In this document: positions 1 through 60,000 of the stretch, piece after piece
Layout: every line of letters starts with the position of its first letter
Position numbering within the stretch: position 1 is the stretch's first letter
The notes under the pieces: model-generated
Told to the model about the DNA's origin: nothing
Databases searched by the model: none
The model's input: only the letters and a program-made list of their open reading frames with translations
Source: Bolinopsis microptera
Taxonomy: Eukaryota > Ctenophora > Tentaculata > Lobata > Bolinopsidae
DNA: 60,000 nucleotides
Assembly: GCF_026151205.1 (NCBI RefSeq)
Contig: NC_087078.1
Coordinates: 13,873,118-13,933,117, forward strand
Reading direction: 5' to 3'
Position numbers and translations under genes: made by a program

Positions 1-310
1 TTAGGTTCCACAATAGTGATGACAATACTCCTCCTTGAGGGCTACCTTTGGTAGCTTCTTTAGTGATACTGAACTCGCAGTAGGTAAGAGTAATGTGCCT
101 GTTACTTATCATGAAGTAAATCCATTCAGAGATGGTTGAGGGGATGTTGGCCTCCAGCAGAGCTCCTTTAATCGCTGTGAAGCTGACTGCGTCAAAAGCC
201 TGTTCAATGTCTAGGAAAACTCCTAAAGCGTAGTTCCCTGTTGCCATCGCATCTTCAATCCTGCGGGTTAACAGGTGGATCGCTGATTCCGTAGATTTAC
301 CTAATTGTAA
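1..310 (-). mobile_element. non-LTR retrotransposon RT fragment
   Basis: Read on the minus strand, about 310..1 is open and encodes the palm of a LINE reverse transcriptase. It contains a motif-A core LDIEQAFDAV, followed after about 60 residues by motif B, GSPQGGVLSSLLWNL. These motifs are typical of APE-type non-LTR elements, and the LDIE..FD form is common in the RTE/Nimb/I groups. Reading frame and motif spacing are intact across the visible part. The fragment continues beyond the window at its 3' side (the catalytic YxDD motif is not reached). At about 310 it gives way to unrelated AT-rich DNA, so it appears 5'-truncated. It is a transposon relic, not a host gene. Confidence 0.85.
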
Positions 311-913
311 GGGTTAATTTCTTAAACGATTTAAATAAAGATGGAAAGCGGTTCAAGCTCCGGGAGTGATGAGGTGTTATAGTCGGTGTACGGACCTTAT
401 GATCATGGAATGTGGTGCCTAATAATGACTTAATTATCCACGAGAAAGAACTGATTAGTGATTATGCGATTATGTTAAATACTATTGGATACGTTAGGGT
501 ACCTCGAATAGAATTGCTCACATAATGTGGGTTTTGACTCAGCGGGCAAATACTCCTAAACTTTTGAACTGCGGCAGTGAAATCCCGGCCGAAGGCCGGG
601 TTACACTAGTATTGAGTATAATTTGCGGCGGTCGTGCTTGCCAGCACTGTGATACCTACGTTTTAAATAATCCCCCTCCAGATTCATAGTATGGTCTGCC
701 CCTCGAGTCTAAAAGCAGTTTTCTTGACAACACCAACCAATTACATTTCCCTCCGCAAATCACATCAATTAAATAGAATTATTATTAACAAAAACTATTA
801 CTTATTGCTCAAGCTATGTCCCATCTTGTCACGTAGTCATGGGCAGAGTTGTCCCAGTCTGTTCGTACCCTTAGCTCCATCTCACTAAATTAAAATATTC
901 CGCTCCCTCTCAG
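311..913. other. intergenic or intronic DNA, no gene seen
   Basis: No convincing exon is visible. The stretch holds a small GC-rich hairpin near 575-592 (7-bp arms CCCGGCC/GGCCGGG) and a 25-bp motif at 629-653 that recurs inverted at 5261-5285. A pyrimidine tract at the end forms the acceptor of the first Ig exon. Confidence 0.5.
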
Positions 914-1073
914 AGGTATCCATCACGGTGGAACAAAACGGTTACTATACAGCAGGATCAGACATACAGCTGACTTGTACTGTGGTTTCTAGCGATGCTC
1001 CTCATCTCAACATACCTAATGTGTGCACCTGGACTAAGGGAGGAGAGATCTTACCAAGCACCAGTCAATTTAG
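914..1073 (+). CDS. Ig-like domain gene, exon a (first half of Ig domain 1)
   Basis: The exon opens after a CTCTCAG acceptor and reads VSITVEQNGYYTAGSDIQL and onward. It includes the B-strand cysteine (LTCTV) and the C-strand tryptophan (CTWTK) of an immunoglobulin fold. It enters in phase 1. It ends at a GTGTGT donor with two bases carried over, which join the next exon to give serine. With the next exon it makes one complete Ig-like domain. The protein is probably a secreted or membrane adhesion/recognition molecule. No signal peptide, membrane segment or other 5' exon is visible, so the gene is partial and probably begins left of the window. Splice sites are inferred from sequence only. 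Confidence 0.75.
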
Positions 1074-1233
1074 GTGTGTCAGTTTCTTAGTGATAGCTTA
1101 ATTGGTTGTAGAGGCATTCCAAGTATGTTAATAATAATTGGCTTTAGAATCATGAAATGGGATCCAGAAATGTCCCTGTACTATAAATTGATTGACTGGC
1201 TCTACAGCTCCATAACAGTACTCTGTTTCTCAG

Positions 1234-1379
1234 TGCCCACGCTACAGCTGCTAACACGAACCTGCAGTGTGTACACACACTATCTGGAGTGACGTCATCA
1301 GACTCAGATATCTACTCTTGTTCTGCTTATGCCTCCTTTTCTGAGTCTGATACCTCAACTGTTACTCTTACTGTTCTAA
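1234..1379 (+). CDS. Ig-like domain gene, exon b (second half of Ig domain 1)
   Basis: The exon follows a TTTCTCAG acceptor. It encodes the C-terminal half of an Ig domain, with the diagnostic D.D.Y.C motif (SDSDIYSCSAYAS) and a G-strand ending in TVTLTVL. It ends at a strong GTAAGT donor with one base carried over. Entry and exit phases match the flanking exons exactly, which supports a real splice pattern over a chance open frame. The domain is therefore split by an internal intron and bounded by phase-1 introns, the usual shuffling unit for extracellular Ig domains. Confidence 0.78.
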
Positions 1380-1629
1380 GTAAGTTATCTTACATTTATA
1401 ACGTATTTGGGAAACATCTGTTAGTAATGGAAGTTTTCAAAAGAGAAACAAAGTTAAAATATCTACCTACTCATAATAAATAGAGTGAATAACAATAAAC
1501 CGCCCTCAATAATGTAGATTAGCTACTGTGATGCATAGTCTCATCGTTTCCTTATTAATTTAGATAAATTATTTTGATTGTTTCTACCAAATTAGAACAC
1601 TTTATAGGTTAAATGACACTCTATCTCAG

Positions 1630-1767
1630 CTCTTGAATACAACACGACACAGATGATAGAGGCTTTAGGAGCATCTATTCAGCTTACATGCATAGCAAGC
1701 ATGCCCTCCTCTCTGAGTGCCGCTCTTAACATCCAGTGGGAGAGAGATGGTACCCCTATAACCTCTG
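1630..1767 (+). CDS. Ig-like domain gene, exon c (first half of Ig domain 2)
   Basis: Acceptor CTATCTCAG precedes an exon beginning LEYNTTQMIEALGASIQLTC. The B-strand cysteine (QLTCIAS) and C-strand tryptophan (IQWERDG) of a second Ig domain are present. The best donor is GGTGAG at 1768, leaving one base. This phase is exactly what the next coding piece at 2290 needs. Reading through the donor gives an open frame for about 100 more bases, so a longer alternative exon cannot be excluded. Confidence 0.75.
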
Positions 1768-1887
1768 GTGAGGAAATGTTTGAAACTTATAATTCGGTTT
1801 ATGCTTTTATCAGTCCATTTATAGACCTACCATTATTATTGTGGATAAAAATAGATCTAATTTTGTGACTCGTTCAGCTTCCAAATT

Positions 1888-2278
1888 TTTCCTTGCGTTC
1901 AAGTAACTAGCAGGAACCCGTCTAACCCTAAAATGGTGTCAAGACTCAAGAGACTAAAACAATTATTACCTATTTAATTCGCGTTTTTGACACCACTTGG
2001 GGTACCAAATTTTGGGCTCTAAAACTCCTATTTCTTGGCCAATTTTTTATTTGTTCATGCTGATTTGGAGGCCATTAAAGCATTTGACCCAGTCAAAAAA
2101 GTTTCAGTTGTATATCTTTCACGGTTTTTGCAGAAATTCGTGTTAAAGTTGATGCCGTGGTGTCAGTAAAATGGCACGGATAAATAAATATACATATATA
2201 TATATATATATCGTCTCGCTTTATATATAGTAAGATAAAACTACAGGTATCGTTTCTGATTTCCTTGCGTTCAAGTAA
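1888..2278 (+). repeat. dispersed ~330-bp repeat inserted in an Ig-gene intron, flanked by 19-bp direct repeats
   Basis: 1906-2236 is highly similar, in the same orientation, to 57,761-58,063. Both run from a CTAGCAGGA start to a TATATAGTAAGAT end. The same 19-bp sequence (TTTCCTTGCGTTCAAGTAA) occurs at 1888-1906 and 2260-2278, as expected of a long target duplication or a local tandem duplication. Short terminal inverted repeats are not obvious and no coding capacity is seen. The insertion lies in the intron between exons c and d. It also duplicated part of the 3' splice region: ACAGGTATCG occurs twice, at about 2243 and 2286. Confidence 0.7.
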
Positions 2279-2289
2279 TAAAAATACAG

Positions 2290-2439
2290 GTATCGTATCT
2301 GATTCTAATGGAACTACACGTGAAAGTGTGTTGACGCTATCTTCCCTGGTAAGCCGTGACTTTGCAAAGTACAAGTGCTTAGCTACATACGCCAACATTG
2401 GGACACTCACTTCCGCTGAAAAAAATATGGTCGTTACAG
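2290..2439 (+). CDS. Ig-like domain gene, exon d (second half of Ig domain 2)
   Basis: After an AATACAG acceptor the exon reads IVSDSNGTTRESVLTLSSL and then SRDFAKYKCLATY, the E- and F-strand region with the second Ig cysteine. It ends in a G-strand and a GTTAGT donor with one base carried, again phase 1. Exons a-d together encode two tandem Ig-like domains of about 100 residues each. Further exons to the right (transmembrane or cytoplasmic) were not recognised. The gene may continue into the repeat-rich DNA at 2.5-7 kb or may be truncated by it. Confidence 0.75.
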
Positions 2440-2553
2440 GTTAGTTGTATTTTATTTCTGTAAACCTGTGCTTGCTATACTAAGCTATTACTAAGACCTT
2501 TATCGACATTGAATAAATGTCTAAAGAAACTCATATCTGATATGACTACCTTA

Positions 2554-3452
2554 TCGGACTTTATTTGGACGGACATTAAATAGACGGACATAATTATGAA
2601 CGGACATTGATATGAACGCTAGAAGGCATTCAAAACATCAAAATTCCGAATTTTTTTCTCTTTTTTTGACGTTTTTTTATTTCAGCAAATGATTTTTAAA
2701 TCCATTTTTATATAGTTAGTAAGAAAAGCAGTCGTTAAGCAGTAAAAATGTTAAAATATGTGTACATGATCAGTGTCAAATATCACATATCATCTTCTTC
2801 AAATGGGTTTTCGTGCATGAAATAGTCTATGCTTAAAGCATCAGTGATTACTAGCTTTATGAAAACCTTTTTTTATCAAACTACCCCGGTCCTGCATTTC
2901 AGTGTTAACTTTTACAAGCCATTCGGCGTGAAGTGGTTTTATCTTAGACAACTTTAGGTTAACCTTAACATCAGGTGGAGCTTTCCTAGCACTGTACCAC
3001 TGTTCCATTACCTCCCCTGAGTAATATGAACTATAACAACGTCGGAAAATGTCCTTGGCAACACGATTTACCGTAATATCTAGAGGCTGGAACAAGTTTG
3101 TCATGTTGGCGGGGACTAGCTCATGAGCTATGTTGTTGAGTGCCATAATTTCGTTGACTTTTTCCGCCAAGTGACCCTTGAAAACATCATATACTAGTTA
3201 AGTTTTCTGTGCCTCCGGAAAACCAAGGTGCAAGGAGAACCTTTCCGTCGTTAACTTACGGCACAATAAAGTTATCATAACTGTCATATTCTGGACAAAA
3301 AGTTCGAAGTGGAAAAATTTTGGAAACAAATTCAACGGACTTTAACTTGGACGAACCTTAAACGAACGGACTTTATTTAAAACGGACATTAAGTCTAAGA
3401 TGAACGTTAGGGCCTCCAGCGTTCAATAAATGTCCGTCCAAATAAGGTCCGA
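2554..3452 (-). mobile_element. pogo-like DNA transposon, internally deleted
   Basis: The ends are inverted repeats of about 26 bp, beginning TCGGAC(T/C)TTATTTGGACGG, with TA on each outer side (2552-2553 and 3453-3454). That fits Tc1/mariner/pogo target-site duplication. The interior carries only the C-terminal end of a transposase on the minus strand (see 2841-3170). Subterminal repeats of the GGACGGACAT type occur near both ends. At about 900 bp it is much shorter than an autonomous pogo element, so it is a deletion derivative, mobile only in trans if at all. Confidence 0.8.
2841..3170 (-). pseudogene. pogo/Tigger-type (DDE_1, jerky-like) transposase remnant
   Basis: The 109-residue minus-strand frame contains VPANMTNLFQPLDITVN, a hallmark of the C-terminal part of the DDE domain in pogo/Tigger transposases, just before the third catalytic acidic region. 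It is followed by the usual tail with KIKPLHAEWLVKV. Upstream on the same strand the frame continues towards FKGH but is interrupted by a stop near 3195. The helix-turn-helix DNA-binding part and the first catalytic aspartates are missing. It is a dead fragment inside the element bounded by the 2554/3452 inverted repeats. Confidence 0.8.
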
Positions 3453-3484
3453 TATAATAAGGTATATATGCTAAACATATACAT

Positions 3485-3586
3485 TACGCGTAGTAAAATA
3501 TTTGCCTCCTTAAGATTTATTTGCGCTTGGGTGTAATTACTACGCATTGTTAGCAAAATATTCGCCATGTTATGATTAATTTGCAT
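3485..3586 (-). repeat. dispersed AT-rich repeat, copy 1
   Basis: The reverse complement of this stretch shares a block around AATCATAACATGGCGAATATTTTG, with minor changes, with 6697-6840 and 10,480-10,545. It also shares a second block around AATTAC..GCGCAAATAAA with 6805-6835. The other two copies flank the Penelope-like element in direct orientation. Confidence 0.5.
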
Positions 3587-4000
3587 GAAAACTTTGTTCG
3601 GATCATGTTAACAAAAAATACGACATTTGTTCGACATAATTGTTATCTGATATAAATATAATACGACACATTTCCAATTATAGAGGCATGATCTGAATAG
3701 TCTTCTTTTCTTTTGATTGGTCGGCGTCGACTGTAAGCCTTCCTTGCGGTGGCTTTCACAACGCGTCCCCATTCTCCAACTCCTGCTGCTAGAGAGAGAG
3801 ACTCCCAAGTTATATACCATAATTATATTATACATAGATATCGACAACAGACTCCGAGAGTCTTGAAGTTCTGTTACCACCGCCCTTGCAGTGCAACCCC
3901 TTACGGGTTAACGATGAGGAGACAGGGACTTCCAGGGACGGTCATGGCCTGCTACGTGCAACTCGTAGGAGTATGCAATGTTCCTGTAACGTCACTGTAG
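3587..4000. other. no gene recognised
   Basis: Open frames here overlap on both strands and have no recognisable domain. GC is somewhat higher from 3720 on. A GA-rich tract lies at 3792-3802. Confidence 0.4.
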
Positions 4001-4215
4001 ACCACTCCTCTTTCGTTGTTTTGAGTGTCCGATCCAAAAACCAAATCCTAGGGTACACGAGACGTGGGGTTACACTAAATCCTGGGGTTACACTTACACG
4101 AGACATGGTAGCCTGTGAGCGTGTAAACCGCTCCTCTATCGTTGTTTTCAGTGTCCGATTCAAAACCAAATCCTGGGGTTACACGTCATGTGGGAGCCTG
4201 TGAGCGTGTTAGTTT
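4001..4215. repeat. tandem duplication, ~126-bp unit
   Basis: The block starting at 4001 (ACCACTCCTCTTTCGTTG) recurs at 4127 (ACCGCTCCTCTATCGTTG) and continues through a shared GTGTCCGAT..AAACCAAATCCT segment. Smaller internal repeats of ACACGAGAC(G/A)TGG and GCCTGTGAGCGTGT are also present. The overlapping open frames on both strands follow from the repeat and are not taken as genes. Confidence 0.7.
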
Positions 4216-4314
4216 CATGCGGAAGGTGTTATTTGCCTGTGGGAAAAGCGGTTATGCTGCGGTTCTAAGGTTAGTAGAGGCTGAAATCTGAATAGTCAAT
4301 TGCTACTTTGTATA

Positions 4315-4630
4315 TTACAAGTATAGAAAAGAAATTATCGTCGAGTTGGTTTCGACCATCCAGAGTCCCCTGGCACTAAGGATGTACTTTGCAAGATAGA
4401 GAGTGTTTCCAGATATGAGGTACTTCGGCAGTTCAAGTTCGTTTCCACCAGGGGACTTTATTTTCAAGTTCTGTTTGGAGACGTGGAACTGGACGGTTGA
4501 TTCAGCATGGTGAACACTGGACAGGGAGAGTGTCAGTGGTATGGAATAGGAGAGGTTAGTTGTTTGTCCATGGTTGAGATGCAGCCTCTGCAACCCTTCC
4601 GAAACTCCGAACACTTTCAGTGGGAGTTCT
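4315..4630 (-). CDS. candidate terminal exon of an unrecognised minus-strand gene
   Basis: A minus-strand frame of about 100 codons runs from near 4630 to a stop at 4315. Its codon positions look more coding-like than the AT-rich surroundings. It reads through GLQRLHLNHGQTTNLSYSIP and KSPGGNELELPKYL and contains alternating hydrophobic stretches suggesting beta strands, perhaps an extracellular sandwich domain. I do not recognise a family. A methionine lies at 4612-4614, but the frame stays open slightly upstream, so it could be an internal start or a 3' exon. No convincing partner exons were found. Confidence 0.3.
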
Positions 4631-4813
4631 TACTATGATAGCTTAAGGTTTGAAATTTGTATTTCTTGTACTGTAGACAACTTGTTAGTGTACGGGTAGC
4701 ACGAATCTGTCCTCAGTTAGTCAATCACGTATCAATGGATCAGATCTCCATGACTAACGTTAAAAGATTTCTCGTGAGCTTGTGATATACAAATGTCAAA
4801 TGTGATCCAAAAT

Positions 4814-4865
4814 TTGGACAACAGTCGCCAACTACGACTAGTGTCCGACACCGACTGTTGTCCAA
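4814..4865. repeat. hairpin, 14-bp perfect arms
   Basis: TTGGACAACAGTCG at 4814-4827 is the exact reverse complement of 4852-4865, with a 24-bp spacer. It may be a relic of a transposon end. No gene is associated with it. Confidence 0.75.
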
Positions 4866-5217
4866 AACCCCTTATTGGGCTATTGGACAAGAGCCTTGAT
4901 ACGATTACGAGAATCCGGCCGGGGTAGTTTGATGTAGCACTTCCGTCGAACTTCCGTACTCGTACGTTTCAAACTACTGCAAATGTCCATGATGTATCAC
5001 TATAGCACGTACGGAAGTTCAACAGCGCTATACTGCTAAACTAGTGTCCGCATACCAGAGTCTAGTCTTCTAAATGTCTGGTTTGTGTTGTTTTCTGCTT
5101 CATTCGTAGAGGAAGTGCTGTGATGTTCCGGCTTCCCCTAGTTAGCTAGTTATAGTGGAAAGTGTTCACAGTCTTGCGTCTCCAAGTTGATGATATTAGC
5201 TAGCATGGGCTGTGGCC
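4866..5217. other. no gene recognised
   Basis: Mixed-composition DNA with several short inverted motifs (for example ACTTCCGT at 4940 and ACGGAAGT at 5009). No exon is supported. Confidence 0.4.
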
Positions 5218-5336
5218 TGTTAGAAGCCATGTTACTAACATGGCTTCTAACAGCCATTTGATCACAGTGCTGGCAAGCACGACCGATAGAGTGTATAAAA
5301 GAAACGGTCGTCGACCGTTTCTTTTATACACTCTAT
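5218..5336. repeat. pair of adjacent perfect hairpins with a 25-bp motif shared with 629-653
   Basis: Hairpin 1 (5218-5252) has 16-bp perfect arms around ACT. Hairpin 2 (5286-5336) has 24-bp perfect arms around GTC. Between them, 5261-5285 is an exact 25-bp reverse complement of 629-653. Perfect arms this long are unexpected in otherwise diverged repeat DNA and suggest recent origin or selection. Confidence 0.85.
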
Positions 5337-5373
5337 ACTAAAATTATAGTTATACCCCAATGGCCTATACTGC

Positions 5374-5470
5374 AGGGTGGCCCAGAAGTAACTACCCACA
5401 CGCAACACTTTAATAACTCACGTAATTCGTATCAGAATTGCTCAATAATTTCAAAGAATATAGATATTAG
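5374..5470. mobile_element. possible mariner-like transposon end
   Basis: CAGGGTGGCCCAGAAGTAAC at 5374 resembles the start of mariner-family terminal repeats. No matching opposite end was found in the window and there is no transposase frame, so this is a weak call. Confidence 0.25.
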
Positions 5471-6696
5471 ATATGGGTCAAACTTAGATTTCCTGAAAAT
5501 TGAGTAAATTTTCATCAATTAGAAAAGGCGTGGCACGCCACTCCCTCTTTTTCAATATCATCACCATAACTCGAGGACGCTTTGAGCTAGGAACTCCAAA
5601 TTATCTAGACACATTTGGTTTCATAATTGAAGTGCTTTCCCAAAATTTCAAGTTGGTTGTTTAAAACTAAGCCGAGTTATGACAATTTTAAGATCTGACG
5701 GATGCATGATCCTGGCACTTAATCAGTGATCTCGTCACTCAATCAACGGCCTGAATGGTTTTATCCTCCCGACCGTGCGTCCATGTAGGAGCTGTGGGGC
5801 CTTCAGAGTGATAGGGTTACAGTGACTGCAAGTGCTAGTAGAGAAAATATGAAGGTTCCACCAGTAGACATACCTTTCGAAAGCAGGGCATTGGCTCGAC
5901 CTCCGAGGCGGGGTACCCGTTAGGACCCTAGTAGTAATCAGCTCTGCAAGCTGTTTCAGTTTATCCTAATGCCTGAAATCTCGGACACTGCCTAGTACGT
6001 ACGGGGTAGACAGCCACGGATGATTGTGTCTGTGAGTTTTTCATCACTTCCTGACATGACATGAGCCAGACTTCAGATGGATCCTTCCCATCCCTTTTTC
6101 TTTACTTCCCGTCCAGTCTACCTTTTCAGTTTTCATCATCAGTTAGAGCTGCCTTACACTCGAACTTTGCCTCCACAGTTCACCACGGTACCTCATTTGG
6201 AGGCCTCCTGCCGGGCAACAGCGGCTCTCAAACATTGGCTAACTTACCGCGCACGGCTTAGTTTCTGTGTCTTTTCCGAGTGTGCCGTTTTGTGCCAACC
6301 TTCCTTATATCACGTTGCGACCCCCACGGTCGTTTCACTATGGTTCTGACGATACAGGGGGAGCCGCGCAATTCGTGCGCGGCGGGTCATACAACGTATG
6401 ACAAAACCTTCCTACTGTTCTCGCGTTTGCGCTCACCCACTCCTCCGTGGGCTGTTCATTTGACATAGTTACTGACTGGCACTCCTAACATTTTTCACTC
6501 ACCATCACTGCCTGCAATCAAAATCATGCAACCAAAATCACTATTATACACCCACGATCATAATCATATGAATATGATCAAAACACAAAGTTAAGCTTTG
6601 AAATATACTTTTTCTGTTTGAGATTTGAATGACGTTACTGTATATTAATGTTCCAAATTATATTTTAAATGTTCAAAAATGTTCAAAATGTTATGC
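5471..6696. other. repeat-like intergenic DNA, no gene recognised
   Basis: 5740-6060 and 6060-6470 are GC-richer than the surroundings and look like retroelement non-coding parts, but no reverse-transcriptase, integrase or protease motif is readable. Several overlapping open frames at 6061-6468 lack any recognisable feature. 6366-6383 has a short CGCGCAATTCGTGCGCG inverted repeat. Confidence 0.4.
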
Positions 6697-6840
6697 AAGT
6701 TAATCATAACATGGCAAATATTTGGCTAAAAATGTGCAATTTACACCCAGTGGCAAATAAATAATTTGTATGCTGGAGGCGCATATTTTACTAAAATTAA
6801 AAATGCGCAGTTAATTACTCCAAGGTGCAAATAAACCGTA
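6697..6840 (+). repeat. dispersed AT-rich repeat, copy 2 (3' flank of Penelope-like element)
   Basis: Shares an AATCATAACATGGC(A/G)AATATTT block with 10,480-10,545 in the same orientation and with 3485-3586 inverted. Penelope-like elements often carry partial direct terminal repeats (pseudo-LTRs). This pair could be such ends, but the third copy at 3.5 kb argues for a more general dispersed repeat. Confidence 0.5.
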
Positions 6841-6969
6841 AGAACTGCTTAAAGCAGGCCTGCAGGCAAATATTTATTACGCACGTTAGATTTGACCGTT
6901 TAGCGGACATTTTGCTTAGAAGGCGAAGTTTACATAAAACAATATTTGCACCTTATAAAATATAATATG

Positions 6970-6970
<1 letters not shown>

Positions 6971-7005
<35 letters not shown>
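6971..7005. repeat. (TA)n microsatellite
   Basis: A near-pure TA dinucleotide run of about 35 bp, continuing as imperfect AT-rich sequence to about 7030. Confidence 0.95.
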
Positions 7006-7009
<4 letters not shown>

Positions 7010-7059
7010 AATATAATTATATATATGTATTTCATGGCTGGACTTCTACACAATAAAAG

Positions 7060-10000
7060 AAAGCGGTTGTGATTAGATCATCGAAAGTCTTTGCATCATT
7101 TATTTACATCAATTCTGAGAAATTATATCATTAAAGTAACTACAACAAATACGAATCATATACAATTGAGAATAAATACAAACTAAAAGCAGTGGGGAAA
7201 TCTGATGAACTGAAATTTAAAAAAGAAACTGAAAGCCGTTAAAAATGTACTCTTATCTTATCTCTTATCTAAATACTGATAACTGATTCTCGGAAAATCA
7301 CTTAAAATCACAACAAAAAACCTGTAAAATTAATACTTAAGTAAAAAATATAGTATGCACGTCTCTGGAATAATGGTATAACTAAATAAAATCTACAAAA
7401 TATACTAAAACTAAAACTAAGCTCCGGCAGATTTAAAAAGTATATGGTTACTATCAAGGGTGTTCATACCCCCAAACCGTTCAAGGGTTTTCAATTGGGT
7501 CTGGTAGAACCCCTCTCTAGCTTCCATAGCCTTTTCTTTGTCTGCTTTACTAATATTAGGCTCAAATACTAAAGCGTCTACTATAATGACAGAAAGGTGC
7601 TTACTAAGTGAGGAATTATAGGAGGCTATGGTACTAAAATCTAAATCATGATCAATATCTAAAAAATGGTTAACTAATTTACAACTTCTTATACCTTTCT
7701 TTATGTGACTCTTATGGTTAGAGAATCTCTTAGGGAGATTTGAGGTAGTATATCCTACATACGACTGTTTACAATGAGGTTATAACTCTGACAAGATATA
7801 TACTTAGTTATAGGGAAAACTTGTTTAGAATGGTGACTACTAAAGTTGGAACAGGGGGACAGGAAATTTTGCTTACAAACATAGCATTTACCACAAGCAT
7901 GGCACCCTGGGTCGACAGCCCCGGGAACCGCCCTTAGACTTTCGGAGTCTGGTTCCTGGATCTGACTTGCAGTTGTTTCTCTCTCATTGTCACAGTTTAA
8001 AGTTCCACTGGCACGGTACTTATTGTGTACAAGCATGCCACCGATAGTTTGATTCTTTCGATGACTCACGAATACACTGTCCGCACGTACCAGCTTCTTC
8101 AGGGCCGGATCAAGGTTGAGAAGGTGCTTATACTTATGGATAATGCCCCCCATGTTGGGAAGTGCTGGATTTTGATCCATCACCATGGGTATTAAACAGG
8201 CAGTCGACTCATCCTTGTCTTTAAGGGTATACAAGTTTTTCCTATTAGCTATATCACTAAATTTGTTAAAGGCATCTTCTATAATACTGGAATGATAACC
8301 TCGGGCTAGAAGGTAACGTGTATAGACCTCTCTCTGCTCCAAGAAGTTAGTGTCTTCACTGTTGTTCTGTCTCACCCGCCTCGCCACTCCAAAAGGTATG
8401 TTTTTTACAACATGGTTCCTATGGCATGACGTGGGGATAAGGTAGCAGTGGGTGTCACTAGGTTTAGAGTAGAGTTTGGTGTGGACAACATCACCAACAG
8501 CATAGACATAGGTGTCTAGAAACTCAACGCCGTCCCTAGAGTAGTCGTAAGTAAACAAAAGGTTTGGGTGGATACTATTGAGCCATTCCATGAATTGTAA
8601 TAGTTCCTCAACAGTACCGGGCCAAGCCATATAAATGTCATCACGTAATCTACCCCAGAATGCTGGTCTATGAGGCGGGCCATATTCTAGATCTCCTTCG
8701 TTAACTAAGATATCAATCTTATCCATAGCACAATCAGCATACTCACATGAGTTCTTAGGACCCATCGCTGCTCCACGCTCCTGGCGGTATGTTATACCGT
8801 TAAATGAAGCAATGTTGTAATCAAGAGTAATTTCTAGTGCACTAATAATGCATTCTGTACTAAACAATTGATCACCACTACTCCTTTTATTCAGGTGCTT
8901 AGTGCATTGTTGGATCCCCATATCCCTAGGAATGTTGGTAAACATGTTAGATATATCGATGGCAACATGTATAACCTCCTTTCCCAACAATATGCTAGAC
9001 TCGTTCAGGCTATCAATCTTCCTCAGAAAGTGAGGGGTATCAATAATTCTATAATTCAAAGTAGCCTTCTTCAATTCATACGCAGTCAAGGCAGAAAGGT
9101 TTTCAATGTATGAACCACAGCCGGTGGTAATCATCCTCCCAGGATACAAAGGTGGTTTGTGTGCCTTGGGATTCAGGTACATGTTTCCAGGCTGGTTAAG
9201 CTCAGTACATGGAATAACCCACTCCTTGACCTTCTTGGACATACCTAATTCATCTTTAAACTCAATCGTCCAATTCGAAATTTTATCAATCAATTCTACA
9301 ACTAAATCATCTACATTATTTACAATACTATATACAGATCTATCATTTAAATGTACACCTATTCGTTGAATATAATCTTCTTCACTAAGAAGGAAGAATC
9401 CTACTCCTTTATCGAATGGTCTGATAACAATGTCTTTCCAACCTTTGACTTCTTTGAGAGCTGCTCTGATGGGCGCAGCGATGTTATCTGGTGAGACGAA
9501 TTTCTGAGTTGGCCTGTGGAGGTCTACTTCTGCTCTGCAGCATTTTATAAACGCCTCAAGTGCAGGGTTTTTACAAGATTCGAAAGTACGTGATGCATCA
9601 GTCTTTATAAGACAACGTTCCATGTCAGTAACTCTCTTATCTGCTTTGTTGGGTCCACATTTAAAGCTATCAAATACAACTTTAGCTCTCATTTTAGAAA
9701 ACCATCTACACAAATCGTTCTCGAAGCGGCTTAGATCTGGTAGGGGAGGTGTAGGTGCAAACTTGTGAGACAAGAAAAAGACATAGAGTTGCTCTTTACT
9801 AATCTCTTTGTCTGTAAGATTTACAACTGTTCTGGACATGTTTTCCATTGACAAGTCTTCAACCTTGGGAAGAGTACCTTTGATTAACGTCCTCTGATGT
9901 CTGTGGGATGTGGTACGATTAATCTTTTTTCTCTTCCTTCTTCTCCTCTTCTTCGCAGGTTTAGCATTATCCACATATGAAGGTGCAACATAAATAGCAT

Positions 10001-10403
10001 AGTCCTTATCTCTCTTCAACTTAGATTCATGACGCTTGGTAAGTTCAAGTTTCTCCTTGTGCATTAAATTAGATAAATGATTCTCTAAATTTTCATGATC
10101 TGATGGGGGAAGTGCAGATTTGATGCAGTTTTTGAAACTATAAAAGCTTTTACGCAAAGTCTGAGACCTGATTACTTGATTATCTATGACTAAGTCTAGC
10201 ATTCTTGATTTCTGTAACTGGTTAAGCGCTTTACAGGATTCTACATAAAAAGTGTCTTTAACTGCACACCTAAAATTGATTTGAGTAGCAATACCTCTAG
10301 GGATATTACCGTGGTCTCTCGTAGTCTGTAAGTATCTCAATTGACAAGATGCCCTAACTGATCTAACTGCTAAGTTGTCCAATTTAGGCATCGGGGGACT
10401 CAT
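7060..10403 (-). mobile_element. Penelope-like retroelement (PLE) with GIY-YIG endonuclease
   Basis: The minus strand carries a long retroelement frame with a Penelope-type reverse transcriptase, then a cysteine knuckle and a GIY-YIG nuclease (see the coding entry). Downstream of the stop at 7417, the 3' region of about 350 bp is AT-rich and non-coding. Related direct repeats lie outside both ends (6697-6840 and 10,480-10,545). Exact boundaries and a target duplication could not be fixed. No hammerhead ribozyme core was recognised. It lies immediately upstream of the zinc-finger exon array, in the opposite orientation. Confidence 0.85.
7417..10403 (-). pseudogene. PLE polyprotein: RT plus GIY-YIG endonuclease, frame broken before the endonuclease
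   Basis: I start at the methionine at 10403 (MSPPMPKLDN). An upstream methionine at 10496 adds 31 unlikely residues. Numbering from 10496, a basic NLS-like run KKRRRRKRKK lies at 182-191. The DKG motif typical of PLEs is at 362-364 and RT motif A, DISNMFTNIP, at 514-523. Motif B, ERGAAMGPKNS, is near 573-583, and the catalytic Asp pair (RLRDDIY) is at 616-622. A cysteine-rich knuckle (CHACGKCYVCK) follows near the C-terminus. The first frame stops at 7755. From about 7780 another frame encodes HCKQSYVGYTT and the rest of a GIY-YIG domain, ending at 7417. The missing piece before HCKQ suggests a small frame-shifting deletion. Enzymes of this class prime reverse transcription at chromosomal nicks. 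Confidence 0.85.
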
Positions 10404-10479
10404 AATGATAAATGTATATATATGTATATATAATGTTTGGCATCTTATAAAATATTTGCGACAAAGCGCGCAGCAATGC

Positions 10480-10545
10480 AATTGCAAATAAATCATAACA
10501 TGGCGAATATTTTGTTAAGAATATGGCGCATATTTTGTTAGTCCG
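10480..10545 (+). repeat. dispersed AT-rich repeat, copy 3 (5' flank of Penelope-like element)
   Basis: Contains the AATCATAACATGGCGAATAT block shared with 6697-6840 (direct) and 3485-3586 (inverted). A second, shorter GGCGCATATTTT block also matches copy 2. Confidence 0.5.
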
Positions 10546-10868
10546 GCGATTATTTTTGTAACATGGTATTGTTGCAATTAAAGAGGGCTTAATAATGCAC
10601 TGCATCATATTGAGTTCTGTATTTAGTTTTTGAGTTCTGTATTTAGTTTTTGTAATTTTTGTGCAACCAAGGGTTGCTTTTTCAATCAATTACGTAATAC
10701 CTATTTTTTATTTCAATTGCACGATTATTTTCAAAATTTTGGCACAGATAGCATACCCAACATTGAATTTCTCAATAATCTTCGCTAAACTCCAAAATAT
10801 GCTCATTGATCACCTATCCGTCCTACCCCAAATTTTAGACGTTTGAAATGACAAAATTAAAACTTCAG
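10546..10868. other. AT-rich spacer with 3' splice site at its end
   Basis: No coding frame is recognisable. A 21-bp direct repeat (unit TTGAGTTCTGTATTTAGTTT) occurs twice at about 10,609-10,650. The region ends with AACTTCAG, the acceptor for the first zinc-finger exon. Confidence 0.5.
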
Positions 10869-11137
10869 GCTCAACCCAGCTGCCATCGCAACTCGGAAAC
10901 GTTTCCATGTCTGGCGGCGAATGCCCATATTGCAACCGTTACTTCAAGCAGATTAAAATACACATTCAGACAGTTCACTTCAAACTGAAACCCTACAAGT
11001 GTCAGTTTTGTAACCAGACATTTGGAAGGAGTGGGAACAGACTAATGCACATGAGAAACCGTCACCCAGTACTGTTCGATCAAAAGAAAGCGGAGATATT
11101 CTTCAGGAGAGAGCGGCTGGAGAGAGCTAACTTGTGA
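10869..11137 (+). CDS. C2H2 two-finger terminal exon, copy 1
   Basis: After an AACTTCAG acceptor the frame (two bases then full codons) reads to a stop at 11,135. It encodes two zinc fingers: a short one, C-x2-C-x9-H-x4-H (CPYCNRYFKQIKIHIQTVH), and a canonical one, C-x2-C-x12-H-x4-H (CQFCNQTFGRSGNRLMHMRNRH). A charged tail follows (QKKAEIFFRRERLERANL). A methionine at 10,907 would permit a 76-residue stand-alone protein, but the frame is open back to the acceptor in the same phase as copies 2-4. I therefore infer a 3'-terminal exon of a larger DNA-binding protein. The two linked fingers probably contact DNA. A unit around GAGAGAGCTAACTTGTGAG is repeated three times across the stop (11,108-11,200). 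Confidence 0.75.
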
Positions 11138-11200
11138 GAGAGGCTGGAGAGAGCTAACTTGTGAGAGAGGCCCAGCTGGAGAGAGCAAACTTGTGAGACT
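11108..11200 (+). repeat. short tandem repeat spanning the stop codon of zinc-finger copy 1
   Basis: Three copies of a ~31-35-bp unit containing GCTGGAGAGAGC(T/A)AACTTGTGAG. The first copy ends the reading frame (ERANL, stop). The extra copies lie in the 3' UTR. Confidence 0.8.
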
Positions 11201-11511
11201 GAGTCTGGTATTTTGCTGAGTGGGAACAATATTTTCATTTGTTAGGTTTTATTTTAACGGGAATATGACTGTCATGTCTTTATGTTAATCATTAGATTAT
11301 GTAATTCTACGCATATTACGGTGGTCATTACAGCGGTGAATATATGGTACTAGACTTCGATAGAACTTATTGTTCCAACGCGAATATAATAATTTTCGTC
11401 CGCCGTTTCTAAAGCATCAGTCCGAAAAGCATCACTCTTAACTGTACACAACTTATGTTAAAAAGCACTCGTATTCTTTCTGCCCATAAGACCAAGACAA
11501 TAATACCTCAG

Positions 11512-11783
11512 ACTTCAGCCAACACCTCAAGAACATGGCTCAATACAAAACATACGAAGGTGAGTGTCCCTACTGCAAACGTTACTTCAAACAAGTAAAG
11601 ATCCACGTAGAGACAGTCCATCTCAAGCTGAAGCAGTACAGGTGTCAGTTCTGTGATAAGAGGTTTGGAAGAAGTGGAGATAGACTCGTTCATATGAGGA
11701 ATGTGCACACTGAGGTGTACGATAAGAAATCAGCTGAGCAGTTCTTTAAGAGGGAGAGAATGGAGAGGGAGAGATGGGGTTAA
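11512..11783 (+). CDS. C2H2 two-finger terminal exon, copy 2
   Basis: The ACCTCAG acceptor at 11,505-11,511 gives the same entry phase as copies 1, 3 and 4. A second AG at 11,517-11,518 would not. The encoded product has finger 1 CPYCKRYFKQVKIHVETVH (C-x2-C-x9-H-x4-H) and finger 2 CQFCDKRFGRSGDRLVHMRN followed by VH, then an EQFFKRERMERERWG tail and a stop. A methionine at 11,535 would allow an 82-residue independent product. An AACAATAAAA polyadenylation signal follows near 11,931. From about 11,620 onwards the sequence is nearly identical to copy 3, including the 3' UTR, whereas finger 1 differs, which points to gene conversion. Confidence 0.78.
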
Positions 11784-12001
11784 AGTGAGGGTTTTAGTTG
11801 GGGTTTGACTAGGGTTCATGTACTTTTAGGGACAAAATGTATTTTATTTGCCGGAACGTTAAGCTGATCTATTTTTTGGTATTTCAAGCATCTGTCTAGC
11901 CGATAAAGCTCCGTAAATCGATAAATCTTGAACAATAAAAAGGGTGTATCTTACTCCATATAATTGTGTTGTTGCATAAAGAATTGACATTACTTCTTCA
12001 G

Positions 12002-12255
12002 CCCGGAAACGGAAACCTCATAACCGCATTGGACTCTGCCCTCACTGCAACGTCCATTTTGCTCGCCTAGACATCCATATACCAACCGTACATCTCAAGC
12101 TGAAGCAGTACAGGTGTCAGTTCTGTGATAAGAGGTTTGGAAGAAGTGGAGATAGACTCGTTCATATGAGGAATGTGCACACTGAGGTGTACGATAAGAA
12201 ATCAGCTGAGCAGTTCTTTAAGAGGGAGCGGATGGAGAGGGAGAGATGGGGTTAA
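12002..12255 (+). CDS. C2H2 two-finger terminal exon, copy 3
   Basis: The exon begins after TTCTTCAG at 12,001, with two bases before the first full codon, and has no suitable methionine before the fingers. It therefore needs an upstream exon. It opens RKRKPHNRIGLCPHC, a basic linker. Finger 1 is CPHCNVHFARLDIHIPTVH and finger 2 is identical to that of copy 2. The shared tail ends at a TAA after RERMERERWG. AACAATAAAA lies near 12,394. The lack of a start codon is the strongest sign that these copies are alternative 3' exons, not separate genes. This entry is missed by any search that requires an ATG. Confidence 0.78.
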
Positions 12256-12670
12256 AGTGAGGGTTTTAGTTGGGGTTTAACTGTGGTTTATATACAACAT
12301 GTATTTTATTTGTCGGAACTTTTTGCTGATCCATTTTGTTGGTAGTGCAAGCATCGGTCTAGCCGATAAAGCCCCGTATATCGATAAATCTTAAAACAAT
12401 AAAAGCGCAGTACAGTGAGGATGTATATCATTCCATATTATTATCATGTTGTTGCATTTCTCTTTATTTAAACCGTAATGAATTTTCATATTATGAGGTT
12501 CAAACAAAAAATACATAACTGGCCAAAAATGAAGTTCAAAAGATCCATATTATTATGGAAGTAGAAGTAAGAAGGTCACTCAGTGAAAAAAGTAATACCA
12601 ATCAGCCAAATTAACGTCTAAGAATTCTCGTGATATGAATTAATACCTTGATTCTCTTCCTCACTTTAGT

Positions 12671-12956
12671 TGGAAAGAGCAGTGGAGTATGTCCTCACTG
12701 CAACAAACGGTTTGCCTTCCTAAACATCCACATCAAGGAGGTCCACCTCAAGATAAAATGTTTTAAATGCCAGTTTTGCAACAGAAGATTTGTGCGGAGT
12801 GGTAATAGACTTGCACACATGAGAAATGTACACAAAGAACTGTTTGATCGTAATGAAGCGGATAGATTCTTCAGAATGGAGCGAGAGGAGAATGGTATAA
12901 GAGTAGGGCGACCTAGCTCTTATTTGGAGACTGATTTTCATAATAATCGACCCTGA
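12671..12956 (+). CDS. C2H2 two-finger terminal exon, copy 4
   Basis: After a CACTTTAG acceptor the frame (two bases, then GKSSGVCPHC) encodes finger 1 CPHCNKRFAFLNIHIKEVH. Finger 2 is CQFCNRRFVRSGNRLAHMRN followed by VH. A longer, diverged tail (EADRFFRMEREENGIRVG and on to NNRP) ends at 12,954. The residues between cysteine and histidine in each finger, which set DNA contacts, differ from copies 1-3, so binding specificity should differ. A methionine at 12,648 is in frame only if the intron is read through, so I prefer the spliced form. No clear AATAAA was pinned for this copy. Confidence 0.75.
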
Positions 12957-13373
12957 AGGTCTGGACTCCAACTACTGATGATAAAGTGTGTGGAATTGGA
13001 TACTTTCGGTGACTGTTTCGTAGGAAGATATATTTTTGATGTAGAAGCTGAGATAACCCTGTTAAATCGAAATAACTTTTATTATCTGGTTTAATTTACT
13101 ATATTCCACTGTCTTATTTTCTGGTAAAAAAGAACTATTAAAGTTGAACATCTAAACATGACGGTTGATTTGTCATAACATATTTTGAAAGCGATCCAAT
13201 TCTTCCAAGATACATCTAGGATCTTAGTGATATTGACCCTCGAATTAAAAACCATATTAACAAGCATGATACCCTAACATTAAACCCGGTCTAATACAGT
13301 GGTGTTATGCGGAACTGTGCAATTTTAAGTTCTGACATAAATATTTAAAGAATTGACTTTGCCTTCCTCTTCA
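12957..13373. other. 3' flank of zinc-finger copy 4, AT-rich
   Basis: No exon is seen. It presumably holds the 3' UTR of copy 4 and ends with the pyrimidine-rich acceptor of the truncated fifth copy. Confidence 0.45.
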
Positions 13374-13421
13374 GCCCGGAAACGGAAGCCCCATGACCGC
13401 AGTGGACTATGCCCTCGGTAC
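13374..13421 (+). pseudogene. truncated fifth zinc-finger exon
   Basis: After CCTCTTCAG the sequence reads RKRKPHDRSGLCP, almost the same opening as copy 3 and in the same phase. It then loses similarity within the first finger before the histidines and runs into a stop. It is a degraded or partly duplicated terminal exon only about 100 bp upstream of the receptor gene. Confidence 0.7.
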
Positions 13422-13526
13422 TTTGCTTAAAGTACGTACTTGTACGTTACATTTTAAAGTACGTCTACTACTAGTACAGATGTATTTTTCACTGATTATA
13501 ACTCTGTTCAGTTTGAATGACGCCAC

Positions 13527-16475
13527 ATGATTTTCTGTGAATATACTGTTTTCTTGTCGTATATTTGGCTGACATGTGTACAGTGTACACGAGTGGAAAA
13601 AGTTCAAGTAGTAGTGAAAGAGGACACCATCAAGTGTGATGGGAAATGTGACATCGCAAATACCTGTCATGATGAAGCTGTATGCAATGGCCGTACCTAT
13701 GGAGTTCAGTGTGCAGAGGACAAGTATGTTCCAGTACATTGGATTTGCAATGGAAAGATAGGTTGCTTGAAAGGGGAGGATGAGAAAGGATGTAAAAATT
13801 TAACGGAAAAAGATTCATGTATTCATTTCTATAGCAGCAATTATCTTAATGATGCCAAAAAGGTCCCCATCATGGACCATACCAGGTGTGCCGTTTTTGA
13901 CATACCCAAGAATGTTTTCCCTTACTGCCTGAATTTCAGGGACCAAACAAACTGTTTGGATAGCTCACGGATCGGAGGTAGGTGCGATGTCGATAGCACT
14001 CTGACTGATATATCAAAGAGCATGGTCTGCCTCAGTCCCATTTTCAAGACAGTACTCCCGAGAAGATATGATTCTCTTTGTGATCAAGATTTGGAAAATC
14101 GTTGTACTCAAAGTTCAAAAAATTGCATTATTCATCGTCACCGGATGTGTGATGGTGTAGAAGACTGCAAGGACAAAAGTGATGAACTTAATGATGATTG
14201 CGATTTAGTCACAGATCCTACGGTGTTAGCGTGCGAAAGGAGATTTGGTATTCCTGGCCAGAAAATGAAAATTCCTCTTTCATGGCTGAGGGATGGCATT
14301 AATGACTGTCTGTATAAGGAAGACGAACATGATAAGGGATGGAAACTATGTGATGAAGAAAGCCCGGTCACTCGGAGGGTGGTTGCGAACGACGACTCCT
14401 GTGAAGACGTGTTTCTTTGTCCGAGTACTGAAAAACAAACTTTTGTGAGACTCGATAGTAACGTTTTATGTGATGGGGTAGAATCTTGTGGCGACGATAT
14501 TGAAAATAATGTTTGCAGAATTGCTAGAGATTTCCCAGTCATACAAAGAACGCTAACTGTTGAAAAAAACACCGCAGATCTCTGTAGTATGACCACGCAA
14601 AATGAAGATGACTGTGAAAAAACAACATTCAGGGGGTCTGATGGAGAAATCAAAATCTTTGGAGCAACAAAGCATCTAAAAATACCCATAACAAAAGTTG
14701 ACTGTACAAAGATGTTCGGGGAGTTCTACGTCTACCTCAGCTGCATGGACCGCTGTATATACTCCAACTGTCCCCTTCCAGACACTCCCATCAAACACGA
14801 TGCCTGTCCTGGACAGTATCCAGACCGCATATACTCTCTTGCAAACAATAGGTATCTCACATTTGTTACCAAATCGGATTCACATGCCGGATACCAGAAC
14901 AACTATTTTCAATGCAATAACTCACGTTGTGTAGATTACAGTAAAGTTTGTGATCTCACCAACGACTGTGGCGATATGTCTGATGAACAAAACTGCAAGA
15001 ACCATATTCAATGCAGAAATGAAAAGAATCATCTCATTTCTCTAGATCAGCAATGTGATGGAATGTTTGATTGCTACAGCTTATCGGATGAATGTAACGA
15101 TAAATGTGGTAAACAGATATTAAACCATTGGTTTTTGAAAGGAGCGTGTTGGATATTAGGGCTGATGGCTGTCCTGTTCAACTTAATAATCATGGTTCAG
15201 ATAGCTGTATCTGTTAACGGTGCAAAGACAGGGGTTATGCTTTTGACCAAGTTGCTATTGGGTTTAATTTGTCTTGGAGACTTGCTCAATGGGGTATACC
15301 TTGTCGCTATTTCCATCTATGACAGCCTCGTTTTCGGACCAGATTACTGTGAGAAGCAGGCTGAATGGCTATCTGGAACACCGTGTGCACTGTTAGGAGT
15401 AATAGGAACCATTGGAACACAGCTCTCTCTGTTCTCCATGACGACCCTAAGTCTCACCAGAGTGATAGGAATATCCTGCTCAGATATGACAGCTCCTTCT
15501 CGTGTCAACAAGAGATGGATAGCTATAATACTTGCAACACTGACAACCGTTATTGCTTGCTCTGCTTCTATAGCTTTGGTTCCTTTGGTCCCTTCATTGG
15601 AAGATTTCTTCGTACAAGGCATACACTACAATCCGAAGAACAGAATCTTTATTGGTTTCCCGAATAAAGAAAAGCACGTCAAGGTTCTTAGTTCATACAG
15701 CAAGACATCCGACTTATCTCTCGACACGACTTGGCATGATATTAGGGAGGCTGTGGCCAAAATGTTCACCGCAAACCACAGCACTCTGAGCTGGGATAAC
15801 GTACACTTCTACGGCAATGATGGTGTATGTCTATTCAAATTCTTCGTGCGCAATGATGATGCTAGACGAAGTAGACAAACTGTTGAAACAGCATTTAAAG
15901 TTGTTGACATCATAGATTTTCAAGGAAACCTGATGCTGTGGATCGTGCTAGCAATAAACTTCTTCTGCTTTGTAGTGATCGGTGTATCATATATTCTGAT
16001 TACACTACAAACTTGGAAATCTGCCGTGGACTCACAGCAAACCCAAAACCCTGAGACTCTCCGAAAAAACAAGAGGATACAACGCCGGATAACTCTGATG
16101 ATCGGGACTGACTTCTCCTGCTGGGTGCCATTTATCATCGTGTGTTGTCTTCACAACGTCAAGTTTATTGATGCAACTGACTGGTACTTGTTCTTTGCAA
16201 TGATTGTCCTCCCCATAAACTCAGTCATAAATCCTCTGATTTACGACAAGAACGACACCATATTGGGACCCACATTCTCCGTGTTCACTCGCACTGGAAC
16301 ACTGATGTACAACTCAAGGGTCGTCAGATATTTCCGAAATAATGAAAGACCACAAGATGGGATGGAGCTTCAAGAAATGCTGGAGAAACCATGCAGTGCG
16401 GCCACAAGCAAGAAAGAAAACATCCAGCTGAAAACATTCGAGGCACCAAAAAAAGACGCCAAACATCCAGTTTAA
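13527..16475 (+). CDS. LDLa-repeat class A 7TM receptor (LGR/relaxin-receptor-like without leucine-rich repeats)
   Basis: Single uninterrupted exon of 982 codons. An in-frame TGA nine bases upstream supports this start, and the first ~20 residues form a signal peptide. The Cys-rich ectodomain holds four recognisable LDL-receptor class A modules near residues 46-89, 185-225, 461-490 and 495-523. Each ends in acidic calcium-binding signatures such as DGVEDCKDKSDE. No leucine-rich repeats are present. Seven membrane segments lie near 536-560, 571-596, 616-644, 664-688, 802-827, 854-878 and 887-910. TM3 ends LTR in place of DRY, TM6 has TDFSCWVPF and TM7 has NPLIY at 902-906, a pattern close to the LGR/relaxin-receptor group. 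Extracellular loop 2 is unusually long, about 110 residues. The ligand is unknown; a peptide or lipoprotein is possible. Gene and splice-free structure look intact. Confidence 0.92.
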   Translation: MIFCEYTVFLSYIWLTCVQCTRVEKVQVVVKEDTIKCDGKCDIANTCHDEAVCNGRTYGVQCAEDKYVPVHWICNGKIGCLKGEDEKGCKNLTEKDSCIHFYSSNYLNDAKKVPIMDHTRCAVFDIPKNVFPYCLNFRDQTNCLDSSRIGGRCDVDSTLTDISKSMVCLSPIFKTVLPRRYDSLCDQDLENRCTQSSKNCIIHRHRMCDGVEDCKDKSDELNDDCDLVTDPTVLACERRFGIPGQKMKIPLSWLRDGINDCLYKEDEHDKGWKLCDEESPVTRRVVANDDSCEDVFLCPSTEKQTFVRLDSNVLCDGVESCGDDIENNVCRIARDFPVIQRTLTVEKNTADLCSMTTQNEDDCEKTTFRGSDGEIKIFGATKHLKIPITKVDCTKMFGEFYVYLSCMDRCIYSNCPLPDTPIKHDACPGQYPDRIYSLANNRYLTFVTKSDSHAGYQNNYFQCNNSRCVDYSKVCDLTNDCGDMSDEQNCKNHIQCRNEKNHLISLDQQCDGMFDCYSLSDECNDKCGKQILNHWFLKGACWILGLMAVLFNLIIMVQIAVSVNGAKTGVMLLTKLLLGLICLGDLLNGVYLVAISIYDSLVFGPDYCEKQAEWLSGTPCALLGVIGTIGTQLSLFSMTTLSLTRVIGISCSDMTAPSRVNKRWIAIILATLTTVIACSASIALVPLVPSLEDFFVQGIHYNPKNRIFIGFPNKEKHVKVLSSYSKTSDLSLDTTWHDIREAVAKMFTANHSTLSWDNVHFYGNDGVCLFKFFVRNDDARRSRQTVETAFKVVDIIDFQGNLMLWIVLAINFFCFVVIGVSYILITLQTWKSAVDSQQTQNPETLRKNKRIQRRITLMIGTDFSCWVPFIIVCCLHNVKFIDATDWYLFFAMIVLPINSVINPLIYDKNDTILGPTFSVFTRTGTLMYNSRVVRYFRNNERPQDGMELQEMLEKPCSAATSKKENIQLKTFEAPKKDAKHPV

Positions 16476-16700
16476 AACAGATAAGGCACCATTTAAAAGA
16501 CAAGACGTCCAGTTCAAAACTTATAAGCAGCAACAAAAGGCACCTGGTTTAAAACAAATAAAGCACAAACTAGGGGAAAGACATCCAGTTCAAATTTCAA
16601 AACAAATAAAGCATCAACTAGGGGAAAGACATCCAGTTCAAAACAAATAGAGCACCAACTAAAGTAAAGACATCCAGATCTAAACTTCTAAACAAATAAA
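16415..16700 (+). repeat. degenerate tandem repeat carrying AATAAA, begins inside the receptor C-terminus
   Basis: A unit of roughly 45-60 bp with the core CATCCAGTT(C/T)AAAACAAATAAAGCACCAAC and related spacers recurs from the last codons of the receptor into its 3' flank. Several units contain AATAAA, so the array may supply multiple polyadenylation signals. The encoded tail (QLKTFEAPKKDAKHPV) is itself repeat-derived. Confidence 0.75.
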
Positions 16701-16780
16701 CCACCTACCTACCTAATTCGTTCCAGATAAAGTCCGGAACGAATTTCGTGAGAACCTTCCTCTCCATTTATCTCTCTCAC

Positions 16781-16936
16781 TCATGAGCTAACGAAACTTA
16801 TCAGGTTCCAATCCAGTATCTTCTTGTAGGACGTCTGGAAAGGATTTGTGAGGTCGTCCTTGATACCGATGGCCACAGGGTGGTTGCCAGAAAAAGAGTT
16901 GCTGAGCAGGTTGGTCCTGTTAACGGTAGACATGTC
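16781..16936 (-). CDS. candidate 3'-terminal exon of an unrecognised minus-strand gene
   Basis: On the minus strand a TTTTGCAG acceptor precedes a frame of 51 codons. It begins DMSTVNRTNLLSNSFSGNHP, continues through IGIKDDLTNPFQTSYKKILD and ends FVSS at a TGA. Composition and codon pattern are coding-like relative to the surroundings. I do not recognise the family and see no other exon nearby. It may be a real terminal exon of a gene to the right, now separated from it by LINE insertions, or a retained duplicated exon. Confidence 0.35.
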   Translation of the reverse strand, partial: DMSTVNRTNLLSNSFSGNHPVAIGIKDDLTNPFQTSYKKILDWNLISFVSS

Positions 16937-17007
16937 CTGCAAAATTAAGTATTCGTGTCTTTATGCTTTTTTCTGTGGAATAATTCCGTAAAGAACCAAT
17001 TAGTTAG

Positions 17008-17130
17008 GTGGGCGTGATTTCCACAAGATGCCAAAGACCCTTCGTAGAAAACTTGCACGGAAACCGTCTAGTGCTCGACAAGTTTTAGCATTTTTAAGAT
17101 TCCACGTTTCTGCACCATACAGAAAAACTT
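17008..17130 (-). mobile_element. LINE RT C-terminal fragment
   Basis: The minus-strand reading contains FLYGAETWNL followed by LRRVFGILW, the conserved region after the RT domain in many APE-type non-LTR elements. It is short and flanked by the receptor-associated repeat, so it is a small relic. Confidence 0.65.
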
Positions 17131-17139
17131 GTAAAAAAG

Positions 17140-17275
17140 TAACAATTAGGGGAAACACATGATCCAGTTCAAAGAATTAAAGCACCAATCAGTGACCAAC
17201 TAGTGGAAAGACATCCAGTTTAAAACAAATAAAGCACCAACTTGGGGACAAACATTTAGTTCAAAACAAATTAGG
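17140..17275 (+). repeat. second block of the receptor-associated tandem repeat
   Basis: Units with GACATCCAGTTTAAAACAAA and AAAGCACCAAC match the array at 16,415-16,700. The two blocks are separated by the LINE fragment and the candidate exon, so the array was probably split by insertion. Confidence 0.7.
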
Positions 17276-17396
17276 TACTTTAGAATAACCAACTGATGAG
17301 GACTACTTGCGTGATAACCTTTTAGAGAAGCATGAGTATTTTTGATTATGAACACTGCAATTTAACTTCTATTCTGGGATTTCTACATTTTTTTCA

Positions 17397-17459
17397 ATAT
17401 ATATATATATATATATATTGAAAAAAATGTAGAAAAAAATGTAGAAAAAAATGTAGAAA

Positions 17460-17493
<34 letters not shown>

Positions 17494-17494
17494 T
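17397..17494. repeat. AT microsatellites with T19 run
   Basis: (AT)n at about 17,397-17,418 and 17,459-17,475, with three copies of AAAAAATGTAG between, then 19 T at 17,476-17,494. The T run is the poly(A) tail of the adjacent minus-strand LINE. Confidence 0.85.
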
Positions 17495-18525
17495 AAATAA
17501 ATGAGGAACCTGCCAAACCCCAGGACACCAGGAGGATACCACCGGCAAAGCGGCTAATAGTACCCTCCGGTCTGTGTTGTACCGAAGAAGCTGAGTTAAT
17601 CGATCATGACTCGGCTTACCAGCCAAGAGGCAAAATCTGAGCGGCACCAGGGGTTCAGAGAGTGTCATTTCAGCTTCTCCGGTGCTGGATGCCCTGGGGT
17701 TTCACATGCGCCGTAGCAAAATAAATATAAAAACACACGCACACAATTTTTTTTTATTCTTTTAGATAATACGTCGAATAAAGTCAGTGGATATAGAGTA
17801 ATAAATTGCACATAAGATGGAGAGAAAAAGGAGAGATACTACTGGTTTTAAATGTGACTCTAAATCAATACTAGTAGTGGAGATAACTCCACTGGCTACA
17901 ACTTGTGAAATAAAGGGTAAAGGTAAGGCACGGCTGTAATTTCGAGAAAATAAATAAACAAGAGTGTATAGTGGATCCAGAACTTTGGGTATAAAATGGT
18001 CATCAAGGTATAACGTCTTTAAGGCACCGTATAATATCCGGTTTTTCACCTAATAAGAAAAGCTTAAGATGTTTAAGATATCGCTCCCAGAATAGGGGTT
18101 CCTTGTTCTGGAAACTCCTTCCAATAAACCAACAGCAAACCGAATTTATGAAGTTAACACTTTTATCACTGTGATTTAAGCAAATCAAATAGTGGCGATA
18201 TGGGTCGTCATAATTTGCGTCAATATTCGATCTAATAAACAGATTTACTCCCTGTAGGAAAGAGCTTGTGGCTGGACAGTCAATAAATATGTGAGAGATA
18301 GTTTCGAGGTTGTGATTACATAACGAGAAATTTGGACTATCTTTTTCAATCTTCATTTTATATCTCATGTACCGACAAGTACTAATCCGGTGAAGGAGCT
18401 TATATTGGTACTGAATAAGTTTGAAGTTATTTGAGAAAGAAGTAAAAATATCCGTAAAAATACTAATCCAATCAATATCCGTTAAGGAGAGGTTAGCACT
18501 CCAGTTCCTCATTGGAGGAAGGGTG
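17476..18525 (-). mobile_element. 5'-truncated L1/Tx1-type LINE, 3' end with poly(A)
   Basis: The minus-strand frame at 18,003-18,512 reads FKLIQYQYKLLHRIS, then SLCNHNLETISHIFIDCP, the C-terminal zinc-knuckle-like region (C..C..H....C) that follows the RT domain in L1/Tx1 elements. It continues through FWERYLKHLKLFLLG to a stop, then a 3' UTR of about 500 bp and a poly(A) tail (T19 on the plus strand). The RT and endonuclease are missing at the right edge, where the palindromic block begins abruptly at about 18,526. Confidence 0.8.
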
Positions 18526-20590
18526 CTGGGATCTAAACGCTTTATGAATGTTATCTCCTATGTAATGATGTTGATTTTGATATTGACTTCGATCATCGGG
18601 ATGTTCGTAAGCTTCCTTTCAAATATCTTAATTTCAAATAAAGCCCAGGGACCAGATGGCATACACGTAAATTATCAAAAATTGTTCCGTAGGTTTTGCT
18701 TACCTCTAACATTGCATTTTTCGTGGATCTTACAACAGCGCTACATACACAGGAATGGAAAACTTGCAAATGTTTGTCCCATATTTAAGAAAGGTAAGAA
18801 AAGTGTGGTTGAAACTATAGACCAATATCCCATACTTGTTAGTATGAAGTTTTTGAGCGAATTTGTTATCGTAAACTGCTTTCTTTGACAAGTACCCTTC
18901 TTGATCCCAGCAGCATGGTTTTTAGAGCACAAGTCATGCACAACCAATATGGTTGACTTATGTGAGTAGCCTGGCATTGTCATCTTACGGAAACATTTAT
19001 CAATCATGTTGTTGTATTTTGATTTTGCTAAGGCATTTGATTCTGTAAATCATGATATCACTTCTTCATAAGCTAAAAGACTTATAAACATTGATGGTTT
19101 ACATTCTCAAATTTCTTACCAATTTACCATTTCAAGGCCGTTACCAACTGTGTGGTTATTGTATTGAGATGTATCTACCCTCTTCATTAATTCTGGTGTC
19201 CCCCGTGCTCTATTCTTGGTCCTTACTTTTGGTATTGTTTATCAATGATATTCCTCTTGGCCTTTCGGATTAATACTGTATTGTTTTGTATGCGATGATA
19301 CAAAATATGGCGTAAAATACATTCATTCTTCTGATATACTAATTTACAAATGGATATAGACTATCTCTTGTTTGGTCACTAAGAAACAAAATGCCGATTC
19401 ATCCAGCAAATGTAAAGTGCTTATTGGTTCAGTAACCATATTTACTCCTCCATTCGCATTCAATCTGATGGCTATCCTCTTGTGTATGTTAGAGTGAGAA
19501 AAAGATCTTGGGAGTCGATGTTACTCTAAGCTAAGTTGGAATAGTCCGTGCGAAGGAATTTATACTAAGCGCCTGCCACACTTGGTATGGTCGTAGAGTT
19601 GGCCTTTTGTCTGTGCAGGATACGTCGCGGGCGCTTTACCTCTCCTGGTTCGTAAAGCCAATTCGAAAATTGTTCATAATCTGGCGCCCTTGTAATAAAT
19701 CACTTAGTGATAAATTAGAAAGTTCAAAAGAGAGCTATTATGGATTCTGTCTGAAGTAGGGCCGCAGTTTTCCTCCTGAGCATATATGTCAAAAAGTGCA
19801 GCTTGTCGACATTCTCCCTTTGTCTCCAAATGTTTGACTTGAATGATCTTATTTTTTTCCACAGAGTTCTTACAATTTAATCCTGTATCACTGCCTCACT
19901 ATCTCTCTTTATATCAGGGCACTTCTCGACTCTAAAGACGTTTGCCACCTCGACAGTATGTCTATTGTGTCATCAATTTTACCTTAAGTTAAGTCAGAAT
20001 TCACAACACCACATGACTCAAATAGCACTGGCAACAAAATCATTTTTCTACAGAACCTCTATACTGGTGGAAGGACTCCTTTACAGTTAAGACAGATTGT
20101 GTCATACTAGTTCTTTTCAAAGCTGAGGTCACTAAGATCTATGAAATGTTTATTGGGTAGTGAAACAACAGTCTTAGCTAGTTCTTTGCTCCCATATTAT
20201 TATTTTTTTTGTTTTATAATTTTTTTTTACTTCTATACTGTTCAACATATATCACACTTCAACGCTCACCTTCTCACACATTAATGACCATTCTGACTGT
20301 ATCTAATGTAATTGGAATTGGACGTATTGAAATACATATTTTGATCTATATCACAGTTATTCCCATGGGATTTGTTTGTTACTTAAATAGTTTTCTTTAA
20401 TTTTTGGTTTTTAGATTAATTCGATGATAATGGGTCCTAGTTATTCGGACATAGTTCACTATGTGTTTACGTGTTTGGGTGCCTCATATTTTACAGATTG
20501 GGGCGATATTTTGAACGATTCTATTTTATATTCATCTATTGCTGTACTCTGTTAAAATTTGAAAAGTATTTAATAAAAAATAAAAATTAA
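18526..20590 (+). mobile_element. APE-type LINE (CR1/Jockey-like), RT to 3' end, pass 1
   Basis: Broken frames carry NKA.GPDG near 18,640, then DFAKAFDSVNHD (motif A) near 19,020-19,060. GVP.GSILGP (motif B) is near 19,195 and YADDT (motif C) near 19,290. After the RT end the 3' region runs to an A-rich tail near 20,590. The frame shifts repeatedly at single-base indels absent from the other passes. The element may be intact in the true genome. Confidence 0.85.
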
Positions 20591-21220
20591 CTTACTTACT
20601 AAATCAAAACAAAATCAAACGAACGAACGAAATGAACGAAAATGAAATACAAGAACAAAAACTATAATTAAAATAAAATTCTAAAAGACATTTCTTCAGC
20701 ATAAACTTGTTGGTGTGCGACATTTACTTTGAGTTCCCTTCCTCTATTAATAGGATTGACTCTTTATTTAAAATATATAAAGTTTTTCAGTAGCAGAGAT
20801 GGGACATCTTTCGTACCCCTTGTACTGATGAGCATGTTTGATTATTTTCCAAGATATTTTATATGTGTTTGTTTATCTTTCAACTCTCATATTTTCTTAG
20901 TAGCTCGTTCTGATTTCGTAGCTTCTCGAGTTTGAAAGAGCTGTGTGTGAACTGAAAGGGTATTAAAGTGTTTCAGTAAGCCAATATATTTGTGCTCTTT
21001 CCTTTTCAGCGAGTTTCCACGCATTAGTTGCTTCATATAATACTGCTGCTTCAGGCATTGTCCGTTCAGTGGGCACATTTCCGGCTTTTGCAATTGCCGT
21101 TTTCGATTTAATTGTGGTTTTTCTGAGTGGTGTCTGGTGTCGCTAGCAATGGATTCTACGCTTGGGTAGGCAACTGATTTGTAGCTTAATTGTTTTTTGT
21201 TGAGCATTTTGTGAAATGGT
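20591..21220. repeat. arm sequence between LINE 3' end and axis A, with an internal repeat
   Basis: Low-complexity ACGAACGAACG tract near 20,620, then about 600 bp of non-coding arm. A subunit containing GGCATTGTCCGTTCAGTGGG at 21,054-21,073 recurs in the axis loop near 21,277-21,300. The open frame read on the minus strand at 20,887-21,258 has no recognisable domain and is interrupted in the other passes. Confidence 0.7.
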
Positions 21221-21390
21221 TGTCTTGGGGAATTGCTCTTTCTTTTCAATTTTTCCACTGCATAGTTGATTCTATATCACTGCTGCAAAGGCATTGTCGT
21301 CAGTGGGACATTTCCGGCTTTCTTCAAATGATGTAACAACAAACATGGCAAGAGCTTTCTCGATTATAGACAAGCATTCCGAGAGGAACC
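21220..21390. repeat. mirror axis A, first occurrence, asymmetric loop
   Basis: Arms match up to a GG(T)GTCCTCTGGGAA(G)TGCT point on both sides. Between them lies about 120-150 bp of unique-orientation sequence that includes CAGTGGGACATTTCCGGCTT and ends in CTTTCTCGATTATAGA. The same loop in the same orientation recurs at 32,930-33,090. No SMRTbell-like adapter sequence is visible. Confidence 0.8.
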
Positions 21391-22049
21391 AATTTCACCA
21401 ATGTTCAACTGAAAACAATTAAGCTATCATACAGTTGCCTACCAAACGTAGGATCCATCTAGCGTGCACCAGACACAAGCTCAGAAAGCAACTACAAATT
21501 AAACGATACCCGTGCAATTGCAGAAAGCCGGAAATGGCCCACTGAAGGACAATGCTGGAAGCAGCAAGTGATATCTGAAAGCAAAGTATTGCAGTGGAAA
21601 ATGAAAAGGAAAGAGCACAATATATTGGTTATGAAAAACACTTTTATGCCGTTTCAGTTCACACCACAAGCTCTTTCAAACTCGAGAAAGCTACGAATTC
21701 AGACGGAGCTATCTAGAAAATATGGGAGTTGAAAGATAAACAAACCCATATAAAATATCTTGGAAAATAATCAAAACATGCTCTTCCGTACAAGGGGGTA
21801 GAAAAGGATTGTCATCTCTGCCTTACTGAAAATTTATATTATTTTAAATAAGATGGCAATTATTAAATAGGGAGGAGGGACTCATAAGTAAAATGTAGGC
21901 ACACAACACGTTTATGCTGAAGAAATGCTTTTAAGGAATTTTATTTTAATTTTAGTTTCTTGTTCTTGTATTTCATTTTCGTTTTCAATTTCGTTCGTTT
22001 CGTTTGATTTTGTTTTTGATTGTAGTTAGATATGTTATTTATTTATTTT

Positions 22050-24132
22050 ATTAATACTTTTCTAATTTTACAGAGTACAGCAATAGATGAATATAAAATA
22101 GAATCGTCAAAATATCGCCCATCTGTAAAATATGATGGGCACCCAAACGGTAAACACATAGTGAACTATGTCCGCAGAAATTGGGACCATTACATCGAAT
22201 TAATCTAAATCCAAAAATTTATTGAAAAAACTATTTAATACACACAATCATGGTGAATAACTGTGGCTTAGAGTCAAAATTTGTATTTCAATACGTTCAA
22301 AATTCCTGATACATTAGATACAGGTCTGAAATGGTCATTAATGTGTGAAAAGGTGTGCGGGTGAAGTGTGATATGAGTTGAAAGTATAGGAAGGTAGATA
22401 AAAAAATAATAAACAAAAATAATAATAATATGGCGGCAAGAGACTAGGCTAGACTGTTGATCTTTCACTATCAATAAATTTCCATAGTGCTAGTGACCTA
22501 GCTTTGAAAAGACTAGTAGACACAATCTGTCTTACCTGTAAAGGTGTCATTCCACCAGTATTTGGGTTCTGTAGAAAAATGATTTTGCCAGTGGGATTGA
22601 GGTACCATGTGGTGTGTGAATCTGACTTAACTTAGGTAAATTGATGACACAATAGACAGACTGTCGAGGTGGCAACGTATTAGTCGAGAAGTGCCTGATA
22701 GAAAGAGGAGATAGTGAGGCAGTGATACAGGAATTAATTGTTAAGAACTTTGTGGAAAAAAATAAGATCATTCCAAGTCAAACTTTTGAGACAAGGGTGG
22801 AATGTCGACAAGCTTTGACTTTTGCTTATTGTCAGGTGATAAATTGCGGCCTCTTTCAGAAAGAATCCATTTAATTGCTCTCTTTGGAGACTTTCTAATT
22901 ATCACTAAGTGATTTATTACAAGGCGCCAGATTATGGATCCAATTTTCGAATTGGCTACGAACCAGGGAGAGGTTAAGCGCCCGGCGACGTTTCTGATCA
23001 ATGGACAATATGGCCATCTCTTCTGACCATACCAAGTTGTTGGCTGGCCTTAGTTTAAAATTCTGTCGCGATGACTTTCAACTTAGCTTAGGAGTAACTG
23101 AACTTCCTAGATTTTTTCTACCTTCATACACAAGAGGAGAGCCATTCAAGATTGTATGCGAATGGAGGAGATAAGGATGGTTTTCCTGAAACAATAGCAC
23201 TTTACTTTTTGATGGATGGAATCGCATTTTGGTTTTCTTAGTGACCAGTCAGAGAGATAGGTATTTATCATTTGTAAAATAGTATTATCAGAGATGAAAT
23301 GTATTTTACGCAGAATTTGTATCATCGGCATACAAAAAAATATCAGTATAATCCGAAGGCAGAGGTATATTGATAAACAATAAAAAGTAAGGACCAAGGA
23401 AATAGAGCCCTGGGGGACACAGAATTTAATGTGAGGGTAGATGACTTCATTACCAATAACACTCTTTGGTAACGGGCCTTGAAGGTAAATTGGTAAGAAT
23501 TTTGAGAGTCGTACCACACTGTTATATAAGGTCTTTAGCTTATGAAGAAGGATATATATGTACAGAATCAAATGCCTTAGCAAAATCAAAATACACACAC
23601 ATGATTGATAATGTTTTCGTAAGAGGACAATGCCTAGGCGTATCAAAAGTCAACCATATTGGTTGTGCATGACTTGTGCTCTAGAAAACCATTGCTGCCT
23701 GGGATCAAGAAGGGTACTTGTCAAAAGAAAGCAGTTTTCGTTTACAATGCGCTCAAAAAAAACTTTTCATGACTAAACAAGTAAGGGATATTGGTCATAA
23801 GTTTTCAACCTCACTTTTCTTACCTTCTTAAATATTGGAAACATATGCAGTTTCCATTCTTGTGGAATGTAGCCGCTGTTGTAAGAAATCACGAAAAATG
23901 CATGTGGTTAGAGGGTAGCTAAACTACGGAACAATTTTTGAGAATTTAACGTGTATGCCATCTGGTCCTGGGCTTTATTTGAATTAATATTTGAAAGAAG
24001 CTTACGAACTCCCGATGATCGAAGTCAATATCAAAATCAACATCATTGAATTGGGTGACTATCAGTGTCATAAAGTGAAGATCCGAAAACTGGTTTAAAG
24101 AAAATAGAATTGAAAAGTTCAGTTGAGCTTTG

Positions 24133-24186
<54 letters not shown>

Positions 24187-25250
24187 CGAAGCTGTCAGAA
24201 TAACTTATCACAATGTGGAAATCGGCAGGGAGTTAGAATTTATAGTAACATGTGACCAAAACTCTCTTGTTATAGCGCTGGATCTCACATATTGAAAGAT
24301 TGTTCTTATTTTGGCTGATGAAAGCCTCTTTAATTTTTCGGCTAGTAAACATACTTTACTCATCAGAAATAGAATCCAGAAATTTTTAAATTTAGATCTG
24401 AGTCTATCCTTTTTACGGCATAAGAAAAAAGTTCATATCGAACCACGGGGGTTTGAAACTCTGATTTAATAGATACTTTGGATATGTATATCAAAACTAA
24501 TATTCATAATGCAGTCTTTAACTAATTCCAAGACGAATCAGGATTTGGCATTCTAGGACTTGCCATTAATCGAGCTAATCACGATTAATCATGTCCAGTT
24601 TGCTTTTATCATTATAGATTTACGTTTAGGAGTTTTTTGCGGGAAAATGGGCTGTATGAAAAAGTGTACAGGATAATGATCGATTTGCACACGGAATGAG
24701 GATCACAGACATTCAAGTTAATCGATTGTGTTTCATAATTTTGAGATGAATGTCTAAGTATTACCCCTTTTTATGGGTGGGTGATGTGATCAACTTGGGA
24801 GAAGTGAAAGATAACTGAAGAATCATGAAGGATTGCTCAATAGGTACGGTAATGTGAAGATAGCAGTCTGTATGGGGGAGATTAAATTCACCAATATACA
24901 TAGATTTTAGGGGATTCTTTTGGAAAACTAGCTTGCGATATAACTAACTATCGGAATTCATGATTAGGTAACCAAGAGTTCACTACTCTATAAAAGTACA
25001 GATTACAATACTCTCTTTGTTGGAAAAGCATATTAAGCAAGCATTTCTGCACTAGGCTAACTGTTTGTCGGTTGTAGTGCATCGAGATCAGACCCGGACC
25101 AGCCAAAAGAAAACCACCTCATTTTACTCAACTTTTTAGGGTTTTTGGATCTTGAGGATGAGTCTTTCTCGTGCGGTCATTGCGGAGGTTTCATATTGTG
25201 ATAGTAGAAAGGATTTCGTTGCTAGTAAATATTTTTTTGAGCCAGTCTCA
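22050..25250 (-). mobile_element. APE-type LINE, pass 2 (reverse)
   Basis: Mirror copy of the LINE, 3' end near 22,050. The YADDT motif is at about 23,316-23,334 and the GPDG landmark at about 23,966. The endonuclease GDFNLP segment is near 24,873-24,900, all minus strand. Frames are broken by indels (for example the 166-codon piece at 23,146-23,646). A 47-T run at 24,135-24,181 is absent from the equivalent place in the other passes. Confidence 0.85.
24135..24181. repeat. T47 homopolymer present in one pass only
   Basis: The equivalent positions near 30,200-30,240, 35,825-35,840 and 41,790-41,830 have only a few T. This run is therefore pass-specific and probably a sequencing or consensus error. 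Confidence 0.9.
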
Positions 25251-26611
25251 TTTAGGCATTTAGGTCAGGTGCTCTATGTTAGCAAGGATTGAAGTTCGGA
25301 AATCTTATTACCATCAAGAACGGGGATGGGAGGGCTTAGGTTACTGATGGATAAGACTTGGACATGTTGGTAAGTATGATAGGGAGTTGGGAAGGATTAA
25401 GCATAGAAGGATTAACAAGAGTTATCAAAAGAAAGTTAAGAGAGAAAACCAAAGAATGAATAAAGTACTAGACGGCTGAGGCGGCTGGAATACTTGACCT
25501 CTATTCTATCTTTACCAGGGAGGAAGAACATTTCTTATAAAACTGAGGAGTTAATTACAAAGAAAAGTTTGATGTGGGTGCAGCAAGAAATGGTATAGAT
25601 AACGTGGGCTGTCAAGGAGTAGAGAGGAATGAATATTAGAATCTAGGGGGATTACGGTGTTATGGACCTAGTCGTGGAGAGAAGAATGGGAGAAGGTAAG
25701 TCATGATGAGAGAATAGAGAGCACATTGATTATGATAAATAGTAGTTGATGTGTGGGGTGCATGGAGAATTAAATGTGTAAATTTTGTTAGGTTATAAAA
25801 CGTGTTTGATATGTATATGTGCATTTCTTGACTGTGTACGCGAGGCCTTTTGCAGCAAAAAGACCTATTCTAAGTCTAAACGATTCATTGTCTAACATAT
25901 GGAATAAATGGCAGTGACCGATGTTACCTGGTAAATAGGAGGCATAAAAGTTGAGAAAAGATTAATTCAGAGATTTGTTTGAGTTTTAATTTAGGCAACG
26001 TCATAATCAAAAAAATTAAATGAAAGAAAGATCAAAGATTTAAATTCCCAGAAGATTATTTACAAACCTGTCAAAATACTCTGTGTTCGTTTACAACTAA
26101 CTTAGCCATGTGGACAGTAAACCCTACTCCTCTCATGTTGAGATGAAGCCAACAAGGTATAGAAGTTCATTACTATGATCAAAAGTCTCGAGTTAAAAAG
26201 TTTGAGAAACAGTCTAGGAACACGAATTATTTTTATGCATAAGTCTTTAAGAAGTTGTTAAATCTAGAAACTTTCTTTGCTATGTAGGAATATAACACTT
26301 AATAGGAAGACCAAACATTGGACATTATAATATGCAGCGGGTAAAATAACTGCTTTAGTGGTGTCAATTAATCAGTAAGATAACTTCCTAAGGAACTTGA
26401 ACCCATACTTAGATGTTTATAATGTCTTAGTTACCAACTTCAATATAATTGTTTCAATATACGTCAGCTTCTGCTGCTGCATGAGTTTATGTAAATGATT
26501 AAAGGAGCTTGTAGGAAAACATGGATTTATTAATTTATAAAGTTATTTCTTGCCATGAGATTGCTTTGCATGAAACCTCTGAGTTTGTAGAATCCGTTGT
26601 TTTAATTATAT

Positions 26612-26658
<47 letters not shown>

Positions 26659-27119
26659 TTATATATTTATCTATATTATATTTTAAACTTGACGAAATTC
26701 AACGCAACGGGGACATAGAAGAAAAAAACACGAAAATCCTCCTCATAATGACCTCTGGTGATGCCAAACCCAGCTCGCAAAGGAGTTGAAAAACTCGCCT
26801 TTTTTTAGAGGGTTGTAGAAAAAGGATAGGAATAGGCTATAGCATTCTTAGAATTTTGATTTTGGCTTTAGTTTTTTGATAATTAGTCGGAAGTGAGGTT
26901 AAATTATCGTTAGAATAATGGCGTTATTTAAGACAATAGGTATACTGCGCTGTTGCGTAGCAACGTTAAAATGCACGTGCGCGAGCAACACAGTTTTACA
27001 ACGCGCGTTTGTTATGTGTATGCTACGTCATTAAATTCAAAACTGCTCACATTTACGCTCACGCTATGACTTCTTATAACTTTGTTTGTGATTGGTATTT
27101 TGATGCGGTAAAAGTATCG
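25251..27119. repeat. palindrome arm outside the LINE coding part, with (TA)n
   Basis: No coding motif was recognised; this is presumably LINE 5' sequence plus flanking arm. Near 26,605-26,670 there is an AT dinucleotide tract. Its mirror copies lie near 27,650-27,725, 38,245-38,320 and 39,295-39,360. Inside it, 26,690-27,119 forms one arm of the foldback around axis B. Confidence 0.7.
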
Positions 27120-27640
27120 TTTTGGGAATCGAATACTAACAAGACGCTGTCGCCATTGTTAGATAAATTCCCTTATGTCGACAGGTTGTTAGTATTCGGA
27201 TTCCTAAACGATACTTTTTCAGCATTCAAAATTACAAATCAAAAAACAAAAGTTATAAGAAGTCATAGCGTGAGGTAAAGGGAGCTAGTTTTGAAATTAT
27301 GACGTAGCTTCAGAATAACAACACGCGTTGTTAATATGTGGTGCTCGCGCAGTGCATTTTTGTAACGTTGCTACGCAAAGCGCAAGTAAACTTTGCTTAA
27401 ATAACGTCCATTATCTCTAACGATTATTTTACCTCACTTCCGACGTTAATTTAAAAAATCTAAAGACCTAATCAAAATTCTAGAATGCTATAGTATTCCT
27501 ATCTTTTTTCTACAACCCTGCTAAAAATGGCGAGGTTTCAACTCATTTTGCGAGCTGGGTTTGGCAATCACCAGAGGGTCATTTGTGGTCGATTTTCGGT
27601 GTTTTTTCTTCTATGTCCCCGTTGCCGGGGATATTTCGTC
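26690..27640. repeat. foldback at axis B, first occurrence (arms of at least 450 bp)
   Basis: The arms run from a GACGAAATT..CGGGGACATAG end through CCTCACTTCCGAC, TTGCGTAGCAACGTTA and TATGACTTCTTATAAC to AAACGATACTTTT on both sides. They surround a central asymmetric spacer of about 28 bp (CATTGTTAGATAAATT). The structure resembles a foldback/MITE-type element but continues outward without a break as the larger palindrome. It recurs at 38,335-39,280. Confidence 0.75.
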
Positions 27641-29099
27641 TAGTTTAAAATATATAATATAGATAATAGATATTATATATATATTACATTTATGATTATA
27701 TATATATATTTTTATAATTATATATAATGAAAACAAACGATTCTCAAACTCAGAGTTTTCATGCCAAATGCAAAATCAGTGTCAGAATAATTATTAATTA
27801 ATTAAATCCATGTTTTGCTTATCCAAGAGGTTCCTTCATCATTTTCATAAAATCATGCAAGCTGCAGAAGCTGACGATGTTGAAAATAATATTGAGTGTG
27901 GTACTAATGACATTAACCATTCTAAGTATGGGTTCAGTTCCTTAGGAAAGTATAACTTTATCTGAATTAATTGACGCCACTAAGCAGTTATTTCCCGCTG
28001 CAAATTATAATTGACCAATGTTGTCTTCTATTTAGTGTTTATATTCCTACATAGCAAAGAATCGATCTAGATTTTTAACAATTAACTTAAGACTTTTGCC
28101 TAAAGGAGGATAAAAAATACAATTTGCGTGTTTCCTAGACTGTTTCTCAAACTTTTTAAATCGCGACTTTGATCCATGTAATGAACTTCTATACCAGATT
28201 GGCTTTCATCTCACTGGAGAGGAGTAGGTTATACTGTCCATTGGCTTAAGTTTGGTTTGTAATCGAAACACAGTTTTGACAGGGTTGAAATAATTTATGG
28301 GATTTAATCTTTGATTTTTCTATTCATTTAATATTTTGATTAAGCGTTGCGCTAAATTAAAAACTCAAACAAAATCTCTGATTTAATCTTTTTCTCAATT
28401 TTATGCCTCTATTTCAGTCATTCGGTCACTGCCAATTTTTCCATTGTTAGACAATGAATCGTTTAGGGACTTAGAATAGGTCTTTTTGATGCCAAAGGCC
28501 TCGTAACACAGTCAAAGAATTGCACATATAATATCAACTCGTTTATTACCTAACAATATTTACACATTTAATTCTCCATGCACCCCACCACATCAACTAC
28601 AATTATATAATCATATGTTTCTTTCTATTCTAATCATTTTGACCTTACCTTCTCCAATTTTCTTCTTCACGACGAGGTCCATGAACACGTATTCCCCTAG
28701 ATTCTAATATTCATTCTTTACTCCTTGACAGCCAGTTATCTTATATCATTTCTTGCTTGCTCCACATAAACTTTTTTTTGTAATATCTCCTCATGGTTTT
28801 TAAGAATGTTCTTTCCCTGGGAAGATGGATATGAGTCAAGTATTCCAGCGCCTCAGGGTTTTAGAATCTTTATTCATTCTTTGGGTTGTTCGCTTAATTT
28901 CTTTTGATAACTCTTGTTATCCTTCTATGCTTAATCCAGGTCCCTAACTCCCTATTCTATTTCTTACCAAAATGTCCAAGGTCTTATTCTTTCAGTAACT
29001 AGATCCTTTCCATCATTCTGATGTTAATAAGATTTTCGAAACTTCATCCTTTGCTAACATAGAGCAGCTGACATATATTGCCTAAAATGAGATTGGCTC
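27641..29099. repeat. palindrome arm, pass 3, upstream of recognisable LINE coding
   Basis: Mirror of 25.25-26.69 kb. It contains the (TA)n tract and about 1.3 kb without readable motifs. Any first open reading frame of the LINE would lie here, but indels destroy it. Confidence 0.6.
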
Positions 29100-32000
29100 A
29101 AAAAATCTATTTATAGCAAAACGAAATCTATCCTTTTTCTCAGATGGAAATCTTCGCATTGACGCCACGAAGAAAGGACCTCATCTCAAGATTCTAATAA
29201 AAATAAAAAGTTTAGGGAAAATGGAGGTGGTGTTCTTTGGCTGTTCGGTCTGATCTCGATGCCACTACGACCCGAACTACAGTTAGCCTTAGTGCAGAAA
29301 TGCTTGCCGTTAAAATGCTTTTCTAACAAAGAGAGTATTGTAATCTGTATGTTATAGAGTAGGAACTCTTGGGTTACCTATATGATGTCATAGTTAGTGA
29401 TATTCGCAAGCTAGTTTACACTAAGGAATCCCCTAAAATCTTATGTTATTGGTGATTTTTAATCTCCCATACGACTGGCTATCTTCTCAGTACCGTACCT
29501 ATGAGCAGATCCTTCATAGTTCTTTCAGTGATTCTTTCTCTCTCCCAGTTGATCATCACCCACCCATAAATGTGGTTAATACATCTAGATCATTAAAATT
29601 CTCAGTAATTATGATTAACACAATCGATAACTTGAATGTCTGTGCTCCTCATTACCGTGTGCAAAATCTGATCATTTTCTGTCACTTTGTCAATTAAATG
29701 CTCCTTTTCCAGCATCGAAAAAACTCCTAACGTAAAATCTATAATTATAAGAAAGCAAACTGGGACATAGATAATCGGTGGAATTATGCTCGTTTAATTG
29801 GGCATGTCTAGAATGCCTAGAGCTGATTCGTCTTGGGAAGTTAGTTTTAAAGTCTGCATTATGAATTAGTTGAATATACATATTTCCTATAAGTAACTAT
29901 TAAATAGAGTTTCAAACCCGTGGTTCATATGACTTTTTTCTTTCAAGCCGTTAATAAAGGATAGGACTCAGATCTAAATTTAAAATTTCTGGTTCTTTTT
30001 CTGATGAGTTAAAGTTTGTTACTAGCCGTAAGATTTTAAGAGGCTTTCACAGCAATATAAGAGACAATCTTTTCAATAGTGATGATCCTGGCGTAATATT
30101 AAGGATGTTTTGGTCACAATTGTTAAGTTTAAATGCTAAATAAAAACTTCCTGCCGTTTTCCTAAGTGTGTTTGTTATTCTGGACAGGCTTCGGTTCAAA
30201 ACCAAAGTTCTAGCTGAACTTTTCATTTCTTTTCTTTTTTACTGTTTTCGGATCCTTCACTTTATGGACACTGATATCTCCTATGTCAATGATGTTTGAT
30301 TTTGATATTGACTTCGATCATCGGGATGTGTTCGTAAGCTTCTTTCAAATATTATTTCAAAATAAAGCCCTGGGACCAGATTGGCTACAACGGTAAATCT
30401 CAAAAATTGTTCAGTAGGTTGAGCTTACCTCTAACATGCTTATTTCGTGGATTTCAACAGCGGGTACCATTCCCAAGAATGGAAACTTGCAAGGTTGTCC
30501 CAATATTTAAGAAAGGTAAGAAAAGTGAGGTTTGAAAGTATAGACAATATCCCTTACTTGTTTGTCATGAAAGTTTTTGAAGCGCATTTGTTAAACGTAT
30601 ATGCTTTCTTTGACAGTACCTTCTTGATCCCAGGCAGCATGGGTTTTCTGTGCACAAGTTCATGCAAACCAAGTTATGGTTACTTTGTGATAGCCTGGCA
30701 TTTGTCTCTTAACCGAAAACAATATCAATCATGTTGTGTATTTGATTTGCTAAGGCATGTGATTTCTGTAAATCATGATATCCTTCTTCTTAAAGCTAAA
30801 GACCCTTATATAACATTGATGGTAACTTTCAAATTTCTTACCAATTACCTCAGGCGTTACAAGATGGTTATTGGTAATGAGATGTATCTACCCTCTCAGT
30901 TATTCTGGTGTCCCCCAGGGCTCTATTCTTGGTCTTTCTTTTTGTATTGTTTATCAATGATTTCTCCTTGGCCTTTCGGGTAATACTGATATTGTTTTGT
31001 TGCGATGATACAAAAATTGGGTAAAATAATTCATCTTCTGTAATACTATTTACAAATGGTATAGATAATCTCTCTGACTGGGCTCTAAGAAAACAAAATG
31101 CGTTCCTCAGGCAAAATGTAAAGTGCTTATTGTTTCAGGAAAAACCATCTTTATCTCCTCCATACCATACTATCTTGATGGCCTCTCTTGTGTATGTAGT
31201 GTAGAAAAAAGATCTTGGAGTCGATGTTACTCCTAAGTAAGTTGGAATAGTCAGTGCGACAGAATTTATACTTAAGGCTGCCAACAAATTGGATGGTCAG
31301 AAGGATGGCCATATTGTCTATTGATCAGAACGTCGCGGGCGCTTTACCTTACCTGGTGCGTAGCCAATTCGAAAATTGTTCATAATTCTGGCGCCCTTGT
31401 AATAATCATCATTTAGTGATAAATTAGAAAGTCTCAAAGAGAGCTATTAAATGGATTCTGTCTGAAGTGGGCTCAGCAGTTATCCACCTGAGCAAATGTC
31501 AAAAGTTGCAATGCTTGTCGACATTCTCCCTTTGTCTCAAATGTTTGACTTGAATGATCTTATTTTTTTCACAAAGTTCTTACAATTTAATTCCTGTATC
31601 ACTGCTCACTTCTCTTTTATATCAGGGCACTTCTCGACTAAGACGTTGCCCACCTCGACAGTTAGTTCTATTGTGTCATCAATTTTACTAAGTTAAGTCA
31701 GAATTCACACACCACTGTACTCAAATAGCCACTGGCAATCATTTTTCTACGGAACCATATACTGTGGAATGGGACTCCCTTACGGAAAGACAGATTGTTG
31801 TATACTATCGTCTTTTCAAAGCTGAGGTCATAAGCATCTTTGGAAATGTTTTTTGGATAGTGAAACAACAGTCTAGCCTAGTCTCTTTGTCCCATATTAT
31901 TATTATTTTGTTTTATTAATTTTTTTATATTCCTTTATTACTTTCACTCATATCACACTTCACCGCACACCTTCTCCACACATTAATGACCATTTCACGA

Positions 32001-32290
32001 CCTGTATCTAATGTATCTGAATTTGGAGTATTGAAATTACAAATTGTGACTCTATTATCACAGTTATTCACATGGATTTGTTTGTTATAAATTGTTTTCA
32101 TAAATTTTTGGATTTAGATTAATTGATGTAATGGGTCAAGGTTTAATGCGGACATAGTTAACTAGTGTTTACCGTGTTTGGGTGGCCCATCATATTTTAC
32201 AGATGGGGGCGATATTTTGAACGTTATTTTATAATCATCTATTGCTTTACTCTGTAAAATTTGAAAGATTTTATAAAAAAAAATAAAATT
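29100..32290 (+). mobile_element. APE-type LINE, pass 3 (most readable forward copy)
   Basis: Endonuclease motifs are visible near 29,445-29,480 (I.FNLP.DW, from IGDFNLPxxDW). They are also seen near 29,530-29,575 (SLPVDHHPP) and near 29,640-29,680 (CAPH...KSDHF type). RT motifs follow: GPD near 30,372, QE-WKLA near 30,470, NHDILL near 30,775, GVPQGSILG near 30,910 and DDT near 31,005. The 3' end is A-rich near 32,290. APE endonuclease followed by RT without RNase H or integrase places it with CR1/L2/Jockey-like LINEs. Frames break at nearly every few dozen codons through indels. Confidence 0.87.
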
Positions 32291-32929
32291 AATTAAACTT
32301 AGATAAATCAAAAACAAATCAAAAACGACGAAACGAATTGAACGAAAAATGAAATACAAGAACAAAAACTAAAATTAAAATAAAATTCCTAAGCATTCTT
32401 CAGCATAAACTTGTTGGTGTGCTTACTTTTACTTATGATGTTCCTCTCCTATTTAATATGATTGCCATCTTTATTTAACAAAAATATATAAAGGTTTTCT
32501 GTAGGCAGAGATGCAGTTTCGTACCTTGTACGGATGAGACATGTTTGATTATTTTCCAAGATATTTTATATGGTGTTTGTTTATCTTTCAACTCCATATT
32601 TTCTTAGAAGCTCGTTGATTTCGTAGCTTCTCGAGTTTGAAGCAGCTTGTGTGTGAACTGAAAAGGGTCTTAAAAGTGTTTTCAGTAAGCCAATATATTT
32701 GTGCTCTTTCTTTTCAATTTTCCACTGCAATAGTTGACTTATATATCACTTGCTGCTTACAGGCATTGTCCGTTCAGTGGGAATTTCGGCTTTCTGCAAT
32801 TGCTCGTTTTCGATTTAATTGTAGTTCTTCTGGTTGGTTGTTGGTGCGGTAAGAGGATCTACGTTGGGTAGGAACTGTTGATAGCTTAATTGTGTTTTGT
32901 TGAAACATTTTTGTGTGAAATTGGTGTCC

Positions 32930-33090
32930 TTGGGGAAGTGCTCTTTCTTTTCATTTTCATGCAATAGTTGCTTTCATATATCACTGTGCTTCCAGGCATT
33001 GTCGTTCAGTGGGACATTTCGGCTTTCTGCAATGTAACAACCAAAATTAGCAAGGCTTCCTCGATTATAGAAAGCACTTCCCAGAGGACA
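32930..33090. repeat. mirror axis A, second occurrence
   Basis: Same asymmetric loop as at 21.3 kb, same orientation, with independent small differences. The flanking arms again match outward to the LINE 3' ends near 32,290 and 33,720. Confidence 0.8.
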
Positions 33091-33699
33091 CCATTTCAAA
33101 AATGTTACAGAACACAATTCAGTCTCATACAGTTGCACCCAACGTAGGATCATTTAGCGAGCCAGGCACCAAAGCTCAGAAGAAACTACAAATTAAATCG
33201 AAAACGTGCAATTGCAGAAGCCGGAATGTGCCACTGAACGTGAAATGCCTGGAAGCAGCAGTGATATATGGAGCAAACTATTGGCAGTGGAAAAAATGCA
33301 AGGAATGAGCACAAATATATTGGGCTTACTGAAAACTCTTTTAAGACGTTTAGTTCACCACAAGCTTTTAAATGAGAAGCTACGAAATAGACGGAGCTAT
33401 CTAGAAAATATGGGAGTTGAAAGATAAACTAAACCATATAAAATATCTTGGAAAATAATCAAACATGTCATACGTACAAGGGGGTCGTAAGATTTGTATC
33501 TCTGCCTTATGAAACACTTTATATTATTTTAAATAAAGATGCAATCTATACAATTGGAGGAGGGAATCTAGTAATGATAGGCACACACAAGTTTATGCTG
33601 AAGAAATGCTTTTGCGAATTTTATTTTAATTTTAGTTTTTGTTCTTGTATTTAATTTCGTTTCAATTTCGTTTCGTTCGTTTGATTTTGTTTTTGATAT

Positions 33700-36600
33700 A
33701 GTTAAGTTAGTTTATTTTATTTTTTTTATTAAATACTTTTCAAATTTACAGAGTACAGCATAGAGAATATAAAATAGAATCGTTCAAAATTATCGCCCAT
33801 CTGTAAAATATGATGGGCACCCAAAAACACGGTAAACCATAGTGAAAACTATGTCGCAAGTAACTTGGACCATTACATCGACTTAATTAAATCCAAAAAT
33901 TATTGAAAAACTATTTTATATCTCAAAACAAATCCATGGGTGAATAACTGTGGATTTAGAGTCAATTTTGTATTTTCAATACGTCAATTCAGATACATAG
34001 ATACGGTCTGAAATGGGTCATTAATGTGTGAGAAGGTGTGGGGTGAAGTGTGAATATGATGTTGAAAGTATAGGAAGTAGATAAAAAAAATTAATAAACA
34101 AAAAATAATAATAATATGGGAGCAAAGAGGGACTAGGCTAGACTGTTGTTTCCTATCAATAATAAACATTCCATAGATGGCTTAGTGACTCAGCTTTGAA
34201 AAGACTAGTAGACACAATATGTCTTACCTGTAAAAGGGAGTCCATTCACGAATATGGTTCTGTAGAAAAATGATTTTGCCAGTGGGCTATTTGAGGTACA
34301 TGTGGTGTGGAATTCTGGACTTACTTAGGTAAATTGATGCACAATAGACAGACTGTCGGGGTGGCAACGTCTTATGTCGAGAAGTGCCGATATAAAGAGT
34401 GATAGTGAGGCAGTGATACAGAATTAATTGTTAAGACTTTGTGAAAAAAATAAAGATCTTCAAGTCAAACTTTGAGACAAAGGGAGAATGTCGGACAAGC
34501 TGCACTTTTTGACATATTGCTCAGGTGGTTAACTGCGGCCTTCAGACAGAATCCATTTAATAGCTTCTTTTGGAGTCTTTCTAATTTATCACTATGTGAT
34601 TATTACAAGGGCGCAGATTATGGAAACAATTTTCGAATGGCTCGAACCAGGGTAGAGGTAAAGCGCCCGGCGACGTTTTGATCAATGACAATATGGCCAC
34701 TCTTTCTGATCATTACCATGTTGTGGCAGGCCTCTAGTATAAATCTGTCGCACTGGGATATTCCAACTTAGCTTAGGAGTAACATCGCTCCAAGTCTTTT
34801 CTAACTCTACATACTCAAGAGGAGAGCCATCAGATAGTATGCGAAGGAGGAGATAAGATGGTTTCTGAAACAATAGCATTTACATTTTGCTGGATGGAAT
34901 GCATTTTGTTTCTTAGTGCCAGTCAGAGAGATAGTCTATTATTCCATTTGTAAATTAGTATTATCAGAAGTTGAATGTAATTTTAGCCAGATTTTTGTAT
35001 CATCGGCATACAAAACAATATCAGTTTTATTCCGAAAGGCCAAGAGGAATTCATTGATAAACAATACAAAAGTAAGGGACCAGAATAGAGCCCTGGGGGA
35101 CTCCAGAATTTACTTAGAGGGTAGATGACATCTCATTAACATAACCACTCTTTGGTTAACGGCCTTGAAGGTATTTGTAAGAAATTTGTTAAGAGTGTAC
35201 CATCAATGTTATATAAGGTCTTTAGCTTATGAAGAGGATATCATGATTTACAGAATCAATGCCGTAGCAAAATCAAAATACACAACATGATTATAATGTT
35301 TTCGTTATGAGACAATGCAGGCTATCACAAAAGTCAACCTTATTGGTAGTGATGACTTGTGCTCTAGAAAAACAGGCTGCCTGGATCAAGAAGGGTACAT
35401 GTCAAAGAAAAGCAGTTTACGTTTACCAATGCGCTCAAAAACTTTATGACTAAACAAGTAAGGGATATGGGGGGTGAGTGGGGGGCCCCCGGGGGATCTT
35501 ATAGTTTTCACTCACTTTTCTTACCTTTTAAATGATTGACAACATTTGAATGTTTCCATTTTGTGGTATGTAGCCGCTGTTGTAAGATCCCGAAAAATGC
35601 ATGTTAGAGGGTAAGCTAACTACGGAACAATTTTGAGAATTTTACGTGGATGCCATATTGTCCCTGGCTTTATTTGAATTAATATTGAAGAGCTTACGAC
35701 ATTCCGATGAGCGAAGTCAATATCAAAAAATCAACATCATTGACATAGGGAGATATAGTGTCTAAGTGAAGGATCCGAAAACTGGTTATAAAAGAATGAA
35801 TTGAAAAAGTTCAGCTTGAGCTTTGGGTTTGATCCGAAGGCTGTCCAGATAACTAACCACAATTAGGGTATACGGCAGGAGTTAGATTTATACTTAACAT
35901 GTGACAAAACTTCTTAGTTATTTAGGGCTGAATCATCCACTATTGAAAATGATGTTCTTATTTTGGCTGATGAAAGCCTCTTATAATCTTTACGGCTAGT
36001 AACAACTTTAACTCATCGATATAGAAACCAGAAATTTTAAAGTTTGAATGGAGTCTATCCTTTTTACGGCATGAAGAAAAAGTTCTCTCACGAACACGGG
36101 GGTTGAAACTCTGATTTAATTAGTTACTTTAGGAATTTGTTTTTCAACCTAAATTCTTAATGCAGTCTTTCAACTATCTTCACGGTCGAATCAGGTTCTA
36201 GGCATTCTAGGATTGCCAAATTAATCGAGCAGAATTCCGGATTATTCATGTCCTGTTTCTTTCTTTAATTATAGATTTTACGATTAGGGAGTTTTCTTGG
36301 GGAAAAGGAGCTTTTATTGAAAAGTGACAGGAAAATGATCAGATTTGCACACGGAATGAGGATCACAGACATTAAGTTATCGATTTGTTATCATTATTAT
36401 GAGAAGAAATGTCTAATGTATTACACTTTTATGGGTGGGTGATGTGATCAAATGGGAGAGAGAAAGATCACTGAAGAATCTATGAAGGATTGCTCATTAG
36501 GTCGGTACTGGATGAAATAGCAGTCTGTATGGGGGAGATTATAAATTCACCAATAACATAGATTTTAGGGGGATTCTTTTTTGGAATAAACTAGCTTGCG

Positions 36601-36870
36601 ATATAACTAACTATGACATCATGATTAGGTACCCAAGAGTTCTACTCTATAACAAAAGTACAGATTACAATACTCTCTTTGTTAGGAACAAGCATTTTAC
36701 GGCAAGCATTTCTGCACTAGGCTACTGGTAGTCGGGTTGTAGTGGCATCGAGATAGACCGAACAGCCAAAGAACACCACCTCCATTTTCCCTTAAACTTT
36801 TTAGGGTTATTAGGGAAAAAAATCTTGAGATGATTCGTTCTCGTGCGGTCATTGCGAAGACTTTCTTATT
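33700..36870 (-). mobile_element. APE-type LINE, pass 4 (reverse)
   Basis: Mirror of pass 3: YADDT equivalent near 34,995-35,010, GPDG landmark near 35,655, GDFNLP equivalent near 36,530-36,560. A G/C-rich burst at 35,468-35,496 has no counterpart in the other passes and looks like read noise. Confidence 0.85.
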
Positions 36871-38334
36871 GAGAAGAAGGAAAGATTTCGTTGCTAGAAT
36901 AGATTTTTTGAGCAAGTCTCTTTTAGGGCAATTATGTCAGGTGCTCTATGTTAGCAAAGGATTGAAGTTCGGAAATCTTATTTCCATCAAGAAGGGATGG
37001 AGGAGCTTAGGTACTGAAAGGATAGGACTTGGACATTTGGTAGAGTATAGATAGGGAGTTGGGACCTGGTTTAAGATAGAAGGTTAACAAGAGTTATCAA
37101 AAGGAAAGTTAAGAGAGAAAACCCAAAGAATGAATAAATGATACTGAGCCTGAGGCAGGCTGGAATATTGACTCTATTATCTTACAGGGAGAGAACATTT
37201 CTTATAAACCATGAGGAGATAATTACAAAGAAAAAAAAATAAAAGTTTTGATGTGGGAGCAGCAAGAAATGGTATCAAGATAACGTGGCTGTCAAGGAGT
37301 GAGAGGAATGATATATTAGAATCTAGGGGCATCTGTGTTCTGGACTAGTCGTGGAGAGAAGAATTGGGAGAGGTAAGTCATGATGAGAGAATAGAGAGAA
37401 ACATATGATTTGATAATGTAGTTGTTGTGTGGGGTGCATGGAGAATTAAATGTGTAAATTTTGTTAGGTATAACGTGTTGATATGTATATGTGCATTTCT
37501 TGACGTGTACGAGGCCTTTTGCATGCAAAAAGACTATTCTAGTCTAAACGATTCATTGTCTAACATGGAAAATGGGCGGACGAATGTACCTGAAATAGGA
37601 GCATAAATTGAGAAAAAGATAAAAATCAGAGATTGTTTGAGTTGTAATTTTAGGCGCAACGTCTTAATCAAAATATTAATGAAAGAAAAGATCAAGATAT
37701 TAAATTCCCAGATAGATTATTTACAACCCTGTCAAAACTGTGTTCGTTTCACAACTTAAGCCAAGTGACAGTAAACCTACTCCTCTCATGTTGAGATGAA
37801 GCCAATCATGGTATAGAAGTTCATACATGATCTTAAAGTCTCGAGGTAAAAAGTTTGAGAAAAACAGTCTAGGAAACACGCAATTATTCATTAGCATAAG
37901 TCTTTAAGTAGATTGTTAAAATCTAGAACATTCTTTGTATGTAGGAATATAAACACTTATTAGGAAGACAACAACTGGCAATTATATTGCAGCGGAAATA
38001 ACTGCTTAGTGGTGTCATTAAATTCAGTAAGATATTCCTAAGGATGAACCCATTCTTAGAATGTTTAACTGTCTTTAGTACAACATCAATATAATTTTTC
38101 AATATTCGTCAGCTTCTGAGCTGCATGAGTTTATGAAAATGATGAGGAGCTGTAAGGAAAACATGGATTTATTAATTTATAAGATATTCTGACACTGATG
38201 ATTGCATTTGCATGAACTCTGAGTTGTTGATCGTTGTTTTTCATTATCTATATATATATATATATTTATATATTTATATATATGTATACTATATATTTAT
38301 ATATATATATCTATATTAAATTTTAAACTTGACG

Positions 38335-39280
38335 AAATTTCCCCGGCAACGGGGACATAGTAAGAAAAAAACGAAAATCGCCTCAAAATGGACCCTCTGG
38401 TGATTTGCTAACCAGCTCGCAAATGAGTGGCAACTCGCCATTTTTAGCAGGGTTGTAGAAAAAGGATAGGAATAGGCTATAGCATTCTTTGATTTTATTT
38501 AGGCTTTAGATTTTTTATATTTAACGTCGGAAGTGAGGTTAAATATATCGTTAGTAGAACTGCGTTATTTAAGCATAGTTTACTGCGCTGTTGCGTAGCA
38601 ACGTTAAAATGCACGTGCGCGGAACCACAGATTAACAACGGCGTTGATTATGCTGTAGCTACGTCATAATTTCAAAACTAGCTCCACATTTACGCGCACG
38701 CTATGACTTCTTATAACTTTGTTTGTGATGGTATTTTGATGCGGTAAAAAGTATCGTTTTGGGAATCGAAATTAATAACACGCTGTCGTCCTATTGTTAG
38801 ATTAAATTACATTATGCGGACAGCGTTGTTAGTATTCGGATTCAAAACGATACTTTTTACCGCATCAAAAATACAATCACAAACACAACAAAAGTTATAA
38901 GAAGTATGGCGTGAGCCGTATTATGTGAGTAGTTTGGAAATTATGACGTAGCATTACAGCATAACAACGCGCGTTGTTTAAATCTCGTGGTGCTCGCGCA
39001 CGTGCTTTTTACGTTGCTACGCAAGCGCAAGTAAACCTTTGCGTAAATAAGCAATTATTCTAACGATTATTTAACTCACTTCCGACGTTAATTATAAAAA
39101 TAAATCTAAATGCTAAATCATTTCTAGAATGCTATAGCTATTTCTATCCTTTTTCTACAACCCTGCTAAAAATGGCGAGGTTCACTCATTTTGCGAAGCT
39201 GGGTTTGCATCACCGAGGTCATTTTGAGGTCGATTTTCGTGTTTTTTCTTCTATGTCCCCGTTGCGGGGAAATTTCGTCA
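38335..39280. repeat. foldback at axis B, second occurrence
   Basis: Repeats the structure at 26,690-27,640 with the same central spacer (TATTGTTAGATTAAATT) in the same orientation and scattered indel differences. Confidence 0.75.
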
Positions 39281-40689
39281 ATGTTTAAAATATTATATAG
39301 ATCTATATATATATATTTATTTTACATATATATATATATTATATTTATAGTATATTATTTATTAAATGAAACATCGAGTCTACATACTCAGAGTTTCATG
39401 CAAATGCATTCATCAGTGTCAGAATTAACTTATTAAATTAATAAATCCTGTTTTCCTTACTAGCTCCTTCATCATTTTCATAAAAACTCATGCAGCTGCA
39501 GAAGCAGACGATATGAAAAAATTATATTGAGTGTTGTTACTAATGAATTAAATATTTTTAAGTATGTGGTTCAGTTCCTTAGGAAAGTATCTTACTGATT
39601 AATTGACACCCACTAAGCAGTTTATTTCCCGCTGGCAATTATAATTGGCCAATGTTGTCTTCCTATTATGTGTTTTTTATTTCTACATAGCTAGAATGTT
39701 CTAGATTTTAACAATTTACTTAAAGGACTTATGCTAAAGAATTAATTGCGTGTTCTAGGACTGTTTCTCAATTTTTAACTCGAGATTAGATCATGTAATG
39801 AATTATATACCTCGATTGGCTTCTTCTCAACATGAAGGAGTAGGTTTACTGTCCATTGGCTTAAGTTGTTAGTAAACGATCTCAGTTTTGACAGGGTTGT
39901 AAATTAATTTCTGGGAATTTAAATCTTTGAATCTTTTCTTTCATTTATATTTGATTAAGACGTTGCGCCTAATATTAAAACTCAAACAAATCTCTGATTT
40001 AATCTTTTTCTCAATTTTATGCCTCCTAGTGCGGTACTTCGGTCACTGCCAAATTTTCCATATGTTAGACAATGAATCGTTTTAGATTAGAATAGGTTTT
40101 TTGCATGCAAAAGGCTCGTTACACGTCAAGAATATGCAAATATACATATCAACACGTTTCATAACCTAACAAAATTTACCATTTAATTCTCCATGCACCC
40201 CCACACATAACTACAATTCTCAAATATATGTTTCTCTTCTATTCTCTATCATGACTTACCTTCTCCCAATTCTTTCTCCACGTTAGGTCCATGAACCCGT
40301 ATTCACTAGATTATAATATTTCATTCCTCTCTACTCCTTGACAGCCACGTTATTATATTACCATTTTTGCTTGCTCCCACATCAAACTTTTCTTTGTAAA
40401 TTATCTCCTCATGGTTTATAGAAATGTTCTTTACCTGGTAAGATGAATAGAGTCAAGTATTCCAGCCGCTCAGGCGTCTAGTATCTTTTTTCTTCTTTGG
40501 TTCTCTCTTAACTTTCTTTTGATAACTCTGTTAATACTTCTATGCTTTAATCCAGGTCCAAACTCACTATCTATACTTACCAAAATGTTCCTAGGTCTTA
40601 TTCTTTCAGTTACCTATGCTCCTCATCCACTTTCTTGAAGGTAATAAGATTCCGAACTCTTCAATCCTTTGTAACATAGAGCAGCCTGA

Positions 40690-42095
40690 CATAATTGCTA
40701 AATGAGTCTTGGCTCAAAAAATCTATTTCTAGCAAGAATTATTTCCTCTTCTCATATGAATCTCCCGCAATGACGCACGTGAAAGGGACTCATCCTCAAG
40801 ATCCTATTAACCTAAAAGTTTAGGAAAATGGAGGTGGTGTTCTTTTGGCTTTCGGTTGATTCGATGCCATAGACCGACTACCGTTGCCTAGGTGCCAGAA
40901 TTGCTTGCGTTAAAATTGCTCTTCCTAGCAAGCGAGTATTGTAATCTTACTTGTTATAGGTAGGAACTCTTGGGGTACTATCATGTTGTCATAGTTAGTT
41001 ATATTCGCAAGTTAGTTTCCAAAAAGAATCCCCCTAAAATTATGTTATTGGTGATTGTAATCTCCCCCATCAGGTCTGGCTATCTTCATCAATTACGTAC
41101 CTATTGAGCAAGCCTTCAAAGATTCTTTCAGTGATCTTTCTCTCTACCAGTTGATCACAGCACCCACCATAAAAGTGTTATTACATTAGAATTCTTCTCA
41201 GTACTTGATTCAACCACATCGATAACTTGAATGTCTGTGCATCCTCATTCCGTTGTGCAAATCTGATCTTTTCCTGTCACTTTTCAATTAAAAGTCCTTT
41301 TCCGACAAGGAATAACTCCTAACGTAAAAATCTATAATTATAAGAAAGAAGAAACTGGACATGATTAATCGTGAATATGCTCGATTAATTGGCAAGTCCT
41401 TAGGATGCCTAGATCCGGATTCGTATTGGAGTTAGATAAGCTGCATTATGAATTTAGTGTTATTACATATTCTAAAGTAAACTATTAAATCAGAGTTCAA
41501 CCGTGGTTCGATAGTGTACTTTTTTCTTCATGCCGGTAAAAAAGGGATAGATCAGATCATAAATTTAAAATTTCTGGTTCTATTTCTGATGAGTTAAGTT
41601 GGTTACTTAGCCGTTAAGATTTTAAGTGGCTTTAATCAAGCCAAAATAAGAGAAAATCTTTCAATAGTTAGAAAATTAATGATGATCCAGGCTATTAACT
41701 AAGAAGTTTTGGTCACATGTTAAGTTAAAATCTTACCCTCCCTGCCGTAGTTCCTTAATATGTGTTAGGTTATTCTGGACAGCTTCGGTTCAAACCACAA
41801 GTCAAGCTGAACTTTTCAATTCTTTTTTTAAACCGTTTTCGGATCCTTCACTTTATGATCCTACTGATATCTCCTATGTCAATGATGTTGATTTTGTTAT
41901 TTGACTTCGAAATCGGGATGTTAGTAAGCTTCTTCAAATATTAATTCAAATAAACAGCCTGGGACAGATGGATACACGGTAAAATTCTCAAAATTGTTCC
42001 GTAGGTTTGCTTACTCTTACATGCATTTTTCGTGGATCTTACAACTGCGGCTACATTCCCCGAGAATGGAAACTTGCAAATGTTAGTCCCATTTC
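40690..42095 (+). mobile_element. APE-type LINE, pass 5, ends inside the RT
   Basis: The endonuclease GDFNLP equivalent is near 41,045-41,085 and the GPDG landmark near 41,960. The pass stops in the CPIFKKG region at about 42,095. That is about 240 bp past the position at which pass 1 began in the same element, so the junctions lie inside LINE sequence on both sides of the block. Confidence 0.83.
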
Positions 42096-43098
42096 TGGGG
42101 GTGCTAGGGAGTATGGGTTACGTGGCTAATGTTCAGAACTTCTGAACGTGCTAGGTTAATAGATGTCAAAATTAAGCCACTATCGTCAAAAACGCTATTA
42201 TTTTTGTTTACCAATATCCTCAAACTCAAATGAACGTGTCCATAAAGTTTATGAACTTATTTGTGAATTTTCTTTGCCAATTCATGGCCTTGAATTGAGG
42301 TGTAATCCTGGAAACATTGTGAAGTAAAATGTACTTCGAAACAATAAAAAGTAAAACCAATGATCTTGGTTTCTCGGATTCTGTATCTGATTTTGCGCAA
42401 TCTTTCGACTTCACAAGATTATGAAAACCATTTTCACCCTAAAAGTCGTGTAAACATGGAGTTCTGCTGATTCTCCGACGAATTCTCGTCCTGTTAGAAT
42501 AACTTACAACTTTGAATGATTATTATTATTATGTCGTGTGCATTTGTCTTTTTGTTATGCTTTTCAACGGTCAACAGCGTTTTATAAAATTTATAATTTA
42601 TAAATAATAATATTTTAGATTTTATAACTATTGAGACAGATCGCTGTAGTTTTTAGTTCAATCTTGAGTTTTTATCATAAATCTGAAAATTATAGAGGCT
42701 GTGCAAATATTAATAACTAAAGATACATTGCAGTTTCAACTATGGATCAAATCCATATTCTAACATAATGCATAAACCAAGGGGTACAATGTATAAAACA
42801 TATTATGTAAGCCATTTTTTTGGTAACATTAGACACCCTCCCAATTCCCCACCGTAAGTCACTTTACAATTACACCTAACTATTGCGTAGAAATAGTACT
42901 GGCGTAAGCCTTAGTAATGTATACCTTATACTCTACTAGCCTTTCTAAATCCTTTTTGCTTAGCTGGCTTACGTAATACGTGTAATTGTATGTAGGACCC
43001 CTTATCATAGTTTGAAATAATCAATGAAATTGATTGATGAAATTTGTTACGTTTTATTTAATTTTTAAATTCAAGCTGTTTATATTCTTCAACACTGT
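42096..43098. other. AT-rich DNA right of the palindromic block, no gene recognised
   Basis: Sequence quality and composition change at the junction. A short perfect inverted repeat (GTTCAGAACTTCTGAAC) lies at 42,131-42,147. Open frames are short and have no features. Confidence 0.45.
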
Positions 43099-43175
43099 CA
43101 AAACTGAAAACTGAAAACTGAAAACTGAAAACTGAAAACTGAAAACTGAAAACTGAAAACTGAAAACTGAAAACT
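43099..43175. repeat. minisatellite, 7-bp unit AAAACTG
   Basis: About eleven near-perfect copies in a row. The minus-strand frame that reads FQFSVFS repeatedly through it is not a gene. Confidence 0.95.
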
Positions 43176-43496
43176 AATTGTGACACATGCTCAAAGAATA
43201 TTTGAAACAGACCTGAGCCTCCAAGGTCATCGTGCTCCAAGATTTCCCATATTTCTCAGTTTGGCAGCTCTAACAGTAACACAAAAGAGTTCTCCTAGAA
43301 TAGCATCATGAGATGCGAATTGGTTGTGCTGAAACCGCTATATCTACGAGTCACGACTCACGAGTATCACCCTCACCCGTTCACTTTTGTATCATGTATT
43401 TTAATTTACCATTTTAATTTATACCAAATAAACTTTATATTCGAATTTCGAAAATTTTCTGAAAGGGCCCCGACACTGTACATGACTGACAATTTA

Positions 43497-43978
43497 GGGG
43501 TCGTTCACATATTACGTAATCAGCCGAGGGGGGAGGGGGGTTTCCAAATGCTTACGGTTGATTACAGGGGGGGGTGGGGTTTTGGTAGTTGATTACGTAA
43601 TCAAAATTTTCTTTTTTACCCACTAGAATAATGACAATTTGACAATATGTTAATTCAAATTCCACTCAATTTCACTCTGATAGTGATAAAATTTAGAAAT
43701 TGATCGAATATCCGGCTATAATAGTAAGTAGTTTAGAAGGTGCTTGGCCGGATATCATAACAATGATTTCGGCTCATCATGATAGCATGATCAGGGTATC
43801 ATGAAACGTAGAGAAAAGTGTTTTCTAGGAAAAAAGTCAAGGGGGAGGGGGGGTCAGGCCATGATTACGTAATATTGCTGTCAGGAGGGGGGTTGGGTCT
43901 TGATTACGGTTGATTACGGAAGGGGGGAGGGGGGTAAAAATTGCTAAAATATTGATTACGTAATATGTGAACGACCCC
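43497..43978. mobile_element. MITE with ~27-bp inverted termini and TTA target duplication
   Basis: The ends are GGGGTCGTTCACATATTACG and its reverse complement, flanked by TTA at 43,494-43,496 and 43,979-43,981. The inside has several GATTACG(G/T) and G-rich subterminal repeats and no coding capacity. The 3-bp TTA duplication and the GGGG start fit PIF/Harbinger-type non-autonomous elements, though the superfamily is not certain. A truncated relative lies at 56,936-57,101. Confidence 0.8.
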
Positions 43979-44880
43979 TTATGAATATCAAATCTTTCTG
44001 AATCGATGTATTTTTGAAAGCTGATTCCGAATAATATTAATATAACCCCACGCGATATCAGATATACGGTAAAATACTCCCTTGGTGAGATCAGATATTA
44101 CATATTGCCGAGCCCTAAGTAGGAACACAGTAAACCTACATGCCGCGAATTAATCTGTCTCGATCACGTTGCACGTGATATGAGTGAATGACAAAGGATT
44201 AAGATAGATACATGTTACGTATCCCAAATATCTTCGGCGGCGCGCGCTTCGCGCGCGAAAAGTGGCATGCAACGTATGTCAAGATTAAGACTATATAATA
44301 TACGGAAGTTAGTTTAATTTCTCGTTAGAGTTATCAATAAAAGGGTTTTTATCATAGTGCATATGCTTTAGTTAGGAATTGAGTTAGGGTTATGGTTGGC
44401 GGAGACTATATCACTATAGTTGATATGACGATATGTGATAGTAAGGAGCCCAATCGCTCACGTATCTGGTATCGCGCGCATTTCTTCCGTTCAATTCAGG
44501 CGTGCTATCTAATTTAGCTATAGCATATAGATTCTAAAGACTAAACCATAAACACTAAATCACTTTACATGACAGTCGATCTTCAATATTTTTTCCAAAA
44601 GGTTTTCAGTGATCAGGCATTGGCGCCCTAGCCAACTTTGAACTTAAATTCATTTTAAACATTATTGTCGTTAACAAAATAGAAATGAAAATGAGTTTTT
44701 TTGTTTTTTAATTTGGTACAAAATACGGCTTTTACTTTTACAGTTTTATTAATTCGCTCGCCCAAAAATTATCACGTGATGTTGGTTTTTACGGTTTTGC
44801 AGACGAACAAAATAGTTTACATAAACTTTAAATTAAAGTTTCAGTAAAATTGTCCGATTAAACTACCTTGTACCTAGCAA
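43979..44880. repeat. dispersed repeat cluster (CACGTG and TTAGGG-like modules), copy 1
   Basis: Modules here recur elsewhere. 44,233-44,275 (GGCGGCGCGCGCTTCGCGCG then GTGGCATGCAACGTATG) matches 48,355-48,400 inverted. 44,745-44,805 (TTCGCTCGCCCAAAAATTAT then CACGTGA) matches 48,528-48,585 inverted. A short TTAGGGTTATGG piece lies at about 44,390. The order of modules differs between clusters, so this is a rearranged repeat family, not a simple inverted duplication. Confidence 0.65.
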
Positions 44881-46501
44881 TCAAATTCAAAATTTTAACC
44901 GGCATTGCCATCTGCAAAATTAATAAACAGTGAAAGAATTTTATATTCTATACACTGCATTGGTGCATCAAACGATTCACGTACTGTAGTTAGACATGCA
45001 CGACAAGTTAAGTTTAGGGTTTGTCGAACTACTGAGTACGTGTACCGTGTCTTAGTGTAACGGTGATATAACTGATAACGGTGAAAATGAATTTACTACT
45101 GCACAGCTGAACGACTTTTGTTAAAAAACACACTAAAAGCAGCAGTTTCAGTTCTCCCGGAGGAGTTTTTCCGGACCATTATCATAATTTATATTCATAC
45201 TGAATCTGTTTATAAATATAATTACTGCCCTGTAATTATAAACGTTAATATTCATTATTAGGATCATTGGGCCAAAAACACAGAACAATTTCAGATTCAA
45301 TATGAGCTCTAAGTAAATGAAAGCGAGCAGTTTGTAATAATATAAGTTTGTACAACCCGAAAAACAGTAAGTTGTTGTTGCTAAGGTTGATATGGTTCAA
45401 TTTCATTAGGTATGAGGTATGCGCATTGTTATCAGCATAAAATAGAGAACTGGTCACAATAAAGCAATAACAATTTAATCATTTATCACGTTACGTAAAG
45501 GTTATTCTCAAAATCAGTATCTTTGGCGGTAAATTCAGACCAGTCAAGTAATTATTAGTTTCAATTCAAGTGATTTTAAAGTTGATAAAAATCAGTGGTA
45601 CCCACTATCAAGTATCGTATACAGGTTCAGCTAGCAGATCGTCTTTTATTTATCATTCCAGAAAGTTCTGAGGTATTTTTGAGTCAAGCAACAAGCAAAG
45701 TATCATAAATGATATTATCAAATCTTTGTCGGGAAATTTATGGTGGCTCATTCCAATATTCAAATTGCGCTTCTTTGTTTTTAGCTGCATGTCAAAGAAT
45801 AATGTGAATACTGTGATCTCCAAGTCACAAGTGCATACCCATTATCCGACCGAAGTTATGACTATGAATGACGTTATATCTATAATTTCCAATATTGCAA
45901 TATGCAGTTATTATATGGTTGAGAGTTTGCTGGTGTCCCCTTAGTATTAATAAATATTGTCCGATTCCTAATCATTTCTTTTGGGTGATTCCATTTAATT
46001 ATAATATAAAGTGGTGGGTTTATTGTAATGTCTTTATTTTCAGAATCGGGGTATTCAAATCTATATTCGATAGTCGTCGAATACAAAAGAAAATTGGAAT
46101 GTAACTTTTGATAGAAAATTTAGTATTCTTTGACTATAACTTTTGACAATAACAATCTTAATAGATTAACGTATACAGATATACTGGCACTGCACAAATG
46201 AACATTTTAAATTGCACAAAAATCAGTTATATTATAACACACCGTTGCTATCCATAATTTATTTAATGTTTTCACTTCTAAAAGTTGAAAGTATGATTCA
46301 GCAATATTTAAAAACATAACAATTCTAATAACGTAGCTAAGGTCCTAAAATACTAATTATCTAAAGCTGTATAATCGTGCTCCACGTTTATTTTTTATGC
46401 TCTTTCAGAAGGCAGGATTTGACGAATTTATCATAATTCCAAATACTGACAATTCCTGAGTCCTACTGTTAGAATCACTTCATCGATGGTAGTAGTTAAC
46501 T
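44881..46501. other. AT-rich intergenic DNA, no gene recognised
   Basis: Short open frames on both strands around 45,250-46,100 overlap and show no domain. It includes the probable 3' flank of PLAC8 gene 1. Confidence 0.45.
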
Positions 46502-47590
46502 TTATGTTCGAGCAACGCTTGCCCCGGGAGTCACCTTTATTTGCTGCAATGATTAACATATGATTAGATGATATCTAAGAAGCTGGCAAGTGGCACTGGA
46601 TTAATTTGCCTTACATTTCACACGTTTTTATTCTTAGTATTAACTGAGGCGAACTGACCTGAGCTAGTTGCACTATAGAACAAAAACCGCAGAAAAGTGT
46701 CATTAACACATCTTCAGTACACGATCCCTGTAAGTGTAATGAATGAGATTTAGCAAAATTGAAAATGTCTGGGACTTTAATTAGGCGTTTTAATTATATT
46801 TATAATGTTTGCAGCATCAGTGAAAATATCGCAAACAGATCATTGCATGTAGAGTCCTGAAATTTGTCATTGTAAATGATTAAAACTCTAAAACCGTAAC
46901 AGTTTTGAAGTTGAACAGTTTTACCGGCGGACGGCGGTCATATGTATTTTCAAACTCTGCAACATTTATATTAGACTGATTTTGAGAGGAAACCAGACAT
47001 CTTATTATTATATCAAGACAAGGCTAGTATAGTAATTACCATAATTCCATGCTGTTCTCTCATGGCCATTCTTGTATTTACAAAGCAGAATATGTTGACA
47101 AGAGGAACGAAGAAGAGGATAGTTCCGAGAGCACAGCTAGCAGTTCCGGCTGCCTCGGTGATTGTTCCGAACGTGTAGCAAGGAAGAAAATAGGACATCA
47201 AACCTGAGTGTTTCGAAAATTGGTTGACTCGAGTAAAGGTATATTTAACCAACTGCATATTCTGCAGTTGTGGTAAATTTTAGCTTATTCGAGTACAAAA
47301 AAATTGAAAATGGTTATAATAAGCTCAATTATATAAATATAATGAAAACTGGCCACGGGCCTAAATATTACATATCAATCAATTACAATTGATTAACATT
47401 ACCAATATTAAAAACTGTCCAAAATATCTAAGAAAGTATTCTCTAGCCAAAAGGCTCAATATTTAAATCTTATTGAGCTTATTGCATGTGCAAACTGCAA
47501 CAATTTTTGTAAATTTATAAATCAGTGCAACAACTTACATGTTCCACAGTCATCAAAACAGCCAAAAAGACCGTGTGCAAATTCACCCAT
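46502..47590 (-). CDS. PLAC8-family Cys-rich small protein, gene 1 (four exons)
   Basis: Exons on the minus strand, in order: 47,590-47,539, 47,203-47,040, 46,727-46,659 and 46,543-46,502. All use GT-AG sites and join in frame to 108 residues. The protein begins MGEFAHGLFGCFDDCGTC. It continues with the PLAC8 core (LPCYTFG, a small Gly/Ala-rich segment, then NTRMAMREQHGI), GSCTEDVLMTLFCGFCSIVQ and a tail ending VTPGASVART. The CysCys-rich hydrophobic stretches fit cornifelin/PLAC8 membrane-associated proteins. It lacks the CC of the usual CCPLC near position 88 (CGFC instead). Intron 2 closely resembles that of gene 2, which supports a recent tandem origin. Roles suggested for the family include metal handling or membrane organisation; here the function is unknown. 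Confidence 0.88.
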
Positions 47591-48230
47591 TTTGTAGTTC
47601 CTTTCAAAAATAATATTGATATTTATATTTATTTATGAACGGACGTTTTATGGAAAACAATTAATATTTTATAGCGTGAAGCATACCATTGGCATTAAAT
47701 TTATAAATATGAAAACTTGTTAACTGGAATTCTATTTTTAAAAGTACTATACCAAGCGCTGTCAAAACGTAAATCATTCATTACACGCGAACGAAAACAC
47801 AAAACAATGTAGTGAAAGAAGCTCGCAGGTTTTAGCGGAGTTTTAGCGCGCAGGTTTAAGCGGAGTTTTAGCGCGTCTCTGTTTAACAGCATCTAGCACG
47901 TGTTTAACTTGCGCGTGGACTGCCATGCGTGGATGGAGAGTTGAGAGTGCGCACGATATACAATATATCTGATATCTCCGCCAAAAGTACAAAGTACATC
48001 CAATTTGAATTTTGATACGTATGAAAATTGAAATATGTCTATAACTTGCTTGATTGTGCACTAAGTTGGCGTTCCTAGACCAAAATTGAACGGGGAATCA
48101 TTTAAGATCACTTTCGAGGCCCATCGACAAAATCTTTCTACGCTTTTGTGCTTTTTATGGAGAAATACGTCCGCTCCTACTAAATCGCTCGCCCAAATTT
48201 TAAGAAAATTCTTGTAAAAAGGCCCTTTGG
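47591..48230. other. upstream region of PLAC8 gene 1; 26-bp tandem duplication
   Basis: No gene seen. At 47,824-47,875 a unit GCAGGTTTTAGCGGAGTTTT with AGCGC is present twice. Open minus-strand frames over it lack features. Confidence 0.55.
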
Positions 48231-48600
48231 GCATGAAAGTGATCAATATTGGTGTATTTTAGGACGCTGATTCCGAATCACCCCCCATGACGTAGGGTTA
48301 AAATGCTTCCCTGGAGAGCTGTGGGCAAAAAAACCCGTTTTGGTCACGTGATTTTACATACGTTGCATGCCACTTTTCGTGCGCCGCCGAAGGCTAGTAA
48401 AATACAAATTCGATTGTTTTGAGCCCGGGTTAGGGTTAGGGTTGTGGTAAGGGTTATGGTTAGCTTCGGGGTTATGGTTAGGGTTAGGGTTGGGATTAGG
48501 GTTTATGTAAAACCGTTTTTTTACGGCTGCAAAACCATAAAAACCAAAGTCACGTCGGGTGAAATTTTTGGGCGAGCGAATTATAAGTAAATACGTTTAA
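48231..48600. repeat. dispersed repeat cluster, copy 2, with interstitial TTAGGG-like array
   Basis: Begins GGACGCTGATTCCGAATCAC, shared in parts with about 44,025, 49,375 (inverted) and 58,478. 48,425-48,512 holds eight or more degenerate TTAGGG/TTATGG units in a row. 48,528-48,585 is the inverted TTCGCTCGCCC/CACGT module of 44.75 kb. Variant telomere-like repeats inside a dispersed family suggest satellite or transposon content, not a chromosome end. Confidence 0.7.
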
Positions 48601-49420
48601 TTGACGATGTCAATTCATGGCAGCTCGGCGCGGCACAGTAGCGCATCTCGCCGATCTAGCCAGAGAAGCCTTATTAAGTGCGCGGCGCGGCACAGTAACG
48701 CATCGCGCTACAATAAATACGTCAGTAGCGTTTTTGAGCTTGTTATTATTATTCTCTTTCAAAAGTATTCCAAGTGATTTGTATAAGAGCATATAATAAC
48801 TTTGTTGTTTGTATACATTACCTGGATCATGGAGACCTCAGGCTATAATCATGTTCATAAACATGATATAGAGATTCGGCGGAATGACAGGCTGAGCGCG
48901 GCCCAGTAAATCAGTAATGTTTACATTGCAAAATAATTTATCTCGATTCATCATCATGAATTGATTCACGATGTCAATCCTTCGCATCTCGCCAAACTGC
49001 ATACGTGGTTGCGAGAAGCATTATTTGATGCGCGCGCGACCCAGTAGTGCATCGCGCTACAATTTACATCATACATAAACTCTAATCTCAACTCTAACCC
49101 TAGCCATAAACCCGAACGAAGCTATCCTGTATCCCATATCCACAACCTTCTACTTTAACCATTAACCCTAATGCCTAATTGCTAATTAACCCGGCCCTAA
49201 CACTAACAGTTAAGTTACTGGTAACCGGTGCTCGAGCCCTAAGTGCTCAGTAATCGAATTTGTGTTTTACAATTTACTAGCCTGTCACGTGACAAAAATA
49301 TAAAATAGTTTTTTGTCCATATCTCTCTAGTGAATCATTTTTATTTTACGTCATGACATGGGATATTGATTCGAAATCAGCGTCCAAAAATTTACCAAAC
49401 TACTATTAGATTACTTTTTC
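48601..49420. repeat. GC-rich repeat modules (GGCGCGGC..CAGTA..GCATCGCGCTACA) and inverted telomere-like piece
   Basis: The CGCGG(C)..CAGTA(G/A)..GCATCGCGCTAC module occurs at about 48,630, 48,680, 49,025 and 49,465. 49,080-49,210 contains scattered CCCTAA-type units. The region ends in a GATTCGAAATCAGCGTCC piece that is the reverse of the start of copy 2. No coding sequence. Confidence 0.6.
48821..48914 (+). repeat. ~90-bp dispersed repeat, copy 1
   Basis: Runs from CCTGG..CCTCAGGCTATAATCA to GAATGACAGGCTGAGCGCGG CCCAGTAAATC and matches 49,541-49,641 and 53,467-53,550 in the same orientation. It may be a SINE fragment, but no A/B box pair or tail is clear. Confidence 0.75.
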
Positions 49421-49540
49421 TTAATTGACGATGTCATTGTCAATCCTTCCACCTTCGCAGCTCGGCGCGGCCGGCCCAGTAGTCAGTAGTGCATTGCGCT
49501 ACAAACTTTTTTGTTTCACTTACCTGCCACCTGTGGTCAG

Positions 49541-49641
49541 CCTGGCCTGGGACCCTAGGCTATAATTTTCATAAACATAAAATAGAGATTCCGGATTAAT
49601 GATTAAGCGGGATGACAGGCTAAGCGCCGCTCAGTAAAATG
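49541..49641 (+). repeat. ~90-bp dispersed repeat, copy 2
   Basis: The most diverged of the three copies, with an insertion in the middle (GGATTAATGATTAAG), but with the same start and end blocks. Confidence 0.7.
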
Positions 49642-50200
49642 TACCCGCTCGAACTTTAAGTTTAAGGTTTTATGTTTTAGATTATTGATTACGCACGGAC
49701 GGTTATATTTTTATAAATGCCTTTTGATCATGCCCAAATCACCATTACAGTAAGTCCTTGACGGATGTTACTCGTCTAAATTTCTTCGAAGTAGCGCACG
49801 CTGCTTTCTTCTCGAAATGGCCCGATGGACGTGCTACGAAGTAGCGCGCGCCGGGCCAAACCATTAACAATGGTCAAATTTAAATAAGTCCCCAAACGGA
49901 CCAATTTTGTCAACAATCAAACCTTCACAAAGTACATTCAATATTAAAGTTTAACATATGCAATATGAGAAATTTGTATATTGTATGATGATGATGAATG
50001 ATTGTTTGTTTCTTTACTTGCTTACTTGGTATTTATTATGTCTTTTATTTTTATTTTAGTTTCAAACGCGATTCCAGACTCACGAGGAAAAATTTTCGCG
50101 GTCAAATCTTTGCACAGCTAAAATTACCCACATTTCGGTAGTTTTCAAATACATTATAAATATACAGTTGTCACTGTCAGTAACAAGTAATATCCTAATT
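49642..50200. other. AT-rich DNA, no gene recognised
   Basis: Contains two GAAGTAGCGC(A/G)CG pieces near 49,790 and 49,840. No open frame of note. Confidence 0.45.
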
Positions 50201-50392
50201 TACTGCGGAGTACTTTGGGAGAAAGGAAAAAGCCGCGGTAAATCGGGGTTTACGAAAAATCAGGGTTTTGATTATTTACACTTTTACAATGTACAATTAC
50301 ATTATGTATGTTTTTGTTAAGCCTTATTTGGGGGAAGAAATGGCCGCGGTAAATCGGGGTTAGCGGGAAATCGGGGTTTTACTGTGTACTAT
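50201..50392. mobile_element. possible pogo/Tigger-like transposon end
   Basis: GCCGCGGTAAATCGGGGTTT occurs at about 50,231 and again, almost the same, at about 50,343. The sequence ends CGGGGTTTTACTGTG at about 50,386. Reverse-complemented this starts CAGTAAAACCCCGATTT, resembling the termini and subterminal repeats of pogo/Tigger elements. No opposite end or transposase was found. Confidence 0.35.
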
Positions 50393-50692
50393 ATATATAG
50401 ACTGTAGACGTAGTTGTGAAATGTGATAATAACATTACAATTAACTAAATAACAACAATTAACAACAACATACTAACGTATTACCCATTATAGTTATACT
50501 CAAAAAGGCGAGTCTTCATCTAAATTTAATGTAATCTAATAAGTAATTATACTCAATGACACAATAATTGATTGAATATAATGTTAGTTGGGCTGAATAT
50601 GGCTGCAGTAACAGCTCGTAATTCTTTAGGTAAGGGTGCTTCATCACTACAACAAGTAGAATTGTTTCATCACTATAAGCAGAAGCTAGTAG

Positions 50693-51816
50693 TTATGCTC
50701 GAGAAACCCCTGCTCCGGGACCTGCTTTTACTTGCTGCAACGATAAATGAGCTGTTATTGGACTGTTATAGATACAAAATATTTTATACAAATTTACTCG
50801 TTATTTTAACTTTAATAAAAAATTAACATTAGTACTTAAATGTAAAAATTACTGCAACGCTAAATTTTAATTTTAACCTTTCAAGAGGTTATTGATTATA
50901 TTTTAAACAATTCTACGTTCAGATAGGTAAATCAAGCAGTTCGATGAAAATCATATTTAGCATTGGCAATATGAAATATTATTATTATATATATATACTA
51001 GTACTATATATTGCAATATGAAATAAATTGCATGTTTTCCGTTTATGTGTCTTAAAATTGAACCACAATTAATAAACTTTAGACTTAATTGATTAGCATT
51101 CTATTCTTATCAAGTTATCTGACGACACGAAAGTACAAAACATCTAACCTGTGCTTCTTGCACTAGAGCACAAAGAGAACAGCAGCAAATAGCCAACAAA
51201 TCGCTAACTAACGATCCCTGTAATGAGCGAGATTTAACAAAATTGAAAATTTAATTAGAATCTGAAACTTTAATTGCATATTAGGCGTTTTAATTATAAT
51301 GTTGGCAGCTCATCAGTGAATATATAATTGAAGAGTGAGAAGGGAAAATGAAAAATTATGAATTATGCTGGCGGGTAATATTGGTATAACAAGATTTATA
51401 AATACTTCCATTAGCAAGGCTGGTTACCTCTATTCCATGTTGTTCCCTAATTGCCCCTCTTGTTTGAATCCAGCAGATAATATTCAGCAGAGGAATGAGG
51501 AAGAAGATACCTCCGATCAAACAAGAACTAGCGGTTCCAGCTGCCTCGGCGTTTTGTCCGAATGTTACACAGGGCACGAACCACGCGATAATACCTAAAC
51601 TCAAGAAATTAATACTGGAAGATTATAATTTAAACCTCAATTTGAACAATGATCACATCCAGTAAAAAAAAATTAAACTACAAACAAACATATGGACATT
51701 CTTTAGATTGCAAGCTTATAAGATCATAAGAAAATGATAATGATTTTCCTGTGCTACAACTCACATGTTCCAAAGTCATCAAAGCAGCCCAATAGTCCGT
51801 GCGCCCAATCGCCCAT
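50693..51816 (-). CDS. PLAC8-family Cys-rich small protein, gene 2 (four exons)
   Basis: Exons: 51,816-51,765, 51,594-51,428, 51,217-51,149 and 50,734-50,693. Exon lengths of 52, 167, 69 and 42 bases equal those of gene 3. The 109-residue product starts MGDWAHGLLGCFDDFGTC. It then shows VPCVTFGQNAEAAGTA, a hydrophobic core, QTRGAIREQHGIE, GSLVSDLLAICCCSLCALVQ and the tail VKAGPGAGVSRA. These are the PLAC8 signature blocks, with the second cysteine cluster intact as CCCSLC. Exon 4 lies inside a region that on the plus strand has an unrelated open frame, which I reject as a gene. Introns 1 and 2 are short. It lies in tandem with genes 1 and 3 on the same strand. Confidence 0.9.
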
Positions 51817-53466
51817 TGTGTAATACTAATAGCTTTGGAAATATTATTGATTATTGACAATATATGCATGACCATGAGGATGCTTAATCAGGCCATCTTA
51901 AATTGTCAATTAATCGGTTATAAGTCTTAACTAATTATCAACAATCTAAAAAAGGTTCCCTAGCTATCCTAAGGGGTGGGACATGTTTGAACTTTGAGGT
52001 GAAATAAAACATGAGAAAAAAAACTGGACAGTAGCAAGGTAAAGAAGTTGGCGGCAACGGGCCGAAATAAAGCAGTAAACTATATTCAAAAGAGAAAGTT
52101 TCACTATGAATGGTATAAGGATCCTGTACTTAATGATAGGGATCATAAGGCTGCAGAGTGTGGATGCCTACAAGTACATATTACATATGGATATTGTATA
52201 TGATATAGGGACATGGCTAGTGTAAAGTTTTACAGCGCTATATTTTGAATGCAGTAATACCGTGAAATTTTGATTTCAGTATGAAAAAGCAATTGTACTA
52301 TCAGAAAGTATGGCTCGATCACCCAGTTACTTGTTCAAATTATAATTAAAATTTGCACGATCGCATTACTAATGTCTTATACTATTTACACGACCAAACG
52401 ATCGTGCAAAAAATGTTCATCAAATACAAAAAATGTTCATTACAAATAACAAAGTGAATTGAGTTTAAGGATTGTTTCAAAACATATTTGATATCTTGCG
52501 TGGCATATGATACCACGAATATTTAAAATAATACTTTTTTTAAATTACAAACGACACATTACAGGAACACTACATTTACAACATACAAATTTTGCCGCAC
52601 AAACGACACGGCCCTTCGATGCGGTTGCGATTCTGTTGGATTGCATTTTAATTTATAAATATAATATAAGAGCTGTAAATATTTTTCAAAATTTTGATTT
52701 TAGAAGTAAATCAACATTGCATTTACACTGAACTATACCAGCACTAACGTCTAACAATACTATCTATAATACTGGAGCTGGAAATAAAGACCACTTCACT
52801 GGAACCGACCCCTATTAACTTGAAGGTAGAATGATCCCACCTTAACACAAAGTAACGAGAAACAAAACCGTGAGTAGTTTTGAGTAACCTAACACCGGCC
52901 ACCGCCTACTAATTCTAACGAAGGTTATGATCGCGTCACTGTTAGTGTTCATCACAGGTTGCTAGGGTTACCTTAACCTTAACAAATTGTGAAGGAGGGT
53001 AACACGTGTGATAAGAAGGGTTGCACGTGTCATAAAGTTCTAAAACCAGTCTTGGTTTCGAATTTCAAATATATCACCCGTTATCTGAAGAGTCTAGAAG
53101 AGAATATTGTTCCTTTACTTTTCTAGGTATAGAGGGAACTAAAAATAAGGTATTTTATAGTATGTATATTAAGGATGTTAAATAAGTCTTGCTTTTTGCC
53201 AATCTATAAGACTATAAACATACGCCGCATTAGTGCATCTATAACAATAACGCACCCTCAATATACAATTCGTCTGCAAACTTAACGGATGTAAAATACG
53301 GACGGCTGTAAAATTGCAACTGTGCACTATCAGTACATTTTCCCAAAACCCGGAGGTTGAGAGAGATAACTGGGCCGTATGAGGAGCACATCATGGTGGC
53401 GAGGGTTAAGCTTGGACCGGAACACGTTACCAAGATAAGAGTTGTAATATAAGATATCGAGATTTA
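51817..53466. other. AT-rich intergenic DNA, no gene recognised
   Basis: Short unremarkable frames only. A minus-strand frame at 53,239-53,433 is slightly GC-richer and could be a LINE or exon scrap, but no motif supports it. GATCGTGCAAA/TTTGCACGATC form a short inverted pair at about 52,352 and 52,400. Confidence 0.45.
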
Positions 53467-53550
53467 CCTGGGGACCTCAGGCTATCATGTTCATAAATAG
53501 AATAGAGATTCGGCGGAATGACAGGCTGAGCCGCGGCCCAGTAAATCGAG
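53467..53550 (+). repeat. ~90-bp dispersed repeat, copy 3
   Basis: Close match to the copy at 48,821-48,914, same orientation, including the GAGATTCGGCGGAATGACAG core. Confidence 0.75.
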
Positions 53551-53689
53551 ATATGATATGAATGATTTGATTAATACTGGTCCATTTTTATTTTGTGGTA
53601 TTTGCTGGGAGTAGATGGAAGTGGCACAGACTGTGTTAGAGATTTTACCGGCGTATCCTCTAAAATCACCTAAATTGTTCAATTTTAGG

Positions 53690-53758
53690 GAGGGGCACCA
53701 AAAGGGGAGGGGGCGCCAACAGGGGGCGCTTTTTTCGGCGGGGGGGGGGGGGGGGGGG
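53690..53758. repeat. G-rich tract with G19 homopolymer
   Basis: Several G runs of 4-5 bases followed by 19 consecutive G at 53,740-53,758. It could form quadruplexes; the length of the last run may be a consensus artefact. Confidence 0.85.
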
Positions 53759-53769
53759 CCAACAGGCAA

Positions 53770-54360
53770 CGTTACGCCTGTATTAACACAGTATTAAACT
53801 AAGTTATTAAAATATCTTGGAAACATATAACATGGTAACAGCAGTAGCTTTTCTTATCATGAAAATATCTGGACGTTTGTGAGATAATGAATCGTGTGAT
53901 AAACACGTTGTCGTTACATTCCCATAGTGATAGATAATGCTGTTTTGAAACTATCGAAGTTTTATTTTTTCTTTATTTTTAGATAGGTAGTAGGTACCTA
54001 CAGGACTTAGCTTAATTTTACTTCTTCTCTGGCGGAAAGTTTTCAATATTTCTTGAAAAGATCAGGAAAATAAAGAAGCCGAGGAAATACTTCCGGATCG
54101 TGTGCATTGAGTTTTATTTGTCTAAATCATACAAAGTAAAAGTAATATTCGCAAGTTTTGATTACTGTGATGTGCTAAATATCATATGTATATTATGTCA
54201 ATAAAAAACTCAATTTGGGATTATATAAACTCCCGAAAAAAAACTCTGCCAATAACAGTTGAATTCAAGATAAGAAGATATTAGATAATTATGAATAATA
54301 ATTATAAATATAATTAATAAATCTAAATAACAAAGAACTGGTTTGTAACAACTACAAGTA
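53770..54360. other. AT-rich DNA, no gene recognised
   Basis: No repeat or exon is identified here beyond ordinary A/T tracts. Confidence 0.4.
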
Positions 54361-54981
54361 CAGGGTGTTTCAAAAGTCTTGTTAGAATGTACTTTTTTAA
54401 TAACTTTTTATCCATTTGTCTAAACTTCATTGTGTAAAACGTTACTTGTAGTTTTAAGGTTTAATGGTGACTTCTGAATGTTTTACGTTACCATGACCAC
54501 CATATAAGCAGCCGGAATCGGTCCCCTAGCAACCGAGGTAAAATCAAAAATATAAATTAACAGCAATTCTGATGGACAAATAAATTGCAAAATGATTCAA
54601 CAGTGAATTTGCCCAGCCACCATGAATGCAGTATCTGACTGAGAATTAATTGCTGAAGAAACACCACGGCATGGAATACAGTATTTTATTGTCCGGTGCA
54701 CGATGAAGCATCTATGTGTATGGTATCGGAAGCGTCACTGTCTTGCTGTTGTGCACAGTACAAATACAGCTCTATATAAAGTAGATTGATATTATACTAA
54801 CTTGGGGAGTTCTAAGAAGGAGATCAGTATCGAATATCAAGAAAATTAAGAGAAAGCTTAATAATTCTCCCAAGCGATCAGCAAGGAAACTGGAACACCC
54901 TTAACCACTGTTTGGACGTTAGACAAATGGATAACAAATTATTCAAAAAGTACATCCTAACAAGACATTTGAAACACCCTG
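54361..54981. mobile_element. mariner-like MITE, 24-bp inverted termini
   Basis: The left end CAGGGTGTTTCAAAAGTCTT and the right end read in reverse agree at 23 of 24 positions. TA precedes the left end; the right side has AA, so one copy of the target duplication seems mutated. The 620-bp interior has no intact frame. The CAGGGTGTTTC start is common among mariner-type elements. Confidence 0.75.
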
Positions 54982-55329
54982 AAATTTCATTTTATATAGT
55001 TTGGTTGAAAACATGCTTTATTAAAAGACTAAACTCTAGTAAAAAGGAAATTCGCCATTCAATATCTTCAATAAGTTCTAAACACAAACATTTAGTGAGA
55101 AAAGCTAAAAAAACGAATCTATATTACTATGTAATCACAATATTATGTATATTGTCTATCCAAACAAAATCTACACCAACTTCTAATGCCGAATGTAAAA
55201 CAAATTAACCTTTAAGTTAAAACTGTCGAGCACCTTGACAAATCTCTGTAGATGATTAGAAATGGTGAATATTTGTAGTTTCCTCTATAACCTTCTCGAG
55301 TTCGGACACTTATAGGTAGCCCACGAGAC

Positions 55330-56104
55330 TTAGGATCTGGCAACGCCTCCACCTGGACCGGACTTGACTTGCTGAAAATGTGGAGTATATTTTTTAGTTT
55401 GATAAAATATTGGGTACATATGGAATGTTGATATATCATCCTTGAATACCTACTCGATGGTTTTATCCTAAAAGTTATATATTCTAAATCAAGTAAGTTA
55501 AACTAACGTACCTGTGCTTCCTGTACCAAAGCGCACAGTGGACAGCAGAAGATAGCCAGAATATCAGACACTAACGAACCCTGAGGGTAGTTGAAATTAA
55601 AGCTTATTGCAATTCAATGAATTTGTGAACAAATTTTATTTCAATTTCGGTTGGTCGGCTAAGCGATCCCATAATATACGCTGTTTTAACGATTGTTGTG
55701 GGAATCTCCTTACCTCAATTCCATGTTGTTCCCTAATTGCCCCTCTTGTTTGAAACCAGCACACAAGATTCACCAGAGGAATGAGGAACAAGATACCTCC
55801 GATTAGACAAGAACTAGCGGTTCCAGCTGCCTCCGCGTTTTGTCCGAATGTTACACAGGGTACTATCCATGCTATCAAACCTGTGGGAAAACTGATCTGA
55901 GATTGTTGAGTTTTCATAACTGTTTTATTAATAAATTTTACAGTCCTTGGTCCTAAAAGTTCACGAGGACTTTCAGAACAAAATAAGTTTGAGCATTAAA
56001 GTGAAATAATACGAAGAAAGTACTTTTTAAAAATATATATTTATCTACTCACAGGTTCCAATGTCATCCATACATCCCATAAGTCCATGTGCCCATTCAC
56101 CCAT
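55330..56104 (-). CDS. PLAC8-family Cys-rich small protein, gene 3 (four exons)
   Basis: Exons: 56,104-56,053, 55,880-55,714, 55,580-55,512 and 55,371-55,330. Exon lengths are identical to gene 2 and all sites are GT-AG. The 109-residue product begins MGEWAHGLMGCMDDIGTC. It continues with IVPCVTFGQNAEAAG, a hydrophobic stretch (GGILFLIPLVNLVCW), QTRGAIREQHGIE, GSLVSDILAIFCCPLCALVQ and the tail VKSGPGGGVARS. CCPLCALVQE is the consensus C-terminal PLAC8 motif. The first exon has GCMDDIGTC where the two paralogues have GCFDD, a small departure. This is the furthest upstream of the three in transcriptional order. Function in this organism is unknown. Confidence 0.92.
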
Positions 56105-56935
56105 AATTATAGCTAGATCTGAGAGATAATGATTTAATGTGCATACTTAAATCATTATTACTACTGTAAAACTCCTGAGCTCTGATTGATAAAATAATTT
56201 TGGGGTTCATGGGACTGGGAGCAAAAAACGTCACACCCAGGAAATTGTCTTTTGAACTAAAAAGATAGGTTCCTTCAAAATTGATCAATACAAGAAAGTT
56301 TTAATCGAGAATATAATGAGATAGTAAAGTGACAATTATAGGCACCGAGTTAAAAATATGGCAATCTAATCATAGAATAAATCCGAAAGTAAGACCTGAG
56401 AATATTTTATTCTTTGATGGCAAAGGGACAAAAGGAAATCGCGGCATGTACAGAATCGCGTTTTTTCCCATTATTTGCGACAAATTTTATGTATAGTTTA
56501 ATGTATAGTCTGTTAAAATTCGCGGTATCGCTATTTTTGGCCAAAATAATCGCGAAATCCTTTTGTCCCTGTTTGATGCGCATTGAATTTCTGGTTTCAT
56601 TCCATGCTCAACTACAACTAAACACGGAAATCGTAAAAATCTCCGAAAATATAAATTAATACTGCAGTTCACACGAATTTAGATTTTCTTACTTTAGCTT
56701 TAGAACTTCAAATATGTGCTATGTACAATATTGAAGCGCTATAAATGATGCGATGAATAGTCATCACCTCTGAGGAACGTTTGCCATATATCTAGCAGGA
56801 TTATTACACATACCATGTACGATGGGTTTATATTTCAATTTGGAACTACTATTTAAGAGGTGTCTCGTTAAGAGATACAGCAAAAAGGTATTTCAACAAA
56901 GTGACACCTGCAAAATATAAAAATAACTCAATAAT
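56105..56935. other. upstream region of PLAC8 gene 3, no other gene recognised
   Basis: Probably includes the promoter and 5' UTR of gene 3. At 56,414-56,480 and 56,525-56,590 an inverted pair (GGGACAAAAGGAAATCGCG / CGCGAAATCCTTTTGTCCC) encloses about 120 bp, probably a small foldback element. Confidence 0.5.
56422..56582. repeat. small foldback repeat
   Basis: GGGACAAAAGGAAATCGCG near 56,426 pairs with CGCGAAATCCTTTTGTCCC near 56,550-56,570, with one mismatch. The enclosed sequence also has TATTTGCGAC-type half-matches. No protein is encoded. Confidence 0.65.
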
Positions 56936-57101
56936 AACGTAATCAGCTGAGGGGGGGGGGGGGGGGGGGGTTTCCGAATGATTACGGCTGGTGTAATTTT
57001 GACACAATAGCTATATGTGTAAAACTGATTACGGAGGGGGGGGGGGGGGGGGGGGGATAAAAATGTTCCAAAAAATGATTACGAAATATGTGAACGACCC
57101 C
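56936..57101. mobile_element. truncated relative of the 43.5-kb MITE, with G20 and G21 runs
   Basis: The left part starts inside the terminal repeat (ACGTAATCAGCTGAGGGG) and the right end has the full TATGTGAACGACCCC terminus. Two G homopolymers (56,951-56,970 and 57,036-57,056) replace the shorter G-rich runs of the complete copy, suggesting slippage or base-calling error. Confidence 0.75.
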
Positions 57102-57760
57102 TATACATTGAATATACTAAACGAATAAAGATATAATTCCACCATGATTCCGACTTCAGCGGAGCTTTTTAAAGTTGACGTGGATCATCACTCAAAATAA
57201 TAACAAAATAATAACAATTCCCTATTTTACGGCACATTTATATTATAATCAGACGCCAACTTCAACCAGACAACTAGGAAGAGATCAATAGCTCATATGA
57301 ACTGGTTGTTAACACTACCACGATACCTTTCAACTCCTAACTGTGTTTGTCTGTCACTATCCAGCTATAAAGTGCCGACAGCTAGTAACTTTTACAGAAG
57401 TGCTGTATTAGCGTGTTTAAAATTGGTTTTAAAATGGAGAAAATGGAGAAACCAACATGTTTCCTGGCAGTAGAACACATTACACAAGGATTAAGGAACT
57501 GGCTCCGGTATTTCGTCTTAGTCGTAGTGAAGGAAAAATTATACAATAAACGGAATAAAATATTCCACAATCTCATCATTGTAGCTCGATAAACACCCAG
57601 CATAGTGCTAAGAGGGGGGCACAGGGGGGGGGGGGGGGCTACGAGGGGGGGGGGGTTACGAGGGCATTACTTTTCTATTCTAAGAATTGTACAGTCTGAA
57701 AGGGAAAATCATCACGATTATATGTGCACATATACTCTTATACTCTTATATCATTATCAA
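57102..57760. other. no gene recognised; G-rich cluster
   Basis: G15 at 57,624-57,638 and G11 at 57,645-57,655 separated by CTACGA, a further G-rich tract near the MITE relic. The minus-strand frame at 57,382-57,603 has no recognisable features. Confidence 0.45.
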
Positions 57761-58063
57761 TACTAGCAGGATCCCGTCTAACCCTAAAGCGGTGTCAAGA
57801 CTCGAGACACTAAAATAATTATTACCTATTTAATTCGCGTTTTTGACACCACTTGGGAGTCCAAATTTTGGGCACTAAAATTCTTATTCCTTGGCCAATT
57901 TTTTATTTTTTCATGCTAATTTGAAGGCCAGTCAAAAAAATTTCAGTTGTAAATCTTTTACGGTTTTTGCGGAAAGTCGCGACAAAGTTGATGCCGTGGT
58001 GTCAGTAAAATGGCACGGATCCATATTGATATAGATATCGTCTCGCCTTATATATAGTAAGAT
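57761..58063 (+). repeat. dispersed ~300-bp repeat, second copy
   Basis: Same element as 1906-2236, same orientation, from TACTAGCAGGATCCCG to TATATAGTAAGAT. It lacks the (TA)n expansion of the first copy. No coding capacity; the family is not recognised. Confidence 0.75.
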
Positions 58064-58469
58064 GTGTACTACTACTAGTACTACAGTTCACACAATCCAC
58101 GGTATACAGACGGACGGCGTGTTTACCTTCATGAATCAAGGTGTAAAGAAAAATGGTTTAGTTAATAAATGCATAAGTTAATAGCACCAAAAGAAAAGCT
58201 TATAAACCAGTAGCTAAGACGTTTAATAACACTAACTATTTACTTCGCACCTCGATTAGAACTATGAATAAAATATTATAAAAAATATCATTAAAAAATA
58301 AGAATAAAATATTATTTAAAAAAATATATTATTAAAAATATATAAAAACTTGCAGATGAATGGAGCTAAACTCAGGTGTAAGATGTAATAAAGTTACACG
58401 TAACTAAAGTTAGTCTGAGGAGGCCTAACTCAATACCTCGCGTCCTGTGATGGCGTTTTTCTTGTCTCA

Positions 58470-58720
58470 TATATCTTTTTCGAATCACCGCACATGACAG
58501 GGTTAAAATGCCAACCTGGCCAGTTACCGGGGAAATACTGTTTCGATGGCCATATAAGGAATTTGGTCTTATTTATCGTTAGGATTTTAGCGTAGGCGCT
58601 TCAGTTAGGGATTGGGTAAGGGTTAAGGTTGGATCAGAGCCAGAGGGTTACGGTTTTCAATTGTCCCTCAGGGCCATGTAGAGAACGTGTTTAAGTAAGT
58701 CACGTGAGTGTATTGTGATT
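58470..58720 (+). repeat. dispersed repeat cluster, third copy
   Basis: CGAATCACCGCACATGACAG GGTTAAAATGC parallels 48,272-48,305. It is followed by a short TTAGGG/TAAGGG-like run at about 58,605-58,635 and a CACGTGA at 58,700, the same ingredients as at 44.0 and 48.2 kb. Confidence 0.6.
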
Positions 58721-59733
58721 AATCATCATCCCAAAAGATATCAGAACTTCGAAAGTATCAAACAAATTAAGCACACAACCAACAACCGCATTAGAGTTAC
58801 TCACACGAAGAAGGAAGTAAAAATAAAATTCTTATATGGCGAATGGCCACCACCTATTATAATGCTATTATTTATAGCTGCTTCACAGGCACAAGACACA
58901 TCCCCCATATATTTTAGATCACTCCGCGTCAGTGGTAATTTAATAATTTTAGCTATTTAATCAAGGTTTTGGTTAACTCATGAATGAATTAGGATACCAA
59001 ACAAAAGGAGATTACTCAAATTTAACACAAATGAAATTAAAGCCACTCGTTCAATTTTGTACGGCACGGCTTTCATGTACTGCACCCTTTCGTGCACTGC
59101 ACCCTTTTATTTGAATTTCCTTGGGGCAGCACCTGACAAATTTAATTGATTTTTACTATCAAAATTGTTAACGTTTCCAAATTATTATATTTTGCAGAAA
59201 TTTGTATTTACAAAAAAATAACACTATAAGTATAACAATAATTTGTTGCACAGCGTTATGGTATCATAATCGTGTTTATATGTTATATTTGTGGAACACA
59301 ACAAGAAAATTGAAAATAATCTTGTGCGAGGGTAGGGACCCAAATGTCGTTTTCTAACCCAAATAAACTTTAAGGAGGCTTCTCATCAGTAGCCGCACCT
59401 CCTTACTTGGTTTCTGAACTGGAATTCTATGGGCTTCCAGACGGCCAGACCGAGTATTACCATCCCATCCTTCTAAAGTTCATCACAAGTAGCACCCACC
59501 TTGAAGATCTTTGACACCCAGACAAACCCCATTGGCGAACAAAATAATCAATGCATATTGCGTATGTTAACATTCGTACAATTACAAATGTACTTGTAGT
59601 TTTGCCCTCAACAAATTGAAATTGAGTCACTTTAGTATATTCATGATTAGATATATTATAAGATTAAAGTTATATTCATAATTATAATATGTAGTTAGAT
59701 GATAATGATATTATAGTTTACAGGAATTTAAGC
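58721..59733. other. AT-rich DNA, no gene recognised
   Basis: A plus-strand frame of 81 codons at 58,715-58,960 has no domain and ordinary intergenic composition. A short direct repeat (CTGCACCCTTTCGTGCACTG) lies at 59,080-59,110. Confidence 0.4.
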
Positions 59734-60000
59734 TTTTTTCTTTTCTTTTTTTTTTCTTTTTTTTAGAGAGGCTGGGCCTGGTTGGCCCACGAGAGGATAG
59801 CATATGGATGCTTTGCCTACCTCTGGGGTATGGCAGTCCTGTGGGAGGATGCCAGTGGAATCAAGATGTGTAATCAAGGATGATGGTAAGTGTTGTGAGG
59901 TGTGTCATAGATAAACGCTTAAGTGGTGGTTGAGTGTGGAAGAGAGGGGCGAAACAAGACGGCGTTAAAATAGTCGCTATGTTACACCTGTCTGGTCCAA
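59734..60000 (-). mobile_element. possible LINE 3' end on the minus strand
   Basis: A T/C-rich run (59,734-59,764) is followed by moderate-GC sequence with no frame (GGCTGGGCCTGGTTGGCCCA). This arrangement resembles the minus-strand LINE 3' end at 17.48-17.7 kb, where a T run precedes GC-richer 3' UTR. The element would continue beyond the window. Confidence 0.35.

Follow-up and report, generated by a model that had tools for sequence, protein, structure and literature searches.

A strand-alternating LINE block in the Bolinopsis microptera assembly, most likely raw read sequence from a closed dumbbell

We analyzed a 60,000-base window of the genome assembly of the ctenophore Bolinopsis microptera (GCF_026151205.1, NC_087078.1, 13,873,118-13,933,117; coordinates below refer to the window unless a contig is given) and identified a block of 23,551 bases (18541-42091) in which one ~5.85-kb segment is read five times on alternating strands. 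It is very probable (about 0.93) that this block represents raw read sequence pasted into the assembly, and that the template was a closed dumbbell or a copy of one. The back-and-forth structure is thus most likely a technical assembly artefact and not a chromosomal feature.

Architecture of the block and its LINE core

Comparison of the window with itself by self-BLAST yielded nine long alignments (2.5-6.9 kb), with pairwise identity of 82-85% among passes and mirror axes near 21.3, 27.17, 33.0 and 38.8 kb. Chance is negligible at alignments of such length. The five forward and reverse copies of a 5.85-kb sequence and the four axes were proposed in an earlier note, made from the sequence letters, and both were recovered here. 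The same note placed the block at 18526..42095; a block is indeed present there, but its edges were refined to 18541, the onset of identity with contig C13, and 42091, the end of the LINE match.

Pass 1 is partial (18541-20580, + strand) and corresponds to the 3' part of a LINE in sense orientation, with 90.6-90.9% identity to three clean copies of this element (L025-L027). It is followed by flank B (20581-21237, + strand), an ordinary repeat assigned by its matches to clean copies elsewhere (L043-L053), and by the first loop 1 (21238-21372), in which a displaced ~95-base piece of flank B and ~45 further bases precede the turn-back. Pass 2 (22041-26499, - strand) carries the LINE in antisense and leads to flank A (26500-27152), composed of ~140 LINE-adjoining bases and then a ~500-base repeat; in LINE-free copies, these ~140 bases directly adjoin flank B. 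The fold-back point that follows is the first loop 2 (27153-27178, 26 bases). Pass 3 (27835-32281, + strand) matches the LINE in sense and is 5'-truncated at approximately LINE base 1111. Beyond it lie the second loop 1 (32943-33072), pass 4 (33721-38145, - strand, LINE antisense), the second loop 2 (38789-38816) and pass 5 (39468-42091, + strand), which again matches the LINE in sense and is cut by the end of the block.

Judging by its sequence, the core of the unit is an ordinary 5'-truncated LINE (non-LTR retrotransposon). The clean copy L025 contains a 1171-aa ORF with RVT_1 and Exo_endo_phos_2 domains (Pfam) and a GDSL-lipase-like first ORF, and Pfam matches of its two ORFs were solely to reverse transcriptase, endonuclease and GDSL-lipase families. 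The element has dozens of dispersed matches in the genome and the copy in the block is truncated; an ORF combining endonuclease and reverse transcriptase, 5' truncation and many dispersed copies, the characteristics of a LINE, were all observed. A parvovirus-like or other hairpin-ended virus, considered for its 5.85-kb unit with two terminal hairpins, was rejected on the basis of this coding content of the clean copies.

Error profile and recurrence of the same letters

The three clean LINE copies are 99.1-99.5% identical to one another, whereas each pass differs from them by ~9-12% (substitutions 2.8-5.1%, deletions 3.6-4.2%, insertions 1.9-3.0%). Compared to this divergence within the block, that of the left flank is ~2%: this clean flank (17476-18540) is part of a ~1.46-kb repeat and shows 98.3-98.4% identity to two other copies, and mostly 98-99% identity was found between the repeat and its copies in a wider search. 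When four passes were aligned with the three clean copies, excluding 12 columns in which the clean copies disagreed, the same change was present in all four passes at 1 of 2182 columns. Counts of differing passes per column were close to binomial, the errors being nearly all private to single passes, with some excess of columns in which three (38 vs 18.6) or four (8 vs 0.7) passes differed. Burst errors, also reported in the earlier note, were confirmed as a 46-base insert consisting almost entirely of T in pass 2 (24138-24183) and an insert of G/C runs in pass 4 (35469-35499). Deletions exceeded insertions in the passes and substitutions were frequent. The error profile of PacBio CLR reads is insertion-led, and the profile of the block departs from this pattern, a point against the preferred explanation. 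We infer that the platform was most likely PacBio, probably CLR.

The same error-bearing letters occur elsewhere in the assembly. Positions 18541-19185 of the window are 100% identical over 645 bases to C13:16122151-16122795, and the 7150 bases preceding that C13 stretch are 100% identical to C5:15245137-15252286. The latter belongs to an array on C5 whose strand alternates over ~116 kb, corresponding to about 20 passes (ten rounds), and constant coordinate offsets link parts of C5:9.54-9.57 Mb, C9 and C1 to this array. Ten loop-1 axes were detected on C5 with a spacing of 11.7-11.9 kb, including one at ~15.2775 Mb that was at first unlisted, was predicted from the spacing and was then detected. 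Five stretches beyond the window seem to hold this read sequence as well: two on C5 and one each on C13, C9 and C1. A stretch on C11 has the same structure without an identical partner and may represent a second read. Together with the window block, these stretches amount to ~220 kb, summed between outermost matches.

An error rate far above that of the surroundings and the reuse of error-bearing letters elsewhere, both expected of raw read sequence, were thus observed, and the unpolished multi-pass long read suggested in the earlier note is supported by these shared letters and by the pass-private errors. Its second suggestion was that an 11.7-kb palindromic unit is truly repeated in tandem at this chromosomal place. 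A head-to-tail array is compatible with the loop orientation described below and with the 11.7-kb period. However, a true array should consist of clean copies that agree with one another and lie in one place, and no such set was found. This reading is unsupported: letter-identical, error-bearing pieces are present on C13 and C5, almost every error is confined to one pass, and the matches listed contained neither LINE junction as a clean copy. Constant offsets on C9, C1 and the second C5 place and the clean left flank also argue against it. A true array is strongly contradicted, and we regard it as extremely improbable.

Loops and the origin of the proposed dumbbell

Two distinct loops alternate in the block, and on the + strand neither loop changes direction between its two occurrences. 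Letter-by-letter comparison of the four window loops and of one loop each on C13 (loop 2, L054), C11 (loop 1, L066) and C5 (loop 1, L065, as reverse complement) showed that orientation is kept in every case. The dumbbell geometry and the fixed orientation of two alternating loops, as described in the earlier note, were therefore correct for all four loops of the window. A nested fold-back that never closed was also rejected, since every other loop would then be inverted.

The sequence of loop 2 continues linearly in clean genomic copies and loop 1 requires two jumps relative to such copies, indicating that the turn-backs belong to this molecule. The folded form outscored the natural form in all copies tested (3 of 3 for loop 2 and 4 of 4 for loop 1). 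From these alignments, both loops are best described as fold-backs of ordinary repeat sequence at short complementary matches. Flanks A and B also occur in inverted pairs elsewhere, an observation that had prompted the idea of natural foldback transposons at both ends; this candidate was rejected on account of the linear loop 2 and the two jumps of loop 1.

Mirror-image reads may also arise from sequencing adapters that the software has missed, as described in PMC6218980. We searched for the SMRTbell adapter by local alignment. The best scores in the four loops were 17-20 of 90, compared to means of 17.3-18.4 for shuffled sequences, and the whole block scored 27 of 90, against an average of 24.1 and a highest score of 28 in 20 shuffles. 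No adapter-like sequence was thus detected in any of the four loops or in the block, in agreement with the earlier note. In addition, loops 1 and 2 are unlike one another, and each matches genomic repeats. Missed adapters are accordingly a highly unlikely source of the block.

In the preferred explanation, a raw read of a closed dumbbell, the template would be 5.85 kb of genomic DNA (the 5'-truncated LINE and two flanking repeats) with both ends sealed by hairpins. Single-stranded 3' ends of the fragment would fold back at short complementary matches. Extension of the folded ends, followed by ligation while the DNA was being handled or the library prepared, would then give an adapter-free circle around which the polymerase could pass many times. 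Without an adapter, the software would have no site for splitting the read, and the resulting read of >100 kb, nearly uncorrected, may have been used as filler in several scaffold gaps located in repeats. We infer that one read lies behind the whole C5 array, that gap filling was the insertion step and that the dumbbell originated in library preparation. The published B. microptera genome (Schultz et al. 2023; n=13) was based on PacBio reads, wtdbg2, TGS-GapCloser and Pilon polishing, and the description of TGS-GapCloser includes error correction of candidate fragments. The genome searched here likewise has 13 large contigs, but these hold 97.51% of bases compared to 97.23% in the 13 published chromosome-scale scaffolds, so the two may be different assembly versions. 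Of three glutamate-receptor pieces from this genome, two (L068 and L069) pointed to ML032222a, in support of a ctenophore; the third (L067) matched delta and kainate receptors best, with no entry named ML032222a among the 60 of 366 shown. The block retains ~10% error despite the reported correction and polishing, which counts against this explanation. In a high-sensitivity comparison, no convincing similarity between the block and its flanks in the window was found (best E 0.006 over 44 bases). Such similarity would have allowed a gap closer to anchor the read here, and the lack of it also counts against this explanation.

Two further readings share the artefact core and differ from the preferred explanation solely in the origin of the dumbbell or concatemer. 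The first involves phi29 multiple displacement amplification (MDA) before sequencing, in which a rolling-circle concatemer of a fold-back dumbbell would be read once and pasted raw. It counts against this reading that it calls for one insert of >100 kb; repeated passage of a polymerase around 11.7 kb is more likely. Short-match fold-back with mostly inverted junctions is a signature of phi29 MDA (PMC1855051), and in amplified Arabidopsis PacBio libraries some reads held as many as 15 palindromes (PMC6218980), but the B. microptera paper does not use the word "amplification" in its main text. Overall, we consider MDA unlikely. In the second reading, resected DNA ends in ctenophore cells would fold back to form LINE dumbbells, and a single extrachromosomal, hairpin-closed molecule of this kind (LINE and flanks) would by chance be read directly and pasted raw. 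The closed ends must predate or coincide with library preparation and no adapter is seen in the circle, both of which are consistent with an in vivo origin. On the other hand, a single molecule was probably involved (although C11 could be a second read), a truncated LINE with host repeats bears no sign of autonomous maintenance, and sequence letters cannot separate in vivo from in vitro dumbbells. An in vivo origin is therefore very unlikely.

Comparison with known systems

If kept, such inserts would mimic palindromic arrays, recent LINE amplification or interchromosomal segmental duplication. Two features discriminate them from real arrays: error letters common to distant loci, and turn-backs at short matches within linear repeats. 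Parvovirus-type hairpin genomes have units of 5-6 kb, terminal hairpins and head-to-head and tail-to-tail copies. The unit size, hairpins and copy arrangement of the block are similar, but it contains a LINE and host repeats and, unlike in these hairpins, the turn sequence of loop 2 is linear in clean copies.

Many-turn, adapter-free dumbbell reads were not evident from titles and abstract openings in a literature search. A close example is provided by the palindromic chimeric reads treated by Pacasus, which, as described in PMC6218980, arise when a whole genome has been amplified beforehand or when a SMRTbell adapter goes unrecognized. These likewise alternate between forward and reverse within one error-rich PacBio read and are harmful to assemblies; the present case differs in its ~20 passes on C5, constant loop orientation, lack of adapter-like sequence and incorporation into a chromosome-scale assembly. 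In the fold-back artefacts detected by Breakinator (PMC12870357), a read also reverses on itself, possibly without an adapter, whereas our block has many turns. Such fold-backs are reported there across Nanopore library types; in its three PacBio samples they were virtually absent from HiFi and Mas-Seq data and amounted to 0.03% in Iso-Seq, a near-absence that counts against the preferred explanation. Finally, the inverted chimeras of MDA are similarly described (PMC1855051) as products formed where 3' ends prime on short stretches of complementarity; here, in contrast, the template appears to be a closed dumbbell or its copy, and amplification is unmentioned in the main text on this genome.

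Layout of the block and make-up of its unit

Self-comparison of the window (C7:13873118-13933117) placed five alternating copies of a 5.85-kb unit within 18541-42091 (nine long alignments, 82-85% alike), with mirror axes near 21.3, 27.17, 33.0 and 38.8 kb. Two different sequences join the successive passes: loop 1 at the 21.3- and 33.0-kb axes, loop 2 at those of 27.17 and 38.8 kb, each with the same reading direction in both occurrences. Self-comparison and loop reading thereby confirmed the layout proposed in an earlier note, namely five alternating copies, four mirror axes and two distinct loops of constant orientation.

Most of the unit is a LINE, bordered by flank B on one side and flank A on the other. 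Three clean copies of this LINE elsewhere in the genome (L025, L026 and L027) were mutually 99.1-99.5% alike over an aligned 5.55-5.6 kb. An ORF check of L025 and L026 found a 460-aa and a 1171-aa ORF in both; in L025, the longer ORF had Pfam matches to RVT_1 and Exo_endo_phos_2 and the shorter to GDSL lipase. Compared with the clean copies, the block LINE lacks approximately the first 1.1 kb. Copies that lack the LINE (L044 and L047, for example) join flank B without interruption to the ~140 bases with which flank A begins, and the unit therefore resembles, from its sequence, an ordinary case of a 5'-truncated LINE inserted into a host repeat. Also noted were a ~2-kb tandem array of a 29-base unit near the LINE copy on C8 (L027:1-1998) and the occurrence of the flank-B repeat in inverted pairs ~0.8 kb apart, resembling foldback-type elements (C1:19292195-19294409 and C12:458323-460477).

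We searched the genome (264.65 Mb, 232 contigs) with both LINE junctions, scoring the best 40 of 210 candidates for flank A and the best 40 of 413 for flank B. No clean copy of the LINE-occupied site was present among the matches listed for either junction. The flank A junction was spanned by 36 of 67 listed matches (79-88% identity, the query itself aside), all in error-rich places on C5, C7, C9, C11 and C13; four others were clean but lay within flank A only, and 27 were short. The flank B junction was spanned by 40/40 listed matches, all in error-rich places on C1, C5, C7, C9, C11 and C13. A clean copy beyond the matches listed is unlikely.

Differences among passes and the neighbouring sequence

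Each pass differed from the clean LINE by ~9-12% (substitutions 2.8-5.1%, deletions 3.6-4.2%, insertions 1.9-3.0%), mostly by single-base indels. A column count of the four-pass region kept 2182 columns after dropping 12 where clean copies disagree. Zero, one, two, three and four passes differed in 1268, 703, 165, 38 and 8 columns, respectively, compared with 1221, 763, 179, 18.6 and 0.7 expected if independent; the aligner used here gives a higher substitution count than BLAST. The three- and four-pass columns were commoner than independence predicts, an excess to be expected from systematic errors or from a small number of real differences, and an identical change in all four passes occurred in a single column of the 2182. 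Private changes alone would also be compatible with a true array whose old copies diverged separately; however, the letter-identical reuse at other loci described below speaks against such copies.

The left flank (17476-18563) was 98.3-98.4% identical to two other copies of its repeat, and the assembly is therefore clean there. A high-sensitivity comparison of the block with the window's own flanks found no convincing similarity. Window 13606-17402 has 93-97% copies at three other C7 places and carries most of a 982-aa ORF (13527-16475) with LDL-receptor class A and rhodopsin-family 7TM domains. The right flank (42241-47000) has an inverted 98-99% copy ~70 kb away (C7:13987065-13992409), which reflects either segmental duplication within this region or duplication by the assembly. 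A 913-aa ORF on the minus strand (7755-10496) had no Pfam match at E 0.001; by eye, we take it to resemble a Penelope-like type reverse transcriptase.

Letter-identical sequence at other loci

Window 18541-19185 is identical to C13:16122151-16122795, and C13:16115001-16122150 agrees letter for letter with the opposite strand of C5:15245137-15252286. Offsets recomputed from the junction and flank-B match lists showed that equal-score matches hold exact coordinate offsets between loci: adding C13 and C5 coordinates gives 31,367,287, adding those of C9 and C5 gives 22,957,397, C1 minus C5 equals 10,734,856, and a second C5 place (C5:9541718-9566828) lies 5,711,504 bases below its partner. From these equal scores and constant offsets we infer that the stretches on C9 and C1, and likewise the second place on C5, are identical to parts of the C5 array. 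Matches at the second C5 place continue to C5:9572504 with no partner among the matches listed, and C11:17867031-17874525 shares the structure but lacks an identical partner.

Between 15.254 and 15.360 Mb, the C5 array contains ten loop-1 axes at intervals of 11.7-11.9 kb; the axis at ~15.2775 Mb was missing from the first match list, was predicted by the spacing and was then found in a fetched C5 piece (L065). If the array (C5:15245137-15360978) were one read continued by the window, that read would be at least ~139 kb long. At its upper end, a LINE stretch (L064:1999-4241, C5:15360999-15363241) had ~20% error, stretched homopolymers and the opposite LINE orientation; the array therefore meets a different read, or a part of low quality, at this point, and the stretch is probably another raw piece. 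We consider it highly probable (about 0.93) that the block is raw read sequence pasted into the assembly, with a closed dumbbell or its copy as template. This figure refers to the artefact core, which is common to our explanation and two rivals, a phi29 amplification concatemer and dumbbell DNA in the living animal.

Probable assembly route and proposed closure of the ends

A glutamate-receptor piece of this genome (L068) had its best match in ML032222a, from the comb jelly Mnemiopsis leidyi (184.6 bits over 110 residues, 85 of them identical); 4zdm, from another comb jelly, came next at 105.8 bits, and 2gfe, the top-scoring entry named Glutamate receptor 2, had 62.8 bits. A second piece (L069) likewise favoured ML032222a and a third (L067) did not, so that two of three pieces support a ctenophore source. 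In the genome study (PMC10232365), Bolinopsis microptera has n = 13 with 97.23% of bases in 13 scaffolds, the libraries across species are PacBio CLR, HiFi or Iso-Seq, and the assembly used wtdbg2, HiRise, TGS-GapCloser, Purge Haplotigs and Pilon. Because wtdbg2 was chosen for this species and hifiasm for sponges, its genome reads were presumably CLR rather than HiFi. TGS-GapCloser, as described in PMC7476103, corrects candidates and then bridges each gap with the long-read fragment that scores highest; several candidates may come from one read, and its authors state that large misassemblies can arise from misalignments due to errors or repeats. Near both block flanks lies sequence that is closely duplicated at other C7 positions, and this duplication would account for a gap at this site. 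The correction steps should have reduced the block's error rate, a point against insertion by the gap filler.

The sequence of loop 2 (26-28 bases in the block) continues linearly in 9/9 clean flank A copies searched for it (L031, L032, L034, L036-L041). At its turn in the block, pairing is possible between CTACAG and an upstream CTGTCG with a single mismatch; the site reads CGACAG in the first pass. The folded form scored 142, 118 and 135 of 164, compared with 114, 87 and 103 of 200 for the natural form, and was better in 3/3 copies. Loop 1 is composite: flank B continues as far as a GTGCT, resumes at another GTGCT ~250 bases back, extends for ~95 bases and then turns back (folded form 294-354 of 448, natural form 138-166 of 340; 4/4 copies). 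Local alignment with a SMRTbell adapter sequence detected no adapter-like sequence in the four loops or across the whole block, in agreement with the earlier view that the loops do not look like sequencing adapters. A nested fold-back template was ruled out, as the examined loops never reverse; because they keep their orientation, the template is, judged by sequence, a closed dumbbell or a concatemeric copy of such a dumbbell. The letters alone fit an origin of the dumbbell in library preparation, in amplification or in the living animal, of which we prefer library preparation. As for amplification, PMC1855051 describes fold-back priming at short matches during phi29 synthesis, and the turn-backs of the block likewise occur at short matches.
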